DNA of 64,000 bases from positions 62,001 through 126,000 of the forward strand of contig QAYY01000022.1 of the NCBI GenBank assembly GCA_003054665.1, given 5' to 3'. Source of the stretch: Opitutaceae bacterium EW11 (GTDB lineage: Bacteria > Verrucomicrobiota > Verrucomicrobiia > Opitutales > Opitutaceae). Of the stretch, positions 1-64,000 are shown one piece after another. The notes beneath the pieces were generated by a model that was not told the origin of the DNA, ran no database searches, and worked only from the letters and a program-made list of their open reading frames with translations. The position numbers and the translations under genes were made by a program. Position 1 is the first letter of the stretch, and each line of letters begins with the position of its first letter.

Positions 1-1003
1 CATCGAGACCGCTCTGCCGTTGATGGCCCTGCTCGTGCCCTTCGTGGTGGTTTACACACTGCCGATGGGAATGCTGTGCGGAATCCTCCTCGTGCTCGGC
101 CGAATGTCGGCCGAAAGCGAGACCGTGGCGATGCGGGCGAGTGGAATGAGCCTGGCGCGGATCGCGGCTCCGATCTACGTCCTTGCGTGCCTGGGCTGCA
201 TCCTGGCCATGGCGATCAACCTCTACTACATGCCGATCGCGCGGACGCAGCAGAAGCAGCGGTTGGCGGCGATTGTCCGGGGCGATCCGCTGAAAATGAT
301 CGTTCCCAAGACGTTTGTCCGGGATTTCCGGAACTGCGTTGTTTACGTCAGCGAGAAGAACGGCACGGAGCTGAAGGATATCTGGATCTGGGAAATGGAT
401 CGCGAGCAGCGCGTGCGGCGGTTTGTCCGGGCGGAGTCCGGTCGTCTGGAACTCGACGAGCCGAACAACCAGCTGATCATCACGCTCAACAACGCCGCCG
501 GCGAGATGCGAGACGCCAAGGATCCGGAGAATTACTACCAGTCCCCCGTGACCGCGCAGTGGGGCAACATGAGCCGGACGCTCTCACTCGATTGGCTCTT
601 CGGGAAAAACAGCTTCCGGAGGAAACTCGATTGGATGACCTGGGGGGAACTCCAGGCGGAGAAAGCGAAATGGGAGAAGCCGCAGGCCGACGTCGCGGAG
701 GACGAGCGCGTCCGTCAACTCGGGAAGGTGCGCTTCATCATCCAGGACAAGCTGACGACGGCGTTCACCGTCTTTTCCTTCGCGATGATTGCGGTGCCGC
801 TGGGGATCAAGGTCTCCCGCCGGGAGACCTCGGCCAACCTCGGCTTGGCCCTGATTCTCGCGCTTTCGTATTATTTCCTGACGATCATGGTGCAGTGGCT
901 CGACAAGATGCCGCAGCTGCGGCCGGACCTTCTTCTCTGGCTGCCCAACCTCATCTTCGTGGGGATGGCGCTTTGGCTTCACCGCAGGGCCGAAACCGCC
1001 TGA
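1..1003 (+). CDS. LptF/LptG-family lipopolysaccharide export permease (5' end outside window)
   Basis: Inner-membrane permease of the LptB2FG transporter, which extracts lipopolysaccharide from the inner membrane and feeds it to the Lpt bridge. The frame is open from base 2, so the N-terminal part lies outside the window. What remains is typical of the YjgP/YjgQ family. Two N-side hydrophobic segments are followed by a conserved cytoplasmic stretch (GRMSAESETVAMRASGMS), a large periplasmic beta-rich domain, and C-terminal membrane segments (around IQDKLTTAFTVFSFAMIAVPLG and the last 60 residues). LptF and LptG cannot be told apart from this fragment. The gene converges on the hibernation factor gene downstream. 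Confidence 0.88.
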   Translation, partial: IETALPLMALLVPFVVVYTLPMGMLCGILLVLGRMSAESETVAMRASGMSLARIAAPIYVLACLGCILAMAINLYYMPIARTQQKQRLAAIVRGDPLKMIVPKTFVRDFRNCVVYVSEKNGTELKDIWIWEMDREQRVRRFVRAESGRLELDEPNNQLIITLNNAAGEMRDAKDPENYYQSPVTAQWGNMSRTLSLDWLFGKNSFRRKLDWMTWGELQAEKAKWEKPQADVAEDERVRQLGKVRFIIQDKLTTAFTVFSFAMIAVPLGIKVSRRETSANLGLALILALSYYFLTIMVQWLDKMPQLRPDLLLWLPNLIFVGMALWLHRRAETA

Positions 1004-1094
1004 ACCCCGGGACGTGGGAGTGAGGCTCTCCTCGACTGCTGTCTGCCGCCCGACTGGCGACTCGTTTCGGAGGATCCGGAATTCGCGACCCCTG

Positions 1095-1129
1095 AAAACG
1101 AAAACGCCCGCCGGCGGATCCGGCGGGCG
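1095..1129 (-). terminator. Rho-independent terminator of the hibernation factor gene
   Basis: A perfect 10-bp GC-rich stem (1105-1114 with 1120-1129) encloses a 5-base loop. Read on the minus strand the stem is followed by TTTTCGTTTTC, the classic terminator layout. It lies about 20 bases past the stop codon of the minus-strand gene. No T-run follows on the plus strand, so it mainly serves the minus-strand gene. Confidence 0.85.
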
Positions 1130-1151
1130 CGACGCGAAAAAGAACGGTAAT

Positions 1152-1526
1152 TTAGACTGCTTTGGGCAACTCCACCTGGAGCTCCACGGCGTGCGGGTGT
1201 TTCCGTTTCACCTTATGGAGCCGGGCGCGGCGGCGAAGCATGCGGTCCAGTTTGTCCGTCAGCAGGCAGATCGCCTTGTGGCAATCGTCGGAAGCGACGG
1301 ATGCGTTCATGTCAGGTCCGTAGATGATAATCTGACCTTTCACCAAGAAACGTCTCGAGACATCCTGTTTGGGATCACACTCCAGATCCACGCGGAGCCG
1401 AACGATGCGCTCCTCGTGACGAAACAATCGCTGGGTCTTCTCCCGAACGAACTCCTTGAGCGAGGGGGTGAGTTCGAGATGAATGCCAGAAACGATCAGT
1501 TCGTGCGAGTGGTTATCACTGTTCAT
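1152..1526 (-). CDS. hpf: Ribosome hibernation promoting factor (short HPF/RaiA type)
   Basis: Binds the 30S decoding region and silences ribosomes in stationary phase or stress. The 124-residue product starts MNSDNHSHELIV and shows the family's SGIHLELTPSLKEFVREK opening, a central beta-sheet with VRLRVDLECDP, and an acidic/histidine stretch followed by LLTDKLDRML. It lacks the C-terminal dimerisation domain of long HPF, so it is a short-type protein. The frame stays open upstream to an ATG at 1664. I chose the ATG at 1526 because family homology begins there and a purine-rich GAAAGAAG precedes it; the extra 46 residues look non-coding. A 7-bp hairpin (1585-1101 region: 1585-1591 with 1595-1601) sits in the leader. 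Confidence 0.87.
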   Translation of the reverse strand: MNSDNHSHELIVSGIHLELTPSLKEFVREKTQRLFRHEERIVRLRVDLECDPKQDVSRRFLVKGQIIIYGPDMNASVASDDCHKAICLLTDKLDRMLRRRARLHKVKRKHPHAVELQVELPKAV

Positions 1527-2059
1527 GACTTCTTTCGTTGTTGGGTTTACTAACCGGGAAAAACCAAACTTCCTCCCCGTTTGGGCTTCGCTGCGCGAAG
1601 CGCTCAAAAACGTGCGTCTTTTGACCATCACCAGTGGATCTTCCGATTCAGGAAAATCGTTCATTGAGCTAGGCAGAAAGTGGGACGAGCCCTGCTGTTT
1701 TGCAACTCCCGGCAGCGTGTCGAGAGCATGGGTTCAGTTGAGCTTAAGCTGCGCCAGCCGTCCTGGACGCATTGGCGCCTGGGGACGGACTGCAGCAGAG
1801 GGGCCGACGTTATTAACGATGCTTAACCAGGAGGGGACGACTGGTCGCGTACGGCTCATCAACATGGTCAGAATCGGCACGGAGGGCCGGCCGCTTGAGC
1901 GCGTTTTCGACCACGGGCTGGGCGAAACCGTAGGGATTTTTCCCCGGGCGCCTGGAAAGTCTCGCGGACTTTGTAGGGCGACTGGCACTACGGCTTTGGC
2001 GTCGGGCTCGGCGGGCGGCATCGGGCTGAATCGATCGGCTGGTCAACGGGTTCGTTGAG
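1527..2059. other. Intergenic region between divergent hpf and RluA-type gene
   Basis: About 530 bases with no convincing gene. It should hold the promoters of hpf (minus) and of the pseudouridine synthase (plus). The only structure I see is a perfect 7-bp hairpin with a 3-base loop (1585-1601), which falls in the hpf leader. Open frames on both strands here have no family resemblance and I leave them out. Confidence 0.5.
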
Positions 2060-2869
2060 ATGGCCGACTCCGACTACGACAAGCCCATCGGACCTTGGTT
2101 GCCGCGACTTCGGCAGGGACCGGTGCGGGTGATTTCCGCCGACGAACTTCGCTCCTGGATTCTCTACGAGGACGAGCGGCTGTTCGTGGTGAACAAGCCG
2201 GGCGACTTCGTCTGCCATCCATCGAAAGCCGGTCCCTGGTCGAGTCTGGTCGGCGCGACGCGGGAGTACCTCGGCCTGTCTGCGGTGCACCTCGTCTTCC
2301 GCCTGGACCGCGAAACCAGCGGCGTCGTGGCGTTTGCCAAGGACCCGGAAACCGGACGTCGCCTCCAGATCGCGGCGGAGCAGCGCCGGTACGGAAAAAC
2401 CTACCTCGCGGTCCTGCACGGGCGCCTTGCGGCCGAGACAACCGTCGATCAGCCGCTCGGGCCGGACTACGAAAGCCCCGTGGCCGCGAAGAGCCGGGTC
2501 GTGGCCGAGGGAACGGGCCAACCGGCGCGCACGACATTTTCGCCGGTCGCGGTGACGGCCCGCTTCACCTTGGCGCGAGTCGTCACGGAAAGCGGACGCA
2601 AACACCAGATTCGGGCCCATGCGCAGTGGCTTGGGTATCCGCTGGTTGGTGACAAGATTTACGGACCGGATCCACGGCTGTTCCTCGACTTCGTCGAGCA
2701 TGGGTGGACTCCGCGGCTGAAGGAAAAACTCCTCTTCCCTCGCCAGGCGCTGCACTGCGCCGAGATCGACCTTCGGCCCGCCGGTGAAGCCCACGTCTTC
2801 CGCGCAGCGCTGCCCGGCGATCTGGCCGAGTTTTGCCGGGAGGTTGGCCTCGAGTCGGGCGGCGTGTAG
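2060..2869 (+). CDS. RluA-family pseudouridine synthase
   Basis: Isomerises uridine to pseudouridine in rRNA or tRNA. The 269-residue protein has the family's catalytic motif FRLDRETSG, with the catalytic Asp at residue 83 (the usual His before RLD is Phe here). It also has VNKPGDFVCHPS near residue 45 and the C-terminal GRKHQIRAHAQWLG block. There is no S4 RNA-binding domain at the N-terminus, so it resembles RluA/TruC-type single-domain enzymes rather than RluC/RluD. The exact RNA target cannot be read from sequence. The start ATG at 2060 gives a normal family length. It converges on the M14 peptidase gene. Confidence 0.85.
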   Translation: MADSDYDKPIGPWLPRLRQGPVRVISADELRSWILYEDERLFVVNKPGDFVCHPSKAGPWSSLVGATREYLGLSAVHLVFRLDRETSGVVAFAKDPETGRRLQIAAEQRRYGKTYLAVLHGRLAAETTVDQPLGPDYESPVAAKSRVVAEGTGQPARTTFSPVAVTARFTLARVVTESGRKHQIRAHAQWLGYPLVGDKIYGPDPRLFLDFVEHGWTPRLKEKLLFPRQALHCAEIDLRPAGEAHVFRAALPGDLAEFCREVGLESGGV

Positions 2870-2980
2870 CGGGAGACAACACCGTATGCTGGGCCGTTCG
2901 CCGGCGGGCGAGGCGGTTGGCCGAACGCGGCCAGGGTGCTGCCCCGGCCGATTGAGCGCGGGTGGCGCAGTCCGTCGCCG

Positions 2981-3748
2981 TCAGGCCGGCTTCTGTTCGA
3001 GGAGGAGCCGCACCGCGGTTTCCACCGCGAGGCACTGTGCCGCGACGCGTTGCGGAAGGGGGCGCATCGAGGGCGACTCGGTCGTGTAGCTGCGCGGGCC
3101 GTGATGGGCGCGAAGGTAGATCGCTTCGGGCCAGAGCTCGCGTTTCGCCGGGTCGTCTTCGGGTCGGATGATACCGTCTTTGCCGGGACGTCCGTCGATC
3201 AGCTCCGAGAGCTCGATCGGGCAGACCGTCGACACCGCCTGGATCATGGCTTCGGCGAAGCCCGGCTTCCGATGGCCGTTCAGTTCGTAGAGGTAGAAGC
3301 CCGACGTCTCCCAGTCCTCGTGCAGGCAGAAGGTGAGGTCGAACGACGGCTGCTTCTGAAGCCACGCCACGTGCGCCGCGATCTCGACCGTTTTGGGCCG
3401 GCGGTAATCGCGGTTGAGATCGACACCGTCGGCGTTCTCTCGCGTGCCGCGTGCGAGTCCGGTGGGATTGAGCAACGGGCAGATGAACCAGACGGCGCGA
3501 CGATCGAAAAAGCCGGCTTCGAGCAACTTGATCAGCGCCTCCGGTCCGGCCGGCTCATCGCCGTGCGAGCCCGCGGAAAGATAGATGCGGGGCAGCACTC
3601 CGGCGGTGCGGCGGGTCAACGCGAGCAGCGGATACCCTGCGATCTCGCCGTATTCGACGACGGTGAAGCCCTGCTTCGGGGCGATTTCGCGAAATCGGCT
3701 GAGCAGCGCGGTGGGATCCGCGCCTGAGGAGGCTTTGACAGGGATCAC
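2981..3748 (-). CDS. M14-family zinc carboxypeptidase (MpaA/aspartoacylase-like)
   Basis: Predicted zinc amidase or carboxypeptidase of 255 residues. The zinc site is visible as H62-G-D-E65 in [11 protein letters not shown] with the third ligand probably H143 in [29 protein letters not shown] is the arginine/asparagine substrate-carboxylate block typical of M14 enzymes such as murein tripeptide amidase MpaA. No signal peptide is seen, which fits a cytoplasmic role in peptidoglycan-peptide recycling, but the substrate is inferred only. The start is a GTG at 3748; the gene is divergent from gltX, 52 bases away. Confidence 0.75.
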
Positions 3749-3800
3749 GGGTTGTTACTTGCTGGGTTCCTTTTCTCGTCACAAGTCGCATTCTTTCGCC

Positions 3801-5174
3801 ATGTCACAAGTACGCGTTCGTTTTGCTCCGAGTCCGACCGGCTTCTTCCACATCGGAAGCGCCCGCACCGCGTTGTTCAACTGGCTGTATGCCCGGCATA
3901 CCGGCGGTGTCTTCGTGCTGCGCATCGAGGACACGGACAAGGAACGCAACAGCGAGGCGTTCCTAAACGTGATCTACGACAGCCTCACCTGGATGGGCAT
4001 GACGTGGGACGAGGGCCCGAAGGTGGGCGGCGACTACGGTCCGTACCGCCAGAGCGAGCGCAACGATGTCTACCAGCACTACCTGAAGCTGCTGCAGGAC
4101 TCCGGCCGCGCCTACGAGAAAGACGGCGCCATCTGGTTCAAGCTGCTCGGCGAGCGCCACGAGGTATTCGACGAGCACCGCAAGAAAACCGTGGTGAAGG
4201 TCAAAAACACCCCGGCCATCATCGAGGACCAGATCCGCGGCCATGTGGAGCGGACGGAAGACGAGGACTTCGTCATCGTGCGGTCCGACGGCAATCCGGT
4301 GTTCCACTTCGTCAACGTTGTCGACGACATCGCGATGAAGATCACCCACGTGATCCGCGGCGAGGACCACCTTTCGAACACGAGCAAACACGTCGAGCTG
4401 TTCAAGGCCTTCGGCGCGCCGGTGCCGACCTACGCGCACATTCCGCTCATCCTGAAGCAGAATGGACCGGGCAAGATGTCGAAGCGCGATCAGGGGGCCC
4501 TGATCGAGGAGTACCAGCGGCGTGGATACCTGCCCGAGGCGCTGGTGAACTTCCTCTGCCTCCTCGGCTGGGCTCCGGGAGATAATCGCGAGAAGATGCC
4601 GATCGAGGAGATCATCCGCCTGTTCGACCTCCCGGGGGTGAACCAGAGCAACGCGCGTTTCGACGAAAAGAAGCTCGCGCACATGAACATGGCCTACCTG
4701 CTGGAGAAGCCGGCGGACGAGTTCGTGCGCCTAGCCGGCGATTACTTCGAGCGGTCCGGCGCCTTCGCGCAGAACCGGCCGGACGAAAGCTATTTCCGGG
4801 ACGTCATGGTGCTCAGCCAGCCGAAGATCAAGGGCCTCGAGGAGCTGCCCGGCTACACGAAGTATTTCTTCAGTGACGAGTATCCGGTCGATCCGAAGGC
4901 GAAGGACAAGATCATGGGCAAGGGCGAGCCGAAGGTCCGCCTGGCGGAACTGGCCGAAGCGGTGAAGTCGGCGGATTTCTCCAGCGACGCCGCGCTCGAG
5001 CAGATGATCCAAGTGTTGGCGTCGACGCACGGGTTGAGCGTCGGCGACTACATTCATCCGGGCCGTCTTGCGGTCTCGGGGACGAATGTCGGACCCAGCT
5101 TCTACGGACTCTTCCGCGTCCTCGGACGCGACCGTGTGCTGAAGCGCATCGAGCGCTTCCTCGCCACCGCCTGA
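3801..5174 (+). CDS. gltX: Glutamyl-tRNA synthetase
   Basis: Charges tRNA(Glu), and possibly tRNA(Gln), with glutamate in the cytosol. It is 457 residues, close to the usual bacterial size. The class I signature HIGS is at residues 17-20 in [17 protein letters not shown], and the KMSKS-type loop is KMSKR at 225-229. The C-terminal half is the helical anticodon-binding region. The frame continues upstream, but the ATG at 3801 puts the conserved [10 protein letters not shown] block right after the initiator, as in the family. Whether glutamine tRNA is charged directly or through an amidotransferase cannot be told here. Confidence 0.96.
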
Positions 5175-5402
5175 GTCAGGGCGAGCTCGCAGCGGCGCCG
5201 CGCCGGTCAGCGCGTGTGCGTCGCGGCGGTTTTCCGTCCGGGCCCCGCGTAGCCGAGCAGGCTTCCGATGGTCGCGGGCTCCGTGGTCGACCTCGGCGCG
5301 ACGGCCGGCGGCATCGGCGGGAGTTTGTCACGCTGGTGCCAATCGAGGTGCATCCGGCTCACGTCCCCACGTCGGCTAGGGCGAAGCTCCCTGCCTCCGA
5401 GC

Positions 5403-5418
5403 CTTACAAAACTGTAAG
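5403..5418. promoter_or_regulatory. Candidate operator upstream of the HtrA gene
   Basis: Perfect inverted repeat CTTACA-AAAC-TGTAAG, 48 bases before the chosen htrA start. A dyad here is a plausible activator site, for example for the response regulator encoded just downstream. OmpR-family regulators more often use direct repeats, so the assignment is tentative. Confidence 0.4.
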
Positions 5419-5465
5419 AGACCGGAAAGGCGCGCGCAAAGAAGGTGGTCTACAGTTCCAGCACC

Positions 5466-7022
<1,557 letters not shown>

Positions 7023-7053
7023 TGCGGAAACTTTAGGTGGTATTTGACCAACC

Positions 7054-7134
7054 GATCCGGCGATTTGTGGCGCCGGATCCAGATCCCACCGCTGTCGCGC
7101 TCCGGGGAGGTGAACTTCCCGGAGCGTTTTCCTT
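7054..7134 (+). terminator. Tandem hairpins with T-run between HtrA gene and response regulator
   Basis: The first hairpin has a 9-bp stem (7054-7062 with 7071-7079). The second has a perfect 9-bp stem (7098-7106 with 7118-7126) followed directly by TTTTCCTT (7127-7134). The second is a convincing intrinsic terminator. It ends only 13 bases before the response-regulator start and just before its Shine-Dalgarno sequence, so it may cut or tune read-through from htrA. Confidence 0.75.
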
Positions 7135-7147
7135 GTGAGGAGTCGCA

Positions 7148-7849
7148 ATGTCTCTTGAACTGCCAGCCTCCGTCACCGTGAGAATCCTCGTCGTCGAAGA
7201 TGATGCGAAGATTGCCTCGTTTGTGGTCAAAGGACTCAAGCAGGAGGGCTATGCCGTGGATCACGCGCCCGACGGCGACACGGGCCTCACGCTGGCGACG
7301 ACCACCGACTACGACGCCGCGGTCGTCGATATCATGCTTCCGGGGCTCGACGGCCTCAGCCTGGTGAAACGCCTGCGGGCCAACCGCGCCGAGCTGCCCG
7401 TGCTTTTTCTCAGCGCGCGCTCCAGCGTGGAGGATCGCGTCAAGGGACTACAAGCCGGGGGCGACGACTACCTCACGAAGCCCTTTGCCTTCGCCGAACT
7501 CTCCGCGAGGCTGCAGGCGCTGATCCGCCGCTCCACGCGGGCGCCGGAGGCCACGAAACTGGCGATCGGAGACGTGGAGCTGGATCTGCTCGCACGCACT
7601 GCCACGGTGGCTGGCCAAAAGGTCGAGCTTCAGCCGCGCGAGTTTTCCCTCCTCGAGTACCTGCTCCGCAATCCGCGGCGCCACGTAACCAAGACCATGA
7701 TACTCGAGCACGTCTGGGACTATAGTTTTGACCCGCAGACCAACGTCGTCGACGTGCTGATGCACCGGTTGAGAAACAAGATCGACCCGGACAAGAAGCG
7801 GATCGAGACGGTCCGCGGGGTGGGGTATGTCTTCCATGGCACCTCTTGA
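7148..7849 (+). CDS. OmpR/PhoB-family response regulator
   Basis: Cytosolic DNA-binding regulator of 233 residues, paired with the kinase that overlaps its 3' end. The receiver domain (about 12-125) has the acidic pair D18-D19 in VVEDD, the phospho-acceptor D61 in VDIMLPGLDG, and the conserved Lys in LTKPF. The C-terminal winged helix (about 135-230) has the PREFSLLEYLLRNP and VDVLMHRLRNKID blocks of the OmpR family. The ATG at 7148 has a good ribosome-binding site (TGAGGAG, 5-base spacing). It probably reports envelope stress given the htrA neighbour; that role is inferred. Confidence 0.93.
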   Translation: MSLELPASVTVRILVVEDDAKIASFVVKGLKQEGYAVDHAPDGDTGLTLATTTDYDAAVVDIMLPGLDGLSLVKRLRANRAELPVLFLSARSSVEDRVKGLQAGGDDYLTKPFAFAELSARLQALIRRSTRAPEATKLAIGDVELDLLARTATVAGQKVELQPREFSLLEYLLRNPRRHVTKTMILEHVWDYSFDPQTNVVDVLMHRLRNKIDPDKKRIETVRGVGYVFHGTS

Positions 7850-9293
7850 GTGGCTCCGGCGGTCGCTCGCCCTTCGCCTCAGCGTCTGGTTCGCGGTGCT
7901 TTTCGCGGCCGGCTTCACGGCGACGTTTTTCCTTCTCTATGTGCTGCTGGGAAGGCAGCTGGAGTCCCGCGATTTCGAGGCGCTGCGCCTGCGGATCGGC
8001 CAGTACGCCGACATCTACGAGGCGCGCGGACTGATCGGGCTTCGCGAGCGTATCACCGAGGACAGCGAGGCGCCCCACGTGCGCTCGCTGTTCGTGCGAC
8101 TCGTCGGCCCCGGAGGAAACCTCGTCTGGGGCAAGGTCCCGCCGGACTGGATAGAGAAGGACCCGCGGCAGCTTGCGGTGCCCGACGGTTGGGGCGGCTG
8201 GAGCGTGCGTCGCGTCTACAACGTCCGGGTCCCCACCGATCTTCAGCGGGACATCGCGGTCGTCTCGACCGTGCTGCCCGACGGACTGCTGCTCCAGGTG
8301 GGCCGCAGCACGGACAGCCGTTCCGCGCTGCTCGAACCGCTGCGGCACCTCTTTCTCTGGGTCGGCGGCGGAGTGGTCGTGGTCGCGTTCGCGATCGGAT
8401 TTTTCGCCGCGCGCCGGGCCACCCGGCCCCTGCAAAACGTCGTTCAGACCGCGCGGCAGATCATCTCGACGGGGGCGCTCGACGCCCGAGTGCCGATGCC
8501 GAAGCGTCAGGACGAGATCGCCGAGCTCGTGCGGTATTTCAACACCGTGCTCGACAAGAACGCTGGCCTCCTGCGCGCCATGCGCGAGGCGCTGGACAAC
8601 GTCGCGCACGACCTGCGGACACCGCTGACCAGCCTCCGCGGCACCGCCGAGTTGGCGCTTCGCCAGCAGGAGAATCCCGCGGCGGCCAACGAGGCGCTCG
8701 CCGAGTGCGTGGAGCGGGCCGACGATGTGCTCCGCCTGCTGCGGGCCCTGATGGAGATTTCGGAAGCGGAAGCCGGCATGATGCGCCTTGATATGGTCGA
8801 GTGCGATCTGGCCGATCTCGCCCGAGCCGCGGTCGAGCTGTATTCGGACGTCGCGGACGCCCAGCAGATCACGCTCCGGATCGAGGACGCCCAACCCGCG
8901 CCCGTGAAGGCCGATGCGACCCGAATGCGCCAGGCGATCGCGAACTTGATCGACAACGGCATCAAGTACACCCCGGCAGGCGGCGTCGTGGCGTTGCACA
9001 CGGAGACGAAAGACGGCGTCGCGCATCTGGCGGTGAGCGACACGGGTCCGGGCGTCGCACCGGAGGAACAAGCGAAGATTTGGGACCGGCTGTACCGGAG
9101 CGATCACAGCCGCTCGAAGGCCGGCCTCGGCCTGGGCTTGAGCCTGGTCCGCGCCATCGTGACCGCACACGGCGGCTCTGCGACGGTTCGCAACGGCGAA
9201 CGCGGCGGAGCGGTTTTCGAGATCACCTTGCCCGCACGCAGCGCCGCCGCCGAGACGGCGCAGGGGGCGCCGACCGCACCTCAGGTGGTCTGA
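7827..9293 (+). CDS. Membrane sensor histidine kinase (HAMP-HisKA-HATPase)
   Basis: Partner kinase of the preceding regulator; the two genes overlap by 23 bases. The 488-residue protein has a first membrane helix (about 16-38), a periplasmic sensor of about 135 residues, a second helix (about 174-195) and a HAMP linker. The dimerisation domain has the phospho-accepting H261 in NVAHDLRTPLTS. The ATP-binding domain has N-, G1- and G2-type boxes (LIDNGIKYT, DTGPGV, GLGLGLSL). A second in-frame ATG at 7836 is equally possible. The stop codon region overlaps the 3' end of the convergent transketolase gene by 13 bases. Confidence 0.93.
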   Translation: MSSMAPLEWLRRSLALRLSVWFAVLFAAGFTATFFLLYVLLGRQLESRDFEALRLRIGQYADIYEARGLIGLRERITEDSEAPHVRSLFVRLVGPGGNLVWGKVPPDWIEKDPRQLAVPDGWGGWSVRRVYNVRVPTDLQRDIAVVSTVLPDGLLLQVGRSTDSRSALLEPLRHLFLWVGGGVVVVAFAIGFFAARRATRPLQNVVQTARQIISTGALDARVPMPKRQDEIAELVRYFNTVLDKNAGLLRAMREALDNVAHDLRTPLTSLRGTAELALRQQENPAAANEALAECVERADDVLRLLRALMEISEAEAGMMRLDMVECDLADLARAAVELYSDVADAQQITLRIEDAQPAPVKADATRMRQAIANLIDNGIKYTPAGGVVALHTETKDGVAHLAVSDTGPGVAPEEQAKIWDRLYRSDHSRSKAGLGLGLSLVRAIVTAHGGSATVRNGERGGAVFEITLPARSAAAETAQGAPTAPQVV

Positions 9294-11221
9294 GACGAGC
9301 CGGTCGCCTGGTGGGCCAGCGCTTTCACCGCTTTCTGGATACCGTCCGAATCGAGCCCCTGGAATCCGATTTGCTGCCAAAGCCCGCCTGAGCCTTCGCG
9401 GTTCACGCCGATGTGGTCATATCGACCCCGGAAACCGCGCTTGAGCAGCTCGGTGCCGAAGCGTGAGCCGAGGCCGGTTTTCGCGTTCCATCCCTCTGCG
9501 ACGAGTACGAAGGGTGCGCCGGCGAGGCGCTTCATCATCTCTTCGTCGTAGACGTTGAGCGTGGCCTTGTTGATGAGGCCCACGTTCACGCCTTGCTCCT
9601 TCAGGCGGATCGCCGCGTCGAGGGCGCGATAGACGATTTCGCCGAACGCCACGATCCACCCGCCGCCAGCGGCATCGCGAACGACGCTGTCTCTGCCCGG
9701 CTCGAAGGGCTTGTCCTTGTAGAGAGGGGCGCCGGTGTCGTCGAGGATGTCGGGCACCGCGGCGCGGGTGGAAAAGACGAAACGCAGGCCCTCGTCGCGG
9801 AAAATCCTCCGGACGCAGGCGGTGAACTGGTGTTGGTCGGCGGGAAAGTAGAGCCGCGTCGTGTCTTCTCCGTGGCGGGGCTTCACGCCGCCGTCGGCGT
9901 ACATCGAGTTGATCCCGAAGTGGCAGGTGTTGTCCGCCATGTCGTCCACGCCGGAGTGGGAGAAGTGGGCGAGGACGTTCGAGAAGTTGAGCCGGGACAT
10001 CGTGATTTCGCTCACGCACATTTCGAGGAAGGCGGAGAACGTGGCATAGATCCCCTGTTTGCCGGGATTGGCGCCGAAGCCCGCTGCGGCGGAGAAGTTC
10101 CCGCGCTCCATGATGCCCGCCTCGATGAATACCTCGGGGTGCTTCTTGCGGACGTGGTGGAGCCCGCACGAGCCTTCCAGGTCGTTGTCGAAGACCCGCA
10201 CGCTCGCGGTGCGCTGCTCGGGAGTCATCTCGTCGAGCAGGCCGTTGACGATCTTGCCGAAGTCGTCGCGGTTCTTGCCTTGTCCGCTCGAACCTCGGTG
10301 GACCAGCGGCGATTTGTCCGGTTTGGCGGTCTTGAGCAGCTCGATCGCTTTTTCGTATCCGCCGCGCGACTGCAGGTAGTTCACCGCCACGTCGACCTTC
10401 AGCACCTCGTGCGCGTGGGCCGTGCCTTCGGCCCCGGCGATGCCTGGCGCCATCGGACGTTTCACGACGAGCCCGTGGGGCCGCGTATCCGAAAACACAC
10501 GCGAGAGGGCGATGAAAAGCGCATCAATGTCCTCGCCGAGCACCGTGTCGGTCAGCAGGCCGTAGCCCGAGAGCGTGCGGGTGAGGTCGTAGCCGACCAT
10601 GTAGTTCTGCGGGTGGCCCGAGATAGTGACGTTGTTGTCGTCGATCAGCACCTTCACTCCGAGCTGCTGGCCCACGGAGAGCCGGGCGGCCTCGGCGTTG
10701 TCGCCTTCCATTTGGGAGCCGTCGGAGCCGAGCAGGATCACCGACTTGCCGGGATTGGCGAGCGCGACGCCGTTGCAGAACGCCCACAGGTGGCCGAGCC
10801 GGCCCGAAGAGAAGTCGACGCCGGGAGTGAGATTTCGCTCGGGGTGACCGGGAAGCCCCTCGTTGTATTCGCGGTAGTGAAGCAGTTTCTCCGCGGGCAT
10901 GTGGCCGTCGAGGACCGACAGCAGATACTGCGTCGCGACGCGGTGGCCGGCCTCGTCATAGAACAGCGGCACGATCGGCGCCCCTCCGGCGATGAAGGCG
11001 CGGATGATCGTGACCTCGGGAACGGTGTCGTACGCCCCGCCGGTGTGGCCGGAGAGCCCTTTCGCTCCAGCGAGCGCGGTGAAAAACACGATGGCATCCC
11101 TGCACAGGCGGATGTTGTGCTGCAGGACGGCTTTTTCTTCGGGAGTGAGAGCGGTCGCGCCCGGAGTCAGCTTGAGCGGCTTCAGGGCGGTGAGATCGAT
11201 GGGAAACGTTTCCGAGGCCAT
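9281..11221 (-). CDS. Transketolase, atypical single-chain type
   Basis: Thiamine diphosphate enzyme moving two-carbon units between sugar phosphates in the pentose phosphate pathway. It is 646 residues in one chain. SGHTGG replaces the usual SGHPG substrate loop, and the cofactor motif reads GSDGSQMEGDN followed by IDDNNVT about 25 residues on. The middle and C-terminal pyrimidine-binding domains carry FIEAGIMERGNFSAAAG and the GEIVYRALDAA region. The overall sequence departs from TktA-type enzymes, so the substrate could differ from the textbook pair. It lies 100 bases after the AMMECR1 gene on the same strand, perhaps co-transcribed. Confidence 0.8.
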   Translation of the reverse strand: MASETFPIDLTALKPLKLTPGATALTPEEKAVLQHNIRLCRDAIVFFTALAGAKGLSGHTGGAYDTVPEVTIIRAFIAGGAPIVPLFYDEAGHRVATQYLLSVLDGHMPAEKLLHYREYNEGLPGHPERNLTPGVDFSSGRLGHLWAFCNGVALANPGKSVILLGSDGSQMEGDNAEAARLSVGQQLGVKVLIDDNNVTISGHPQNYMVGYDLTRTLSGYGLLTDTVLGEDIDALFIALSRVFSDTRPHGLVVKRPMAPGIAGAEGTAHAHEVLKVDVAVNYLQSRGGYEKAIELLKTAKPDKSPLVHRGSSGQGKNRDDFGKIVNGLLDEMTPEQRTASVRVFDNDLEGSCGLHHVRKKHPEVFIEAGIMERGNFSAAAGFGANPGKQGIYATFSAFLEMCVSEITMSRLNFSNVLAHFSHSGVDDMADNTCHFGINSMYADGGVKPRHGEDTTRLYFPADQHQFTACVRRIFRDEGLRFVFSTRAAVPDILDDTGAPLYKDKPFEPGRDSVVRDAAGGGWIVAFGEIVYRALDAAIRLKEQGVNVGLINKATLNVYDEEMMKRLAGAPFVLVAEGWNAKTGLGSRFGTELLKRGFRGRYDHIGVNREGSGGLWQQIGFQGLDSDGIQKAVKALAHQATGSSQTT

Positions 11222-11321
11222 GGCGCCGGACTATCTGCGGCGTCACTCGGATCGCAAACGGTCGAGGCATTCTCGCACGTCGGGCCACCTCGAAAGGACG
11301 GACGGCGGAAGCGTAGGACGC

Positions 11322-12122
11322 TTATTCGCCGCCGCCCTCGAACGAATCGACCTGGTACGTATCGACCGAGGCGTCGAGGCCCCGCCAGGCATCGGGTGGC
11401 ACTCCGGCCTTCGCCGCGAGATTGTCCAGAAACTCGACCTTGTCGGGGAGCATGTCCCAAACCTGCGGGAGAAAGGTCGCCCGCCGTTCGCCGATTCTCA
11501 GCACGACGCCGTCCCGACCGGGTTGCAGCTTCGCGAGCAACTCGCGGGCGGAAGAGTGGGCGAGAGGCTTGGGTTGCGTCAGCACGCTGATTTCGAAGTG
11601 CAGCCGGGGCACCTCCGCCGATTGCACGGGCATGAAGCGCGAATCGTGGAGCGCGGCGCTGCGTGCGTTTTGCGCCACGCCGAGGAAAAGCGGCCCTTCC
11701 GGCTGGAGCGTGCCGATGCATCCGCGCAGTTCGCCGCATTCGGTCAACGTGACGAAACACGCACGGGCTTCGAGCAGCGCAGGCGTCAAGGGGGCGGGGG
11801 GCTCGACCGGGAGCCTTTCGCCGCGGACTGCGGCGGCGACCGCAGTCCGGGCAATCTGAAGCAGCACGGCGCGGTCGGACGGCGTGAGTTCCGCGCCTGC
11901 CTCGGATGGAGTCTCGAAAAGCGCCAGCGCTTCGTATTCGTGCGATGGCGACCGAGCGCCGGAATTCTCGTTGCCGCAGTGCCGATTCTGCAGCCAACGC
12001 AGGCGACGGTGTCGTTTCACCACGTGGCTCAGGGCGAGGAAGGGGAAGCGCCCGAAGACTCTGTCGCTTGCGGCGCCGGAGGCGTTGCCGCCGACGGCGA
12101 TGGCTGGATCGGCTGCGTCCAT
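11322..12122 (-). CDS. AMMECR1-domain protein
   Basis: Small conserved domain of unknown biochemical role, often called AmmeMemoRadiSam protein A. Residues about 80-260 carry the family core, including the signature LRGCIGTL, the FEISVLT strand and a C-terminal VWDMLPDKVEFLDNLAAKAG block. The first roughly 70 residues are basic and low in family resemblance, so the true start may be further in, at one of two GTG codons near residues 33-34. No MEMO or radical SAM partner genes, which accompany it in other genomes, are adjacent. It is divergent from ligD. Confidence 0.78.
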   Translation of the reverse strand: MDAADPAIAVGGNASGAASDRVFGRFPFLALSHVVKRHRRLRWLQNRHCGNENSGARSPSHEYEALALFETPSEAGAELTPSDRAVLLQIARTAVAAAVRGERLPVEPPAPLTPALLEARACFVTLTECGELRGCIGTLQPEGPLFLGVAQNARSAALHDSRFMPVQSAEVPRLHFEISVLTQPKPLAHSSARELLAKLQPGRDGVVLRIGERRATFLPQVWDMLPDKVEFLDNLAAKAGVPPDAWRGLDASVDTYQVDSFEGGGE

Positions 12123-12270
12123 GGTGGGGATTCTGGAAGCTGGCGACAGTGTACGCCGGGGAAAACGGCCGCTCCACCTCCGCGCACGGTTTCCAGCCGA
12201 CCGCTTTTGTAGTCGTCCAGCGGGTGTGTCGCCGATCGAACGTCAGTACCAAACCCGGGTCTGGCGCCGC

Positions 12271-14799
12271 ATGCCCCGGAAGCCACGGAAAGCCGCCGCG
12301 AGAGAGATCGCGTTTTCCCATCCCGAAAAGGCCCTGTTCCCGAGCGGTTTCACGAAGGGGGACATGATCCGCTATTACCTCGAGGCGGCACGGTATATTC
12401 TGCCGCATCTGGAAGACCGTCCGATCACGTTGATTCGGTTTCCCGACGGCGTGCGCGGAGAGAGCTTTTTTGAGAAGAATGCACCGTCGTTTGCGCCCCG
12501 GTGGATCAAAACCTTCGAGGTGCCGCGCCGGGCCCACGAGGGGCACATCAACTACATCCTGGTGAACGATCCTGAAACGCTGGCGTGGTGCGCCAACCTG
12601 GCGGCGATCGAGTTTCATCCGTTTCTTCATCGCGTGCCCGAACTCGACCGTCCCACGCACGTGGCCTTCGATCTGGATCCCGGCGAGGGGGCGGACATCT
12701 TCGCGTGCGCCGACGTGGCGTTTCTTCTCAAGGAACTCTTCGACGGCCTGGGCCTGGAGTCCTTTCCGAAGGTTACCGGCTCGAAGGGCATCCAGCTGTA
12801 CGTCCCGCTGAATACGCCGGTGACCTACGATGCCGCGCAGCCGTTCGCGAAGAGCGTCGCCGAACTGCTGGCCGACCGGCATCCCAAGCTGATCGTGAGC
12901 GAGATGTCCAAGACCCTGCGCAAGGGGCGGGTGATGATCGACTGGAGCCAGAACTCTCGCTCGAAGACAACGGTAGCGGTCTACTCGATACGCGGAAAAC
13001 GCGAAGAGCCGTTCGTGTCGATGCCGCTGACCTGGAAGGAACTCGACCGGGCGCACGACCGGCTCGACCGCGACAGCCTCTACTTCAGTCCGGCTGCGGC
13101 TCTCCGGCGCCTGGCCAAAGTGGGCGATCTGTTCGCCCCGGTCCTGAAAACGAAGCAGCGGCTGCCGGAGGCGTTTCTCGAACTCGAGCCGCCGCGGCGG
13201 AAAACGTCGTCGCTCACGCGCTACGCGGAGAAACGCGATTTCTCAAAAACCCGCGAGCCCGTCGCGAAGGCGCCGACCCGCGGCCGGACAGACGGAGCCC
13301 GAAAGTTCGTCATCCAGAAACACGCGGCGAGCCACCTCCACTTCGACTTCCGCCTCGAGATGGACGGAGCCCTCAAATCCTGGGCGATTCCGAAAGGAGT
13401 TCCGTACGAAAAGGGCGTCAGGCGCTCCGCGTTTCAGGTGGAAGACCACCCGCTCGACTACCTGACGTTCGAAGGAACGATTCCGAAGGGGCAGTACGGC
13501 GGCGGCACGGTGATGGTCTGGGACATCGGCACCTACGAAGTTCTTGGCGGGGATTGGTGGAAGGGCGACCTGAAGCTTCTGCTCGCCGGGAAGAAGCTTC
13601 GCGGCGAGTGGCACCTTTTCCGCATCAAGAGCCCGGACGACAAACCCGTGTGGTTGATCCAGAAAGGCGGCGAACCGATGCGCCCACTCTCGGAGAAGAA
13701 GGAGACCACCTCGGCGCTGACCGGGCGCACGATGGAGAAGATCGCCCGGGACAACGACGCCCAATGGCAGAGCAACCGCACGGACGGTTCGGTCGTCGTG
13801 GCGAAAAAGTCCGCGGCCAAGCCGCGGAGAAAGGCGTCTCGGTATCGAAGTCCTGGATTCGTCGAGCCCATGGCGGCGCTGCCCGTGACCGCACTCCCCG
13901 AGGGAACGGAGTGGCTCTACGAAGTGAAATGGGACGGCTACCGCGCCCTCGGAGTGAAACACGGCGCGGAGGTCCGGATTCTCTCGAGAAAAAACAAGGC
14001 GTTGACCGGCGAATTCCCGGACATCGCGGAGGCTCTGGGCGAGGTGCACGCCGACACTGCTCTGATCGACGGCGAGATTGTCGCGATCGGCGACGATGGG
14101 CGTCCTTCGTTCCAGGCGCTCCAGAACCGCGCGTCGAAGCCGCCGGACGTTCGATTCTACGCGTTCGATCTGCTGGGACTCGACGGAGAGGAGTTGCTGG
14201 ATCGTCCGCTGGAGGAGAGGCGGGAGAAGCTGCGGGAGATCGTCGCGGGAACGGGGCTGGGCTTTTCCGACGAACTGCGGGGTACTGCGGCCAAGGTGCT
14301 CGAGGCCGTGGCGAAGCTGGGTCTCGAGGGGGTGATCGCGAAACGCCGCGAATCCCGCTACAGCCCGGGCGAACGCAACAACGACTGGAAAAAACTCCGG
14401 TTGAACAACGAGCAGGAGTTCGTCGTCGGCGGTTTCAAACCGGGGCTCACGCCTTTCGACTCGCTTCTCGTGGGCTACTACAACGGGCGGTCTCTGCGTT
14501 TCGCCGGGAAAGTGCGGGCCGGCTTCAACCCGAGGAGCCGGAAGGCGGTTTGGGAGCGAATCGAAAACGACAGGGTGGACGAGTGCCCGTTTGCCGATCT
14601 CCCGGATGCGGACAAGAAGGGCCGCTGGGGCGAGGGGATCACGGAGGACGACATGAAGGCACTTTGCTGGGTGAAACCACGGCTCGTCGTGCAGGTGTCG
14701 TTTGTGGAGTGGACGTCGCACGGGCACCTGCGGCACGCGGCATTTCGCGGAGTGCGCGACGACAAGGCACCCGGGGACGTCGTGCGCGAGTCGTCGTAG
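12271..14799 (+). CDS. ligD: Multifunctional DNA ligase D (Pol-PE-Lig order)
   Basis: Bacterial non-homologous end-joining enzyme of 842 residues. The primase-like polymerase comes first (about 10-290) with the metal-binding D134-L-D136 in AFDLDPGEG. The 3'-phosphoesterase domain follows (about 345-490) with H355, H357 and D359 in HLHFDFRLEMDG. The ATP-dependent ligase domain is last, with the adenylated lysine K553 in YEVKWDGYR. This order matches mycobacterial LigD rather than the PE-Lig-Pol order of Pseudomonas. The frame extends upstream but domain homology begins just after the ATG at 12271. No Ku gene is in the window. Confidence 0.93.
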   Translation: MPRKPRKAAAREIAFSHPEKALFPSGFTKGDMIRYYLEAARYILPHLEDRPITLIRFPDGVRGESFFEKNAPSFAPRWIKTFEVPRRAHEGHINYILVNDPETLAWCANLAAIEFHPFLHRVPELDRPTHVAFDLDPGEGADIFACADVAFLLKELFDGLGLESFPKVTGSKGIQLYVPLNTPVTYDAAQPFAKSVAELLADRHPKLIVSEMSKTLRKGRVMIDWSQNSRSKTTVAVYSIRGKREEPFVSMPLTWKELDRAHDRLDRDSLYFSPAAALRRLAKVGDLFAPVLKTKQRLPEAFLELEPPRRKTSSLTRYAEKRDFSKTREPVAKAPTRGRTDGARKFVIQKHAASHLHFDFRLEMDGALKSWAIPKGVPYEKGVRRSAFQVEDHPLDYLTFEGTIPKGQYGGGTVMVWDIGTYEVLGGDWWKGDLKLLLAGKKLRGEWHLFRIKSPDDKPVWLIQKGGEPMRPLSEKKETTSALTGRTMEKIARDNDAQWQSNRTDGSVVVAKKSAAKPRRKASRYRSPGFVEPMAALPVTALPEGTEWLYEVKWDGYRALGVKHGAEVRILSRKNKALTGEFPDIAEALGEVHADTALIDGEIVAIGDDGRPSFQALQNRASKPPDVRFYAFDLLGLDGEELLDRPLEERREKLREIVAGTGLGFSDELRGTAAKVLEAVAKLGLEGVIAKRRESRYSPGERNNDWKKLRLNNEQEFVVGGFKPGLTPFDSLLVGYYNGRSLRFAGKVRAGFNPRSRKAVWERIENDRVDECPFADLPDADKKGRWGEGITEDDMKALCWVKPRLVVQVSFVEWTSHGHLRHAAFRGVRDDKAPGDVVRESS

Positions 14800-14921
14800 C
14801 GGCGCTCTCCGGGGACCGTAGTTACATTTCGGTGACGGAGCGATTCTGCGATTGCCGGAGGCGTGCGGCTGGACAGTTTCGGCCACGCATTCGCGGTGGC
14901 ACGCTCCCTGCATAGCGGAGT

Positions 14922-14956
14922 CCGGCAGCGCGACTGCCGGTTCTTTGCAGAGTTTT
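14922..14956 (+). terminator. Possible terminator after ligD
   Basis: Perfect 7-bp stem CCGGCAG/CTGCCGG (14922-14928 with 14934-14940), 5-base loop, followed by TTCTTTGCAGAGTTTT. The T-run is broken, so efficiency is uncertain. Confidence 0.5.
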
Positions 14957-15000
14957 GATCAGCTGGCTGACGCTTGTGCCGTTCCCCCGAAACGAGGCTT

Positions 15001-15083
15001 TGAGTCCGTTTTACCGGACTCACCGCCGTTATTCCTAGCGGGATGCGGCGTTTCAGAGAAACACAACCTCCGCATCCGCGGAG
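15001..15083 (+). promoter_or_regulatory. Leader hairpins before the small TonB-C-like gene, one covering the ribosome-binding site
   Basis: The first hairpin is a perfect 8-bp stem (15001-15008 with 15015-15022, loop TTTTAC). The second is CTCCGC-ATCC-GCGGAG (15068-15083), whose right arm contains the GGAG that would act as Shine-Dalgarno for the ATG at 15093. If it folds in mRNA it would hide the ribosome-binding site. Function is inferred only. Confidence 0.45.
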
Positions 15084-15092
15084 AACCCTCCC

Positions 15093-15464
15093 ATGCACAA
15101 AATCAGCAAGCTCACACTGTCAGCCGTCGTCACCCTGTCTTCGCTCCCACTGCTGTCATCGGCAGCCACGATCGAGCAGGATTACGTCGACTCCTATCGG
15201 GATGCCCATCGCGGCAATCCGGTTCCGGTCGCCGTGGTGGCTCCTTGGATCTCGTCGCCGAAAACCGGCGAGGTGGATCTCGAGTTCGTCGTGGACACGC
15301 AGGGGCGTCCGAAGCAGATCACGGTGAAGTCGGCGAGCAGCAGTGCACTCATCTCCCCGGTCACGGCGGCGGTGAGTGAATGGAAGTTCATTCCGGCCGA
15401 GAAGAACGGCGTTCCGGTGGAGCGCAAAGTCATCCTCCCGGTGCGCATCGTCCCGACGGAATAA
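15093..15464 (+). CDS. Small secreted TonB C-terminal-domain-like protein
   Basis: The 123-residue product has an N-terminal signal peptide (MHKISKL then a hydrophobic run ending SSAAT) and a mature part of about 95 residues. The mature part resembles the TonB C-terminal fold: GEVDLEFVVDTQGRPKQITV, then AAVSEWKFIPAEKNGVPVERKVILPV. There is no membrane anchor or proline-rich spacer as in true TonB, so it probably does not itself couple the proton gradient to receptors. Such stand-alone domains are common in this phylum and their role is not known. The leader carries hairpins and a terminator follows. Confidence 0.65.
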   Translation: MHKISKLTLSAVVTLSSLPLLSSAATIEQDYVDSYRDAHRGNPVPVAVVAPWISSPKTGEVDLEFVVDTQGRPKQITVKSASSSALISPVTAAVSEWKFIPAEKNGVPVERKVILPVRIVPTE

Positions 15465-15498
15465 ACGGTCAGATCGGTCCCTAACTTAGCCAATAACC

Positions 15499-15540
15499 AA
15501 GGCCGTCGTCCCCTCGCGGGCCGGCGGCCTTGTCAATTTT
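15499..15540 (+). terminator. Terminator after the small TonB-C-like gene
   Basis: Stem AAGGCCGTCG with CGGCGGCCTT (one G-T pair) across about 20 bases, followed by GTCAATTTT. It sits 35 bases after the stop codon and 92 bases before ftsH. Confidence 0.6.
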
Positions 15541-15631
15541 ACCGGGCCTGGGAAAAGCTCCCACGCCGCTTCCGGGGAGCTTTGCCGGCTCCGCCGCTTT
15601 GCGCGCCGTGCCCGACCGGAGACAGTCTGGC

Positions 15632-17650
15632 ATGCCGAATACGCCGCAGAAGACTCCTCCGGGCCCGGCGCTCCGACCGCCTTCGCGCGCCGTCTACTGG
15701 TATCTGCTCGTGATGTTGCTTGCCCTGTGGGCGTGGCAGGAGGCGTACCAGCAGGTTTCGGTTCGCACGATTCCGTACAGCGAGTTCAAGACCCATGTGG
15801 CCCGTCGCGAGGTGACGGAGGTCTTGATCAGCCAGGACCAGATTGTCGGGCGGATCGTGCCGGCCGCAGCCGGAAAGGGCGGGGGTGCGTCCGGGCCCCA
15901 GAAGGATGGCGCTACAGGTGCGGCGGCGGCGAAGGCTCCGACCGAGGAGACCAAAGCCGCGAATCCAGACGGCGGATACTCGTTTCGCACCGTGCGCGTC
16001 GAGGACCCCGAGCTGGTGAAACAGCTGCAGGACGCGGGGGTGAGTTTTACCGGGACGCGCCCGAGCTTTCTCTCCCAGTTCCTTTTCGCCTGGGTGCTCC
16101 CGATCATCCTCATGGTGGGATTGTGGACGCTGGTCGCGCGGCGGTTTGCCCGGGCCGGGCAATCGGTGCTCAGCATCGGCAAGTGTCGGGCGAAACTGCA
16201 TGTGGACAAAAAGACTGGCGTGACTTTCGACGACGTTGCCGGGGCCGACGAGGCGAAGCTGGAGTTGAAGGAGGTCGTGGAGTTTCTGAAACGTCCACAG
16301 CAATTCCAAAAACTTGGTGCGCGGATCCCGAAAGGCGTGTTGCTGGTGGGGCCCCCTGGGACCGGCAAGACCCTGCTGGCGCGCGCCGTCGCAGGAGAAG
16401 CCGGGGTGGCGTTTTATTCGATCAGCGGAAGCGACTTTGTGGAGATGTTCGTCGGCGTCGGTGCCTCGCGCGTCCGCGACCTGTTCCAGCAGGCCCAGCA
16501 GAGCGCGCCGTGCATCATCTTCATCGACGAACTCGACGCGATCGGGCGCCAGCGCGGCGTGCACATGGGCGCGGTGAACGACGAACGCGAGCAGACGCTG
16601 AACGCGCTGCTGGTGGAGATGGACGGCTTCGAGGCGAACGTCGGAGTGATCGTGCTCGCCGCGACCAACCGCCCCGAAGTCCTGGATCGCGCGCTGCTGC
16701 GTCCCGGGCGTTTCGATCGCCAGGTGCTGGTGGACTCGCCCGATCGCGACGGCCGCGAGGCGATCTTGAAGGTGCATGCGCGAAACAAACGCCTGGAGTC
16801 GGGGGTGGATCTCGGGCGCGTGGCGGCGGCGACGGTCGGTTTCTCCGGAGCGGATTTAGCCAACCTGCTCAACGAAGCGGCGCTTCTGGCAGCGCGAAGG
16901 TCGGCGTCGGCGATCGGCCAGGCGGATCTGGAGGAGGCGATCGAGAAAGTCGTGGCCGGGCCGGAACGGAAGAGCCGGCGTCTGCGGGAGAGCGAAAAAC
17001 GCCGCGTGGCGTATCATGAAGTTGGACACGCCCTGGTTTCCGCCTACAGTCCGGAAGCCGACGCCGTGCACAAGATCAGCATCGTGCCGCGCGGCCGCGC
17101 GGCACTGGGGTTCACGATGCAGCGCCCGCACGAGGACCAGTTTCTCCTCACCCGGACCGAGCTGCTCGACCGGATCCGCGGGATGCTCGGCGGCCGCGCG
17201 GCCGAGGAAGTCGTCTTCGGGGAGGTGAGCACCGGGGCGCAGAACGATCTCGAACGCGCCACGGCGCTGGCGAGGCAGATGGTCGCGCTTTACGGGATGA
17301 GCGACCGGGTCGGGCTGGCCCATTGCGTGCAGCGGCAGCCGGCGTTTGCGGGAGGTCCGGAATTCCAGTTTCAGCGCGACTGCAGTGAAGAGACCGCGCG
17401 GGAAATCGACGAAGAGGTAAGCCGGATCCTCGCCGACGCCTACCGGGAGGCGCTCGAACAGCTGCGCGCTCACCGCGACCAGCTCGAGTCGATCACCGCG
17501 GAGCTGTTGAAGCGCGAAACCATCGATGGCCCGGAGTTCTACCGTCTGGTTGGGCGCCCCATGCCGCACGTGAAGGAGCCGATTCCGGCGATCCCGGAAC
17601 CCGAAAACGTCCCGAGCCCCCTAGGCCAATCCGCCGCGCAGGGGAAGTAG
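15632..17650 (+). CDS. ftsH: ATP-dependent zinc metalloprotease FtsH
   Basis: Membrane-anchored AAA+ protease degrading damaged membrane proteins and regulators. It is 672 residues: a first membrane helix (about 22-42), a periplasmic domain, a second helix (about 150-170), the AAA module with Walker A GPPGTGKT at 240-247 and Walker [12 protein letters not shown], then the peptidase domain with the zinc motif HEVGH at 462-466. The periplasmic loop contains a low-complexity Gly/Ala/Lys insertion around residues 85-115. The ATG at 15632 is preceded by GGAGA and puts family homology at the start; an in-frame ATG at 15530 would add an unlikely leader overlapping the upstream terminator. Confidence 0.94.
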
Positions 17651-17691
17651 GAGCCGCGGGGCTCCGCCCGCCGAGATCCCGCGCGATCGCT

Positions 17692-17868
17692 TGCGGGTGG
17701 CGCGACACGTCCCTGTGGCGCGCATGGCGCCGGATCTGCGTTTGGCGCGGGCTTAGCAGGAGAATCGTTGGAGCAGAGCGGAGGTGAAACGCGGGCGGTG
17801 CGAAAGTGTCGTCGCAGGGACGCGCCGACCCACCCGCAAGCGTGCTGGCCCGAGGGAGGAGGAGTGCG
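17692..17868 (+). repeat. Mosaic palindromic intergenic repeat, copy 1
   Basis: Block B (17692-17811) is followed directly by block A (17811-17868). Block A matches 51491-51548 at 55 of 58 bases in the same orientation. The 103-base core of block B (17709-17811) matches 51565-51667 in the opposite orientation at roughly 85% by eye. Both blocks are bounded by GTCCCTG/CAGGGAC-type inverted motifs. The 399-base gap between ftsH and the next gene is otherwise empty of recognisable signals. Confidence 0.75.
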
Positions 17869-18049
17869 TAGTCCGGCGCTTGCGGGGGCGCGACACGTCC
17901 CTGTTCCGCGCAAAGTGAGGGCTGATCGTTCGGGGCGAACGTCGGCTTGTGCTCTGGGAGGCCGTTGGGCAGTCTTGGTGAACAGCGCCCGCTGGCAACC
18001 GGTCGCGAAGTCTGGCGCGGAACGGAGAACGTTTGCGGATGCTGACATC

Positions 18050-20317
18050 ATGAACCGTTGGATCCAGGTCGGGATTCTCTTCGCCGTCATCTGCTGTGCG
18101 GCACATGGGTTCGAGCCCGCCGCAGCGACGCCGGGCGCGCGAGATGATGCGGCGATTTCTCCATCCGCTGCGCGGCGGATCCAAGCGCTGTTCCGTCCGT
18201 TTCAGACCGACGCGGCTGCGCTGTCACCGTCGGGACAATACGTGGCATATTCTCTCCGTGAAGGTTCCTCGTTGAGCGTGATTGTCGTGGACGCCGAAAA
18301 ACAGGAGCGAATTCTGACGAAGGTCGAAGTGGAAAGAGGCGATTCTGCGGCCGTGATGCTCGGCGATGAAGAGGAGGAGACGCTGGCGGAGATCGGATGG
18401 ATGGAGTGGGTGAACGATCGCCGACTGATTGTAGGCACAAACCGTAGAGGCAGCTACGTTGGTGCGCGGCCTGGGTCTTGGATCACCCGCACCGGAGTCG
18501 TGCTGGCGGTGGATGTGGATGCCAAGAAGGTCGAGACATTGCTGACGCCGAACGATGTGGCGGAAAACGTCTGCAAGAATCCGAGTCTGCCGAACCATGG
18601 GATGGCTGCCCCGAACGAAGATCCGGGGCTGGGCGGTTACATCCGCACTAATCTGCCGCCGGAGCCGAGCCTGACGGACCGCTGGCCTCGTTCTCTGGAG
18701 ATTGCCGGTTTTTTCCCGGGCGATCCGGAATCGGTGCTCGTCGTTGCGTATGGTAGGAACGGCTACGGACGATACGCACTGCATGCCTTGTCTGGCGGCC
18801 TGAAGCCGATCGAGGAGGAGATACTCGATCCGACGCTGATTCCGATCGCGGATCGAAGTCGACATGCCCGCGCCGTGTTGAGCGGCAGTTTTCGCACGCC
18901 TTTTCCTCATGCCTTCATGATTGAAGGAGGCCGCCGCCTGCATCGGTGGACGAAGCTCGACGATATGATCCGGGAGTCTACGGGCGGCGGATTCTCTGTC
19001 TCTCCGGAGAATTTCTTTGGCCACCGGGCTGTCCCGCTCGGTTTCGCCGAAAACCCGGATGTGCTCTATTACGCGTCGAATGTCGGCCGGGAGGTGTTCG
19101 GAATCTATAGCGTCAACCTGAAGACGCGTAAGCGAGAGGCGTTGATTGTCGAACATCCGACGTTCGATCTGATTCGCCCGGCGGCAGATGGTTTGGCGGC
19201 GCCCGGTACGTTGGTTTTCGACCGCTACACAAACGTCCTGACAGGCGTGCGATTTCAGGCGGGACGGGAGAGCACGCTCTGGCTGCGGGCGGACTTGGCT
19301 GCCTTGCAGCGTCGATTGGAAACAGTCTGGCCTGAGCGGTCCGTAAGGATTCTCGGTTGGGATAGGGCGGAGCGAAAGTTCCTCGTACTGTCTTTTGGTC
19401 CGACCGAGTGCGGGAGTTTTTCACTGGTCGACATTAGGACCGGAAGGACGAGCGAGTTTGCACTTCGAGCGCCGTGGCTTTCGACGGAAGCGGCGTCGAC
19501 GCTGCAGCACTTTCGATTCAGTTCCGCACAGGGCACTCCGATGGAAGGAACGTTGGTCGTGCCGCGTTGCACCCGGCTGACGCCCGCGCCCGTGCTGGTG
19601 TGGCTTCGCGCTGATGCTTGGGAGCAGACCCCTGCGAGCTTCGAGCCGGAACTCGAAGCCTTCGCTTCCCTGGGGTTGGTCGTCCTGCAGGTAAACGGTC
19701 GTGGCACGTGGGGCTTTGGCGTTTCACGTCGCGAGTTGCCTCCGGAGGGGCTGGTCCGCGCTTGTTTGGACGACGTTCTTCGGGCGATCGAGGGAGCGGG
19801 CCGGGTGGTGCCCCTGAACGAGAAACGCGTGGTGATTGCGGGTGCGAAGCGCGGCGGTTACCTCGGTCTTCGCGCGGCACAGCTGCGGCCCGACCGTTTC
19901 CGCTGCGTCGTGGCGTTGGAACCTCTGCTCGACCCACGCACGTGGGCGGCGGAATCGGCGCGGATGGGGCTCGACGGCGATCTGCGTCTGCAACGGATGT
20001 TCTGGCCAGTGGACAGTGCATCGGCCTGTCCGGCAATCTCGGAGGCAAATCCACCGCTTGCGCGCCCGGCGTTGTTATTGATTAACGAGGGCTCTCGCCG
20101 CGCTGAGTTGCCAATGGCGTTTCTGGATGCGCGGACATTGGCGCGGCGGATGGAGACGTCGGGGGGGCTGGTGACGATTCTTGCGGTCGGTCAGGACTAT
20201 GTTCGCCGTTCTCCGCGGGCCCGGTGTGCGGCATTTCGCGAAATAGAAGCATTCATCAATCTCCACCTTTACGAGTACGCTGTGAACGTGGGAGAGACGA
20301 AGCCAGTACGGGACTGA
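18050..20317 (+). CDS. Prolyl-oligopeptidase (S9)-like protein with lost catalytic triad
   Basis: Predicted secreted pseudo-peptidase of 755 residues. A signal peptide (MNRWIQVGILFAVICCAAHG) is followed by a beta-propeller-like region (about 40-480) and a C-terminal alpha/beta-hydrolase domain (about 490-740). The fold markers of S9 are present (VVLQVNGRGTWGFG, the RFRCVVALEP strand). However, the nucleophile motif GxSxGG reads GAKRGGY with Lys600 in place of Ser. The Asp loop reads INEGSRRAEL with no Asp, and the His loop reads VGQDYVRRSP with no His. Activity as a peptidase is therefore unlikely. The frame is open back to 17768 through the intergenic repeat; I start at 18050 because the signal peptide begins there. 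Confidence 0.78.
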   Translation: MNRWIQVGILFAVICCAAHGFEPAAATPGARDDAAISPSAARRIQALFRPFQTDAAALSPSGQYVAYSLREGSSLSVIVVDAEKQERILTKVEVERGDSAAVMLGDEEEETLAEIGWMEWVNDRRLIVGTNRRGSYVGARPGSWITRTGVVLAVDVDAKKVETLLTPNDVAENVCKNPSLPNHGMAAPNEDPGLGGYIRTNLPPEPSLTDRWPRSLEIAGFFPGDPESVLVVAYGRNGYGRYALHALSGGLKPIEEEILDPTLIPIADRSRHARAVLSGSFRTPFPHAFMIEGGRRLHRWTKLDDMIRESTGGGFSVSPENFFGHRAVPLGFAENPDVLYYASNVGREVFGIYSVNLKTRKREALIVEHPTFDLIRPAADGLAAPGTLVFDRYTNVLTGVRFQAGRESTLWLRADLAALQRRLETVWPERSVRILGWDRAERKFLVLSFGPTECGSFSLVDIRTGRTSEFALRAPWLSTEAASTLQHFRFSSAQGTPMEGTLVVPRCTRLTPAPVLVWLRADAWEQTPASFEPELEAFASLGLVVLQVNGRGTWGFGVSRRELPPEGLVRACLDDVLRAIEGAGRVVPLNEKRVVIAGAKRGGYLGLRAAQLRPDRFRCVVALEPLLDPRTWAAESARMGLDGDLRLQRMFWPVDSASACPAISEANPPLARPALLLINEGSRRAELPMAFLDARTLARRMETSGGLVTILAVGQDYVRRSPRARCAAFREIEAFINLHLYEYAVNVGETKPVRD

Positions 20318-20408
20318 ATCCGGGGCGCCGCGCTCCCTGAGCGGTCGGTCAACTGGCCCTTGCTTTGGCTGTGGGGATTCGCGTACATGCAGGGCTCTTC
20401 ACCGCATT

Positions 20409-21506
20409 ATGAGTACCGCTACACCTCCGTTCGACAGTGTGGATGACGCGATTCAGGATATCGCCCAGGGAAAACTGGTGATCGTCGTGGACGACGAGGA
20501 CCGTGAGAACGAGGGAGACCTCATCATGGCGGCGTCGAAGGCGACGCCGGAAACGGTGAACATGATGATCCGGTACGGCAGCGGCATCGTCTGCGTGCCC
20601 ATGCTCGGCGCCCAGCTCGACCGACTCGGCCTCGGGCCGATGGTGGCCCGCAATCGCGAGGTGCAGCGGACGGACTTCGCCGTCAGCGTGGACGCCGCGT
20701 CGGGCGTCACGACCGGGGTGAGCGCGTACGATCGCTCCGTCACGATCGGCATCCTCGCCGATCCGTCGGCTCGGGCGGACCAGCTCGTTCAGCCGGGGCA
20801 CGTCTTCCCGCTTCGGGCGCGTCCGGGCGGCGTGCTCGAGCGCGCGGGCCACACCGAAGCGGCGGTGGATCTGGCGACGCTTGCGGGACTGACGCCGGCC
20901 GGCGTGCTCTGCGAGTTGATCAACGACGACGGCACGATGCAGCGCCTTCCCCAGCTCCAGGAGTTTCGGAAGCGGTTCGGCCTCCGCCTGATTTCGATCG
21001 AACAGTTGATCGCGTATCGGGTGAAGCGCGACAAGCTCGTCGAGAAGGTGGGGGAGAACGTGTTTCCGACGGCTTACGGCGAGTTTCGGGTTCACGTGTT
21101 CCGCAGCCGCCTCGATCGGCGCCTGCACCTTGCCCTGACCCTGGGCGATCTTTCCAAACCGGAGCCCGCGCTGGTCCGCGTGCATAGCGCCGATGTCCTG
21201 AACGACGTGTTCCACGGCACCGGCGGCGGCATCCTCGACGCCAGCCTGAAGACGGTGGCTCGCGAAGGCCGGGGGGCGGTGCTCTACATGCAGCCCGCGA
21301 ATTCCGAGCGGGCCCTGCTCGCGCAGCTCTCGCCCGGCAAGAGCGAACCCGTTTCGGCGATGGATCTGCGCGACTACGGCATCGGGGCGCAGATTCTCAC
21401 CGCGCTCGGTCTCCACAAGATCCGGCTACTTTCACGGCATCCGCGCAAAGTCGTTGGCCTCGAAGGCTACGGCATCGATCTCGTCGAGGTCGTTCAGGTC
21501 GACTGA
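20409..21506 (+). CDS. ribB: RibBA-like protein: DHBP synthase fused to a degenerate GTP cyclohydrolase II domain
   Basis: Riboflavin biosynthesis. The N-terminal half (about 5-205) is 3,4-dihydroxy-2-butanone 4-phosphate synthase, with DDEDRENEGDL, the DFAVSVDA block and GHTEAAVDLATLAG. The C-terminal half (about 210-365) has the GTP cyclohydrolase II fold (GEFRVHVFRS, YGIGAQIL, LEGYGIDLVEVV). The zinc site, which in RibA has three cysteines after VHSE, reads VRVHSADVLNDVFHGTGGG at about 256-275 with no cysteine. I therefore expect only the RibB reaction. The full 365-residue length and intact frame argue for a retained structural role rather than a pseudogene. Confidence 0.87.
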   Translation: MSTATPPFDSVDDAIQDIAQGKLVIVVDDEDRENEGDLIMAASKATPETVNMMIRYGSGIVCVPMLGAQLDRLGLGPMVARNREVQRTDFAVSVDAASGVTTGVSAYDRSVTIGILADPSARADQLVQPGHVFPLRARPGGVLERAGHTEAAVDLATLAGLTPAGVLCELINDDGTMQRLPQLQEFRKRFGLRLISIEQLIAYRVKRDKLVEKVGENVFPTAYGEFRVHVFRSRLDRRLHLALTLGDLSKPEPALVRVHSADVLNDVFHGTGGGILDASLKTVAREGRGAVLYMQPANSERALLAQLSPGKSEPVSAMDLRDYGIGAQILTALGLHKIRLLSRHPRKVVGLEGYGIDLVEVVQVD

Positions 21507-21860
21507 GCGAAAACGCTCGCGAGGCGAATCGGGCAGGGGATTGACCCTAGAGGCCGTCCCCTGAAACCGAAAAGGCGCGCAAAGACTCGGTCTTCCTTCC
21601 GGCCGGTTGGTGCCCGTCGCAACCCAGCTGCGCCAGACCTTCGGCTTATTCGAACGACGGCGGCCAGCTTTTCCGTCGCGGGAGGCCGGACTCTGACGCG
21701 GCTCGATCCGTTCTGGGCCTGAGCGCCGGCGTATCCGAATTGTGCATTCGGGATTCGTGTCGTGTGTATGCAAACGCGTACTTTTTGCGACGCGGTAAAG
21801 AATGTTCTGTCCTGTTTGCGGGAAGCCCGAAAGTGTAGGCGCAGTACCCCCCGTTCGTAC
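21507..21860. other. Intergenic region before the GH2 gene
   Basis: About 350 bases without a gene. It must contain the GH2 promoter. A half-site GCAAACG occurs at about 21769 and resembles one arm of the LacI-type boxes seen further along, but the dyad is incomplete. No terminator with a T-run is visible after ribB. Confidence 0.4.
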
Positions 21861-24269
21861 ATGGTCATCCACCGCACCCGGCTCAGTCTCTGTGTCTCCT
21901 TCTTTCTCTTGATCGGCTCGTTGGCGTTTGGCGCCGAAAGGCAGCTTTTCGACGACGATTGGTCCTTTTTCCTCGGCGATGCGCCTGGCGCGCAGGCTCC
22001 GGGCTTTCGGACAACTTCCTGGCGCAAGATTCGTCTTCCGCACGACTGGAGCATCGAGCTGCCAACGCGCGACGGCGCTCCGGGCACGCGGAACATCGGG
22101 TATTTCCAGACCGGCATCGGCTGGTATCGGCGCACGTTCGAGGCGCCGAAGTCCTGGCGCAAGCAGAGCGTCTGGCTCGAATTCGACGGCGCGTACATGA
22201 ACGCGGAGGTCTGGCTGAACGGGACGAAGCTGGCGTCGCACGCCTACGGTTACACCCCGTTCCGCGTGGAGCTCGGCAGCGCTCTGGCCTACGGCAAGGA
22301 GAACACGCTCGCCGTCCGCATCGACAATTCGAAGCAACCCAACTCGCGGTGGTACCCGGGCTCCGGAATCTATCGCCACGTCTGGCTTGTCGTGGCGGAT
22401 CCACTACACATCGCGCCCAACGGACTGAACGTCGTGGTGAAGCGGCTCAACGACGTCGCCGTGCTCAGGGTGGAAGCGAATATCGAAAATCGGACGGAGT
22501 TCACCCAGACGGTGACTGTCCGCTCCGAGGTGCTCGACGAGCGGGGCAAGACCGTCGGCGAGTCGGAGTCGACCGGTTTCGCCGCGGCCGGCGCGGATCT
22601 GCAGGTCAGCCGGGAGATCATCGTAGCGCAGCCCAAACCCTGGTCGCCGGAGAATCCGGTGCTGTACCAGCTGAGGACGTTTGTTCAGAGCGAGGCGGGT
22701 GACCGCGACAACTCGGAGACCACGTTCGGCATACGCACGGTGCGGGTGACGCCGGAACGCGGACTGGAGTTGAACGGCGTGCCGGTGAAGCTCGTGGGCG
22801 GGAACGCGCACCACGACCATGGCCCCCTGGGTGCGGCCTCCTTCGACCGGGCCGAGGAGCGGAAGGTGCAACTGCTCAAGGCCGCCGGCTTCAACGCCGT
22901 GCGAACGTCGCACAATCCGCCGGCTCCAGCGTTTCTCGACGCCTGCGACCGGCTCGGGCTGCTCGTCCTGGACGAGGCGTTCGACGGCTGGGTGAAAAAG
23001 AAGTCGGAGTACGACTACGGCACGGTCTTCGAGCAGGACTGGCGCGACGACGTCGACGCCCAGGTGCGGCGGGATCGCCACCATCCTTCGGTCGTTCTTT
23101 GGAGCGTCGGCAACGAGGTGTACGAACGCGCGGACCCGGACGGCGAGCGCATCGCCCGGATGCTGACGGAGCGCATCCGCCAGTTCGATACGACGCGTCC
23201 GATCGCGGCCGGCCTCAACGGCCTCGGCCCCAAGAACGAGTGGACGCAGCTCGATCCGATTTTCGGGGCGCTCGACGTCGCCGGCTACAATTACGAGCTG
23301 CAGCGGGCCGCGGCCGACCACGCCCGGGTTCCGGGGCGCGTGATCGTTTCGACGGAATCCTATCCGTCGGACACGTTCCGCTACTGGTCGCTCAGCGACG
23401 AGCTGCCTTACGTGCTCGGCGATTTTGTCTGGAGCGCGATCGATTATCTCGGCGAATCCGGCATCGGCCGCGTGTTTCCGCCCGATCAGCCCGTCCTGAA
23501 TCATTGGGAGACGGAATCGTTCCCCATCCATGGCGCGACGTGCGGGGACATCGACCTGACCGGATGGCGGCGGCCCGTCTCGCATTACCGGAACATCGTC
23601 TGGCAGCGCGGCGAGAAGCTCTACGCGGCGGTCCGCGTGCCGGCGCCGGGCGACAAGCCCTGGAAACTCTCGCTCTGGGCGACAACGCCGGCGCTGCCCA
23701 GCTGGACCTGGCCCGGACAGGAGGGCAAAATCATGCAGGTCGACGTCTACTCGCGCTATTCTGCCGTCCGCCTGTATCTCGACGGACAACTGCTGGGAGA
23801 AAAACCCACGACGCGGAAAGAGGAATTCAAGGCGACGTTCGACGTTCCGTATCGGCCGGGCACCGTCGAGGTCGCCGGCGTGGAAAACGGCATCGTCCGG
23901 GATCGGACGGTGCTGACGACGTCCGGACCTGCGGCCCGCCTTCGGCTCACGGCCGATCGTTCGCGACTGGTCGCTGGAGGTCAGGACCTGGCCTTCGTGA
24001 CGGTCGAAGTGGAAGACGCGCTCGGCGTGCAGTCGATGCAGTCGAACGCCTCGGTGCGTTATTCGCTCGAAGGCCCTGGTGAAATCGCGGGTATCGGCAG
24101 CGCGGATCTCTCCTCGACGGAGAGCTATCGTGCGAATCCGCGGCGGCTGTTCCAAGGTCGGGCGCTCATCGTGATTCGGACCGGCGAGAAGCCCGGCAAC
24201 ATCACTCTGACGGCGACGACGCCGGGTCTGCCTCCGCAGAAGCTGGTCCTGGAATCCAAGAAGCGTTGA
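21861..24269 (+). CDS. Secreted glycoside hydrolase family 2 (beta-galactosidase-like)
   Basis: Exo-acting hydrolase of 802 residues with a signal peptide (LCVSFFLLIGSLAFGA). The GH2 layout is clear: a sugar-binding jelly roll (IGWYRRTFEAP, VWLNGTKL, SRWYPGSGIYRHVWL), an immunoglobulin-like domain, then the TIM barrel from about residue 290 (KLVGGNAHHDHGPLG, NAVRTSHNPP). The acid/base is E419 in SVGNEVYE and the nucleophile is probably E499 in VSTESYPS. The C-terminus carries further beta domains (about 590-800). The substrate could be a beta-galactoside or another beta-linked sugar; this Bacteroidetes-like subgroup is functionally mixed. It appears to be a single-gene unit with a terminator after it. 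Confidence 0.85.
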   Translation: MVIHRTRLSLCVSFFLLIGSLAFGAERQLFDDDWSFFLGDAPGAQAPGFRTTSWRKIRLPHDWSIELPTRDGAPGTRNIGYFQTGIGWYRRTFEAPKSWRKQSVWLEFDGAYMNAEVWLNGTKLASHAYGYTPFRVELGSALAYGKENTLAVRIDNSKQPNSRWYPGSGIYRHVWLVVADPLHIAPNGLNVVVKRLNDVAVLRVEANIENRTEFTQTVTVRSEVLDERGKTVGESESTGFAAAGADLQVSREIIVAQPKPWSPENPVLYQLRTFVQSEAGDRDNSETTFGIRTVRVTPERGLELNGVPVKLVGGNAHHDHGPLGAASFDRAEERKVQLLKAAGFNAVRTSHNPPAPAFLDACDRLGLLVLDEAFDGWVKKKSEYDYGTVFEQDWRDDVDAQVRRDRHHPSVVLWSVGNEVYERADPDGERIARMLTERIRQFDTTRPIAAGLNGLGPKNEWTQLDPIFGALDVAGYNYELQRAAADHARVPGRVIVSTESYPSDTFRYWSLSDELPYVLGDFVWSAIDYLGESGIGRVFPPDQPVLNHWETESFPIHGATCGDIDLTGWRRPVSHYRNIVWQRGEKLYAAVRVPAPGDKPWKLSLWATTPALPSWTWPGQEGKIMQVDVYSRYSAVRLYLDGQLLGEKPTTRKEEFKATFDVPYRPGTVEVAGVENGIVRDRTVLTTSGPAARLRLTADRSRLVAGGQDLAFVTVEVEDALGVQSMQSNASVRYSLEGPGEIAGIGSADLSSTESYRANPRRLFQGRALIVIRTGEKPGNITLTATTPGLPPQKLVLESKKR

Positions 24270-24324
24270 GCGAGGATCCAGGCACAAACACCGCCGGCCG
24301 CTGAACCGGCGATGTCCATCCCTC

Positions 24325-24350
24325 AAGCCCGCGGAAATCCGCGGGCTTTC
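24325..24350 (+). terminator. Hairpin terminator after the GH2 gene
   Basis: Near-perfect 11-bp stem AAGCCCGCGGA/TCCGCGGGCTT (24325-24335 with 24338-24348), followed by TCC rather than a long T-run. The flanking A and T residues make it potentially bidirectional. Confidence 0.6.
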
Positions 24351-24385
24351 CGTATCCAGCGGCGCTGCGCCAACTACCGCTGTGT

Positions 24386-25411
24386 GTGGGGCTCGTGCTT
24401 TTCTGTAACTTCGCTACGGTGCGCCGTGTATCTTCGGAGAACGCCCCCACTGGATCCACGCCGTCTCCCTTGAATTCGACGAAGTTCATCATCGAAACGC
24501 ACCAGCTGTGCAAAGATTTCGGCCCTCAGCGCGCTCTGGACAACGTTACGCTCCAGATACCGCCGGGCACCATCGGTCTTCTCGGCCCGAACGGCGCAGG
24601 CAAGAGCACGTTCATCAAATGCCTGCTCAACCTGGAGAACCCGACCCACGGCACGGCCAAGGTTCTCGGTCGAAGCATCGTCAGTGAGAATCGCGCCTCC
24701 CGCGAGCGGGTGGGGTACAGTCCGGAGCGCGACTGCCACATCGGCGGGCTGCCGGGCTGCGACTACGTGGCCTACTGCGGCCAGCTGTCCGGCATGAGTT
24801 TTCGCGCGGCGAGGCAGCGCGCGCACGAGATTCTCGACCTCGTCGGGATGGGGCAGGAGCGGTACCGCTCGGTCGACAGTTATTCCACCGGGATGAAGCA
24901 ACGCGTGAAACTCGCGCAGGCGCTGGTCCACGATCCTGAGTTGGTTTTCCTCGACGAGCCGACCAACGGTCTGGATCCGCTGGGCCGCGAGCACATTCTC
25001 CGTCTCATCGGCTCCCTCCACCGCGAACTCGGTACGAGCGTCGTGATCTCGTCGCACCTGCTGCGTGACATCGAGCGCATCTGCGATCGGGTCGTGATCA
25101 TCGCCCTGGGACGTGTTATCGAGCACGAGTCGATGGAGGCGTTGGCGTCACGCCATCGCCGTATTGTCGAACTCGCCCCGGCCTCCGAGACCGAGCGTTT
25201 TGCCGGCGTGCTGCGGGCCGCGGGCCTTGCGGTGGAGCGGCTGTCCAACGGTCACCTGCGGGTGGAGTCGGGGGATCATTCCGTGGAGGGGCTGTTGCGC
25301 CTCATGGCCGAAAACAACCTTCCGCCGGCCGAGATCGTGGCCAACCCGAACGCCCTGCATGAACTTTTCTTGAAGTCGCTCGCCGACGCCAACCATGGAA
25401 ACCACCCTTGA
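24386..25411 (+). CDS. ABC transporter ATP-binding protein (first of two)
   Basis: Nucleotide-binding subunit of an exporter-type ABC system of the CcmA/NatA class. Walker A is GPNGAGKST, the signature region is YSTGMKQRVKLAQAL and Walker B is VFLDEPTNGLDP. After the ATPase core there is a C-terminal extension of about 90 residues. The annotated start is a GTG at 24386; GTG 24419 and TTG 24470 are alternatives, and family homology begins only at FIIETHQL around residue 35, so a later start is likely. It overlaps the permease gene by 17 bases and heads a four-gene operon. Confidence 0.88.
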   Translation: MGLVLFCNFATVRRVSSENAPTGSTPSPLNSTKFIIETHQLCKDFGPQRALDNVTLQIPPGTIGLLGPNGAGKSTFIKCLLNLENPTHGTAKVLGRSIVSENRASRERVGYSPERDCHIGGLPGCDYVAYCGQLSGMSFRAARQRAHEILDLVGMGQERYRSVDSYSTGMKQRVKLAQALVHDPELVFLDEPTNGLDPLGREHILRLIGSLHRELGTSVVISSHLLRDIERICDRVVIIALGRVIEHESMEALASRHRRIVELAPASETERFAGVLRAAGLAVERLSNGHLRVESGDHSVEGLLRLMAENNLPPAEIVANPNALHELFLKSLADANHGNHP

Positions 25412-26384
25412 TTTGAGCCGCTGGCGGGAGCGGCCCCGCTCCGTCGCGTACCGCCGGTGGACGATCGCCCAGCTGGGCCTCCGGCAGCTGCTTTCGACGC
25501 GGCTATTCCGTCTCGTGCTGATCGTGGCCTGGACCGCCGGGCTGCTGATCGCCGCATCCGCCTTTGTTTTCAGCCAGGCCGTATCGACAGGCGGCTGGCT
25601 GGAAACCTACGCCGCGCAGCTCGGACCGAGATTCAGTGCGATCGCGTCGGCCATCGGCGCCCTCATCCTGTTGTATCCGGATATCTGTGTCGGAGGCCTT
25701 TTCACGCTTCTCTTCTGGGCGCAGTCGTCCCTTGCGCTGACGCTGAGCCTTGTCGCCCTGACGATCGTCGTGCCTGGGCTCGTCACCCGCGACCGCGCGA
25801 GCGAGGCGTTGACCGTCTATCTTTCCCGGCCGTTGACGTCGGTCGATTACCTGCTGGGCAAACTCGGGATCGTCGCGGGCGTGTTGCTGCTGACCTGGAC
25901 GGGTCCGCTGCTCGCCGGTTGGCTGCTGGGCATGGTTCTGGCGCCGGGCCGCGACTTCATCGTGTATTCGCTCGAGCCGCTCGGCCGCGCGCTCCTTTTC
26001 AACGGCATCGGGCTCGTGTCGATCGCTTCGCTGGCGCTTGGCGTTTCCGCGCTCACGCGTACCTCGCGCAACACGATCCTCCTCTGGCTCGGGCTCTGGT
26101 TGATCGTCGGCGGGATCGCCCAGGCCCCGAACAATCCGGAGTGGCTGCGCCGCGCGAGCTTCACCTACGATCTCGACCAAATCCGAAAGACGATCCTCAA
26201 ACCCGCGGACGCGCTGCGGAAGGCCGGGAGCAGCCTGCCGCTGCTCGACCGGAATCTGGCCCGCAATCTCCAGACGATGGGCAACGCCGTCGATTCCGGC
26301 GGGGCGGCCGGACCGCTCCTCGGGCTCGGCGTGATCGTGGTGCTCTCGTCCGCCGTGTTTTTCCGGAGGCTCCGACCCGAATGA
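25395..26384 (+). CDS. ABC transporter permease (first of two)
   Basis: Integral membrane subunit of 329 residues. Hydrophobic helices are visible at about 36-60, 85-110, 112-135, 155-185, 200-225, 230-250 and 305-325. Between helices lies the VTRDRASEALTVYLSRPLTSVDYLLGK segment typical of ABC-2-type permeases. The substrate is unknown. It overlaps the preceding ATPase gene and its stop overlaps the next start as ATGA, which indicates translational coupling and one complex. Confidence 0.82.
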   Translation: METTLDLSRWRERPRSVAYRRWTIAQLGLRQLLSTRLFRLVLIVAWTAGLLIAASAFVFSQAVSTGGWLETYAAQLGPRFSAIASAIGALILLYPDICVGGLFTLLFWAQSSLALTLSLVALTIVVPGLVTRDRASEALTVYLSRPLTSVDYLLGKLGIVAGVLLLTWTGPLLAGWLLGMVLAPGRDFIVYSLEPLGRALLFNGIGLVSIASLALGVSALTRTSRNTILLWLGLWLIVGGIAQAPNNPEWLRRASFTYDLDQIRKTILKPADALRKAGSSLPLLDRNLARNLQTMGNAVDSGGAAGPLLGLGVIVVLSSAVFFRRLRPE

Positions 26385-27304
26385 GTGCGATCATCCAGGC
26401 CAAGAATCTCAGCCGTTTCTACGGAAACATCCTCGGGCTGAACAACGTGTCGTTCGAGGTCCATGCCGGCATCACCGGCGTGGTGGGACCGAACGGCGCC
26501 GGGAAAACAACGCTGTTCCGCCTGCTCACCGGGCAGGTGAGGCCGAGTTCGGGGACAATCGAAGTCTTCGGCCAGGACCCCTGGAACAATCCCGCGGTGC
26601 AGGCCCGGCTCGCTTATTGTCCCGAGAGCGAGGACGTGCCGCAGGGCGTGGACCCGATCGCCTGGCTCGTCGCGCTCGGCATGATCTCCGGTTACTCCGC
26701 GAAGGCGGCGAAGGATCGTGCCTGTGCCATGTTGAAACGCGTTCGTCTTCCCGAGGCGGCGTGGCGCAAGCGGCTCACCGCTCACTCGAAGGGCATGCGT
26801 CAGCGGGTGAAGCTGGCGCAGTGCCTCCTGCACGAGCCTCAGCTGATCATCCTCGACGAGCCGATGAACGGCCTCGACCCGGTCGGCCGGGAGGACTTCA
26901 GCGTCGTGCTGCGCGAACTCGCGGCCGGCGGCGCGAGCGTGCTGATCTCGAGCCACCTGCTGCACGATCTGGAGGCGCTCTGCAGCGAGTTTCTGCTCTT
27001 CCGCTGGGGTCGGATCCCCCGCGCGGAAGCCGAGGCGGCGTCGCCCGACGCGCGCAAGCGCTGGCCCGCGGCCACGACGTTCCGTTGCGGCGATCCCGAG
27101 GCGCTGGCGCGTTTCCTCTTCGACCGGAAACTCGTCCGCGCCTTCGAGATCGAGGAACCGGATACGCTTCGCGTGCAATGGCGAGATCCCGAGCTGTTCT
27201 ACAGCCGGTTTCATGGCCTGCTCCTGGAGAGCGGCGTGCCGATCCAGGAGGTGCGCGAAACCGCGTCGCTGCTCGAGCGCGCCATCCACGCCCCGTCCCT
27301 ATGA
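26381..27304 (+). CDS. ABC transporter ATP-binding protein (second)
   Basis: Second ATPase, 307 residues. Walker A is GPNGAGKTT and Walker B is LIILDEPMNGLDP, with the H-loop in ISSHLLHDLE. The signature reads HSKGMRQRVKLAQCL, a variant of LSGGQ typical of this export class. A C-terminal region of about 90 residues follows. It is linked by ATGA overlaps to both permease genes. Two paired ATPase-permease sets in one operon suggest either a heteromeric exporter or two related exporters. Confidence 0.88.
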   Translation: MSAIIQAKNLSRFYGNILGLNNVSFEVHAGITGVVGPNGAGKTTLFRLLTGQVRPSSGTIEVFGQDPWNNPAVQARLAYCPESEDVPQGVDPIAWLVALGMISGYSAKAAKDRACAMLKRVRLPEAAWRKRLTAHSKGMRQRVKLAQCLLHEPQLIILDEPMNGLDPVGREDFSVVLRELAAGGASVLISSHLLHDLEALCSEFLLFRWGRIPRAEAEAASPDARKRWPAATTFRCGDPEALARFLFDRKLVRAFEIEEPDTLRVQWRDPELFYSRFHGLLLESGVPIQEVRETASLLERAIHAPSL

Positions 27305-28077
27305 CCGCTTCAACCGACGTCTTCCCCTCGCCGCGAGTGGCCCCGAACCTCCGGAACGCGTTCGGAGGCGTCGCGCGCCTGACCGTCCGGCGCATGCTGG
27401 TGCTCAATCAGCTCTGGGCGCTGCTGGTGGTCACGGCCGTGACGGGCCTGTTCGCCTGGGCCGCCCACCACAAGGCGGGGTTCGAAGGCTGGGTGGTGGA
27501 TTTCTACCTGTCCTTCTTCCTGCCGCTCCTCGCTTTCAGCTCGGCCTCCGGAGCGATCCGCGACGATCTCCGTCCGGCCAGCTCGGACTACCTCTACCTT
27601 CGGCCGCTGCCGCGCTGGGCGTATGCTGGATTCAAATACGTGACGCACGTCTGCGTCACCCAGCTGACCTGCCTCGCGCCGTTTGCGGCGATAGTCGGCG
27701 TCGGGCTCTTTTATCATCGGTTGCCGCAGGCGGGCCACGTGCCCGTGCTGCTCCTCGGCCAGATCCTGGTGATCGTCGCGGCGTCCAGCTTCGGCTTTCT
27801 TTGCGGGATGCTCACCTCCCGCCCGGTGGTGCTGGCGTTGATTTACGGTGGAGTGGTGGAGGGCGGAATCGGCCAGATTCCGACGCAGCTGAGCCGGCTG
27901 TCGATGCTCCGCCAGGTGAAGAACTTCGTCGAGGGGCTGACCGGCGAGGCGGAGACGCTCGGTTCTCCGCTGAGCGCCGTGCTCGTGATCCTGGTTTTCT
28001 CGGCGGCCACGCTGGCGATGGCGGCCGTTCTGCTTCACCTGCGTGAGTTTTCCGGCTCTCGAGGAAAGGAGAGCTGA
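27301..28077 (+). CDS. ABC transporter permease (second)
   Basis: A 258-residue membrane protein with about six hydrophobic helices (about 38-55, 65-85, 110-135, 145-170, 175-195, 232-252). SDYLYLRPLPRWAYAGFKY matches the ABC-2 style linker seen in the first permease (RPLTSVDYLLGK), so the two are distant paralogues. The start overlaps the preceding stop as ATGA. The cargo is unknown. Confidence 0.8.
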   Translation: MTASTDVFPSPRVAPNLRNAFGGVARLTVRRMLVLNQLWALLVVTAVTGLFAWAAHHKAGFEGWVVDFYLSFFLPLLAFSSASGAIRDDLRPASSDYLYLRPLPRWAYAGFKYVTHVCVTQLTCLAPFAAIVGVGLFYHRLPQAGHVPVLLLGQILVIVAASSFGFLCGMLTSRPVVLALIYGGVVEGGIGQIPTQLSRLSMLRQVKNFVEGLTGEAETLGSPLSAVLVILVFSAATLAMAAVLLHLREFSGSRGKES

Positions 28078-28157
28078 ACGGTGTCTTTCTTTTTCCGCGC
28101 TCAGCTGTAACCCCCCGGCGCTCTCGCGTGAATCATCCGATAGAAACTTTAACGACC

Positions 28158-29600
28158 ATGAAACTCTTCTCCATTCGCGCAGCATTTATCACCGCGGCCC
28201 TGCTGCCGATCCTGCCGCTCAAGGCCGCCTTCGAACCCAAGATCGTCAGCGCCGACGCCAAGTGGGTCCTCTACGTGGACCTCGTCAGTTTCCGCGATTC
28301 CACCATCGGAAAGGAAGTCGTCGCAGCAGCGACCAAGCTGCAGACCCAGGCGGCGCAGCAGAAACAGATCCCGCTGCAGGTCGACATCGCGAAGCTGCTG
28401 ACGACCATAGGCTCCATCACGGCCTATGGCGCCAACTACACTCAGGATCCCAGCAAGCTCGATGGAACGCTGATCATCCAGGGAACGGCCGATCTGCGGA
28501 AGATCGCGGAAGGCGCGATCGCCCAGGCGACGGTTTCGTCCCCGGCAGAGGTGATCCAGTTGAAGGATTTTCCCCTCGAGGCCTATTCGGTCGGCAACGG
28601 CGAGCAGCAGCTCGTGGTCGCGTTTCCGAAAGAGCCGATCGTTGTGCTCAGCAAGTCGAAGACCCAGGTGATGAAGGCGCTCGAGGTCTATCGGGGCTCC
28701 GCGCCTTCGCTGGCGAAGGCCACCGATTCTCCGGTCCGTCAGCTCCTGATGGCGAACGGCGACAAACATCCGTACCTCCGCGCCGCGTGTCTCGTGCCTT
28801 CGGAACAGGAGTTCCCCGGCGGCGCCCCGCAGGCGCGGGTCCTGCAAATGGCGAAATCGGCCGGAGTGGGCCTGGGCGAGACCGACACGCACGCCTTCAT
28901 CCACCTGGAGCTGCTGGCGAGTGACGATGAGATGGCGGACAAACTCCAGAAGATCGTCCAGGGCCTCGCCGCGATGGCCTCGCTGGCCGAGTCCAACGAC
29001 AAGCAACTGGCCGAATTTCTCCAGACCATGGCGGTGAAGCGCGACGGGCGCACGGTGAGTCTGGACGCCTTGTATCAGAGCCAGCGCGTCGTGCAGCTGG
29101 TGAAGGATATGCAGAACCAGGAGCAGAAGGCGCCGCAGCACGGGCATCACCCGGCGAAACCCGAGGGGAAGATGATCGCCGAGTGGGTCGCCGACCAGGA
29201 CCTCGGCGGCGAGTCCGCCTCCGCGGAGCAACTGGTCTATCACACGATCGAAAACGTCAGCCTGAAGCAGGGCATGACCATCATTCTCTCCGGCCGGCCC
29301 GACAAGGGGGAGCACGCCCGTCTCGATGTCGTCGAGATCGCTCCCGCGGCCGGCGGCCCGGCCCTCCGTTTCGAAGCCGAGGGCATGCTGCTGAAGAACT
29401 ACAGCCGCGAGAACGCCGCCTACGCCTCGGGCGGCAAGATGATCAGTTCACGTGAGCGGGTGCCGGCCACCGCTCGGTTCCAGTTTCCCGCCGCCGACGG
29501 CGTCTACACGATCAAGGTCCGGTATCTGGACGAGAAGGACGGACAATCGACGTTTTCCGTCAGCCTCGTCGATCCCGCCGAGTCCGAAAACGGCCAGTGA
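28158..29600 (+). CDS. Secreted protein of unknown function
   Basis: I do not recognise a family. The 480-residue product has a signal peptide (MKLFSIRAAFITAALLPILPLKAA). Its mature start, ADAKWVLYVDLVSFRDS, resembles secreted proteins that measure or bind through alternating alpha/beta units. A His-rich linker (HGHHPAKPEGK) lies near residue 325, and a C-terminal stretch (about 380-475) alternates beta-strand-like segments (ATARFQFPAADGVYTIKVRYLD). It sits 80 bases after the ABC operon and 19 bases before an ECF sigma factor gene, so it may be a periplasmic partner of either. The ATG at 28158 gives the signal peptide; an upstream GTG at 28128 would add 10 residues. Confidence 0.6.
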   Translation: MKLFSIRAAFITAALLPILPLKAAFEPKIVSADAKWVLYVDLVSFRDSTIGKEVVAAATKLQTQAAQQKQIPLQVDIAKLLTTIGSITAYGANYTQDPSKLDGTLIIQGTADLRKIAEGAIAQATVSSPAEVIQLKDFPLEAYSVGNGEQQLVVAFPKEPIVVLSKSKTQVMKALEVYRGSAPSLAKATDSPVRQLLMANGDKHPYLRAACLVPSEQEFPGGAPQARVLQMAKSAGVGLGETDTHAFIHLELLASDDEMADKLQKIVQGLAAMASLAESNDKQLAEFLQTMAVKRDGRTVSLDALYQSQRVVQLVKDMQNQEQKAPQHGHHPAKPEGKMIAEWVADQDLGGESASAEQLVYHTIENVSLKQGMTIILSGRPDKGEHARLDVVEIAPAAGGPALRFEAEGMLLKNYSRENAAYASGGKMISSRERVPATARFQFPAADGVYTIKVRYLDEKDGQSTFSVSLVDPAESENGQ

Positions 29601-29619
29601 TGCGGAGAGGCCGGTGCGG

Positions 29620-30204
29620 ATGGCGTTCTTTTCCCAATCCGAAGCCAGAGTGGTTCCCGGCAGCGCGCCGGGAGCCCTGCCGGAGGAGTCGGCGCTCGTT
29701 CGCAGCTGCGTCGATGGAGACGGCCGGGCGTTCGAGGAACTGGTGCGCCGGCATACGTCGCGGGTTTTCAACTACGTGTTCCAGATGACGCGGCATCGCC
29801 AGGATGCCGAAGACATCTGCCAGCAGACGTTCATCAAAGCCTACCGGAACATCGACCGCGTGGATCCCGACCGCCCGATCATCGGCTGGCTGCTGACGAT
29901 CGCGCGGCGGACGGCGATCAATCACTTCCGGTCCGCGAAGGCGTGGACCGAACTGCCGGAAGACACCGCCAGCACCGAGACCTCGCCGGCGCGCCAAGTG
30001 GAAAACCTGGAGCGCGCGGGCAACCTGTGGGAAAAGGCCCGCCAGATTCTCGCGCCGCGCGATTTCGAAGTCCTCTGGCTGCGCATCGCCGAGGAGTTCT
30101 CGGTCGAGGAAACGGCCAGGGTCACCGGTTTGACCCAAACGCACGTGAAGGTATTGGTATACCGAGCGCGCCAGCAATTGATGAAAGGAGAGACCACCGC
30201 ATGA
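29620..30204 (+). CDS. ECF-type RNA polymerase sigma factor
   Basis: A 194-residue sigma-70 family regulator. Region 2 reads LVRRHTSRVFNYVFQMTRH followed by DAEDICQQTFIKAYRN. Region 4 reads FSVEETARVTGLTQTHVKVLVYRARQQL, a helix-turn-helix for the -35 element. The gene ends in an ATGA overlap with a putative zinc anti-sigma gene, a standard regulatory pair. The ATG at 29620 gives a normal ECF length; the frame remains open upstream into the preceding gene. Confidence 0.9.
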   Translation: MAFFSQSEARVVPGSAPGALPEESALVRSCVDGDGRAFEELVRRHTSRVFNYVFQMTRHRQDAEDICQQTFIKAYRNIDRVDPDRPIIGWLLTIARRTAINHFRSAKAWTELPEDTASTETSPARQVENLERAGNLWEKARQILAPRDFEVLWLRIAEEFSVEETARVTGLTQTHVKVLVYRARQQLMKGETTA

Positions 30205-30815
30205 ACGCCCACCCATCACCCCGCTTTATCTGCCGCGTCGTGCGAGGCTGGAGCTCCCTGGCGGGGGTTGGCCCCGGAGGCGCGCCCGCCGGCTTCGGCG
30301 CGCATCACGTGGAGACCTGCGAGGCATGCCAGGAGTATTTTGGGAGTTGTGCGGAGTTCGACGCGGCGCTGAAAGCCGAGGCGGCCCTTGGCCGTGTTTC
30401 CTCTCCCGGTCTCGAGAGCCGCGTCATTGCGGCGATTCGGGATTCTCGCACCCCAGAGCCCCGGCGGAGCCGGTCGTTCGCCATCCCCGCCACCGCGCTG
30501 ATCGGAGCGGCCGCGGCGTTTGCGATCACCTTTTTGGTCATGACGCGTGCACGGTCGACGCCATCCAACGACGTCACGCCGGAGGAAGTTGTGGCCGCGG
30601 CCCAGTCCATCTCCAGCCAGGTCTGGGGCACCGTCAAGCCGTCGGCGACCGTCGCTCTGAAGAAGAGCAATTCGCTGCAGGACGAACTGAATTCCGTGTA
30701 TTCCGACGCTCGCGGGGCCGTGGACTTTCTTGCGTTGAATTTCCTCCCGGGTCCCGGCACGACGGCCGGGGCGACGCCCCCGCAGCCGGGCCTGCCCGCA
30801 CAGCAGCGCGGTTGA
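30201..30815 (+). CDS. Zinc-binding anti-sigma factor
   Basis: A 204-residue single-pass membrane protein. The cytosolic N-terminus has the zinc anti-sigma motif H36-x3-C40-x2-C43 (HVETCEACQEYF). A membrane helix follows at about residues 95-116 (IPATALIGAAAAFAITFLVM) and a periplasmic tail of about 85 residues, Pro/Gln-rich at the end. It is translationally coupled to the ECF gene. The likely function is to hold the sigma factor inactive until an envelope or redox signal; the signal itself is unknown. Confidence 0.75.
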   Translation: MNAHPSPRFICRVVRGWSSLAGVGPGGAPAGFGAHHVETCEACQEYFGSCAEFDAALKAEAALGRVSSPGLESRVIAAIRDSRTPEPRRSRSFAIPATALIGAAAAFAITFLVMTRARSTPSNDVTPEEVVAAAQSISSQVWGTVKPSATVALKKSNSLQDELNSVYSDARGAVDFLALNFLPGPGTTAGATPPQPGLPAQQRG

Positions 30816-31021
30816 CGCCGTGGGCTGGTTGAAGGCGAAACCCGAAGTTGTTGCTCCGGATTGTGGGCGCAGTGTCCTCCTCGCGCGGAGCGACGTCGCA
30901 AACCGCCGAGGGAGGGCACGCGGCCCAGATCGGACTCTGGTCGGCGCTGCGCCGTCCGCGCCTGTTTGATTCCTTCAGGGGCGCGCTTGTATCCGAGAGG
31001 GCTCTTTGTAGTCTCCCGGCC

Positions 31022-31672
31022 ATGACCCAGGATCCGAACGCGGAGTTTGATCAGTCGGTGCTGGAGTTGATCGAGCGCAGTCCCACGGGCGTCGTTCCGC
31101 ACACGCCATCGCATCAGGACTCTCTCCGGCGGCTCCGGGCCGCCCATCAGGTGTATCCAAGCGCCGACCACGAGAACGGCTTTGTGACGGCTCGTTCTCT
31201 GGCGGGCCGGCAGACCTTCCAGGCGGCAAACCTGGACGTTCTCCGCTCGAGCGCCGACGACGATCTCGAGCCGAACGCGGCCGTCTTCGACCGGTACGTG
31301 AAATCGCTTCCCCCGGCCCAGCAGGCGAGGGCGGAGAGCTTCCGGGCGATGGTCGCCGGCCGCCCCGCGCACCATCGGGCGAAGCATGGGTTGCCGGCCG
31401 TGCACGATCCGGTGCACTCGTTGTTCCTCCTGCCAGGAGGCGGACCGCATCCCGGTCTTCCCGGCGACTACCTTTACGGATTTGTCGCCCAACATGGCGG
31501 TCCGGCGCCAGTCTCCGCCGCCTGGTCGATCCACCTGCACGACCGGCAGGACGGCGAAGTTTTGTGGGAGGGGAGCGATATCGGGGAGGCTCTGGACAAA
31601 CTCGAGGAGCTTCTGGCGTGCGCCCCCTTCGACATGGCGGAACTCGAAGCCCTCGGCTTCCGGTTCACCTGA
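31022..31672 (+). CDS. Hypothetical cytosolic protein
   Basis: I recognise no family. The 216-residue product has no signal peptide or membrane helix. Composition is acidic and Ala/Leu-rich, with a His-containing stretch AGRPAHHRAKHGLPAVHDPVHSLFLLPGGGPHPGLPGDYLYG at the centre; read in shorter pieces it is a His/Pro/Gly loop near residues 112-155. The C-terminus is helical (GEALDKLEELLACAPFDMAELEALG). Base composition matches its neighbours. It stands alone, 206 bases from the anti-sigma gene and 205 bases before lacI. Confidence 0.55.
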   Translation: MTQDPNAEFDQSVLELIERSPTGVVPHTPSHQDSLRRLRAAHQVYPSADHENGFVTARSLAGRQTFQAANLDVLRSSADDDLEPNAAVFDRYVKSLPPAQQARAESFRAMVAGRPAHHRAKHGLPAVHDPVHSLFLLPGGGPHPGLPGDYLYGFVAQHGGPAPVSAAWSIHLHDRQDGEVLWEGSDIGEALDKLEELLACAPFDMAELEALGFRFT

Positions 31673-31859
31673 TCCGCTCTGCTGGGGGCCGCGTCGCGAA
31701 GTCGGCGGCAGTGGCGGGCGGACTCGGATGGCGTGAGGCCCACGCTGTGCGACGAGAACCGTTCGTGACCGCACGCCAAGCGTAGTGGCTCGCTGGAGCG
31801 GGTTTCCCGCGCGGTGCCGGCGAACCGACTGCTTGCATGGTCCCCCTGCGGGTGTAGCC

Positions 31860-31875
31860 TGCGAAACGTTTCGCA
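31860..31875. promoter_or_regulatory. LacI-type operator abutting the lacI start codon
   Basis: Perfect 16-bp palindrome TGCGAAACGTTTCGCA, ending two bases before the ATG at 31878. The AAACGTTT centre is characteristic of LacI/CcpA-class operators. Its position suggests autorepression by blocking transcription or initiation. Confidence 0.7.
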
Positions 31876-31877
31876 CC

Positions 31878-32963
31878 ATGGGCACCCGCTTGCGTTCCCC
31901 CAATCTCTCCAAACTCGGTATCGTCCAGATCGCGGAAAGCATCGGTGTTTCACCATCGACGGTTTCGCGCGCTCTGCGTCCGGAGACTGCTCACCTGGTG
32001 AGCGCGAAACGTCGCAAGGAGATCCTCGATCTCGCGGAGCGGCAGCGTTTCTCCCCGAACCCCGGAGCGCGCATGCTGCGCAAGGGCGTCAATTCGATCC
32101 TCAGCGTGGTCGTTCCGTTCGACGAGAACATCATGTTCTCCGAGTTCTACGGGCGCTTTCTCGCCGGGACCTTGCACGCGGCGGCGGCGCGCGGTTGGGA
32201 CGTCCACATCTGCACGTTCAAACGGAAGCCGGGCGCGGATTTTCGGGAGACAATGCAGCACCTGAGTCTGGATTCGTCGGGCATCGTCTACCTCGGCGAG
32301 CCGCTCTCGAAAGAGGACGCGGCCAAGCTGAACGGCTTCCGGCGCCCGTTGGTGCTCACGAAATCGTCGCTCCCGCCGGACCTGGAGGTTCGGCAACTCG
32401 GCATTCCGGTGGTCGGCGCGGACAACGTCGGCGGCGCCCGCGCGGCGGCGAGCCTGCTGCTTCAGCTGGGCCACCGGCGCGTCGGCCTGCTCCTCGGGCC
32501 TTCCAGCTCGCGCGACGCGTTGGAGCGGAAAACTGGATACATGGCCGTCCTCGAACAAGCCGGAGCGTCCCCTCGGCCCGAGTGGATCGTGGAGTGCCCG
32601 TTCAGCATGGAAGGCGGACGCACCGGCATGGCCGCGCTTCTTCAGACGGCGGACCGGCCGACTGCCTTCTGCTGCGCCAGCGACGAAATCGCTTTCGGCG
32701 CGATCGACGCGGCCCGTGCCGCGGGCCTGGAATGCCCGCGCGATATTTCGGTGGTGGGCTTCGACGACGGCATGTGGGCGACCGCGTGCCGTCCCGCGCT
32801 GACGACGGTGCGCCAGCCGCTCTCGGATCTCGCGGAACGCGCCGTCAGCCTCGTGATCGAAGGTGCCACGTCGCCTGGAAACTCGCTCGTCTCGCTGCAA
32901 TGCGAGATGCCCGCTGCGCTCGTGCTGCGCGAGTCCACGCAGCCTCTGCGGGTGGAGACTTGA
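31878..32963 (+). CDS. LacI-family transcriptional regulator
   Basis: DNA-binding sugar-responsive repressor of 361 residues. The N-terminal helix-turn-helix reads IVQIAESIGVSPSTVSRAL (15-33) and is followed by the hinge helix region (GARMLRKG). The periplasmic-binding-like effector domain has the VVPFDENIMFSEFYGRFLAG, DNVGGARAAASLLLQLGHRRVG and ISVVGFDDG blocks. The frame is open upstream, but the ATG at 31878 puts the DNA-binding domain at the expected distance. It is the natural regulator of the adjacent glucan genes, whose promoters carry matching boxes; its effector is inferred to be a sophoro-oligosaccharide. Confidence 0.92.
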   Translation: MGTRLRSPNLSKLGIVQIAESIGVSPSTVSRALRPETAHLVSAKRRKEILDLAERQRFSPNPGARMLRKGVNSILSVVVPFDENIMFSEFYGRFLAGTLHAAAARGWDVHICTFKRKPGADFRETMQHLSLDSSGIVYLGEPLSKEDAAKLNGFRRPLVLTKSSLPPDLEVRQLGIPVVGADNVGGARAAASLLLQLGHRRVGLLLGPSSSRDALERKTGYMAVLEQAGASPRPEWIVECPFSMEGGRTGMAALLQTADRPTAFCCASDEIAFGAIDAARAAGLECPRDISVVGFDDGMWATACRPALTTVRQPLSDLAERAVSLVIEGATSPGNSLVSLQCEMPAALVLRESTQPLRVET

Positions 32964-32984
32964 GCCGGTCTGGGCGGCGTTGTT

Positions 32985-35198
32985 TTAGCGGCCCTCGGCA
33001 ACCTCCGCGTCCGGTTTGAAGCCGATGGCGGCGAGCGCCGGGGCGATCTCCGGATTCGCCATAAACATTTTCCAGAGCAGCCCGGAGCGGTGGTTTTCGA
33101 TCATCACGACGATCGGCGCCTGATCGAGGGACATGTAGTCCTCGTCGAACCAGTTTTGCGTCGGATTGAAGCCGTCGTGAAAACCGTAGGTGCCCCAGAT
33201 CTTCGGGCCGAGATCGCGGTAGAAATGCCGCAGCACGGTCATCGACTCCTCCGGGGTGTACGGCATCGACGCCAGCGCGGCCATGCAACTGATCGTGCCG
33301 TTGTCGCCTCGGGGAAGCGGCTGCGCTCCGCCGGAGTTCACGCCGGCCGAGCGACCCCAGCAATCCGGACCGTAGCCGGCCATCTGTAGCGGGTTCTCGA
33401 TACAATAGGCCCGGTTGATGAAGGCCTGGGCGCGGTTGTTGACGAAGTAGTTTGCGTACCGGTCGCGGAGGCCCCGCGGATCAAAACCGAGGAACGAGAA
33501 CTGGGTGAAGAAGAGTTCTCCGCCGCGGCCGACGCCGACGTCGAGCCGGATGCCGTAGTAGCGGTTCCCGTTCGCGTAATGGTCGCCCTCCGAGGTGTGG
33601 CCCCAGTTCTGGCGGTAGGCGACAAGCTGCGGGCTCTGGCCGGCCCAGCCGGAATGATAGAGACTCGCCGGCACCGGATGGGTGGGTGACGCGATGGCGA
33701 GCAGGTAGACGATCATCGTCTCGTTCCATCCGATGAGCGGGTGGTTGATGACGAAGCCGTGGCGGGGCGACCAATGCCAGAGGAGATAGTCGCTGTCGGG
33801 ACTTTTCCGATACCAATCCCACTCTACCTCGCGCCAGAGCCGCGCCGCGGTGTCGCGAATCTCTCGCTCCTCGGGCGTGTCGGCGGTGAAATACTGTCGC
33901 GCGGCGAGCAGTCCCTGGACGACGAAAGCCGTCTCGACGAGATCGCCGCCGTCGTCGTAGGGGCCGAAATGCGCGACCGCGCGGCCGGTGCTTCCGTCGA
34001 GGAAATGCGGCCAGGCGCCGTGAAAGCGGTCCGCCCGGGCGAGGAAACGGACGATCTTGAGCATGCGCTCGACGCTCTGGTCGCGGGTGACGAACTGGCG
34101 TTCCGTGGCGGCGATCAGCGCCATGACGCCGAAGCCATTTCCTCCGACGGCGATCAGATTGCGGTTCCCTGGTTGAATCTCGGCGCATAGGCCCGAATCG
34201 GGATGCCCGGTTTCCCAGTAGAAGCGGAAGCAGCCCAGCTGGACCATATCCAGGAGTTCCTCGTCGCTCATGGGATGCGTCGTGGCTCCGGCCCGCTCGC
34301 AGAGCGGCGATTCGTTTCCGGCGAGATCGATCGCGCTGATCCGGTACGAGACGTTTTGGGACGGCGCGCCGAGGAAGTCCTCGAAGCGTGTCCAGGCGTT
34401 GCGTTGGGTGGCCACGGGAACGTAGTGCGCGCCGTCGGTCGAGCGGTGGATCCGGTACGACACCACGTCGGGCGAAGGGCTGGGGTTCCAGGACAGGTCG
34501 CAATGGCGTTCGTAACCCCTCACGGTGAGGTGCGACGGCGCAGCGGGAGCCTCCGTGTCCGCCGTCGCGCCGTCGAGCACCAGGATGTCGTCGACGTACA
34601 GCGTGTGCTCGGCGTTGTCGTCGAGGCCCTGGAGAAAAATGACGCTGACGGCGTGGCGCAGCTGAAACGGTTTTCCCGAGGGCTCCCGGCAGAACGGGTC
34701 GATCTGGCCGAAAGGAAGACGAACGCGAACCCAGGTGTGCGCCGGAAGTCGGTCGTTTCCGCTGACGAGCGTCCTCGGATGCGCCCAGTTGTCGAAGCGG
34801 TCCTTCATCGTCACGCGGGGAGAGTTGGCCGCGGTGATTTCGGTGTCGCTCCAGCACCAGAAGGACAATGTGTCGCCGTCGAATTCGTATTTCCGCCAAT
34901 CCTTGCCGGGGACGCCCAGCGCAACCCGCCAGTCGCCGCCCGGGGCCGATTTCCAGTGCAGCCGGACGGCGTTCGGCGGGCTGACAGTGCGATCCTTGAC
35001 GATCTCGGCATGGCCGCCGAGGTGCTCGACGGAACTCGGCGCGACGACTTCGACCGAGCTGTGGTAATACGCGCCTTCGACCGGACTGTTGTCGAAGACC
35101 ACGTGGGCATTGTACGCCACCTCCGCGGAGAGCGGGGAGGGGAGGAGTGCGGCCGCGGCGAAAAGGGCGGCCGGTATGCAGGGGGCGAATACGCGCAT
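32985..35198 (-). CDS. Secreted GH144-type endo-beta-1,2-glucanase-like enzyme
   Basis: The 737-residue protein starts MRVFAPCIPAALFAAAALL, a signal peptide. The N-terminal domain (about 25-190) is a beta-sandwich of sugar-binding type (HTLYVDDILVLDG near its end). A fibronectin III-like domain follows (about 195-290, CDLSWNPSPSPDVVSYRIHRS). The catalytic region (about 305-730) is the PF10091 'putative glucoamylase' fold that includes GH144. Its markers are FRFYWETGHPDSGL, YDDGGDLVETAFVVQGLLAA, GWNETMIVYLLAIASP and AYGFHDGFNP-like repeats near the end. Characterised GH144 enzymes cut beta-1,2-glucan, and a GH94 phosphorylase of matching specificity is nearby. The frame remains open upstream of 35198; I place the start at the signal peptide. 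Confidence 0.8.
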   Translation of the reverse strand: MRVFAPCIPAALFAAAALLPSPLSAEVAYNAHVVFDNSPVEGAYYHSSVEVVAPSSVEHLGGHAEIVKDRTVSPPNAVRLHWKSAPGGDWRVALGVPGKDWRKYEFDGDTLSFWCWSDTEITAANSPRVTMKDRFDNWAHPRTLVSGNDRLPAHTWVRVRLPFGQIDPFCREPSGKPFQLRHAVSVIFLQGLDDNAEHTLYVDDILVLDGATADTEAPAAPSHLTVRGYERHCDLSWNPSPSPDVVSYRIHRSTDGAHYVPVATQRNAWTRFEDFLGAPSQNVSYRISAIDLAGNESPLCERAGATTHPMSDEELLDMVQLGCFRFYWETGHPDSGLCAEIQPGNRNLIAVGGNGFGVMALIAATERQFVTRDQSVERMLKIVRFLARADRFHGAWPHFLDGSTGRAVAHFGPYDDGGDLVETAFVVQGLLAARQYFTADTPEEREIRDTAARLWREVEWDWYRKSPDSDYLLWHWSPRHGFVINHPLIGWNETMIVYLLAIASPTHPVPASLYHSGWAGQSPQLVAYRQNWGHTSEGDHYANGNRYYGIRLDVGVGRGGELFFTQFSFLGFDPRGLRDRYANYFVNNRAQAFINRAYCIENPLQMAGYGPDCWGRSAGVNSGGAQPLPRGDNGTISCMAALASMPYTPEESMTVLRHFYRDLGPKIWGTYGFHDGFNPTQNWFDEDYMSLDQAPIVVMIENHRSGLLWKMFMANPEIAPALAAIGFKPDAEVAEGR

Positions 35199-35326
35199 GG
35201 GAGATCGGGCGGTTAAAACGCTGGGATCGGAGAGGCGACGGATGGCGGGCGCCGAGTGATGGGAGGTCGGCGGCCACGGAGCCTGTGGCGAGCGACGGAT
35301 TGTGGAATCCGGCAAGCGGTGGCAAG

Positions 35327-35341
35327 CAACAAACGTTTGCA
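35327..35341. promoter_or_regulatory. LacI-type operator (GH144-type promoter side)
   Basis: CAACAAACGTTTGCA; the central CAAACGTTTG (35330-35339) is a perfect 10-bp palindrome. It lies about 130 bases upstream of the minus-strand GH144-type start. Confidence 0.65.
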
Positions 35342-35472
35342 GCGCCTCCAGAGATGCTGCGATGGTCGATTTCAGAAGGCCGAGAGGGAATGACATAGAC
35401 CACGTAGGACCAACGGAAAGGGATGAAAATACTTCCGCTCGCCAGGAACGGACGGGCATTTTGGGCTTGCGT

Positions 35473-35486
35473 TGCAAACGTTGTCA
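35473..35486. promoter_or_regulatory. LacI-type operator (TonB receptor promoter side)
   Basis: TGCAAACGTTGTCA, which reads TGACAACGTTTGCA on the minus strand. With flanks it matches the box at 54596 over 17 of 18 bases. It lies about 250 bases upstream of the receptor start. Confidence 0.65.
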
Positions 35487-35736
35487 TTAAGCTGGCGGGC
35501 AGATGACGGGCCCTGGTCTCTGATTGGTGCCCGCCACCCACGACCCCTGCTTCCGGACCACCTGATGTTTGTTCTCCTTGACCGCCCGTCGGTGGCGTTC
35601 TCCGTTGCCTCCTTTCTTCCTCGAGGGGGCGCCGCAGACGACGCCGCGTGTATCCACGGAGTTCATCCAGGAGGACCGTGCTCCGGGTTCTGAACGCATC
35701 CGTATACCCAACCCAACCCCTAGCTAGTAGGCTGAC

Positions 35737-38583
35737 ATGAATACCCACCTGCCTCGACGGCTCGCCTTCGCTTTAGGAGCGACGCTCGTCTTTCCTCTCT
35801 CGCTCTTCGCGCAAGCGGCTCCCCAATCTGCGGCAAACTCGGACGCCCCCAACGAGACGGTGGTGCTCGATACGTTCACGATCCAGACCGACAAGGACAA
35901 CGGCTACATCGCCGTCGACTCTCTCTCGGGTGGACGCACCAATACCCCGATCAAACTCACTCCGGCGTCGATCGGCTCGGTCACCCGGGCTTTCATGGAC
36001 GACCTGGGCCTGACCAGCGTGCGCGACACGTTGCGGTGGACACCCAACGTCGTCGCCGAGGATCCCAACGCCGGCAAGGGCTTCGGCGGAGCCGCCTTTC
36101 ACGACTGGGCTTACAACTACCGCGGCGCCGGTGCCGGCGAACAAGGCGGACCCGGGCCGACGAGGAACTACTTCTCGTTCTTCCAAAACCAGGACACCTA
36201 CAACCTCGAGCGCGTGGAGTTCCTGCGCGGTCCGAATTCGATCATCTTCGGCCTGGGCACGGTCGGCGGCCAGCTGAGCGGTTATACCAAGATCCCCAAG
36301 GTCGACCGGGACTTCATCACCGCGACGCTCTTTGCCGACAGCAACAACAGCACCCGCGAGGAGATCGACATCAACCGGCGCGTCACCGACTCGCTCGCGA
36401 TCCGGGTGAACGCCGTCAACGATCTCCGGTACGGCTGGCGAAACAACGACGACAACAAGTTCAAGGCGGCCGACGTCGCGCTTCTCTGTCGGATCGGGCC
36501 CAACACCTCGATCCGCGTCGATGCGGAGTACGCGAAGACCTACCGCACGCTCATCTCCACCACCATCGGTGACAAGGTCTCCGGCTGGGACGGCACCACC
36601 GCCTCCCAGACCTGGGGCGCGGCGCCGACCGGCGGCTCCGCCCGCACCATCCCGATTCAGAATGCCGGCGCCTGGGGCGACTGGCTCAACCCGTTCTGGG
36701 TCTGGATCCCGAGCCTCGGCTCCAACTCGCTTATGAAGTGGGCCGGCGGATACGCGTCTTCCGGCGCCCTCGCGGACGTCGGACAGGCGCTGAACTATCA
36801 GCCGTACAAGGGCTGGTATCCGGAGCAGATAAAATTGTCGTGGGAGCCGAGCTATTCGTCGACCGCCAACGTCCCGGTCCGCTCCAGTCGCGACTGGACC
36901 TATGGCAGCGGCCGAAGCGACATCGACTACCGCGACCTCACGGTGTCCCTCGAGCAGCGGTTCACTCCGAACCTGGACTTCGTGGCGGCGTTCTACCGCT
37001 ATTACGACAATCAGACCGCCAAGGACTACGAGGGCACGGGCGGCTCCGCGATCGACATCAACAAGCAGCTGCCCGACGGGACGGCGAACCCCAACTACGG
37101 GAAGGCGTTTGCCGACTTCTTCCTCAGCAAACAGAACCAGCGCCACGACACGACGGAAGCCCGCGCGCAGCTCAACTATCACTTCGAATCCACACTCTTC
37201 GGCTCGAAGTGGACGCAGGTCTTCAGCGGAGCCGCGTCTCGCAAGAACCTCCGCCAGTCCGCCCGCCAGTACCTCGCGCAGGTCGGGAACGGCACCTCCA
37301 TCACCAATCCGGCCGATTGGGTGCAGAACATGGTTTGGGGTCGGATCTACCTCGATAACCCGAACCAGGTGATGAATGCGCCCGAGACCGCGCCGAACGG
37401 CCGCCTGATTTCCTACATGCCCAAGGCGGACGGCTACTGGTTCGATTTCGACGACGAGTTCAAACTCCAGGATTACGCGGTGATGTCGCAGTCGCGCCTG
37501 TTCGACGACCAGCTCTCGATCACGCTCGGCGCCCGGCGCGACCACTACAAGGAGCACCTGCGCGAACTGCGCCGCGGCCCCAACCTGACGGACAAGATCT
37601 CCGACGAAAGCCAGAGCGCGAACACCATCTCGGCCGGCGGCGTGTATTACCTGAAGGCCGGACTCGGAGCGGTGGTGAACTACTCGAAAAACATCCAGCC
37701 TCCCCACGCCGGCTCGCAGTCGATGCTGGACGGGTCTCGTCCGCGTCCGGAAACCGGCAAGGGCCTCGAATACGGCCTCCGCTACTCGAGCAACGACGGC
37801 AAGTATTACGTCACCCTGATCCGGTACGACACGAAGTCCCAGGGGCACCTCGTGGAGAATCCGATCGACCTCCGCGGCATCTGGCAGAAATACAACATCG
37901 CCAAGGGCCTCGCCTCCGAGTCGGGCAACGGCAGTCTCGCCTATTCGGATACGACGTCGCTTGACGTCACGGGCTACGAGTTCGAGATCACGGCAAATCC
38001 GACGCCGCAGATCCGGCTGGTCGCCAACTTCGGCAAACCCGACGCGACCATCGTGAACTATTATCCCGACAGCCGCGCGTACATGGCGGCGCATCTCGCG
38101 GAGTGGACCGCGGTGATGAACGACGCCAGCCTCGATGCGACCAAACGCAACGATCTCAGAACCCAGATGGCCAACGTCCAGGACAAGCTGGATCAGGCCG
38201 TCCCGGGCGCGAAGAACAAGGGACTGGTCGACTACACCGCGAGCATCTTCGGGTTCTACACCTTCCCGAAGCACGTCTTCCCCGGCTTCTCCGTCGGAGC
38301 GGGTGTCACCCGCACCGGCAAGACCTATGCCGCCACCTACGACAGCAAGGAGTATTTCGGCTCCGCGGTGACGACCACGGTGCTGGCGCTGAGCTACGAG
38401 ACGAAGTTAGGGAAAATTCCCGCCCGCTTCACGCTCGACGTCGACAACGTCTTCGATTCGCAGGACCCGATTGTCACCAGCTACCATTGGGGTTACGTCG
38501 ATAGCAACGGCACCCACATCAAGGATGCCTACTACTACCAGACACCTCGAACTTTTCGGCTAAGCGCTCGGTTCACGTTCTGA
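35737..38583 (+). CDS. TonB-dependent outer-membrane receptor (carbohydrate uptake)
   Basis: A 948-residue beta-barrel transporter. A signal peptide (RRLAFALGATLVFPLSLFAQA) precedes a TonB-box-like ETVVLDTFTI and a plug domain (about 45-210) with NLERVEFLRGPNSIIFG and TVGGQLSGYTKIP. The remainder is a 22-strand-type barrel ending in RTFRLSARFTF with the expected terminal aromatic residue. No SusD-like lipoprotein follows. This fits the Opitutaceae style of receptor working without a surface binding partner. It opens the plus-strand glucan gene series and is preceded by LacI-type boxes, so its cargo is probably a beta-1,2-glucan fragment (inferred from neighbours). Confidence 0.9.
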   Translation: MNTHLPRRLAFALGATLVFPLSLFAQAAPQSAANSDAPNETVVLDTFTIQTDKDNGYIAVDSLSGGRTNTPIKLTPASIGSVTRAFMDDLGLTSVRDTLRWTPNVVAEDPNAGKGFGGAAFHDWAYNYRGAGAGEQGGPGPTRNYFSFFQNQDTYNLERVEFLRGPNSIIFGLGTVGGQLSGYTKIPKVDRDFITATLFADSNNSTREEIDINRRVTDSLAIRVNAVNDLRYGWRNNDDNKFKAADVALLCRIGPNTSIRVDAEYAKTYRTLISTTIGDKVSGWDGTTASQTWGAAPTGGSARTIPIQNAGAWGDWLNPFWVWIPSLGSNSLMKWAGGYASSGALADVGQALNYQPYKGWYPEQIKLSWEPSYSSTANVPVRSSRDWTYGSGRSDIDYRDLTVSLEQRFTPNLDFVAAFYRYYDNQTAKDYEGTGGSAIDINKQLPDGTANPNYGKAFADFFLSKQNQRHDTTEARAQLNYHFESTLFGSKWTQVFSGAASRKNLRQSARQYLAQVGNGTSITNPADWVQNMVWGRIYLDNPNQVMNAPETAPNGRLISYMPKADGYWFDFDDEFKLQDYAVMSQSRLFDDQLSITLGARRDHYKEHLRELRRGPNLTDKISDESQSANTISAGGVYYLKAGLGAVVNYSKNIQPPHAGSQSMLDGSRPRPETGKGLEYGLRYSSNDGKYYVTLIRYDTKSQGHLVENPIDLRGIWQKYNIAKGLASESGNGSLAYSDTTSLDVTGYEFEITANPTPQIRLVANFGKPDATIVNYYPDSRAYMAAHLAEWTAVMNDASLDATKRNDLRTQMANVQDKLDQAVPGAKNKGLVDYTASIFGFYTFPKHVFPGFSVGAGVTRTGKTYAATYDSKEYFGSAVTTTVLALSYETKLGKIPARFTLDVDNVFDSQDPIVTSYHWGYVDSNGTHIKDAYYYQTPRTFRLSARFTF

Positions 38584-38601
38584 GCGGATTCTATGGTCAA
38601 C

Positions 38602-38633
38602 ACCGGCGGCGGCTTGTGTGGGCCGCCGCCGGT
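38602..38633 (+). other. Strong hairpin between receptor and phosphorylase genes
   Basis: Perfect 12-bp stem ACCGGCGGCGGC/GCCGCCGCCGGT around an 8-base loop, 18 bases after the receptor stop. No T-run follows, so it is more likely an mRNA-stabilising or processing structure inside an operon than a terminator. Confidence 0.65.
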
Positions 38634-38674
38634 CGAATCGTGCCGCGGGCGCTTGCCGCGACCACGCACCCATC

Positions 38675-41600
38675 ATGTCGCATCATTCCACTACAACGTC
38701 AGGAGAGTCCTTCGCCATCCCCGCAGCCGACGACCTCGGCCTGGTCACGCTGCGCCGAGCCGGAGGAGAGCTGGCGATCCAGTTGACCCATGACGGTGCG
38801 CTTTTCGCCATCCGCCATGGAAAGACGCTGGTCAACCAACTGCTCCCCGGGCCCGCGGAAGAGGGGCTCTTTCGTCTGTTGTTGAGGTGGCGAACCGACG
38901 CCGGGGGCTCCGGTTGGGCACCGCTGGTCGGCTCCGGCTGCGAGTGCGCGGTGGAGTCGGGCACTTCGGCCGTCTGGCGGTCCGTTCCCTTTCCGGGCTT
39001 GGAGTGCTCCGTCACGCTCGAGCTTCACCCGCGACACGATGCCTGGTCTTGGCGCGTGGCGGTGCGCAACACCGGCGATCGGACGTGCGAGTGCGAGATC
39101 CTTCTCGCCCAGGATCTCGGTCTCGCGGATGAGGCCGCCGTCCGGAACAACGAGGCATACACGTCTCAATACATCGATCTGCTGCCCATCGAGGATGCTG
39201 CGCTCGGCTGGATGATCTTCGCCCGTCAGAATCAGCCGGCGTCCGGCGGACGGCATCCGTGGTTGGGCGTGGCGTGCGGCGATCGCGCGGAGGCCTTCTG
39301 CACGGACGGCTGGCAGTTTTTCGGGGCCGATCACCGGTTGACCGGCGAACCCGCCGCGGTGCGGATGCGCATGCTGCCGTCGCGAAGGTCCCAATACGAC
39401 TTTGCCCTCGCCGGTTTGCAGAGCCGAAGCCGAAAGCTGGCTCCGTCGACCGCGGCGGAGTTCACGTTCGCCTGTCGGTTTGTACCCGATCATGCCCAGG
39501 CCTCCGAGCCGGCGGACACGGCGCTGATGCGTGAAGCCCTGGAAGGGCGGGCTCCTGCGGCGGGGCGCGGTGGGTTCCGTCATGCAGGTGTTGCCGCTGC
39601 GTCGCTCTTCGCGTCCGCACCGTGGCTGCACGGCGAAGTGCCGACGGCGGCCGATTGGGCGGCTTGGTTTCCTGGCTCCCGGCGCCAGGAGGAGATCGGC
39701 GGCGACGGCACGTTGCTTTCTTTTTTTTCTGCCACCGATACGCACGTCGTTTCCCGAGAAAAGGAGGCCGGCATCCTGCGACCGCACGGTCAGATTCTCC
39801 GCACGGGAAGGTGGTCGTGGATCGACGAGGAGCAGTTCGGCGTCACCTGCTACGCCGCAGGGGTGTTCGGAGCGCAGGCTTACCTCGGCAACCCAAGTTT
39901 GGTCCGGCTGCTGCCCGTCGTACGCAACGCCCTCGGACTCACGCGCGGCTCCGGCCAGCGGGTGTTTGTCCGCCGCAAGGGCGTTTGGCGTCAGCTAGGC
40001 ATTCCTTCCGCGTTTGCGATGACCCCCGGAGAAAGCCGGTGGTTGTATCGGTTTGCCAACGACGTGATCGAGGCCCGTGTCTGGTGCGCGCGGGACTTGC
40101 CGGCGTCGTTTCTCAGCCTGCGGGTCGTCGAGGGCGAACCGGCGGGGTTTCTCGTCAGCCATCAGGTGGTCCTTGGCCCCACCGAATTCGAACAACGGGG
40201 CGAACTCGCGCTGCACCGAGACGAGGCTTGGTTTGGCTGTGCGCCTGGACCCGGTTTGGTCGCCGACAAACTTCCGCGGGTCCGCTTTGCGATCGCCGCG
40301 GCGGAGGCGGAAAGCGTGGCGTCCGCGGGAGGCGACGAACTGCTTTTCGCCGACGGAGTCCGCCATCGCGGCGGATACGCGGTGCTTCAATCCGGGCCGA
40401 CTTCGCATTTCGGCGTGGTTCTGCTCGGGACGAGCGGGGGGGAGGAGGCGCTCGTTTCTGCCGTTGCAGCCAGCCGTCGGGCCTACCGCGATCCGATCCC
40501 GGCGGAGCCCGCGCCCCTCCCGGTCGAATTCGACGACTCCTGCGACGGGGGCGTGAGCCGGCTCGCCGAAGTGCTGCCCTGGTTCAATCGCGATGCGGCG
40601 ATTCATTTTTCGGCGCCGCACGGGCTCGAACAGTACGGCGGCGGCGCCTGGGGCGTGAGAGATGTCTGCCAGGGCTCCGTGCAGTGGCTGCTGGCCCATG
40701 GCGCCTACCCAGCCGTTCGCCGATTGCTGGAGCTGGTTTTCCGGCAGCAGTACGAGCCCGAAGGCGTGTGGCCGCAGTGGTTCATGTTCCCGCCGTTCCA
40801 GGCCATCCAGCAGACCGAGTCGCATGGGGACGTCTGTTTCTGGCCCATCAAGGCGCTGTGCGACTACGCCGAGGCCAGCGGCGACCTGCTGTTTTTGTCG
40901 GAGATCGTCGGATACACCGATCCGAAGACGTTTCTGGAGACCGGGCCGAGAGAGCCGCTTTGGCTGCACTGCGACCGCGTGATTCACCACGTGGAGTCGC
41001 GATTTGTGCCGGGGACGTCGCTGGTCAACTATGGCGACGGCGATTGGGACGACACTCTCCAACCAGCCGATCCGAAGATGCGGACGCATTTGATCAGCGC
41101 CTGGACCGTCGGCCTCGCGTATCACACGTTCCGTCTTTTCCGGGAAGTCTGCCGCCGCGCCGGCGAACAGGAGCGGGTTTCGCGCCTGGATGCGCTGCTC
41201 GGGCGGATGCGCCAGGATTTCTCCCGAAGCTTGATGCCGGGCGGAACCGTTTGTGGATTCCTGCTCACCGACCCGGAAAGCGGCTCGAGACCGCTCCTTC
41301 ATCCGGAAGACCGCGTGACCGGCATCCGCTACCGCTTGCTGCCGATGACTCGGGCGATCCTCGCGGAGCTGTTTACGCCGGAGGAGGCGAACCGGCACCG
41401 CGCCATCATCGAGGAGGCGCTCACCTATCCCGACGGCGTTCGGCTGATGAGCGAGCCCGCGACGTACCGCGGCGGACTCTCGAGGCTGTTCAAACGCGCG
41501 GAGACGGCGGCAAACGTCGGCCGGGAAATCGGCCTTCAGTATGTCCACGCGCATCTGCGGTACGCGGAGGCGATGGCCGTCGTGGGCGACGCGGAGCGAC

Positions 41601-42115
41601 TCTGGTGGGCGCTGCAGGTGGTGAATCCCGTGGCGCTCTCGGAAATCCTGCCGAACGCGGCGCCGCGGCAGGCCAATGTTTATTTTTCCAGCTCCGACGC
41701 GGACTTTGCGGACCGCCTCGAAGCCCAGGCGCGCTGGCAGGAGCTGCGGACGGGCCGCGTGCCGGTTCGGGGCGGCTGGCGCCTTTATTCGAGTGGTCCG
41801 GGGTTGTTCATCCATGCCGTTCGTTTCAGTCTCCTCGGCGTGCGCGAATCCTTCGGCGATGTCGTGTTCGACCCCGTCCTGCCCCGGAGCCTCGACGGGC
41901 TGGCGGTCTCCATCGGATTGTTCGGGCGCCCGGTGCGTATTCGCTATCGAGTGACAAAGGGATCGTGCGGCCCCAAGAGCGTGAGTGTGGATGGGGCCGT
42001 CCTCAGCGCGACGCGGGAGCCCAATCCATACCGAACCGGCGGCCTGCGCGTCAGCGGAGCGTCGCTCCTGCCTTTGCTCGAAAACTCCGATCCTCAGATC
42101 GAAATCCTGCTTTGA
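38675..42115 (+). CDS. GH94 phosphorylase, probably 1,2-beta-oligoglucan phosphorylase
   Basis: Cytosolic enzyme of 1146 residues with no signal peptide. It splits beta-1,2-linked glucose chains with phosphate to give alpha-glucose 1-phosphate. GH94 features are a long N-terminal beta-sandwich region, then an (alpha/alpha)6 barrel with the general-acid Asp at D663 in WGVRDVCQG. Near it are WPQWFMFPPF and YGDGDWDDTLQP, which are close to the active site in this family. A C-terminal jelly roll ends with FDPVLPRSLDGL. The size and lack of a GT84 domain fit stand-alone 1,2-beta-oligoglucan phosphorylase rather than cyclic glucan synthase. Cellobiose-type phosphorylases are shorter (about 800 residues). 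Confidence 0.8.
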   Translation: MSHHSTTTSGESFAIPAADDLGLVTLRRAGGELAIQLTHDGALFAIRHGKTLVNQLLPGPAEEGLFRLLLRWRTDAGGSGWAPLVGSGCECAVESGTSAVWRSVPFPGLECSVTLELHPRHDAWSWRVAVRNTGDRTCECEILLAQDLGLADEAAVRNNEAYTSQYIDLLPIEDAALGWMIFARQNQPASGGRHPWLGVACGDRAEAFCTDGWQFFGADHRLTGEPAAVRMRMLPSRRSQYDFALAGLQSRSRKLAPSTAAEFTFACRFVPDHAQASEPADTALMREALEGRAPAAGRGGFRHAGVAAASLFASAPWLHGEVPTAADWAAWFPGSRRQEEIGGDGTLLSFFSATDTHVVSREKEAGILRPHGQILRTGRWSWIDEEQFGVTCYAAGVFGAQAYLGNPSLVRLLPVVRNALGLTRGSGQRVFVRRKGVWRQLGIPSAFAMTPGESRWLYRFANDVIEARVWCARDLPASFLSLRVVEGEPAGFLVSHQVVLGPTEFEQRGELALHRDEAWFGCAPGPGLVADKLPRVRFAIAAAEAESVASAGGDELLFADGVRHRGGYAVLQSGPTSHFGVVLLGTSGGEEALVSAVAASRRAYRDPIPAEPAPLPVEFDDSCDGGVSRLAEVLPWFNRDAAIHFSAPHGLEQYGGGAWGVRDVCQGSVQWLLAHGAYPAVRRLLELVFRQQYEPEGVWPQWFMFPPFQAIQQTESHGDVCFWPIKALCDYAEASGDLLFLSEIVGYTDPKTFLETGPREPLWLHCDRVIHHVESRFVPGTSLVNYGDGDWDDTLQPADPKMRTHLISAWTVGLAYHTFRLFREVCRRAGEQERVSRLDALLGRMRQDFSRSLMPGGTVCGFLLTDPESGSRPLLHPEDRVTGIRYRLLPMTRAILAELFTPEEANRHRAIIEEALTYPDGVRLMSEPATYRGGLSRLFKRAETAANVGREIGLQYVHAHLRYAEAMAVVGDAERLWWALQVVNPVALSEILPNAAPRQANVYFSSSDADFADRLEAQARWQELRTGRVPVRGGWRLYSSGPGLFIHAVRFSLLGVRESFGDVVFDPVLPRSLDGLAVSIGLFGRPVRIRYRVTKGSCGPKSVSVDGAVLSATREPNPYRTGGLRVSGASLLPLLENSDPQIEILL

Positions 42116-42140
42116 TCCACCGCCCGACGTCATCGACTCC

Positions 42141-43556
42141 ATGACCCCACATCCACACCACACGACTGCGGCCGCCGATCGGATTCCCGTCGCCCAGAAA
42201 ATCGCCTATGGGCTCGGAGCGGTGGTCACGATCGTGGCGGTCAACTCCGTCGTACAGCTGACGAGCCTGGTGTACGTCGTGGGCCTGGGCATCAGCGCGA
42301 TCTGGATCGGCTACGCGCAGGCGTTTCCCCGGCTCTGGGATGCGATCGTCGATCCGTTTCTCGGGAATTACTCCGACAACTGCCGGTCGCGGTATGGCCG
42401 GCGAATTCCCTTTCTGGTCGTCGGCGGCATCCTGATCGGAATCGCGTTCTGGCTGCTGTGGACGGTGCCTCGCGATTGGAGCAAGCCGGCGATGTTCGGC
42501 TACTTCCTCGTGGTCTCGCTTTTCTTCTACACCGTGGTGCCCGTCTACGCCATTCCCCACGGGGCGCTGGGACTGGAGATGACGACGGACTACCACGAAA
42601 AAACCAGCCTGTTCGCCTACGCCAGTTTCATCGGCAACGTCGGCGCGCTGACGCTCCCGTGGGTGTACTTTTTCGCCAACCGGCCCGTTTTCCACGGCGA
42701 CACGGTGAATGGCGTGAAGTGGGTATGCCTCGGGATGAGCGTGGTCCTGACGGCGGCCGCGATGATCTGCGCTTTCGTCTGCAAGGAGGGAAAGTTCAAG
42801 CAGGCCAGCGCCCAGCCTCCCGTGCCCATCCTGCAGGGGTTCAAGGCGACCTACCGCAACGGCACCTTCGTGCGCCTCGTGGTCGTGTTTGTCCTCCTCA
42901 TTGTCGGCTTCCAGCTCGTGATGGGCTTCAACAACTTCATCACGATTTTCTTCCTTTACGGAGGCGATAAGGACGCCGCCTCGAGGCTCATGGCGCACAA
43001 CGGCACGCTCTGGGCCGCGGTCGGAATCCTGGGCGTCTTCCCGATGACGTGGTTTTCGAAACGTTTCGGAAAACGCGGCACGGTGATTTTCGCGCTCGCT
43101 CTGATCGGACTCGGAAATCTGTCCAAGATCGTCTGCTACAGCCGCGCCTACCCGTACCTGACGATGATCCCCACCGTATGCCTCTCGCTGGGCATGGTGT
43201 TCTGCTTTTCGCTCGTGAACGCGATGATCGCCGACATCTGCGACGAGGATGAACTCTCGACCGGCGTGCGCCGCGAGGGGATCTATTTCGCGGTGTACAA
43301 CTGGTGGTGGAAGGTCGCCGTCTCGATCGCGACGGTGATCAGCGGCTACCTGCAGCGGCTGACGGGCTTCGTCGAGGGCGCGGCCGTCCAGAGCGACGCA
43401 ACGCTGTTCTGGCTTCGCGCCTGGGAAATCGGACTGCCGCCGGTTCTCTGCTTCATCGGGATCCTGCTGCTGGCCAAATACCCGCTGAGCGAGGAACGCG
43501 CCTACGAGATCAAACATCGGCTTGCCGAGCGCCGCCCCGAGACGTCTCCGAGCTGA
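42141..43556 (+). CDS. GPH-family MFS sugar:cation symporter
   Basis: Inner-membrane importer of 471 residues with about 12 hydrophobic helices. Family marks are WDAIVDPFLGNYSDNCRSRYGRRIPF (the conserved Asp-rich first loop) and IADICDEDELSTGVRREGIYFAV, both typical of melibiose/pentoside/hexuronide transporters. It sits 25 bases after the phosphorylase gene. This position makes it the step that brings oligosaccharides from the periplasm to the cytosolic GH94 and GH3 enzymes. The substrate is inferred from neighbours, not from the sequence. Confidence 0.88.
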   Translation: MTPHPHHTTAAADRIPVAQKIAYGLGAVVTIVAVNSVVQLTSLVYVVGLGISAIWIGYAQAFPRLWDAIVDPFLGNYSDNCRSRYGRRIPFLVVGGILIGIAFWLLWTVPRDWSKPAMFGYFLVVSLFFYTVVPVYAIPHGALGLEMTTDYHEKTSLFAYASFIGNVGALTLPWVYFFANRPVFHGDTVNGVKWVCLGMSVVLTAAAMICAFVCKEGKFKQASAQPPVPILQGFKATYRNGTFVRLVVVFVLLIVGFQLVMGFNNFITIFFLYGGDKDAASRLMAHNGTLWAAVGILGVFPMTWFSKRFGKRGTVIFALALIGLGNLSKIVCYSRAYPYLTMIPTVCLSLGMVFCFSLVNAMIADICDEDELSTGVRREGIYFAVYNWWWKVAVSIATVISGYLQRLTGFVEGAAVQSDATLFWLRAWEIGLPPVLCFIGILLLAKYPLSEERAYEIKHRLAERRPETSPS

Positions 43557-43660
43557 CGCCATTTTCCGGATACCTGCGGGACGACGTGGACGGGGATGTG
43601 GAGTTCTCCGGCCGAGGACGTTCGCTCTGTACCCGGACCCATCCCCAAGGTTTTTCCTCC

Positions 43661-46600
43661 ATGTCCCATCTGCTGCCCATTCTCACCCGGTATCTCCGAG
43701 GTGCGCTAGTCACCGCGATGGTGTTCGGCGCGTCGCTCGCTTCGGCCGAATCGGTCGTGCTCGACGATTTTGCGAAGATCGACGGCTGGCGCGCGTATCC
43801 CTCCGAGGGCGCGTCCGCGACGCTCACGTCGATTCCCGGGCCGCATGGATCGGCGCTCGCGATGGATTTCGACATCAGCCGCGGCCGGGGCCATGCCATC
43901 GCCCGCAAGGATTTCGCGATCGATCTCCCGGCGAACTACCAGTTCACATTCGATCTTCGCGCGGACTCTCCGGTGAACAATTTCGAGTTCAAGCTGCTCG
44001 ATGCCGAGGGAAACGTTTGGTGGCAGAAGACGCTCGATTTCCAGTTCCCCACGGAGTGGACGAAACAGCGCATTGCGCGTCGGCACCTGTCGTTTGCCTG
44101 GGGCCCGTCTGGCGGCGCCGAGATCCGCCAGCTGAAAGCTATCGAATTTGTGGTCTCCTGTGCCACCGGAGGAAAAGGGCGGCTTTGCATCGACAACCTG
44201 CGGTTCGAACCGATCGACGACGCAGCGGCGCGGAATGCCCGGGCGACGCTCGACGTTTCATCCTCCCGCGAGGGGAGAACGCCGGCCGTCGATCCCAAGG
44301 GATCCGTCGTGACCGACTGGCTGCCCGCCTCTGGCGCGGCGGAATCCATGTCCTTGGATTTCGGCTACGCACGCGAACTCGGCGGACTCGTCATCGACTG
44401 GAAACCGGAAGAACACGCTTCCGAGTACGAAGTGGCGCTTTCCGACGACGGAGCGACTTGGACAACCTGCGCGTCCGTTTCCCGGGGCAACGGCGGCCGG
44501 GATCACGTTTACCTCGGCGAGCAGCAGGCGCGTCATCTGAGACTCACGGTCCACCCGCGCGCGACCGGGTCGCCTGTGACGCTGCAACGCCTCGAGGTGA
44601 AAGGCCCGGACTACGGCGCGAGCCCGAACGCGTTTTTTCAGGCCGTGGCGTCCGATGCGCCGCGGGGCTGTTTCCCGAGGTATTTCACGCCGGAACAGAG
44701 TTTTTGGACCGTGGTGGGAAGCCCGGCGGACCCGAGCGAGGCGCTGATCAACGAAGACGGCGCGATCGAGGTGGACCAGGGCTGCTTTTCCATCGAGCCC
44801 TTCCTTTACGTGGACGGACGGCTCGTGACCTGGCACGACGCCGGCGAACGGCAGTCGCTGGAACGCGGATACCTGCCGATTCCCTCGGTGGAGTGGAAGA
44901 GCGGCGACCTGACGCTGACCGTCACGGCCTTCGCCTCCGGTGAAGCCGGACCTCAGAGCCGGCTCTGGGCGACCTACCGGCTGAGCAATTCCGGCGCGCC
45001 GGTGAGGGCGAAGCTGTACCTGGCGCTCCGGCCGTTCCAGGTGAATCCGCCCTGGCAGAGCATGCAGCACGCGGCGGGCTGGGCGAGGGTGGCCCGGATC
45101 GCTTACCGGGACGGAATCGTGATGGTGAACGACCGTTCGGTGTACCCTTTGGATACGCCCTCCGGTTTCGGTGCGACGACCTTTTCTTCCGGCGAGATCG
45201 TCGAGCACCTGCGAGCCGGTCAGTTGCCCGCCGAGACTGCCGTCGACGATCCGCTTGGATTCGGCTCCGCGGCGCTGGCGTACGACTGCGATTTGGGTTC
45301 GGGCGGCTTTCGCGAAGTGCGGCTCGCCGTGCCGTTTCATGGAGGGGGCATCGCTCCGGTGGTGAATCAAGCGCCGGAAAACGCGGAAGCTGACGCGGCG
45401 AAAGCGCACGAAGCCACTCGGCGGATGTGGGAGGCGATGCTGGACCGCTTCGACGTCAGACTGCCGTCCGCGGCCCAGCCGGTGATCGATACGGTGAAGT
45501 CGAATCTCGCGTACATCTTCATCAACCAGGACGGCCCCCGGATTCAGCCGGGCTCGCGGAACTACGAACGGGCCTGGATCCGCGACGGTTCGCTCACCTC
45601 GACCGCGCTGCTGGAGTTGGGAATCACCTCGGAAGTGCGCGATTACGCCGATTGGTATTCGGGTTTCCAGTTTGCCAGCGGGAAGGTCCCTTGCGTCGTC
45701 GATTCGCGGGGCGCGGATCCGACCGACGAGCACGACAGCCACGGGCAGTTGATCTACCTCATCATGCAGGTCTACCGGTTCACGCACGACACCGCCTGGC
45801 TGCGGACGAGGCTGGAGAACGTGACCCGAGCCGTGCGTTTTATTCACCAGCTGCGCGAACTCCGGAAAACCGACGTTTACCGCAACGGCACACCGGAGCA
45901 GCGGGCCTGCTTCGGGTTGGCGCCGGAATCGATCAGTCACGAGGGCTACAGCGCCAAGCCGATGCACTCGTACTGGGACGACTTTTTCATCCTGCGCGGA
46001 CTGAAGGACGCCACGTCCATCGCTGGCATCCTGGGCGAGCCGGCGCTCCAGGCGGAGTTCGCCGCCGAGCGCGACGACTGCGCCAAGGACCTTTACGCGT
46101 CGATCCGTCTCGCGATGCAGAATCGCCAGATCGACTACATCCCGGGTTGCGCGGAGCTCGGGGATTTCGACGCCACATCGACGACGATCGCGTTGTGTCC
46201 TGTGAACGAACTCGGCCGGGTTCCTGAACCGGCCCTGCACAACACGTTCGATCGTTATTTTCGGAGTTTCGAGGCGCGCCGGGACGGCGCGGTCGCCTGG
46301 AAGGACTTCACACCCTACGAAAATCGTGTGATCGGCTCGTTCGTGTACCTCGGTCAGAAACAGCGGGCGCAAGCGGCCCTCGAGTTTTTCATGAAGCAAC
46401 GCCGGCCGGCCGCGTGGAATCACTGGGCCGAGGTCGTGTTTCCGGATCCGAGGACGCCCCGTTTCATCGGCGATATGCCGCACACCTGGTGCGGCTCGGA
46501 CTTCATCCGGTCCGTGCGGGCAATGTTCGTGTATGAACGGGAGCAGGACGACGCGCTCGTGCTCGGCGCCGGTGTGGCGGATGAGTGGGTGCACGATCCT

Positions 46601-46864
46601 GCCGGCGTGGAGGTCCGCCGCATGCCCACCTACTTTGGCCCGGTGGACTACTCACTGAAACGCGCGGACGGGGAGGGCGGTGCGCCGCTCCGCGTCGTCG
46701 CGACGGTTGGTGGCCACCTGTCGGTTCCGCCCGGCGGAGTGATCCTCAAGTCACCCCTGAATCGGCGCGTCCGGGCGGTCGCCGGAGACGGACGCCTCGC
46801 GGCCCCGGAGAGCGACGAGATTGTTGTCACGCGGCTTCCGGCAAAACTCACGATCGACTACTGA
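43661..46864 (+). CDS. Secreted multidomain (alpha/alpha)6-type glycosidase-like protein with discoidin-like domain
   Basis: A 1067-residue protein with a signal peptide (ALVTAMVFGASLASA). A CBM-like beta-sandwich (about 25-185, VVLDDFAKIDGW to CIDNLRFEPI) is followed by an F5/8 type C domain (about 200-310, SEYEVALSDDGATWTTC, LRLTVHP). A large beta region comes next (about 330-590), then a helical barrel (about 605-960). The barrel contains YERAWIRDGS (R637 to D642), a motif shared by GH15-like and related (alpha/alpha)6 enzymes. The family number cannot be assigned by eye. Its place between the sugar importer and GH3 implies a role on beta-1,2-glucan or its fragments in the periplasm or outside. 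Confidence 0.7.
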   Translation: MSHLLPILTRYLRGALVTAMVFGASLASAESVVLDDFAKIDGWRAYPSEGASATLTSIPGPHGSALAMDFDISRGRGHAIARKDFAIDLPANYQFTFDLRADSPVNNFEFKLLDAEGNVWWQKTLDFQFPTEWTKQRIARRHLSFAWGPSGGAEIRQLKAIEFVVSCATGGKGRLCIDNLRFEPIDDAAARNARATLDVSSSREGRTPAVDPKGSVVTDWLPASGAAESMSLDFGYARELGGLVIDWKPEEHASEYEVALSDDGATWTTCASVSRGNGGRDHVYLGEQQARHLRLTVHPRATGSPVTLQRLEVKGPDYGASPNAFFQAVASDAPRGCFPRYFTPEQSFWTVVGSPADPSEALINEDGAIEVDQGCFSIEPFLYVDGRLVTWHDAGERQSLERGYLPIPSVEWKSGDLTLTVTAFASGEAGPQSRLWATYRLSNSGAPVRAKLYLALRPFQVNPPWQSMQHAAGWARVARIAYRDGIVMVNDRSVYPLDTPSGFGATTFSSGEIVEHLRAGQLPAETAVDDPLGFGSAALAYDCDLGSGGFREVRLAVPFHGGGIAPVVNQAPENAEADAAKAHEATRRMWEAMLDRFDVRLPSAAQPVIDTVKSNLAYIFINQDGPRIQPGSRNYERAWIRDGSLTSTALLELGITSEVRDYADWYSGFQFASGKVPCVVDSRGADPTDEHDSHGQLIYLIMQVYRFTHDTAWLRTRLENVTRAVRFIHQLRELRKTDVYRNGTPEQRACFGLAPESISHEGYSAKPMHSYWDDFFILRGLKDATSIAGILGEPALQAEFAAERDDCAKDLYASIRLAMQNRQIDYIPGCAELGDFDATSTTIALCPVNELGRVPEPALHNTFDRYFRSFEARRDGAVAWKDFTPYENRVIGSFVYLGQKQRAQAALEFFMKQRRPAAWNHWAEVVFPDPRTPRFIGDMPHTWCGSDFIRSVRAMFVYEREQDDALVLGAGVADEWVHDPAGVEVRRMPTYFGPVDYSLKRADGEGGAPLRVVATVGGHLSVPPGGVILKSPLNRRVRAVAGDGRLAAPESDEIVVTRLPAKLTIDY

Positions 46865-46902
46865 GCGCGACGGTTGCCCGGACGAAGAACCGCTGCCGAT
46901 CC

Positions 46903-49116
46903 ATGACGACCATCCCCGACTACAAGAATTCCGCCCAGACGGAGGATCGCCGTGTGGCCGATCTGCTCGCGCGCATGACCCTCTCGGAGAAGATCGACCA
47001 GCTGCACCAGTGCGCCGTGGGCGACGCCAATCCGAACAACATCCAGGAGCGGCCGGATCAGTTTCGCGCCACCTACGGCTCGTACATTCTCAACGGCGCC
47101 GAGGACCGGCCGCTCCGTGATGAACTGCAGCGACGTTGTCTGGAGGAGTCGCGTCTCGGCATACCCGCGATCTTCGGTGCTGACGTGATTCATGGCTATC
47201 GCACGATTTTCCCCATCCCGCTTGCGCAAGCCTGCGGCTGGAACCCGGAGCTGGTCCGAACGGTCGCGCGTGCCGCGGCGGTGGAGGCGCGGGCGGCCGG
47301 CGTCGACTGGACCTTCGCGCCGATGCTCGACCAGTGCGTCGACCCTCGCTGGGGGCGGATCGCGGAGACCTTCGGCGAAGCTCCCCACGCCGCGTGCGTG
47401 TTCGGCGCCGCCGCCGTGGAGGGCTACCAGGGACAATGCCTCGACGCCGAGGACTCCGTCGCGGCGTGTTTGAAACATTTCGTCGGATACGGGGCGTCCG
47501 AGGGCGGACGCGACTACAGCGCGACCGACATTTCTCCGCAGCGCCTATGGGAGCTGCACTTGCCTCCGTTCGCGGCCGGCGTGCGCGCCGGCGCGCTGAC
47601 GGTGATGAGTGCGTTCAACGACCTCAATGGAATCCCCGCGACCGCGAACGCCTCGATCCTGACCCGGATTCTGCGGGAGCGTTGGGGATTTTCCGGCCTT
47701 GTGGTCTCGGACTGGAACGCGGTGCTGCAGCTGTGCGGTCAGGGCTTCGCCGCCGACGAGGCCGAGGCGGCGGGCAAGGCGTTGCTGGCGGGTGTGGATC
47801 TCGACATGGCCGACGGGCTCTACCGACGCCACCTCACTGGAGCGATTGCCGACGGCAGGGTGCCGAGGGAGGCGCTGGACCTCGCCGTGAGCCGCGTTCT
47901 TCGGGTGAAGTTTCGTCTCGGACTTTTCGAACGGCCTTTTGCCGGGCGCGGACGAAGTGTTACCGCGTTCTTGCCGGAGCACCGCGCGCGGTCGCTGGAG
48001 TCCGCCGCCGAAACCGCGGTGCTGTTGAACAATCGCGAAGGCATCCTACCGATTGCGCCTTCCGTGCGGCGGATCGCCGTCGTCGGGCCGCTCGCCGATG
48101 GACGCGCGGAATTGCTCGGTTCGTGGGCGGCGCAAGGCCGGGCCGAAGACGTGACGACGATCCTCGAGGGGATTCGTTCGGTGGCGCCGAACGGCACCGA
48201 GATCAAGTTCGCCCGCGGATGCTCGCTCGGAGGCTCCGACGATGACGGCAGCGTGGGCGAGGCGGTCGCCTTGGCCCGCACGAGCGACCTCATGGTGCTG
48301 TGCCTGGGCGAAGCGGCGACGATGAGCGGCGAGAACGCTTCGCGCGCGCTGCTTCGGCTGCCGGGAGCGCAGATGGGCCTGGCGACGAAGGTGGCGAGCG
48401 CCGGGAAGCCGGTGGTGGTTCTGCTCGTCTCTGGACGGCCGGTCGACCTGGAGGGGATCGAAGAGCGCGCGGTCGCCGTGCTGGCGCTCTGGCAGCCCGG
48501 AACGGCGGGCGGCCTGGCCGCGGCCGAATTGCTCTTTGGGAAACGCAACCCGTCGGGGCGCCTTGCAGTGACCTGGCCGCGCAGCCCGGCGCAGATTCCG
48601 ACGTACCACCACATGCGGCCGAGAGCGCGCGGGCTCGGCGAGGGACGTTACCAGGATCTCGATACGGCGCCCTTGTTTCCGTTTGGCCACGGGCTCTCGT
48701 ACACGGAGTTCGAATACGGGCCGATCGAACTCGATCGGGCGGAGGTGGGCGCCGATGAGATCTTGTCTGCCTCGGTCACCGTCACCAATCGGGGGCGCCG
48801 AGCGGGTGCCGAAGCGGTGTTGTGGTTTATCCACGATCCGGCCGCCTCGATCACGCGGCCTTTGTGCGAGTTGAAACATTTTGAGAAAGTCCGACTCGGT
48901 CCCGGAGAAACGAGCCGCGTCCAGTTCGCGATCGAACCGCGTCGGGATCTGAGTTTTCCGGATGCGAACGGAAATCCGGTGCTCGAAGCCGGCGACATCC
49001 TGCTGAGTGCCGGACCGCGGCAGGCGCGGTTCCGCGTTCGTCTTCGGAGTTCCGCGGCTCCCGACGTGCGTGGTGCGGCGCCGGGCTCCGGCCGAGCTGA
49101 CTTCATTCCCTTATGA
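46903..49116 (+). CDS. GH3 beta-glucosidase
   Basis: A 737-residue exo-hydrolase releasing glucose from beta-gluco-disaccharides or oligosaccharides. The (beta/alpha)8 domain (about 1-360) has the nucleophile D270 in VVSDWNAV. The alpha/beta domain has the acid/base E477 in MSGENASRALLRLPG. A fibronectin III-like domain closes the protein (RDLSFPDANGNPVLEAGDI). There is no signal peptide (MTTIPDYKNSAQTED), so it probably works in the cytosol beside the phosphorylase, hydrolysing the short ends such as sophorose. The start at 46903 is the first ATG after the previous stop. Its last four bases overlap the GH89 start (ATGA). Confidence 0.88.
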   Translation: MTTIPDYKNSAQTEDRRVADLLARMTLSEKIDQLHQCAVGDANPNNIQERPDQFRATYGSYILNGAEDRPLRDELQRRCLEESRLGIPAIFGADVIHGYRTIFPIPLAQACGWNPELVRTVARAAAVEARAAGVDWTFAPMLDQCVDPRWGRIAETFGEAPHAACVFGAAAVEGYQGQCLDAEDSVAACLKHFVGYGASEGGRDYSATDISPQRLWELHLPPFAAGVRAGALTVMSAFNDLNGIPATANASILTRILRERWGFSGLVVSDWNAVLQLCGQGFAADEAEAAGKALLAGVDLDMADGLYRRHLTGAIADGRVPREALDLAVSRVLRVKFRLGLFERPFAGRGRSVTAFLPEHRARSLESAAETAVLLNNREGILPIAPSVRRIAVVGPLADGRAELLGSWAAQGRAEDVTTILEGIRSVAPNGTEIKFARGCSLGGSDDDGSVGEAVALARTSDLMVLCLGEAATMSGENASRALLRLPGAQMGLATKVASAGKPVVVLLVSGRPVDLEGIEERAVAVLALWQPGTAGGLAAAELLFGKRNPSGRLAVTWPRSPAQIPTYHHMRPRARGLGEGRYQDLDTAPLFPFGHGLSYTEFEYGPIELDRAEVGADEILSASVTVTNRGRRAGAEAVLWFIHDPAASITRPLCELKHFEKVRLGPGETSRVQFAIEPRRDLSFPDANGNPVLEAGDILLSAGPRQARFRVRLRSSAAPDVRGAAPGSGRADFIPL

Positions 49117-51395
49117 TCACGCCTGTCCCGAATCTCTTCCGCCGTTGCGCGCTGGCGCTGCTGGGCGCCTCCGCTGTCGCTTGGGCGGAGCCGTCGAAAC
49201 CGGCGCCTCCGGCGCTGGATGCCGCTCGTGCGTTGGTGACCCGCATTCTTCCCGCCCACGCCGTCCAGATCGATGTCGAGTATTGCCCCCGGGAAGCGGA
49301 CGGTTCGGACGCGTTTGAAGTGGAAACCCGTGCGGGCCGGCTCGTGTTGAGAGGGCAGAATGGCGTCACGATCGGCTCGGCGTTGAAGTGGTACCTTCGC
49401 AACGTCGCCCACGCCCAGATCTCCTGGAATGGCGACAATCTTGCCTTGCCGGCGCAGCTCGACCCCGTGCCCTCCAAGGTGCGCGTCTCCTCGCCGTACC
49501 GGCACCGGGTGTACCTGAACTACTGCACCTTCAACTACACCGCGTCCTGGTGGGACCGAGCGCGGTGGGAGCGGGAGATCGACTGGATGGCGTTGAACGG
49601 AGTGACCACGCCGCTGGCGGCGACCGGGCAGGAGGCCGTATGGCAGAACGCACTACGGCGTGTCGGTTTTGCCGACGAGGAAATCCGCCGCTATCTGGTC
49701 GGCCCGGCCTACGGCGCCTGGCAGTGGATGACGAACATCGAGGAGTGGGGTGGGCCGCTTCCGCAGTCATGGATCGACTCCCACGCCGAACTCGGTCGGT
49801 TCATCCTCGAACGCGAACGCGCGCTCGGCATGACGCCCATTCTGCAGGGCTTCACCGGCTGCGTGCCGCTGGCGTTTCTCGAGATGTATCCGAAGGCGCG
49901 GATCCTGAAAAAGAAGGTCTGGTGTCTGGTTCCGCCCGGCACGGCTCAACTCGATCCCGAGGATCCGCTGTTCGCGGAGTTCGGGCGCGTCTTCCTCGAG
50001 GAACAGACGCGCCTCTTCGGCACGGATCACCTCTATGCCTGCGATCCCTTTCACGAGGGCGAGCCGCCGAAGGACACGCCGGACTACCTTCACGATGTGG
50101 GCGTCCGTCTGTTCCAGGTGACACAGCGGTTCGATCCCGAGGCGATCATCGTCATGCAGGGCTGGACCATTCGCGAGGGGATCGTTCGCGGGATACCGGC
50201 GGACCGGCTCCTCGCCCTCGACCTGACGGGGCAGAAGTGGCGCGAGACGGGGGCCTTCTGGGGACGGCCTTGGGTGGCAGGCATCATCCAGAACTACGGC
50301 GGGCGGCATTATCTCGGCGGAAATCTCCCACAACTCGCAACCAATTCGCCTTCGCTGCTCGCCGATCCGCGGCAGGGCGGCCGGATCGTGGGCGTGGGAC
50401 TTTTCCCGGAGGCGATCGAACACAATCCGCTGCTCTTCGACCTCGGCCTTGATCTGGCGTGGCATCGCTCGGCGGTGGAGCTTCCGGCGTGGGTGCATGG
50501 ATACGTCCTGGCACGCTACGGGCACGACGTGCCATCGGCTCAGCACGCGTGGTCGTTGCTTCTCGGCTCGGTTTATTCGCAGCGCAGCCCAGAGCCGCCG
50601 ATGGAAAGCCCGCTGCTCGGCCGGCCGGCGCTCACGATGACGATGGCCTCGCCCTGGGGTTCGTTTTCGCGGGACTACGACGTGATGGCCGTGTGGGACG
50701 CCTGGGCGGCTCTGTTGAGCGCGGCGCCCGAACTCGGAAAAGTGGATACGTTCCGGTTCGATCTCGTCGACGTGGCGCGCCAGGCCTTGGCGGACCTTTC
50801 GGTGCCGCTCCAGCGCGAGGTGGCTGCCGCGTGGGAGTCGGGCGATGCACGGCGTTTTCATTCGGCGCGCGATCGGTTCCTCGAGCTGGGAGCGGACCTC
50901 GATACTTTGCTGGCAACGCGCCGCGATTTTCTCCTCGGACGCTGGCTCGCCGACGCCCGTCGCTGGGGCACAACGCCGGCCGAGTCGGACCTCTGCGAAC
51001 GCAACGCACGATTGCTTCTCACCGTCTGGGGTCCCGAGAGTCCGAAGGCTTACATCTTCGATTACGCCGGGCGTCAGTGGGCGGGGATGCTTCGAGGTTT
51101 TTATCTCGAACGCTGGAAGAAGTTCTTCGCCTTTCTCGAAACGCAGCGTTCCAGCTATCGGGACGACCAGCTCGCACGAGGAACGAACCGTCCCGACAAC
51201 GACGCCAACCCGTTCTATCGCGACCTCTCGCATTGGGAGTACCTGTGGTGCGAATCCCACGAGACCTATCCGACAGCCGAGACGGGCGATTCGGTCGAGA
51301 CAGCCCGTGCGCTGCTGACCAAATGGCTTCCCGTCATTCGGGAAAACGCCAGTCGCTTCGATTGGCAGCGCGCCGAGTTCCGCAGCGGGAACTAG
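49113..51395 (+). CDS. Secreted GH89 family enzyme (alpha-N-acetylglucosaminidase-like)
   Basis: The 760-residue protein has a signal peptide (FRRCALALLGASAVAWA). Family features are an N-terminal alpha/beta domain, then the TIM barrel from about residue 120 (HRVYLNYCTFNYTASWWDR, EREIDWMALNGVTTPLAATGQEAVWQ). Catalytic candidates are E315 in DPFHEGEPP and E433 in LFPEAIEHNPLLFDL, both at the positions conserved in GH89. The helical C-terminal domain follows. Known GH89 members cleave terminal alpha-GlcNAc; in this glucan operon the substrate may be different. Translation is coupled to the GH3 gene through an ATGA overlap. Confidence 0.85.
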   Translation: MITPVPNLFRRCALALLGASAVAWAEPSKPAPPALDAARALVTRILPAHAVQIDVEYCPREADGSDAFEVETRAGRLVLRGQNGVTIGSALKWYLRNVAHAQISWNGDNLALPAQLDPVPSKVRVSSPYRHRVYLNYCTFNYTASWWDRARWEREIDWMALNGVTTPLAATGQEAVWQNALRRVGFADEEIRRYLVGPAYGAWQWMTNIEEWGGPLPQSWIDSHAELGRFILERERALGMTPILQGFTGCVPLAFLEMYPKARILKKKVWCLVPPGTAQLDPEDPLFAEFGRVFLEEQTRLFGTDHLYACDPFHEGEPPKDTPDYLHDVGVRLFQVTQRFDPEAIIVMQGWTIREGIVRGIPADRLLALDLTGQKWRETGAFWGRPWVAGIIQNYGGRHYLGGNLPQLATNSPSLLADPRQGGRIVGVGLFPEAIEHNPLLFDLGLDLAWHRSAVELPAWVHGYVLARYGHDVPSAQHAWSLLLGSVYSQRSPEPPMESPLLGRPALTMTMASPWGSFSRDYDVMAVWDAWAALLSAAPELGKVDTFRFDLVDVARQALADLSVPLQREVAAAWESGDARRFHSARDRFLELGADLDTLLATRRDFLLGRWLADARRWGTTPAESDLCERNARLLLTVWGPESPKAYIFDYAGRQWAGMLRGFYLERWKKFFAFLETQRSSYRDDQLARGTNRPDNDANPFYRDLSHWEYLWCESHETYPTAETGDSVETARALLTKWLPVIRENASRFDWQRAEFRSGN

Positions 51396-51490
51396 CGCCG
51401 CGGGCAGAGAAATCGCTGGCTCACCGCACGCGCTCAGCCTGATACGGGATTCGTTTTCGCACGCCCAAACGCGGATCTGGGATCTCGCGC

Positions 51491-51709
51491 GTCGCAGGGA
51501 CGCGCCGACCCACCCGAAAGCGTGCTGGCTCGAGGGCGGAGGAGTGCGCGACGCGTCCCTGCGACGACACCTCCGCTCCGCCCGCGTTTCACCTTCGCTC
51601 ACGTCCGACGATTCTCCTGATAGTCCCGCGCACAACGCGGATCCGACGCTCTGCGCGCCGCAGGGACTCTTTGGGCCGGAGACAAAGGTTACGTGTCGCG
51701 CCACCCGCA
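51491..51709 (+). repeat. Mosaic palindromic intergenic repeat, copy 2
   Basis: Block A (51491-51565) is bounded by a perfect 14-bp inverted repeat GTCGCAGGGACGCG (51491-51504) and CGCGTCCCTGCGAC (51552-51565). Block B (51565-51667, then 51693-51709) is the reverse complement of the block preceding A in copy 1, interrupted by about 25 extra bases. The whole 342-base gap between GH89 and the convergent GH144-like gene is occupied by this element and its flanks; I see no gene in it. Confidence 0.78.
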
Positions 51710-51737
51710 GCGGGCATTCCCGCATTCGAGGAACGCC

Positions 51738-54497
51738 CTACTGCAGTCGGAGCAGGCCGAGGACGACATGCTCGTCGGATTGACGCTGGTAATTCCAGCT
51801 GAGCTTGAGCGTCGGCTCCCATTCCTTCGTTCCCTCGCGCATCGCCGCAGGGGAGACGCCGAGTTCGAGCCCGGGATGGGGCGTGACGCCGAAACTTTTC
51901 CAGGGGATTGCGGCGTCGACCGAATAGCCGGTCGAGCCCTGTTTGACCGTGGCGCTGGCCGATACGCCGTGAAACCACTCGCGGACGTTTCCGTCCTGCA
52001 TGAAGTAAAACCGGTAGTCGTCCTTGCCCATCCAGACGAGTTGGTCGCCGACGGCGTCCACCATCAGCTCGACATACCGGTTGCTGTCGGCGGGCATCTT
52101 GTATCCGGCGGGCGAATCCATCACTTCCGCATGGAGATAGAGCGCGGTGTTGTCCCACGTGAAGGCGAAGCGCATTTCCAGCGAGGGGTCGCCGGGCAGC
52201 ACATCGGCTTCGCTGTCCTTGTATTCGAGGCCGGCGAGTTTGTGCCAATCCCACTGCTCGCGCGGCGTATCGGCTCTGAGGGCGATCCCGCGCCGCTCCG
52301 GGGTGGCCTGGAGTGGACCGCTCAATTCGAATCTCGCGGCCAGCGACGTGTCGCGGCCGAAGGGTGCCTGGACGAACTCCTTCAGCGCGCTTCTCCCGCG
52401 CAGGACGAGCGGATCCTGCTGGAACCACTCGCGGGTGCAGTCCGGGACGAGCACGTTGGCCACCACGATGAGGAAGGCGGCCCGCTGGGCCGGAGGCGCC
52501 GAGGCGAGCCAGTCCGGAGTGGGGCGCATGGCTTTGAGCCGCTGGGCGGACTCCGACGGAAACCGGTCGAGGAGCAGCGCCGTGGAGATGACGTCGTGAA
52601 GGTGCGGCGGCTGCGGACCTTCGGTGTCGGCGATCAGCTGGGCGTAGGCGTACTGGCTGGCGGACGCTCCGGTGATCGTGGCCTGCTCGTCGAGCCAGAG
52701 TCCCGGCAGAAGCTGTGCTGCGGGCTCGGCGGGGGCCAGCGAATACACCGGGCCCACCCGCACGGGCTCGCGCGTGAGGTCGGTCCACACGGTGGACGGG
52801 CCGCTGCCTGAGGCAAACTGCAGGAACGCAGCCAGACGGCTTCCGGAGCCGAGTTGTGTAGCGGAAAGGTGGATGCGCGACCAATCGATGGTCTCGAGCA
52901 CGCGGGTCGCGTCGGCCTCGAGGGCCGGCAGAGCCTGGCGGAGGGTGATGAGGGCGGCGGCGAACTGCGAAAGCGCGACGTCGTCGGTCGGATGAAATGA
53001 CTGGGCGAGAAAACTGCGCGCCCGGGCGAGGGTGTCGTCCGTGCTCAGAAAACCAAGGGCGTGCGCGGCGAGGATCCCGGTGAGGTGGAGTCCGGCGTTG
53101 GACGGCTCGGCGGTGGTGCTCGCGAGCGATTGCCAGGCCTGCACCGCGAGACCGCGGATAAAACGCGAGTCGTCGAGGGACAGCACGCGGTTGGTGGAGA
53201 CGAGGCCCGCCTTCTGGATGGCCTTGCGCACTTCCGGGGCCTGCATGAAGAGCGCCCAGATCAGACCGCTGCGGGCGTTTTCGGCCTGCAGGAGCGTGAT
53301 GCCGACGTCGATGCCGAGGACGTCGGCGTTGACCCAGCCCGTTTGCGGGTTGAACGCGTCGACGAAGCCGTACCGCGACCAGATCTTTTCGCCGTAGATC
53401 GTGCGCATGTGCCGCAGCGTCAGCATCGACTCGTACGGGGCGAACGGCACGGCGCCGGCGGCGGCGCAGGGAACGATCGTGCCGTCGAGCGCGTTGAACT
53501 GGAGCGTGCGGGGCGGTCCGCCCCACGCCTTGTAGCCGGTGGCCGAGTCGGAAGCGGAGATGCCCCAAAGCCGGTCGCTCCAGCTGGGAAATTCCTTGCG
53601 CAGATCGATGCAGAACTGCCGCTGGGCGAGGGTGGCGAGGAAGGAGTTGCGGTAGTAGTCGGCGTAAGCGTCGCGCCGGCCGCGAAAGTCCACGTAACAA
53701 TGCGCGAACTGATGGATGAAGAGGGGCGCCTGCTGAATGTAGTGGAGACCTGCGTACGTGCCGACCGGCTGCCGCGCCCAGGCCCGCCAATATTTTGAAT
53801 CGAGCGAGTGCCGCGGCGCGCCGAGCGCGAGGAAACTCATCATCAGGTGTTCCGAGTAGTTGTTCCACCGGTACCGGGAGAAGCCGGTCTCGGGATGCCA
53901 GCCGAGGGAGACCGTTTCCCCGCCGTTCAGGAACCACTGCCAGTCGACCTCCTCGTAGAGCTGGTTGACGAGAGCCGTGATTTCCGGGTCCTGAAAATAC
54001 TCCCGCGCGACGATGGCGCCCGCGAGCATCAACGCGGTGTCGATGGAGGACAGCTCGCATTTCCACGAGCGCTCCCCCGTATCCATTTCCATGAAGTGGT
54101 AGAAGAACCCGTGTTCGCGCGGAGCCTGCGTCGCGAGAAACCTGAGCATGCCGCGCACTTGTTCGAGCGCCTCGGTGCGCCCCGTCCAGCCGCGATGGGT
54201 GGCCACGACCCACGCGCTCAGGGCGAAGCCCGAGACGGAGACACTCGCCTTGCCCTCGCTGGGCGAGCCGTCGGCCCGTGCGCGGTCGCGGACGAGGCCT
54301 GTTATTGGGTGAGTCTGTTCGGCGAAAAACTTGAACGAAGCCCGCTGGAGATCGTCGAGAAACGCGTCGTCTTCTCCGGGCAGGTTGGTGGCGGGGTGGG
54401 CGCCCGGCACGACAGCTAGTGGGGAACTCGGAACGGCGCCGAGGCGGGGGACGGTCGCAAAAGCGAGGGCGGTCAGGGCAAGAAGGGTACGAAGCAT
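51738..54497 (-). CDS. Secreted GH144-like (PF10091) enzyme with C-terminal CBM9-like module
   Basis: The 919-residue protein has a signal peptide (MLRTLLALTALAFATVPRLGA). The catalytic-type domain (about 40-440) follows the same plan as the other GH144-type protein in the locus but is clearly diverged: FKFFAEQTHPITGLVRD, CELSSIDTALMLAGAIVAREYF, YSEHLMMSFLALGAP, SRYGFVDAFNPQTGW. A helical region follows (about 450-680). The last 190 residues (about 730-919) resemble a CBM9-like sugar-binding or cytochrome-associated domain (FTWDNTALYLHAEVMD, AIPWKSFGVTPHPG). Two LacI-type boxes lie 100 and 190 bases upstream. I chose the ATG at 54497 for the signal peptide. Confidence 0.72.
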   Translation of the reverse strand: MLRTLLALTALAFATVPRLGAVPSSPLAVVPGAHPATNLPGEDDAFLDDLQRASFKFFAEQTHPITGLVRDRARADGSPSEGKASVSVSGFALSAWVVATHRGWTGRTEALEQVRGMLRFLATQAPREHGFFYHFMEMDTGERSWKCELSSIDTALMLAGAIVAREYFQDPEITALVNQLYEEVDWQWFLNGGETVSLGWHPETGFSRYRWNNYSEHLMMSFLALGAPRHSLDSKYWRAWARQPVGTYAGLHYIQQAPLFIHQFAHCYVDFRGRRDAYADYYRNSFLATLAQRQFCIDLRKEFPSWSDRLWGISASDSATGYKAWGGPPRTLQFNALDGTIVPCAAAGAVPFAPYESMLTLRHMRTIYGEKIWSRYGFVDAFNPQTGWVNADVLGIDVGITLLQAENARSGLIWALFMQAPEVRKAIQKAGLVSTNRVLSLDDSRFIRGLAVQAWQSLASTTAEPSNAGLHLTGILAAHALGFLSTDDTLARARSFLAQSFHPTDDVALSQFAAALITLRQALPALEADATRVLETIDWSRIHLSATQLGSGSRLAAFLQFASGSGPSTVWTDLTREPVRVGPVYSLAPAEPAAQLLPGLWLDEQATITGASASQYAYAQLIADTEGPQPPHLHDVISTALLLDRFPSESAQRLKAMRPTPDWLASAPPAQRAAFLIVVANVLVPDCTREWFQQDPLVLRGRSALKEFVQAPFGRDTSLAARFELSGPLQATPERRGIALRADTPREQWDWHKLAGLEYKDSEADVLPGDPSLEMRFAFTWDNTALYLHAEVMDSPAGYKMPADSNRYVELMVDAVGDQLVWMGKDDYRFYFMQDGNVREWFHGVSASATVKQGSTGYSVDAAIPWKSFGVTPHPGLELGVSPAAMREGTKEWEPTLKLSWNYQRQSDEHVVLGLLRLQ

Positions 54498-54595
54498 GGG
54501 ACGTTTGGGCTGGCGCAGGAGGGGGACTCCTCGCGCGGCTGAGACGGTGATGCGAAGGGACGAACAAGAAGAGCAAACAGGTTGCCCGCTGAAAA

Positions 54596-54609
54596 TGACA
54601 ACGTGTGCA
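54596..54609. promoter_or_regulatory. LacI-type operator (proximal)
   Basis: TGACAACGTGTGCA, one mismatch from TGACAACGTTTGCA, about 100 bases upstream of the second GH144-like gene. Confidence 0.6.
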
Positions 54610-54687
54610 ACAAACGACAGAGTCAATGCCCGAGTTTAACAAAATGAGAGAGGAAGCGCGTGTAAGGCGTTTCGCCAGGATCAAGGC

Positions 54688-54701
54688 TGACAACGTTTGC
54701 T
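54688..54701. promoter_or_regulatory. LacI-type operator (distal)
   Basis: TGACAACGTTTGCT, one mismatch from the box at the TonB receptor promoter, about 190 bases upstream of the second GH144-like gene. Confidence 0.6.
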
Positions 54702-54838
54702 AAGAACCAAGCGAAGAATCCCGCTCCAGATGCCGCTCAAGGTCCGGGAGCAGGATGAACCGCAGCCCACCAGAGCCGCCGAAGAACCAAGGTACCAGAT
54801 CCTGCCCCTCATCCCTCCATCGGAAGTTCCCGGCCCGC

Positions 54839-54866
54839 TTCTGCATTCTTCATTCTGCCTTCTGCA
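54839..54866. repeat. Short tandem heptamer repeat
   Basis: Four consecutive heptamers: TTCTGCA, TTCTTCA, TTCTGCC, TTCTGCA. It lies 14 bases past the 3' end of tRNA-Ser. Heptameric repeats of this type occur intergenically in several bacterial groups. Confidence 0.7.
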
Positions 54867-54879
54867 TTAGCGAAGCGCG

Positions 54880-54967
54880 TGGCGGAGAGGGAGGGATTCG
54901 AACCCCCGGGACCTTGCGGCCCAGCGGTTTTCAAGACCGCCGCAATAGACCACTCTGCCACCTCTCC
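54880..54967 (-). tRNA. tRNA-Ser (anticodon UGA)
   Basis: The 88-base class II tRNA on the minus strand has acceptor arms GGAGAGG and CCTCTCC and a discriminator G, with CCA encoded in the gene. The D-arm reads TGGCAGAGTGGT and the anticodon loop CTTGAAAA reads UGA. A long variable arm follows, then the GGTTCGAATCC T-arm. The long variable arm and the identity bases fit serine. Confidence 0.95.
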
Positions 54968-55089
54968 GGGTGGGAGAAGGCCACGTTGCGACTGGACGTG
55001 ATTTCGGCAACGGCAAAAAGCGGGGCGATCGGCCCGAGCTCCGTCGAAGCCCACGGACTCCGGACCGGCAGCCAGGCTGCGCTCGTCGG

Positions 55090-56706
55090 CTACTTCTTCC
55101 GACCTGGGATGTCGGCGGGGCCTTGGTGGAGGATGAGGCTGGTGACTGCTCCTTGGCCGTCCTTCACGAATTCGATCGTGGCGTCCACCACCGTGGGAAA
55201 GAAGCGCGTTTCGGTCTCCGGGTAAATCGGAGCCTTCCCCTGGCCGGTGGCTTGGCTGACGAGTTGATCGCCTTCGAGCGTGATCGTGAGGTCGAATCCC
55301 GGCTTCAGTTCGTACACGCCGACACAGGCCTCTTTCACCGATCGCGGAACGTCGATCGGTTTCCGTTCCGGCACCGTGTCGCTGACGCGCGGCGCCTTCG
55401 GGGAACGTCCGTTCTGGTGCAGGATGAGGCCGTCGACGCGTCCGTCGGCGCCCTTGGTGAACTCGATTTGCGCGTCCACCTGCTTGTAGAAGAACTTCGA
55501 TTCAGTCTCCGGATACAGCGGGAGCCTCGTCTGGCCTGAAGCTTGGGCGGTGAGCTGGCCGTCGGCGAGGCGTACCCAGATGGCGAATTTCGGAGCGAGC
55601 TGATAGGTGCCGACGTAGGTCCTCAGAATCTCCTCCGCGACGCGGGTCTCGGCGCGTTCCGAAGGCAGTGTGACGGGATCGCCGAGCGCGACGGCGGCCA
55701 GCTGGCTGGCAAACTCTCCAGCGCGCGGCGTGGCCAGATTCGCAAGCACCACCACGGTGAGTTTCGCATCCGGGTAGTAGGCCAAGTCCGAGTTGAAACC
55801 CTCGATGCCGCCTCCGTGCTCGAAGCGTTTTCGGCCATTTGACTCCTTCACGTTCACGCCGAGGGCGTAGTCGTTCTTGTACGCGGTCGTCATCTTCTTG
55901 AGCGCCGCGGGCGAAAGCAGTTTGCCGCCGTAGACGCCCTCGGCCCACCGCATCAGGTCGTGGGTAGTCGAATACAGAGCCCCGGCCGCATGGGGCACAT
56001 GCATGTCGATGTACGGGGCGTTGGCGAGGTTGCCCGGCCCTCCGACGTAACCGGCGGCGCGATGGGGAACGATCGCGTCGTTGGAATCGACGCCCGATTC
56101 CGCCAGGCCGAGCGGGCGAAACAGGTTCTCCGTGAGGAAGTGCACGTAGCTGTCGCCGGTGACCTTCTCGAGGATGTAGCCCAGAACGATGTATCCGGTA
56201 TTGCTGTACGCCCACTTTTCACCGGGGGCGAATTCGAGCGGCAGGGCGCGGATCTGGGCGATGCTTTCGGCGGGAGTTGCCGGTTTCCTTTTCCAGTCGG
56301 CATACCCGGCCTGGTTGGTGAAATTGGGCAATCCCGACGTGTGCGTCAGCAGGTGGAACAGCGTGATCTTCTCCCAGGCGGCGGGCGCGTCCGGCAGGTA
56401 TTTCGAAACCGGGTCGTCGAGTTTCAGCACCCCGCGTTCCTCCAACAGCAGGAAGGCAGCCGCGGTGAACTGCTTTGTGACCGAGCCGATGCGGTATTTC
56501 GTCGTCGCGTCGTTCGGGATCGCCCACTCGACGTTCGCCGAGCCGTAGCTTTTTTCGAAGAGGATCTTGCCGTCGCGAGCGACGAGCACCGATCCCATGA
56601 AATGTCCACCAGCGGCCTGAGCATCCGCCACCGCTGCCATCCGAGCGAGATCCTGTGCGAACAGTCCCGCCGCCGACGCTGCCAGAAGGAGAAGATATCT
56701 GAGCAT
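55090..56706 (-). CDS. Secreted serine hydrolase of the beta-lactamase/DD-peptidase superfamily with two DUF3471-like repeats
   Basis: The 538-residue protein has a short signal peptide (MLRYLLLLAASAAGLFAQ). The class C beta-lactamase-like domain (about 25-370) has the nucleophile motif S75-V-T-K78, Y167-S-N169 and the KTG-equivalent HGG in FEHGGGIEGF. The last 160 residues are two successive copies of a DUF3471-type beta domain: YVGTYQLAPKF to GLILHQNG, and CVGVYELKPGF to SLILHQG. The copies share LYPETESKFF/IYPETETRFF. Such enzymes act on peptidoglycan peptides, esters or D-amino-acid peptides; true beta-lactamase activity should not be assumed. It is transcribed in the same direction as the tRNA gene. 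Confidence 0.82.
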   Translation of the reverse strand: MLRYLLLLAASAAGLFAQDLARMAAVADAQAAGGHFMGSVLVARDGKILFEKSYGSANVEWAIPNDATTKYRIGSVTKQFTAAAFLLLEERGVLKLDDPVSKYLPDAPAAWEKITLFHLLTHTSGLPNFTNQAGYADWKRKPATPAESIAQIRALPLEFAPGEKWAYSNTGYIVLGYILEKVTGDSYVHFLTENLFRPLGLAESGVDSNDAIVPHRAAGYVGGPGNLANAPYIDMHVPHAAGALYSTTHDLMRWAEGVYGGKLLSPAALKKMTTAYKNDYALGVNVKESNGRKRFEHGGGIEGFNSDLAYYPDAKLTVVVLANLATPRAGEFASQLAAVALGDPVTLPSERAETRVAEEILRTYVGTYQLAPKFAIWVRLADGQLTAQASGQTRLPLYPETESKFFYKQVDAQIEFTKGADGRVDGLILHQNGRSPKAPRVSDTVPERKPIDVPRSVKEACVGVYELKPGFDLTITLEGDQLVSQATGQGKAPIYPETETRFFPTVVDATIEFVKDGQGAVTSLILHQGPADIPGRKK

Positions 56707-56792
56707 GGTGGCCGCAGTTTGGACGGGCGCGCTTGGGAACGCAGGCGAAAACCCGACGGTGCGGCGGCCCGGCCGAACGCGGAGGTCGCGAC

Positions 56793-58142
56793 CTATCTGT
56801 GGGTGAGGGCGGCTTCGGTCTCGGACGAACGGTGGTCTTTCTGCAGGAGTCGGCGGGCGAAGCGCCGCCGCCGGATCGAGGTGTATTCGGCGGAGTAGAC
56901 GCGCTCGGCGAGGTCGATGAGGCCGGTGCGCAATTGTTCGGTCGACATTCGCGCCGGCTGGAAAGCGATGTCGAAGAGAGTGCGCTTCTCCCAGGCGAGC
57001 AGATCGATCAAGCGACCCTCGCGCTTGAGGCGCCGGTAGAGCGGCGTGCCGGGAAAGGGCGTCAGGATCGTGAGCTGCACTTCGTAGAGTTCGCTCTCCT
57101 GGATGAACTCCCAAATGCGCTCGAACGATTCGGGGGTGTGGGTATCGAGCCCGAGAACAAAACAGCCGTTGACCGTGATTCCGTGGTCCTGAATCCGGCG
57201 AATCGATTCCAGGTAGTGCGCCCGCTGTTTCGCCTTCCAGTTCGTGCGAAGCTCCAGACCATCGGTACCGTCCAAGGGGTCCTCGAGGCCGACGAGAATC
57301 TGGGCGCAGCCCGCGCGCTCCATTTTTCGGAGAAGCGTTTCGTCACCGGCCACGGAGATGTCCGTCTCGGTGAACCATCGGACCTCTTCGCCGATGAGGG
57401 CGTCGACCAGCGCATGCCCATGTCGGCGGTCGGCAAACGTGTTGTCGTCGGCGAACTCGATGAACGGTGCGGACCAGAGTTTTTTGATCTCGTGCAGCTC
57501 CTGGATCACCTTTTCCGCGGGCTTAGTCCGGTATTTCGGCTGGAGCCGCACGGAGGCCGCGCAGAATTCGCAATTCCAGGGGCAGCCCCGCGCGGTCTGC
57601 ACGGTGAGCCGGTTGTAGCGATCGATATTCAACAGGTCGAAGCGCGGAACGGGCGCGGTGGATAGATCGTAGGGTGCCGTCGCGCGGTAGCGCTTTCTGA
57701 GTTCGTCCGCCTCGGCGTCGGCGAGCACGGCAGGCCATACGGGTTCGCCTTCGCCGATCACGATTGCATCGGCGTGAAGTGAGGCCTCGTCCGGACAGAG
57801 CGTCACATGGAGCCCGCCGAGCACGACCCGCGTGCCCTGCGCCCGGAATCGGTCGGCGAGGCGATAGGCGTCCTTGATCATCGCGGTGAAACTGGAGATC
57901 GCGACCAGGTCGAAGGGACCGGGCAGCTGCGCGACGAGATCCGGCGCGTCGACGTCGGGCACTTCGAGATACGCGACTTCGTGGTGAGCCGGGGTCAGGG
58001 CGGCCAGCGTGAGCAAACCGAGGCTCGGGAGCGAAGCGATGACCTTGCTGCGTTCGACGAACCCGGGAAGGTTCACGCCGATCTGGAGGAGTTCGGGGTC
58101 CATGACGCGGACACCCGAGAGGGCGAGGAATCCGATTTTCAT
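56793..58142 (-). CDS. B12-binding-domain radical SAM protein
   Basis: A 449-residue enzyme. The N-terminal Rossmann-type cobalamin-binding region (about 1-150) has LGLLTLAALTP and VVLGGLHVTLCPDEA but lacks the DxHxxG cobalamin-ligand motif. The radical SAM core has the iron-sulfur cysteines C187, C191 and C194 in ARGCPWNCEFC. It then reads FADDNTFADR, GCAQILVGLEDP and GCFVLGLDTHTPESFE. This architecture is shared with hopanoid C-methylases/HpnJ-like and other lipid or metabolite modifying enzymes; the substrate is not visible. The start codon overlaps the stop of a small membrane protein gene as ATGA, which suggests that the two act together. The frame is open far upstream, but homology begins at 58142. 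Confidence 0.85.
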   Translation of the reverse strand: MKIGFLALSGVRVMDPELLQIGVNLPGFVERSKVIASLPSLGLLTLAALTPAHHEVAYLEVPDVDAPDLVAQLPGPFDLVAISSFTAMIKDAYRLADRFRAQGTRVVLGGLHVTLCPDEASLHADAIVIGEGEPVWPAVLADAEADELRKRYRATAPYDLSTAPVPRFDLLNIDRYNRLTVQTARGCPWNCEFCAASVRLQPKYRTKPAEKVIQELHEIKKLWSAPFIEFADDNTFADRRHGHALVDALIGEEVRWFTETDISVAGDETLLRKMERAGCAQILVGLEDPLDGTDGLELRTNWKAKQRAHYLESIRRIQDHGITVNGCFVLGLDTHTPESFERIWEFIQESELYEVQLTILTPFPGTPLYRRLKREGRLIDLLAWEKRTLFDIAFQPARMSTEQLRTGLIDLAERVYSAEYTSIRRRRFARRLLQKDHRSSETEAALTHR

Positions 58143-58525
58143 AGCAGCTGTAGGATGACGGCAACTACGCCGGCCAGCGTGGCGCCGGCCGGCACGAAGA
58201 AGAAACGGCGAAATCCCGGGCGGAATGCCGTGACGAAACACGTCGTCGGCATCGTGAACAGACCGGCGAGCAGGAGCACGGACGCCGCCGAGGCGAAGCT
58301 GCCCCGGGCGTTCACGGTCAGGGCGAAGAGCAGGTTGAGCAGGCCCAACCCGAAACAGGCGATGTGCCCGAGACGAAGCATGCGCCGGGGAAACGATCCG
58401 TAGCCGCCGAGCCACGTTTCCCGATGGAAAAACAGGCCGATGGCCGCGCCGGAGAGCGCGCCGGCCAGAAACCCGAGCCAGCCGGCCAGCGCGTTCGCCG
58501 CAAACAGGAGAGGGGCGGAGTTCAT
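58139..58525 (-). CDS. Small four-helix membrane protein
   Basis: The 128-residue product has hydrophobic segments at about 5-32, 50-72, 76-96 and 105-127. I recognise no family. The start MNSAPLLFAANALAG lies 187 bases from the divergent MFS gene. Its stop overlaps the radical SAM start (ATGA), so they are co-translated. It could anchor the radical SAM enzyme at the membrane; this is a guess from context only. Confidence 0.6.
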   Translation of the reverse strand: MNSAPLLFAANALAGWLGFLAGALSGAAIGLFFHRETWLGGYGSFPRRMLRLGHIACFGLGLLNLLFALTVNARGSFASAASVLLLAGLFTMPTTCFVTAFRPGFRRFFFVPAGATLAGVVAVILQLL

Positions 58526-58712
58526 GCCGCCGGGAGTCTACCGCGGGGACCCCCTCGACCGTTAATCGATAAACTCGATGCCGCTCATCGACGGGATGAA
58601 TGGCCAATGCCAACAGGCGGCTGTATCTGTTTCCATGTGACGTTAGACGACCTGTAAGTGCCCAGCGCGGATCAGGCGTGACAAGTGGGACGCCTTCCAG
58701 AGTGTGCTGCGC

Positions 58713-60008
58713 ATGAGTGCCAATTCGCACAACCGCCCGGCGGCGGTCGGGTTCATCTTCGTCACGATGGTTCTGGCGGTGTTGGGATTCGGTTTGTTGA
58801 TACCGGTCCTGCCCGGGCTCGTGACGGAATTCCAGGGCGGCGAGGTCTCGGCCGGGTCGCACGCCTACGGTCTGCTCGTCGGCGTGTTTGCGCTCCTGCA
58901 ATTCATCGGTTCGCCGATCCTCGGATCGCTCTCCGACCGCATTGGCCGCCGCAAGGTGATCCTGTTGTCGCTGGCGGGGGCGAGCGTCGACTACGTCATC
59001 ATGGCGAACGCGCCGAACATGACGTGGCTTTTTGTGGCCCGCATGATCTCGGGCTTCACCGCGGGCGTGCTGGCGACGGCGAACGCCTATGTTGCCGACG
59101 TGACGCCGCCGGAAAAGCGCGCCCAGAACTACGGACTTCTCGGCGCCGCGTTCGGCATCGGCCTCATCGTGGGCCCGCTGCTCGGCGGGATGCTGGGCGC
59201 GATCAACCTTCGGCTCCCGTTCTGGTTCGCCGCGGGCTGCGCCGCGTTGAATTGGCTGTATGGATACTTTGTCCTCCCCGAGTCGCTGAAGCCGGAGCAC
59301 CGCCGGTCCTTCAGCTGGAAGCGGGCGAATCCCGTCGGAGCTCTTCGCGCGCTCGGACGTTTCCCCGCGGTGCGGAGCATGGCGAACGCATACTTCATCC
59401 TGATGTTGTGCCAGGCGATGCTCTACTCGACCTGGGTGTTGTACATGGGCCACCGCTACCACTGGACCACGAGCCAGGTCGGGCTCTCGCTCGGACTCGC
59501 CGGCGTGACGTCGGCGATCGTGCAGGCTTTGCTCGTACGACGGATCGTACCGGCGATGGGCGACGAGCGTGCGGTCCTGTTCGGACTCGCCGTGGGAATC
59601 GTTGCCCAGATCCTCTACGGCAGCGCCACGCAGGGTTGGATGGTCTACGTCATCATCCTCATTGGCGCTCTGTCCGGAATCACCGGTCCCGCGGTGCAGT
59701 CCTACATCACGAAACACGTCCCGCCGAACGAACAGGGCGCGGTGCAGGGCGTATTCGCCGGATTGAGCAGTTTGGCGAATATTCCGGGTCCGCTGATCGG
59801 AGCGTGGAGCTTCGGTTGGGCCGTCTCGAGCGAGCGCCGCTGGCACCTTCCGGGGATCGTTTTCTACGAATGTGCCCTGCTGATCGCTCTGGCGTTCGTT
59901 TTGGCGAAGCGGACGTTCAGCAAAGACCACGGAGCGGCGCTCCCAGTGCCGGCGCCTACGCCAACAGCAACGGAACCCGCATCAGAGGCCGCCGGGCCAT
60001 CGGCGTAA
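58713..60008 (+). CDS. MFS transporter (TetA-like drug:proton antiporter family)
   Basis: A 431-residue inner-membrane exporter with 12 hydrophobic helices. The loop 2-3 signature GSLSDRIGRRKVILLSL and the motif C-type GIGLIVGPLLGG in helix 5 mark the drug:proton antiporter group. The C-terminus ends in a short Pro/Ala/Thr-rich tail. A GTG at 58704 is an alternative start three codons earlier. The drug or metabolite exported is unknown. It is convergent with the outer-membrane efflux gene 14 bases downstream. Confidence 0.88.
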   Translation: MSANSHNRPAAVGFIFVTMVLAVLGFGLLIPVLPGLVTEFQGGEVSAGSHAYGLLVGVFALLQFIGSPILGSLSDRIGRRKVILLSLAGASVDYVIMANAPNMTWLFVARMISGFTAGVLATANAYVADVTPPEKRAQNYGLLGAAFGIGLIVGPLLGGMLGAINLRLPFWFAAGCAALNWLYGYFVLPESLKPEHRRSFSWKRANPVGALRALGRFPAVRSMANAYFILMLCQAMLYSTWVLYMGHRYHWTTSQVGLSLGLAGVTSAIVQALLVRRIVPAMGDERAVLFGLAVGIVAQILYGSATQGWMVYVIILIGALSGITGPAVQSYITKHVPPNEQGAVQGVFAGLSSLANIPGPLIGAWSFGWAVSSERRWHLPGIVFYECALLIALAFVLAKRTFSKDHGAALPVPAPTPTATEPASEAAGPSA

Positions 60009-60021
60009 GCTGCGAAGGTCG

Positions 60022-61494
60022 TCAGCCCCGGGGATCCGTCCATCCGCCGCCGATCGCCTTGATCAGGAGCACGCTGGCCGTGAGCCGCTGGTTGAGCGCC
60101 TGGGCCGAGGCCAGCTCGTCGTTCAGCAGCGTCTGGTTGGCCGTGATCACCTGAAGATACGGGACGATTCCCTGCCGATACTGGATTTCGGTGAGCCGGG
60201 CGTTTTCGCGGGCGGAGACGAGTGTGGCGTTCAACACGTCCGCCTTGTCCGCGAGCAGGTGAAGGTCCGTGAGCTGGTCTTCAACATCCCGATACGCGCC
60301 GAGGACCGCGGAGCGGTACGTGGCGACCAGTTCCTGATAGGCCGCCCGGCGTTGCTGGAGCGTTCCGCGAAGCTCGCCGCCCCGGAAGAGCGGCAGACTG
60401 ACGGACGGCCCGATTGACCAGACGCGATTGCTCCAGCTGGTCAGCCCGTCGAGCTGCGTGCTTTGGTAGCCGGCCGAGCCGGTCAAGCTGAACGTGGGAA
60501 GAAAGGCGGCCTCGGCGACCCCGATCTGCGCGTTGGCGGCGGCGAGATTTCGCTCGGCCCGTGCGACGTCGGGGCGTTGCCGCAGGAGCGTGGCCGGCGC
60601 TCCGACGGGCAGCGCGGGAACGCTGAGCGTCAGCGGTCGCCGCGGCATCGAGAACGCTTCCGGGGCCTGGCCGAGGAGCACCGCGATGGCGTGTTCCTGC
60701 TTCTCGCGGGCGCGCCGAACGTCGATCATCTGGGCCGTCGCCGCGTCGAGCTGCGTGCGGGCCTGGAGGAGATCGGTTTGAAGCGCGAGGCCGGCGCGGA
60801 CCTTCGACTGCGTCAGCTCGATCTGTTTCCGATAGAGCTCGATCGTGCGCTCGAGGACGTCCTGCTGCGTATCGTAGTAGCGGATATTGAAGACCCCCTG
60901 GGCGACGCTCGCGAGCGCGGTTTGCCGCACGAATTCCAAGTCGTCCTCGGAGGCCCAGGCGGAGTTCTGCGAAGCTTCCAGCTGGCGCCGGAGGCGGCCC
61001 CAGAGGTCGATTTCGTAGGACAGCGAGAGGGGAAGGGAGAAGACGTTCGTGATTCGGCCCGCCGGAGTGACGTGTGTCGTGCCCGTGCCGCCGTCGATCG
61101 TCGAAAGCGAACCGCTGCTGCTCGAACTGCGGGCGCGACGGGCGGTGGCGCCGGCGTCCACGCTCGGGAATAGCGCTCCACCGGAGACGGTGACGAGCGC
61201 GTGCGCCTGCTCGACCCGGGCCATCGCCGCCTGGATGTCGAGGTTGGCCGCGACGGTTTTCTCCATCAGCGCGGTCAATTCGGAGTCATTGAAGAGCGTC
61301 CACCAGGTGCGGCCGACCTGCGGGACCGCCGACTCCGGCGACCGGATGCCCTTGAAGGCGGCCGGCTGGGCGACCTCCGGACGCCGGTAGTCCGGCCCCA
61401 GGGCGCACGAGGAAAAGACCAGCGCGGTCGAAAGGCCGAGCGCGGCTGGAACGAGGCGAAGATTCGGGCGTGCCATGGAAAACGGAGCGTTCAT
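60022..61494 (-). CDS. Outer-membrane efflux lipoprotein (OprM/NodT family)
   Basis: TolC-type exit duct of an RND pump, 490 residues. The signal sequence ends in a lipobox with C30 in [17 protein letters not shown], so the protein is lipid-anchored. Two repeats of the efflux domain follow, with [24 protein letters not shown], the [29 protein letters not shown] block and [23 protein letters not shown]. The start (61494) overlaps the stop of the RND gene (ATGA); an alternative ATG at 61476 also keeps the lipobox. It works with the adjacent RND transporter. Confidence 0.92.
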
Positions 61495-64000
61495 GCGGAT
61501 GCGCCGACGGGCGCCGTGGTCGCGCGACGGCGCTGCCTGCGGTTCTCGAGCCAGACGCGGTAACGATCGAAGTAGAGGTAGACCACGGGCGTGGTGTACA
61601 AGGTGAGCGCCTGGCTGAAAAGGAGGCCGCCGACGATCGCGATGCCGAGCGGCTGCCGGAGCTCGGAACCCTCGCCGAGGCCGATCGCGAGTGGCACCGC
61701 GCCGAGAAGCGCGGCGGTGGTAGTCATCATGATCGGCCGGAATCGCAGGAGGCAGGCCCGGAAAATCGCATCGTGCGGGCTCATGCCGTTCTGCCTTTCG
61801 GCAGCGATGGCGAAGTCGATCATCATGATGGCGTTTTTCTTCACGATCCCGATCAGGAGCAGCACGCCGATGAGGGCGATGATCGTGAATTCGAGCCGGA
61901 AAGCCATCAGCGCAAGCAGCGCTCCGACGCCGGCGGAAGGCAGCGTGGAGAGAATCGTGATCGGGTGGATGTAGCTCTCGTACAGGATGCCCAGCACGAT
62001 GTAGACGGCGATCAACGCGGTAACGATCAGGATCGGCTGATTCTGTAGGGACTCCTGGAATACGCGCGCCGTGCCCTGGAAGCTGCCCACGATCGAACTC
62101 GGCACACCCATGCCGCCCATCATGCGCTGGATCGCCTCGCCGGCCTGGGAGAGTGAAACGTTGGGCGCGAGGTTGAAGGAGATCGTCGCGGCGACGAACT
62201 GCCCCTGGTGATTGACCACGAGCGGGGCGTTCGTCGCCTCGTAGTGGGCGAAGGCGGAGAGCGGCACCTTGGCGGCGTTGCGGCCGATCACGTAAACGTC
62301 CTTCAGGTCCTGCGGTCCCTCGGCGTACTGCGGCGCGACCTCCATCACTACGTGGTATTGGTTGAGCGATTTGTAGAGGGTCGAGACCTGCCGCTGGCCG
62401 AAAGCGTCGTAGAGCGCCGCGTTGACCTGTGCGACGGTGATCCCGAGCCGAGCCATCATCTCGCGGTCGTAGATGATCGTCGTCTGCAGACCCTTGTCCT
62501 GCGTGTCGACATTCACATCCGTCAGCTGCGGCAGCTTCGACATTTCGTTGCGGATCTTCGGCTCCCATTGCGAGAGCAGGGCGTAGTCATCGGCCTGCAG
62601 CGTGTATTGATATTGCGCATTCCCGGCGCGTCCGCCGATGCGGATGTCCTGCCCGGGAAAGAGGAACAGCTGAGCGCCGGAAACATGGGCCGTCTTTGCC
62701 CGGAGGCGGTTCACCACCGCGTCCGCCGACACCTTCCGCTCCGAGAGCGGCTTCAACGCGACGAACATGCTGCCGCTGGCCGCGCCGCCGCGGCCGCTCG
62801 CGCCGGCCGAGGTGTTGACCGCCGCCACCGCCGGGTCCTGCCGCACGATGTCGGAGAACTGCTGGACCTTCTCGCGCATCGTCTGGAACGACGTGCTTTG
62901 GTCGGCCTGAATCCCGCCGAAAAGCATGCCGGTGTCCTGCTGCGGGAAGAAACCCTTCTGGATGGTGGCGTAGAGGAAGCCGTTGAGCGCGACGGTGCCG
63001 ACGAGCACGAAGAGCATCAGCAGGCTGTGCCGGAGCGCCCAGGCCAGGGACCGTTCGTATCCGGAAAGCAGCGACCCGAGAATCCGCTCCGTCCAGCGCG
63101 GCCCGCGTTCCGGGCGGGAAGCGTGTTTCGGCTTGAGCAGCCTCGCGCACATCATCGGAGTCGTTGTGAGCGAGATCGCCATCGAAACCAGAATCGCCAC
63201 CGAGAGGGTGACGGCGAATTCGCGGAAGAGCCGGCCCACCAGCCCGCCCATGAGCAGGATCGGAATGAACACCGCGACGAGCGACATGCTGATCGAGAAA
63301 ACGGTGAACGCGACTTCCCGCGCTCCGAGAATCGCCGCCTGAAGCCGCGGCATGCCTTGCTCCATGTGGCGCGACACGTTTTCAAGCACGACGATGGCAT
63401 CGTCGACAACGAAGCCGGTCGCGATCGTAAGCGCCATCAGTGAAAGATTGTTCAGGCTGAAGCCGGCCAGGTACATGACCGAGAACGTGCCGATGAGGGA
63501 CACGGGGACGGCCACCGCGGGGATCAGCGTCGCGCGGGCATCCCGGAGGAAGAAGAACACCACGAGCGTCACGAGGATCACGCTCAGCGTGAGCGAAAGC
63601 TCCACGTCGTGCAGCGAAGTGCGGATGGTGATGGAGCGGTCGGCCGAGACCTGCATGTGGATCCCGGCTGGAATCGATGCCTGCAGCACCGGCAGCATTG
63701 CCTTCACCCGCTCCACCGTCTCGATGATGTTCGCCCCGGGCTGGCGCGTGATCCAGAGCAGCACGGCGGGCTTGCCGTTGAAGTCACCCGTGTTCCGGAG
63801 ATTTTCCACCGATTGCGTCACCGTGGCGACGTCGCTCAGGCGGACCGGTGCGCCTGAATGGTAACTGAGGATCAACGGCAGATAGTCGCCCGGGTTGAGC
63901 GCCTGATCGTTGGCCGTGACCTGCCAGCGAAAATCGGGGGTTTCCACCGTCCCTTTGGCGAGGTTGGCATTGGTGGTGGAGATGGCGTTGCGCACCGCTG
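61491..64000 (-). CDS. RND efflux transporter (MdtB/MdtC-like), 5' end outside window
   Basis: Inner-membrane proton-driven pump, at least 835 residues visible. The proton-relay pair is present in [15 protein letters not shown]. Also seen are the RND repeats ([32 protein letters not shown]), [10 protein letters not shown] and [11 protein letters not shown]. The last two are close to MdtB/MdtC-type sequences. The reading frame is still open at base 64000, so the N-terminal periplasmic porter part is missing. A membrane-fusion subunit would be expected further upstream, beyond the window. Confidence 0.93.

Follow-up and report, generated by a model that had tools for sequence, protein, structure and literature searches.

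LacI-family regulons of local sugar genes, in the part of PMC4052901 considered here, combine an even, CG-centred site near the regulated genes with probable autoregulation and, upstream of about 20% of operons, more than one site. The locus analysed here, within a 64,000-nucleotide window of the Opitutaceae bacterium EW11 genome, shares these traits, and its recurrent sequence box agrees with the known sites of that source in its central CG and upstream placement; the box is, however, strictly asymmetric and mostly oriented, whereas the sites described there are palindromes of 16-22 nt. Natural lac operators are asymmetric too, as stated in the relevant portion of PMC2978694. In Listeria innocua, the LacI gene lin1838 adjoins the SOGP (lin1839) cluster, which according to the authors it may regulate, and as at the present locus the LacI-type gene stands beside genes for a 1,2-beta-oligoglucan phosphorylase and a GH3 enzyme; the Listeria cluster carries ABC-type uptake genes where ours has a TonB receptor and an MFS transporter, and no operator of lin1838 is named in the part of that paper drawn on here (PMC3960220). 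E. coli LacI (1EFA and others) has the same fold as the present regulator, at 26% identity to 1EFA, and CcpA (with its cre site), PurR and RbsR rank among the regulator's best matches in both sequence and fold.

We read the boxes as putative operators for the LacI-family product of 31878-32963; this protein would be a local, sugar-released repressor controlling a regulon for beta-1,2-glucan utilisation, and we give this reading a probability of about 0.86. A new LacI-family local regulon is the best reading; no report of such a beta-1,2-glucan regulator in Opitutaceae and relatives was found among the literature matches listed. The box, its rarity and conservation, its co-occurrence with the LacI orthologue, the unlinked GH144-type targets in relatives and the promoter-like surroundings were computed directly; binding, repression, the inducer and the enzyme activities are inferred.

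The boxes and the glucan locus

The presumed glucan locus includes, beside the regulator gene, a GH144-type gene on the minus strand (32985..35198; PF10091; closest solved structure 5Z06, BDI_3064). The plus strand then carries the gene of a TonB-dependent receptor (35737..38583), the first of a presumed operon, followed by an ORF at 38618..42115, an MFS_2, GPH-like sugar transporter (41985..43556; TIGR00792 at 161 bits, below the 231-bit cut-off; true start probably inside the ORF), a large conserved protein, assigned to no catalytic family, that has an F5/8-type C domain (43304..46864), a GH3-type glycosidase (46585..49116) and a NAGLU (alpha-N-acetylglucosaminidase family) protein (49113..51395), the coordinates of the four ORFs between 38618 and 49116 being those listed. 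A second GH144-type gene (51738..54497, minus strand) encodes PF10091 and a CBM9-like domain, its closest solved structure being 8XUL (XcSGL, XCC2207), an enzyme classed as GH144 (PMC12102758). PF10091 scores of 224 and 219.8 bits, together with the PDB relatives 5Z06, 5GZH and 8XUL, point to GH144-type beta-1,2-glucanases, and SOGP_N (195.8 bits), SOGP_2nd (137.8 bits) and 5H3Z (E 1.5e-192) to an SOGP-type phosphorylase in the locus. By these family matches, the locus probably serves the uptake and digestion of beta-1,2-glucan, with enzyme activities as predicted.

The main candidate operator lies where the GH144-type and TonB-receptor genes diverge, 274 bp and 250 bp upstream of their respective starts. 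It occupies 35473..35486 on the minus strand as an exact TGACAACGTTTGCA, reads TGCAAACGTTGTCA on the plus strand in the receptor direction, and is the conserved site in relatives. A one-mismatch candidate at 54596..54609 (plus strand; TGCACACGTTGTCAT in the minus-strand direction of the gene) lies 98 bp upstream of the second GH144-type start, and a weaker operator-like site, also with one mismatch, lies at 54688..54701 (plus strand; AGCAAACGTTGTCA in gene direction), 190 bp upstream. The 92 bp between the latter two equal the spacing of the lac operators O1 (lacO1) and O3. The first-pass annotation had reported these three boxes as matching within one base, and its coordinates and letters are correct, as is the agreement of 35473 and 54596 over 17 of 18 bases including flanks (AATGACAACGTkTGCAAC). 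Its description of the boxes as intergenic holds with the ATG starts chosen for the distances given above (35198, 35737 and 54497), but if both GH144-type ORFs are read from TTG starts further out, the longer forms would touch or cover 35473 and 54596. The related palindrome that it noted at 35327, a secondary LacI-type site preceding the 35198 start of the GH144-type gene (35327..35341, plus strand; core CAAACGTTTGCA at 35330-35341), was likewise described correctly, and this 12-mer is present in a single copy in the whole genome; a search with TGCAAACGTTTGCA at up to two mismatches, however, found no counterpart in G013, the sole relative compared, where gene order is conserved.

Centred on its CG (TGCAAAC|GTTGTCA), the box is symmetric at 5 of 7 positions per half and is therefore only an imperfect inverted repeat. 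Its letters and place make it a candidate LacI-family operator of the CG-centred type near regulated genes. Rather than a plain palindrome, its sequence is fixed and asymmetric, and it has a preferred direction: in 48 of 54 cases it is the same side of the box that faces a downstream target start.

A genome scan had been named beforehand as the test on which the regulon could fall, and the regulon withstood it. At up to one mismatch to TGACAACGTTTGCA, only four sites occur in the 6.4 Mb genome, three of them the boxes described here and one inside a DUF2851 gene, against 0.68 expected per genome from composition; three occur in the window, against 0.007 expected per 64 kb. Looser thresholds gave 18 genomic sites at up to two mismatches (9 for the reversed control), the one that was placed among the 14 two-mismatch matches (C24:228) falling inside an ORF, and six sites in the window at up to three mismatches (2.75 expected), a count reached by 7 of 100 shuffles and not significant. 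The claim is therefore based on the near-exact sites. Over 118 kb of the contig, a scoring matrix trained without the EW11 genome gave its maximum, 30.8, for 35473, with 24.2 for 54596 (scored at 54595) and 19.0 for 54688 (at 54687). The last score equals that of the DUF2851-gene site and does not exceed sites inside unrelated genes, the scan elsewhere covering 142 kb of non-random stretches picked for containing such matches or LacI genes; by itself, box 54688 is weak.

The LacI-family regulator and its own upstream region

The presumed box binder (31878..32963, plus strand) is a 361-residue protein starting MGTRLRSPN, with the HTH GIVQIAESIGVSPSTVSRALRPETAHLV. Its LacI-type HTH (PF00356) scores 29.7 bits against a cut-off of 27 (25.9 bits, just below, on the longer ORF), and its periplasmic-binding-protein-like sensor domain (PF13377) 109.3 bits against 26.5. 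A structure model (mean pLDDT 77.4, but 38 over the low-confidence hinge residues 61-70), used for the fold only, has RbsR, PurR and CcpA as its top Foldseek matches. None of the 18 NCBIfam subfamily cut-offs among the models listed is reached (best CytR, 157 against 436 bits), and the local LacI falls below those for CcpA, RbsR, PurR, CytR and GalR as well as GalS and TreR. No recognition-code prediction for its residue pair Pro-Ser appears in the part of PMC2978694 considered here. As the EW11 genome encodes 29 proteins with a LacI-type HTH, assigning the box to the local LacI needed a comparative test.

Two base pairs upstream of the lacI ATG lies a perfect palindrome, TGCGAAACGTTTCGCA (31860..31875), the sole perfect copy in the genome and a possible autoregulatory site; within two mismatches it is not found near lacI in the loci of relatives. 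This palindrome was absent from the first-pass list of sites. A symmetric version of the box (up to two mismatches) occurs in 21 of 30 lacI upstream regions, as against 0.1% of simple letter shuffles, and is missing from the other nine, the EW11 window among them.

Co-occurrence of the box with the LacI orthologue

Of the 150 family genomes compared, 20 have an orthologue of the local LacI and 130 do not; the exact box is present in 16 of the former and 3 of the latter (Fisher p about 3e-15, a value that takes no account of relatedness and is only a guide because related genomes are not independent). In these three LacI-less genomes, it lies upstream of a RyR/TrkA-type gene (G049), inside an ORF (G032) and in an intergenic region preceding no identified gene (G008). 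A 15-mer form of the box, allowing one mismatch, gave 32 sites in all 20 LacI-bearing genomes, at 1-3 per genome (reversed control 2). Twenty LacI-less genomes, chosen out of the 130 from the same genera and covering seven of them against nine in the LacI-bearing set, yielded two sites, both in one genome, and none for the reversed control. All 32 sites lie within 900 bp of the start of a glucan-locus gene homologue, starts in relatives being tblastn estimates.

G003 has SOGP, lacks the LacI orthologue and carries the 15-mer nowhere at up to one mismatch, while G129 has LacI, lacks SOGP and carries a one-mismatch box upstream of a GH144-type gene. LacI-bearing genomes have five exact boxes away from the SOGP locus, all of them adjoining PF10091/GH144-type genes or a GH3-GH144 pair, and the box can be used to annotate unlinked glucanase genes, for example in G115, G073, G039, G113 and G007. 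A Puniceicoccaceae genome with a LacI at 62-63% keeps the exact box. Among eight loci of distant LacI homologues (35-51% identity; L183-L190), none has the box at up to one mismatch and two have a two-mismatch site; one of the box-less loci (G372) has GH144- and SOGP-type neighbours nonetheless. The box is near letter-perfect in about thirty related genomes carrying the same neighbouring LacI-type regulator; conserved and tied to that regulator in this way, it is very probably its docking site. The proposal of a small regulon under LacI-type boxes is thus supported by both the genome scan and the tracking of the orthologue, with binding itself putative.

Promoter layout and competing readings

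The box at 35473 is flanked on the plus strand by a candidate -35 element, TTGCGT (35467..35472), whose TTG recurs in 27 of the 30 boxes aligned (this one counted), and by a candidate -10 element, TAAGCT (35488..35493), with a 15-bp spacer. The pattern nAnnnT lies 16-17 bp past TTGCnn in 19 of the 30 aligned loci, which include several species of one genus, against a mean of 2.8 and a maximum of 8 in 2000 simple letter shuffles. This suggests a layout in which the box occupies the spacer from a TTGC -35 to the -10 and would be a repressor operator. TTGTCA was rejected as the -35, the sequence 16-18 bp further on being GC-rich with A at the second -10 position in 1 of 20. A plain sigma-70 pattern scan of 35200-35760 returned only a minus-strand promoter, at the 35473 box.

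In the absence of substrate, a LacI dimer would sit on TGCAAACGTTGTCA within the -35 (TTGC)/-10 spacer of the receptor/phosphorylase promoter and keep RNA polymerase off. The inducer that binds the periplasmic-binding-protein-like domain and releases LacI would be a sugar derived from beta-1,2-glucan, with sophorose or a short sophoro-oligosaccharide as the likeliest candidates. The regulon would comprise the TonB receptor, the 1,2-beta-oligoglucan phosphorylase, the sugar transporter, the GH3 enzyme and the two GH144-type glucanases. The result is a candidate operator, a promoter layout and a target list for the uptake of beta-1,2-glucan by Opitutaceae and their relatives.

With 29 LacI-type HTH proteins in the genome, the boxes might instead be bound by a paralogue or by a global, CcpA-like regulator, the local LacI binding only its own distinct palindrome at 31860; CcpA is among the closest sequence and fold relatives, and the box resembles a cre site. 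We consider this unlikely: the box tracks the orthologue of this particular LacI (16 of 20 genomes with it, 3 of 130 lacking it), box-like symmetric sites precede this very lacI in 21 of 30 cases, and with 1-3 sites per genome at up to one mismatch, where a global regulator should have many more, a global or CcpA-like regulon was rejected. Chance likeness among a few AT-rich intergenic words would fit the three-mismatch count in the window, which is no higher than in shuffles, but is contradicted by all comparative results; it is barely conceivable overall and ruled out for 35473, while 54688 taken alone may be a chance match. That the conserved letters are merely core promoter sequence with no dedicated regulator, as the flanking TTG and AT-rich elements might suggest, is very improbable, since the box also precedes unlinked GH144-type genes without TTGC in the corresponding place, the exact box is missing from 127 of 130 LacI-less genomes, and promoter spacers normally drift freely.

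The same LacI could also be an activator, or could switch transcription in both directions, towards the divergent GH144-type gene and towards the receptor operon. The asymmetric box with its same-side target starts behaves as though direction mattered, a minus-strand promoter-like pair overlaps the 35473 box, and a reverse-strand -10-like signal occurs in 12 of 30 loci (shuffle mean 5.4, maximum 13), a count matched by 6 of 2000 simple letter shuffles. A dimer bound within the inferred forward spacer should, however, block polymerase, repression is the usual mode of LacI-family members, and reverse transcription from the box would enter lacI antisense in the 22 named loci where it lies downstream of that gene, all of which makes activation or switching improbable. 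The reverse signal being the weaker one, a reverse promoter was rejected as the main cause of the asymmetry; in the window, one for the divergent GH144-type gene is a possibility.

Returning to repression by the local LacI, we tentatively suggest, as an idea that may well prove wrong, that one dimer recognises two operator classes: a symmetric one (GTTTGCA twice) at its own gene and an oriented, asymmetric one (GTTTGCA plus GTTGTCA) in catabolic -35/-10 spacers, with direction as part of the signal. The fixed asymmetric operator offers a testable case of a LacI homodimer reading unequal half-sites, which the ETAHLV stretch of the protein may permit. This stretch is invariant, and with it the protein has two more residues past its recognition helix than three other LacI proteins aligned alongside.

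Putative LacI operators in the glucan locus

The presumed beta-1,2-glucan utilisation locus starts with a lacI regulator gene (31878-32963, plus strand), followed by a gene for a GH144-type enzyme on the minus strand (32985-35198), and a second GH144-type gene (51738-54497, minus strand) lies at its other end. Between the two GH144-type genes, all on the plus strand (35737-51395), are genes for a TonB receptor, the 1,2-beta-oligoglucan phosphorylase SOGP (matching 5H3Z), an MFS_2 transporter, an F5/8-domain protein, a GH3 enzyme and a NAGLU-family protein (49113-51395), the last gene of the presumed operon; a NAGLU-family protein is also found near the SOGP locus in two relatives (G147 and G071). 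Both GH144-type enzymes are PF10091 proteins whose best PDB relatives are GH144-type structures (5Z06; 8XUL, XcSGL), the enzyme families following PMC12102758, which classes XcSGL as GH144. The large F5/8-domain protein (43304-46864, plus strand, ORF of 1186 aa), without an assigned catalytic family, has counterparts with 57-65% conservation at eight of the 20 SOGP loci of relatives, with one further partial match (44%). It has domain matches to solved 'glucanase/chitosanase' chains, alongside a weak TIGR01577 (oligosaccharide amylase) score far under the cut-off, and is a possible new glucan enzyme.

The first-pass annotation had proposed that both ends of the locus share a LacI-type box defining a small regulon. 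Checking the window sequence bore out the three box positions, namely 35473 (minus strand) between the first GH144-type gene and the receptor gene, and 54596 and 54688 (plus strand) at the start side of the second GH144-type gene, confirming the box observation. The related palindromic site at 35327 holds the genome's sole CAAACGTTTGCA. A genome-wide motif scan produced four sites with at most one mismatch, versus 0.68 predicted from composition per 6.4 Mb genome: the three boxes and one site within a DUF2851 coding sequence (G000:C15:134830). Allowing two mismatches gave 18 sites versus 9 for the reversed pattern, and weight was therefore placed only on near-exact sites. Using a scoring matrix built from relatives only and applied to 118 kb of contig, 35473 ranked first with the maximum score of 30.8 and 54596 (matrix position 54595) second with 24.2, so both are convincing by themselves. 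The same cannot be said of 54688 (matrix position 54687), as its score of 19.0 equals that of the DUF2851 coding-region site; a site within another ORF elsewhere in the genome scored 22.9. What makes 54688 credible is chiefly its position, 92 bp away from 54596 and within one promoter with it. These two boxes share one orientation, and their distance equals the spacing of lac O1 and O3; DNA looping between them is conceivable.

Linking the box to its probable regulator

As the window's genome encodes 29 LacI-type HTH proteins, neighbourhood alone is weak proof of the regulator's identity; for this reason the comparison was extended to 150 genomes of the family. Twenty of them encode an orthologue of the local LacI (at least 64% identity and at least 503 bits), sharply separated from the next best LacI-family protein (174 bits, 33%), and 19 of the 20 genomes with the SOGP phosphorylase carry the LacI orthologue as well. 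Of the 150 genomes, 19 contain the exact 14-mer box and one contains the reversed control; the 19 comprise 16/20 with a LacI orthologue versus 3/130 without, and the four LacI genomes lacking it (G124, G071, G147 and G129) have one-mismatch boxes at the expected place. The two discordant genomes are informative on the link between box and LacI: G003, with phosphorylase and no LacI orthologue, has zero 15-mers with up to one mismatch genome-wide, and G129, with LacI and no phosphorylase, keeps its one-mismatch box upstream of a GH144-type gene.

Searching for the 15-mer TGCAAACGTTGTCAT with at most one mismatch in the 20 LacI-bearing genomes identified 32 sites, present in 20/20 (reversed control 2) and all within 900 bp of the estimated start of a locus-gene homologue, versus two sites in 1 of 20 LacI-less genomes from the same genera (reversed control 0). 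The 26 exact 14-mers of the 150 genomes comprise 18 at SOGP loci and eight elsewhere. Five of these eight belong to LacI-bearing genomes, and all five adjoin GH144-type genes, recognised as PF10091 by Pfam in G115, G073 and G007 and by tblastn in G039 and G113; in G113 the genes downstream of the box are a GH3-GH144 pair, located where the contig ends. The LacI-less genomes have exact boxes upstream of a RyR/TrkA-type gene (G049), within an ORF (G032) and in an intergenic region with no gene identified after it (G008). An unlinked cluster in G007 (L134:3512-10470), encoding a GH2 enzyme, a short PF10091 protein and a TonB receptor and containing two boxes, suggests a wider regulon, and a second SOGP locus in G122 (L083, contig C480), where the box is exact and no neighbouring LacI orthologue was detected, is a possible trans target. 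Together, the genome scan and the 150-genome comparison support the proposed small LacI regulon.

Box orientation, candidate promoter architecture and proposed regulation

The box halves differ, with GTTGTCA towards the target and GTTTGCA on the other side. In 48 of 54 boxes a target start lies downstream of the GTTGTCA side; in five it lies on the other side only (three are GH144-type-start sites of one genus), and the remaining box, the DUF2851 coding-region site, has none. Upstream of lacI, a symmetric TGCAAACGTTTGCA-like site with at most two mismatches occurs in 21 of 30 regions versus 0.1% of shuffles, and the asymmetric site in 7 of 30 at the same threshold. The symmetric sites point to LacI autoregulation and tie the GTTTGCA half to this LacI. 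The window's own lacI upstream region lacks a TGCAAACGTTTGCA-like site; two bases before the lacI ATG stands a perfect 16-bp palindrome, TGCGAAACGTTTCGCA (31860-31875), which differs from the symmetric site of the 21 regions and has no second perfect copy anywhere in the genome. The stretch ETAHLV is invariant in 12/12 aligned LacI orthologues. In an alignment that included three other LacI proteins, the orthologues had two more residues than these past the recognition helix.

Alignment of 30 main boxes, one per locus from two locus sets (20 + 10), contained 23 exact 14-mers and seven with one mismatch. TTG occupies positions -6 to -4 in 27/30, preceded by an AT-rich stretch from -14 to -10, and a T directly follows the box in 29/30. 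A -10-like nAnnnT begins 16 or 17 bp past the TTGCnn hexamer in 19/30, versus a mean of 2.8 and a maximum of 8 in 2000 trials with shuffled downstream sequence. The simplest reading of these sequences is a -35 TTGCnn promoter with its spacer filled by the operator; in the window the candidate -10 is TAAGCT at 15 bp spacing. A plain pattern scan of 35200-35760 found only one promoter-like pair, on the opposite strand at this box, a signal with weaker support among relatives (12/30, reached by 6 of 2000 shuffles).

LacI would act as a repressor on the spacer operator until released by a sugar derived from beta-1,2-glucan, upon which glucanases, receptor, transporter, phosphorylase and GH3 would be produced together. 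Sites upstream of 54497 and of the relatives' unlinked GH144-type genes would bring those enzymes under LacI control. The LacI-family site rules applied here come from PMC4052901, and the LacI gene lin1838 may regulate the Listeria SOGP cluster according to PMC3960220. None of the literature matches listed, mostly from subscription-free sources, dealt with a LacI regulon serving beta-1,2-glucan in Opitutaceae or elsewhere in Verrucomicrobia. Regulons of this LacI-family kind are already known; the sole surprising feature is the unusually strict, oriented operator.

Conservation beyond the family

Across 384 genomes of the class, LacI orthologues outside the family reach 62% (G269), 51% (G372) and 43% (G285) identity, then 35-38%. 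The exact box is kept in G269, and 0/8 loci of more distant homologues have a box with at most one mismatch. LacI relatives with organism names are mostly labelled Opitutaceae or Opitutia. Where LacI identity is 63-73%, a box with at most one mismatch stands beside lacI at 23/23 loci with organism names, many from the same assemblies as the 150-genome set and nine counted as new; it lies downstream of lacI, on the enzyme-gene side, in 22, and at the lacI start on the short contig of L201.
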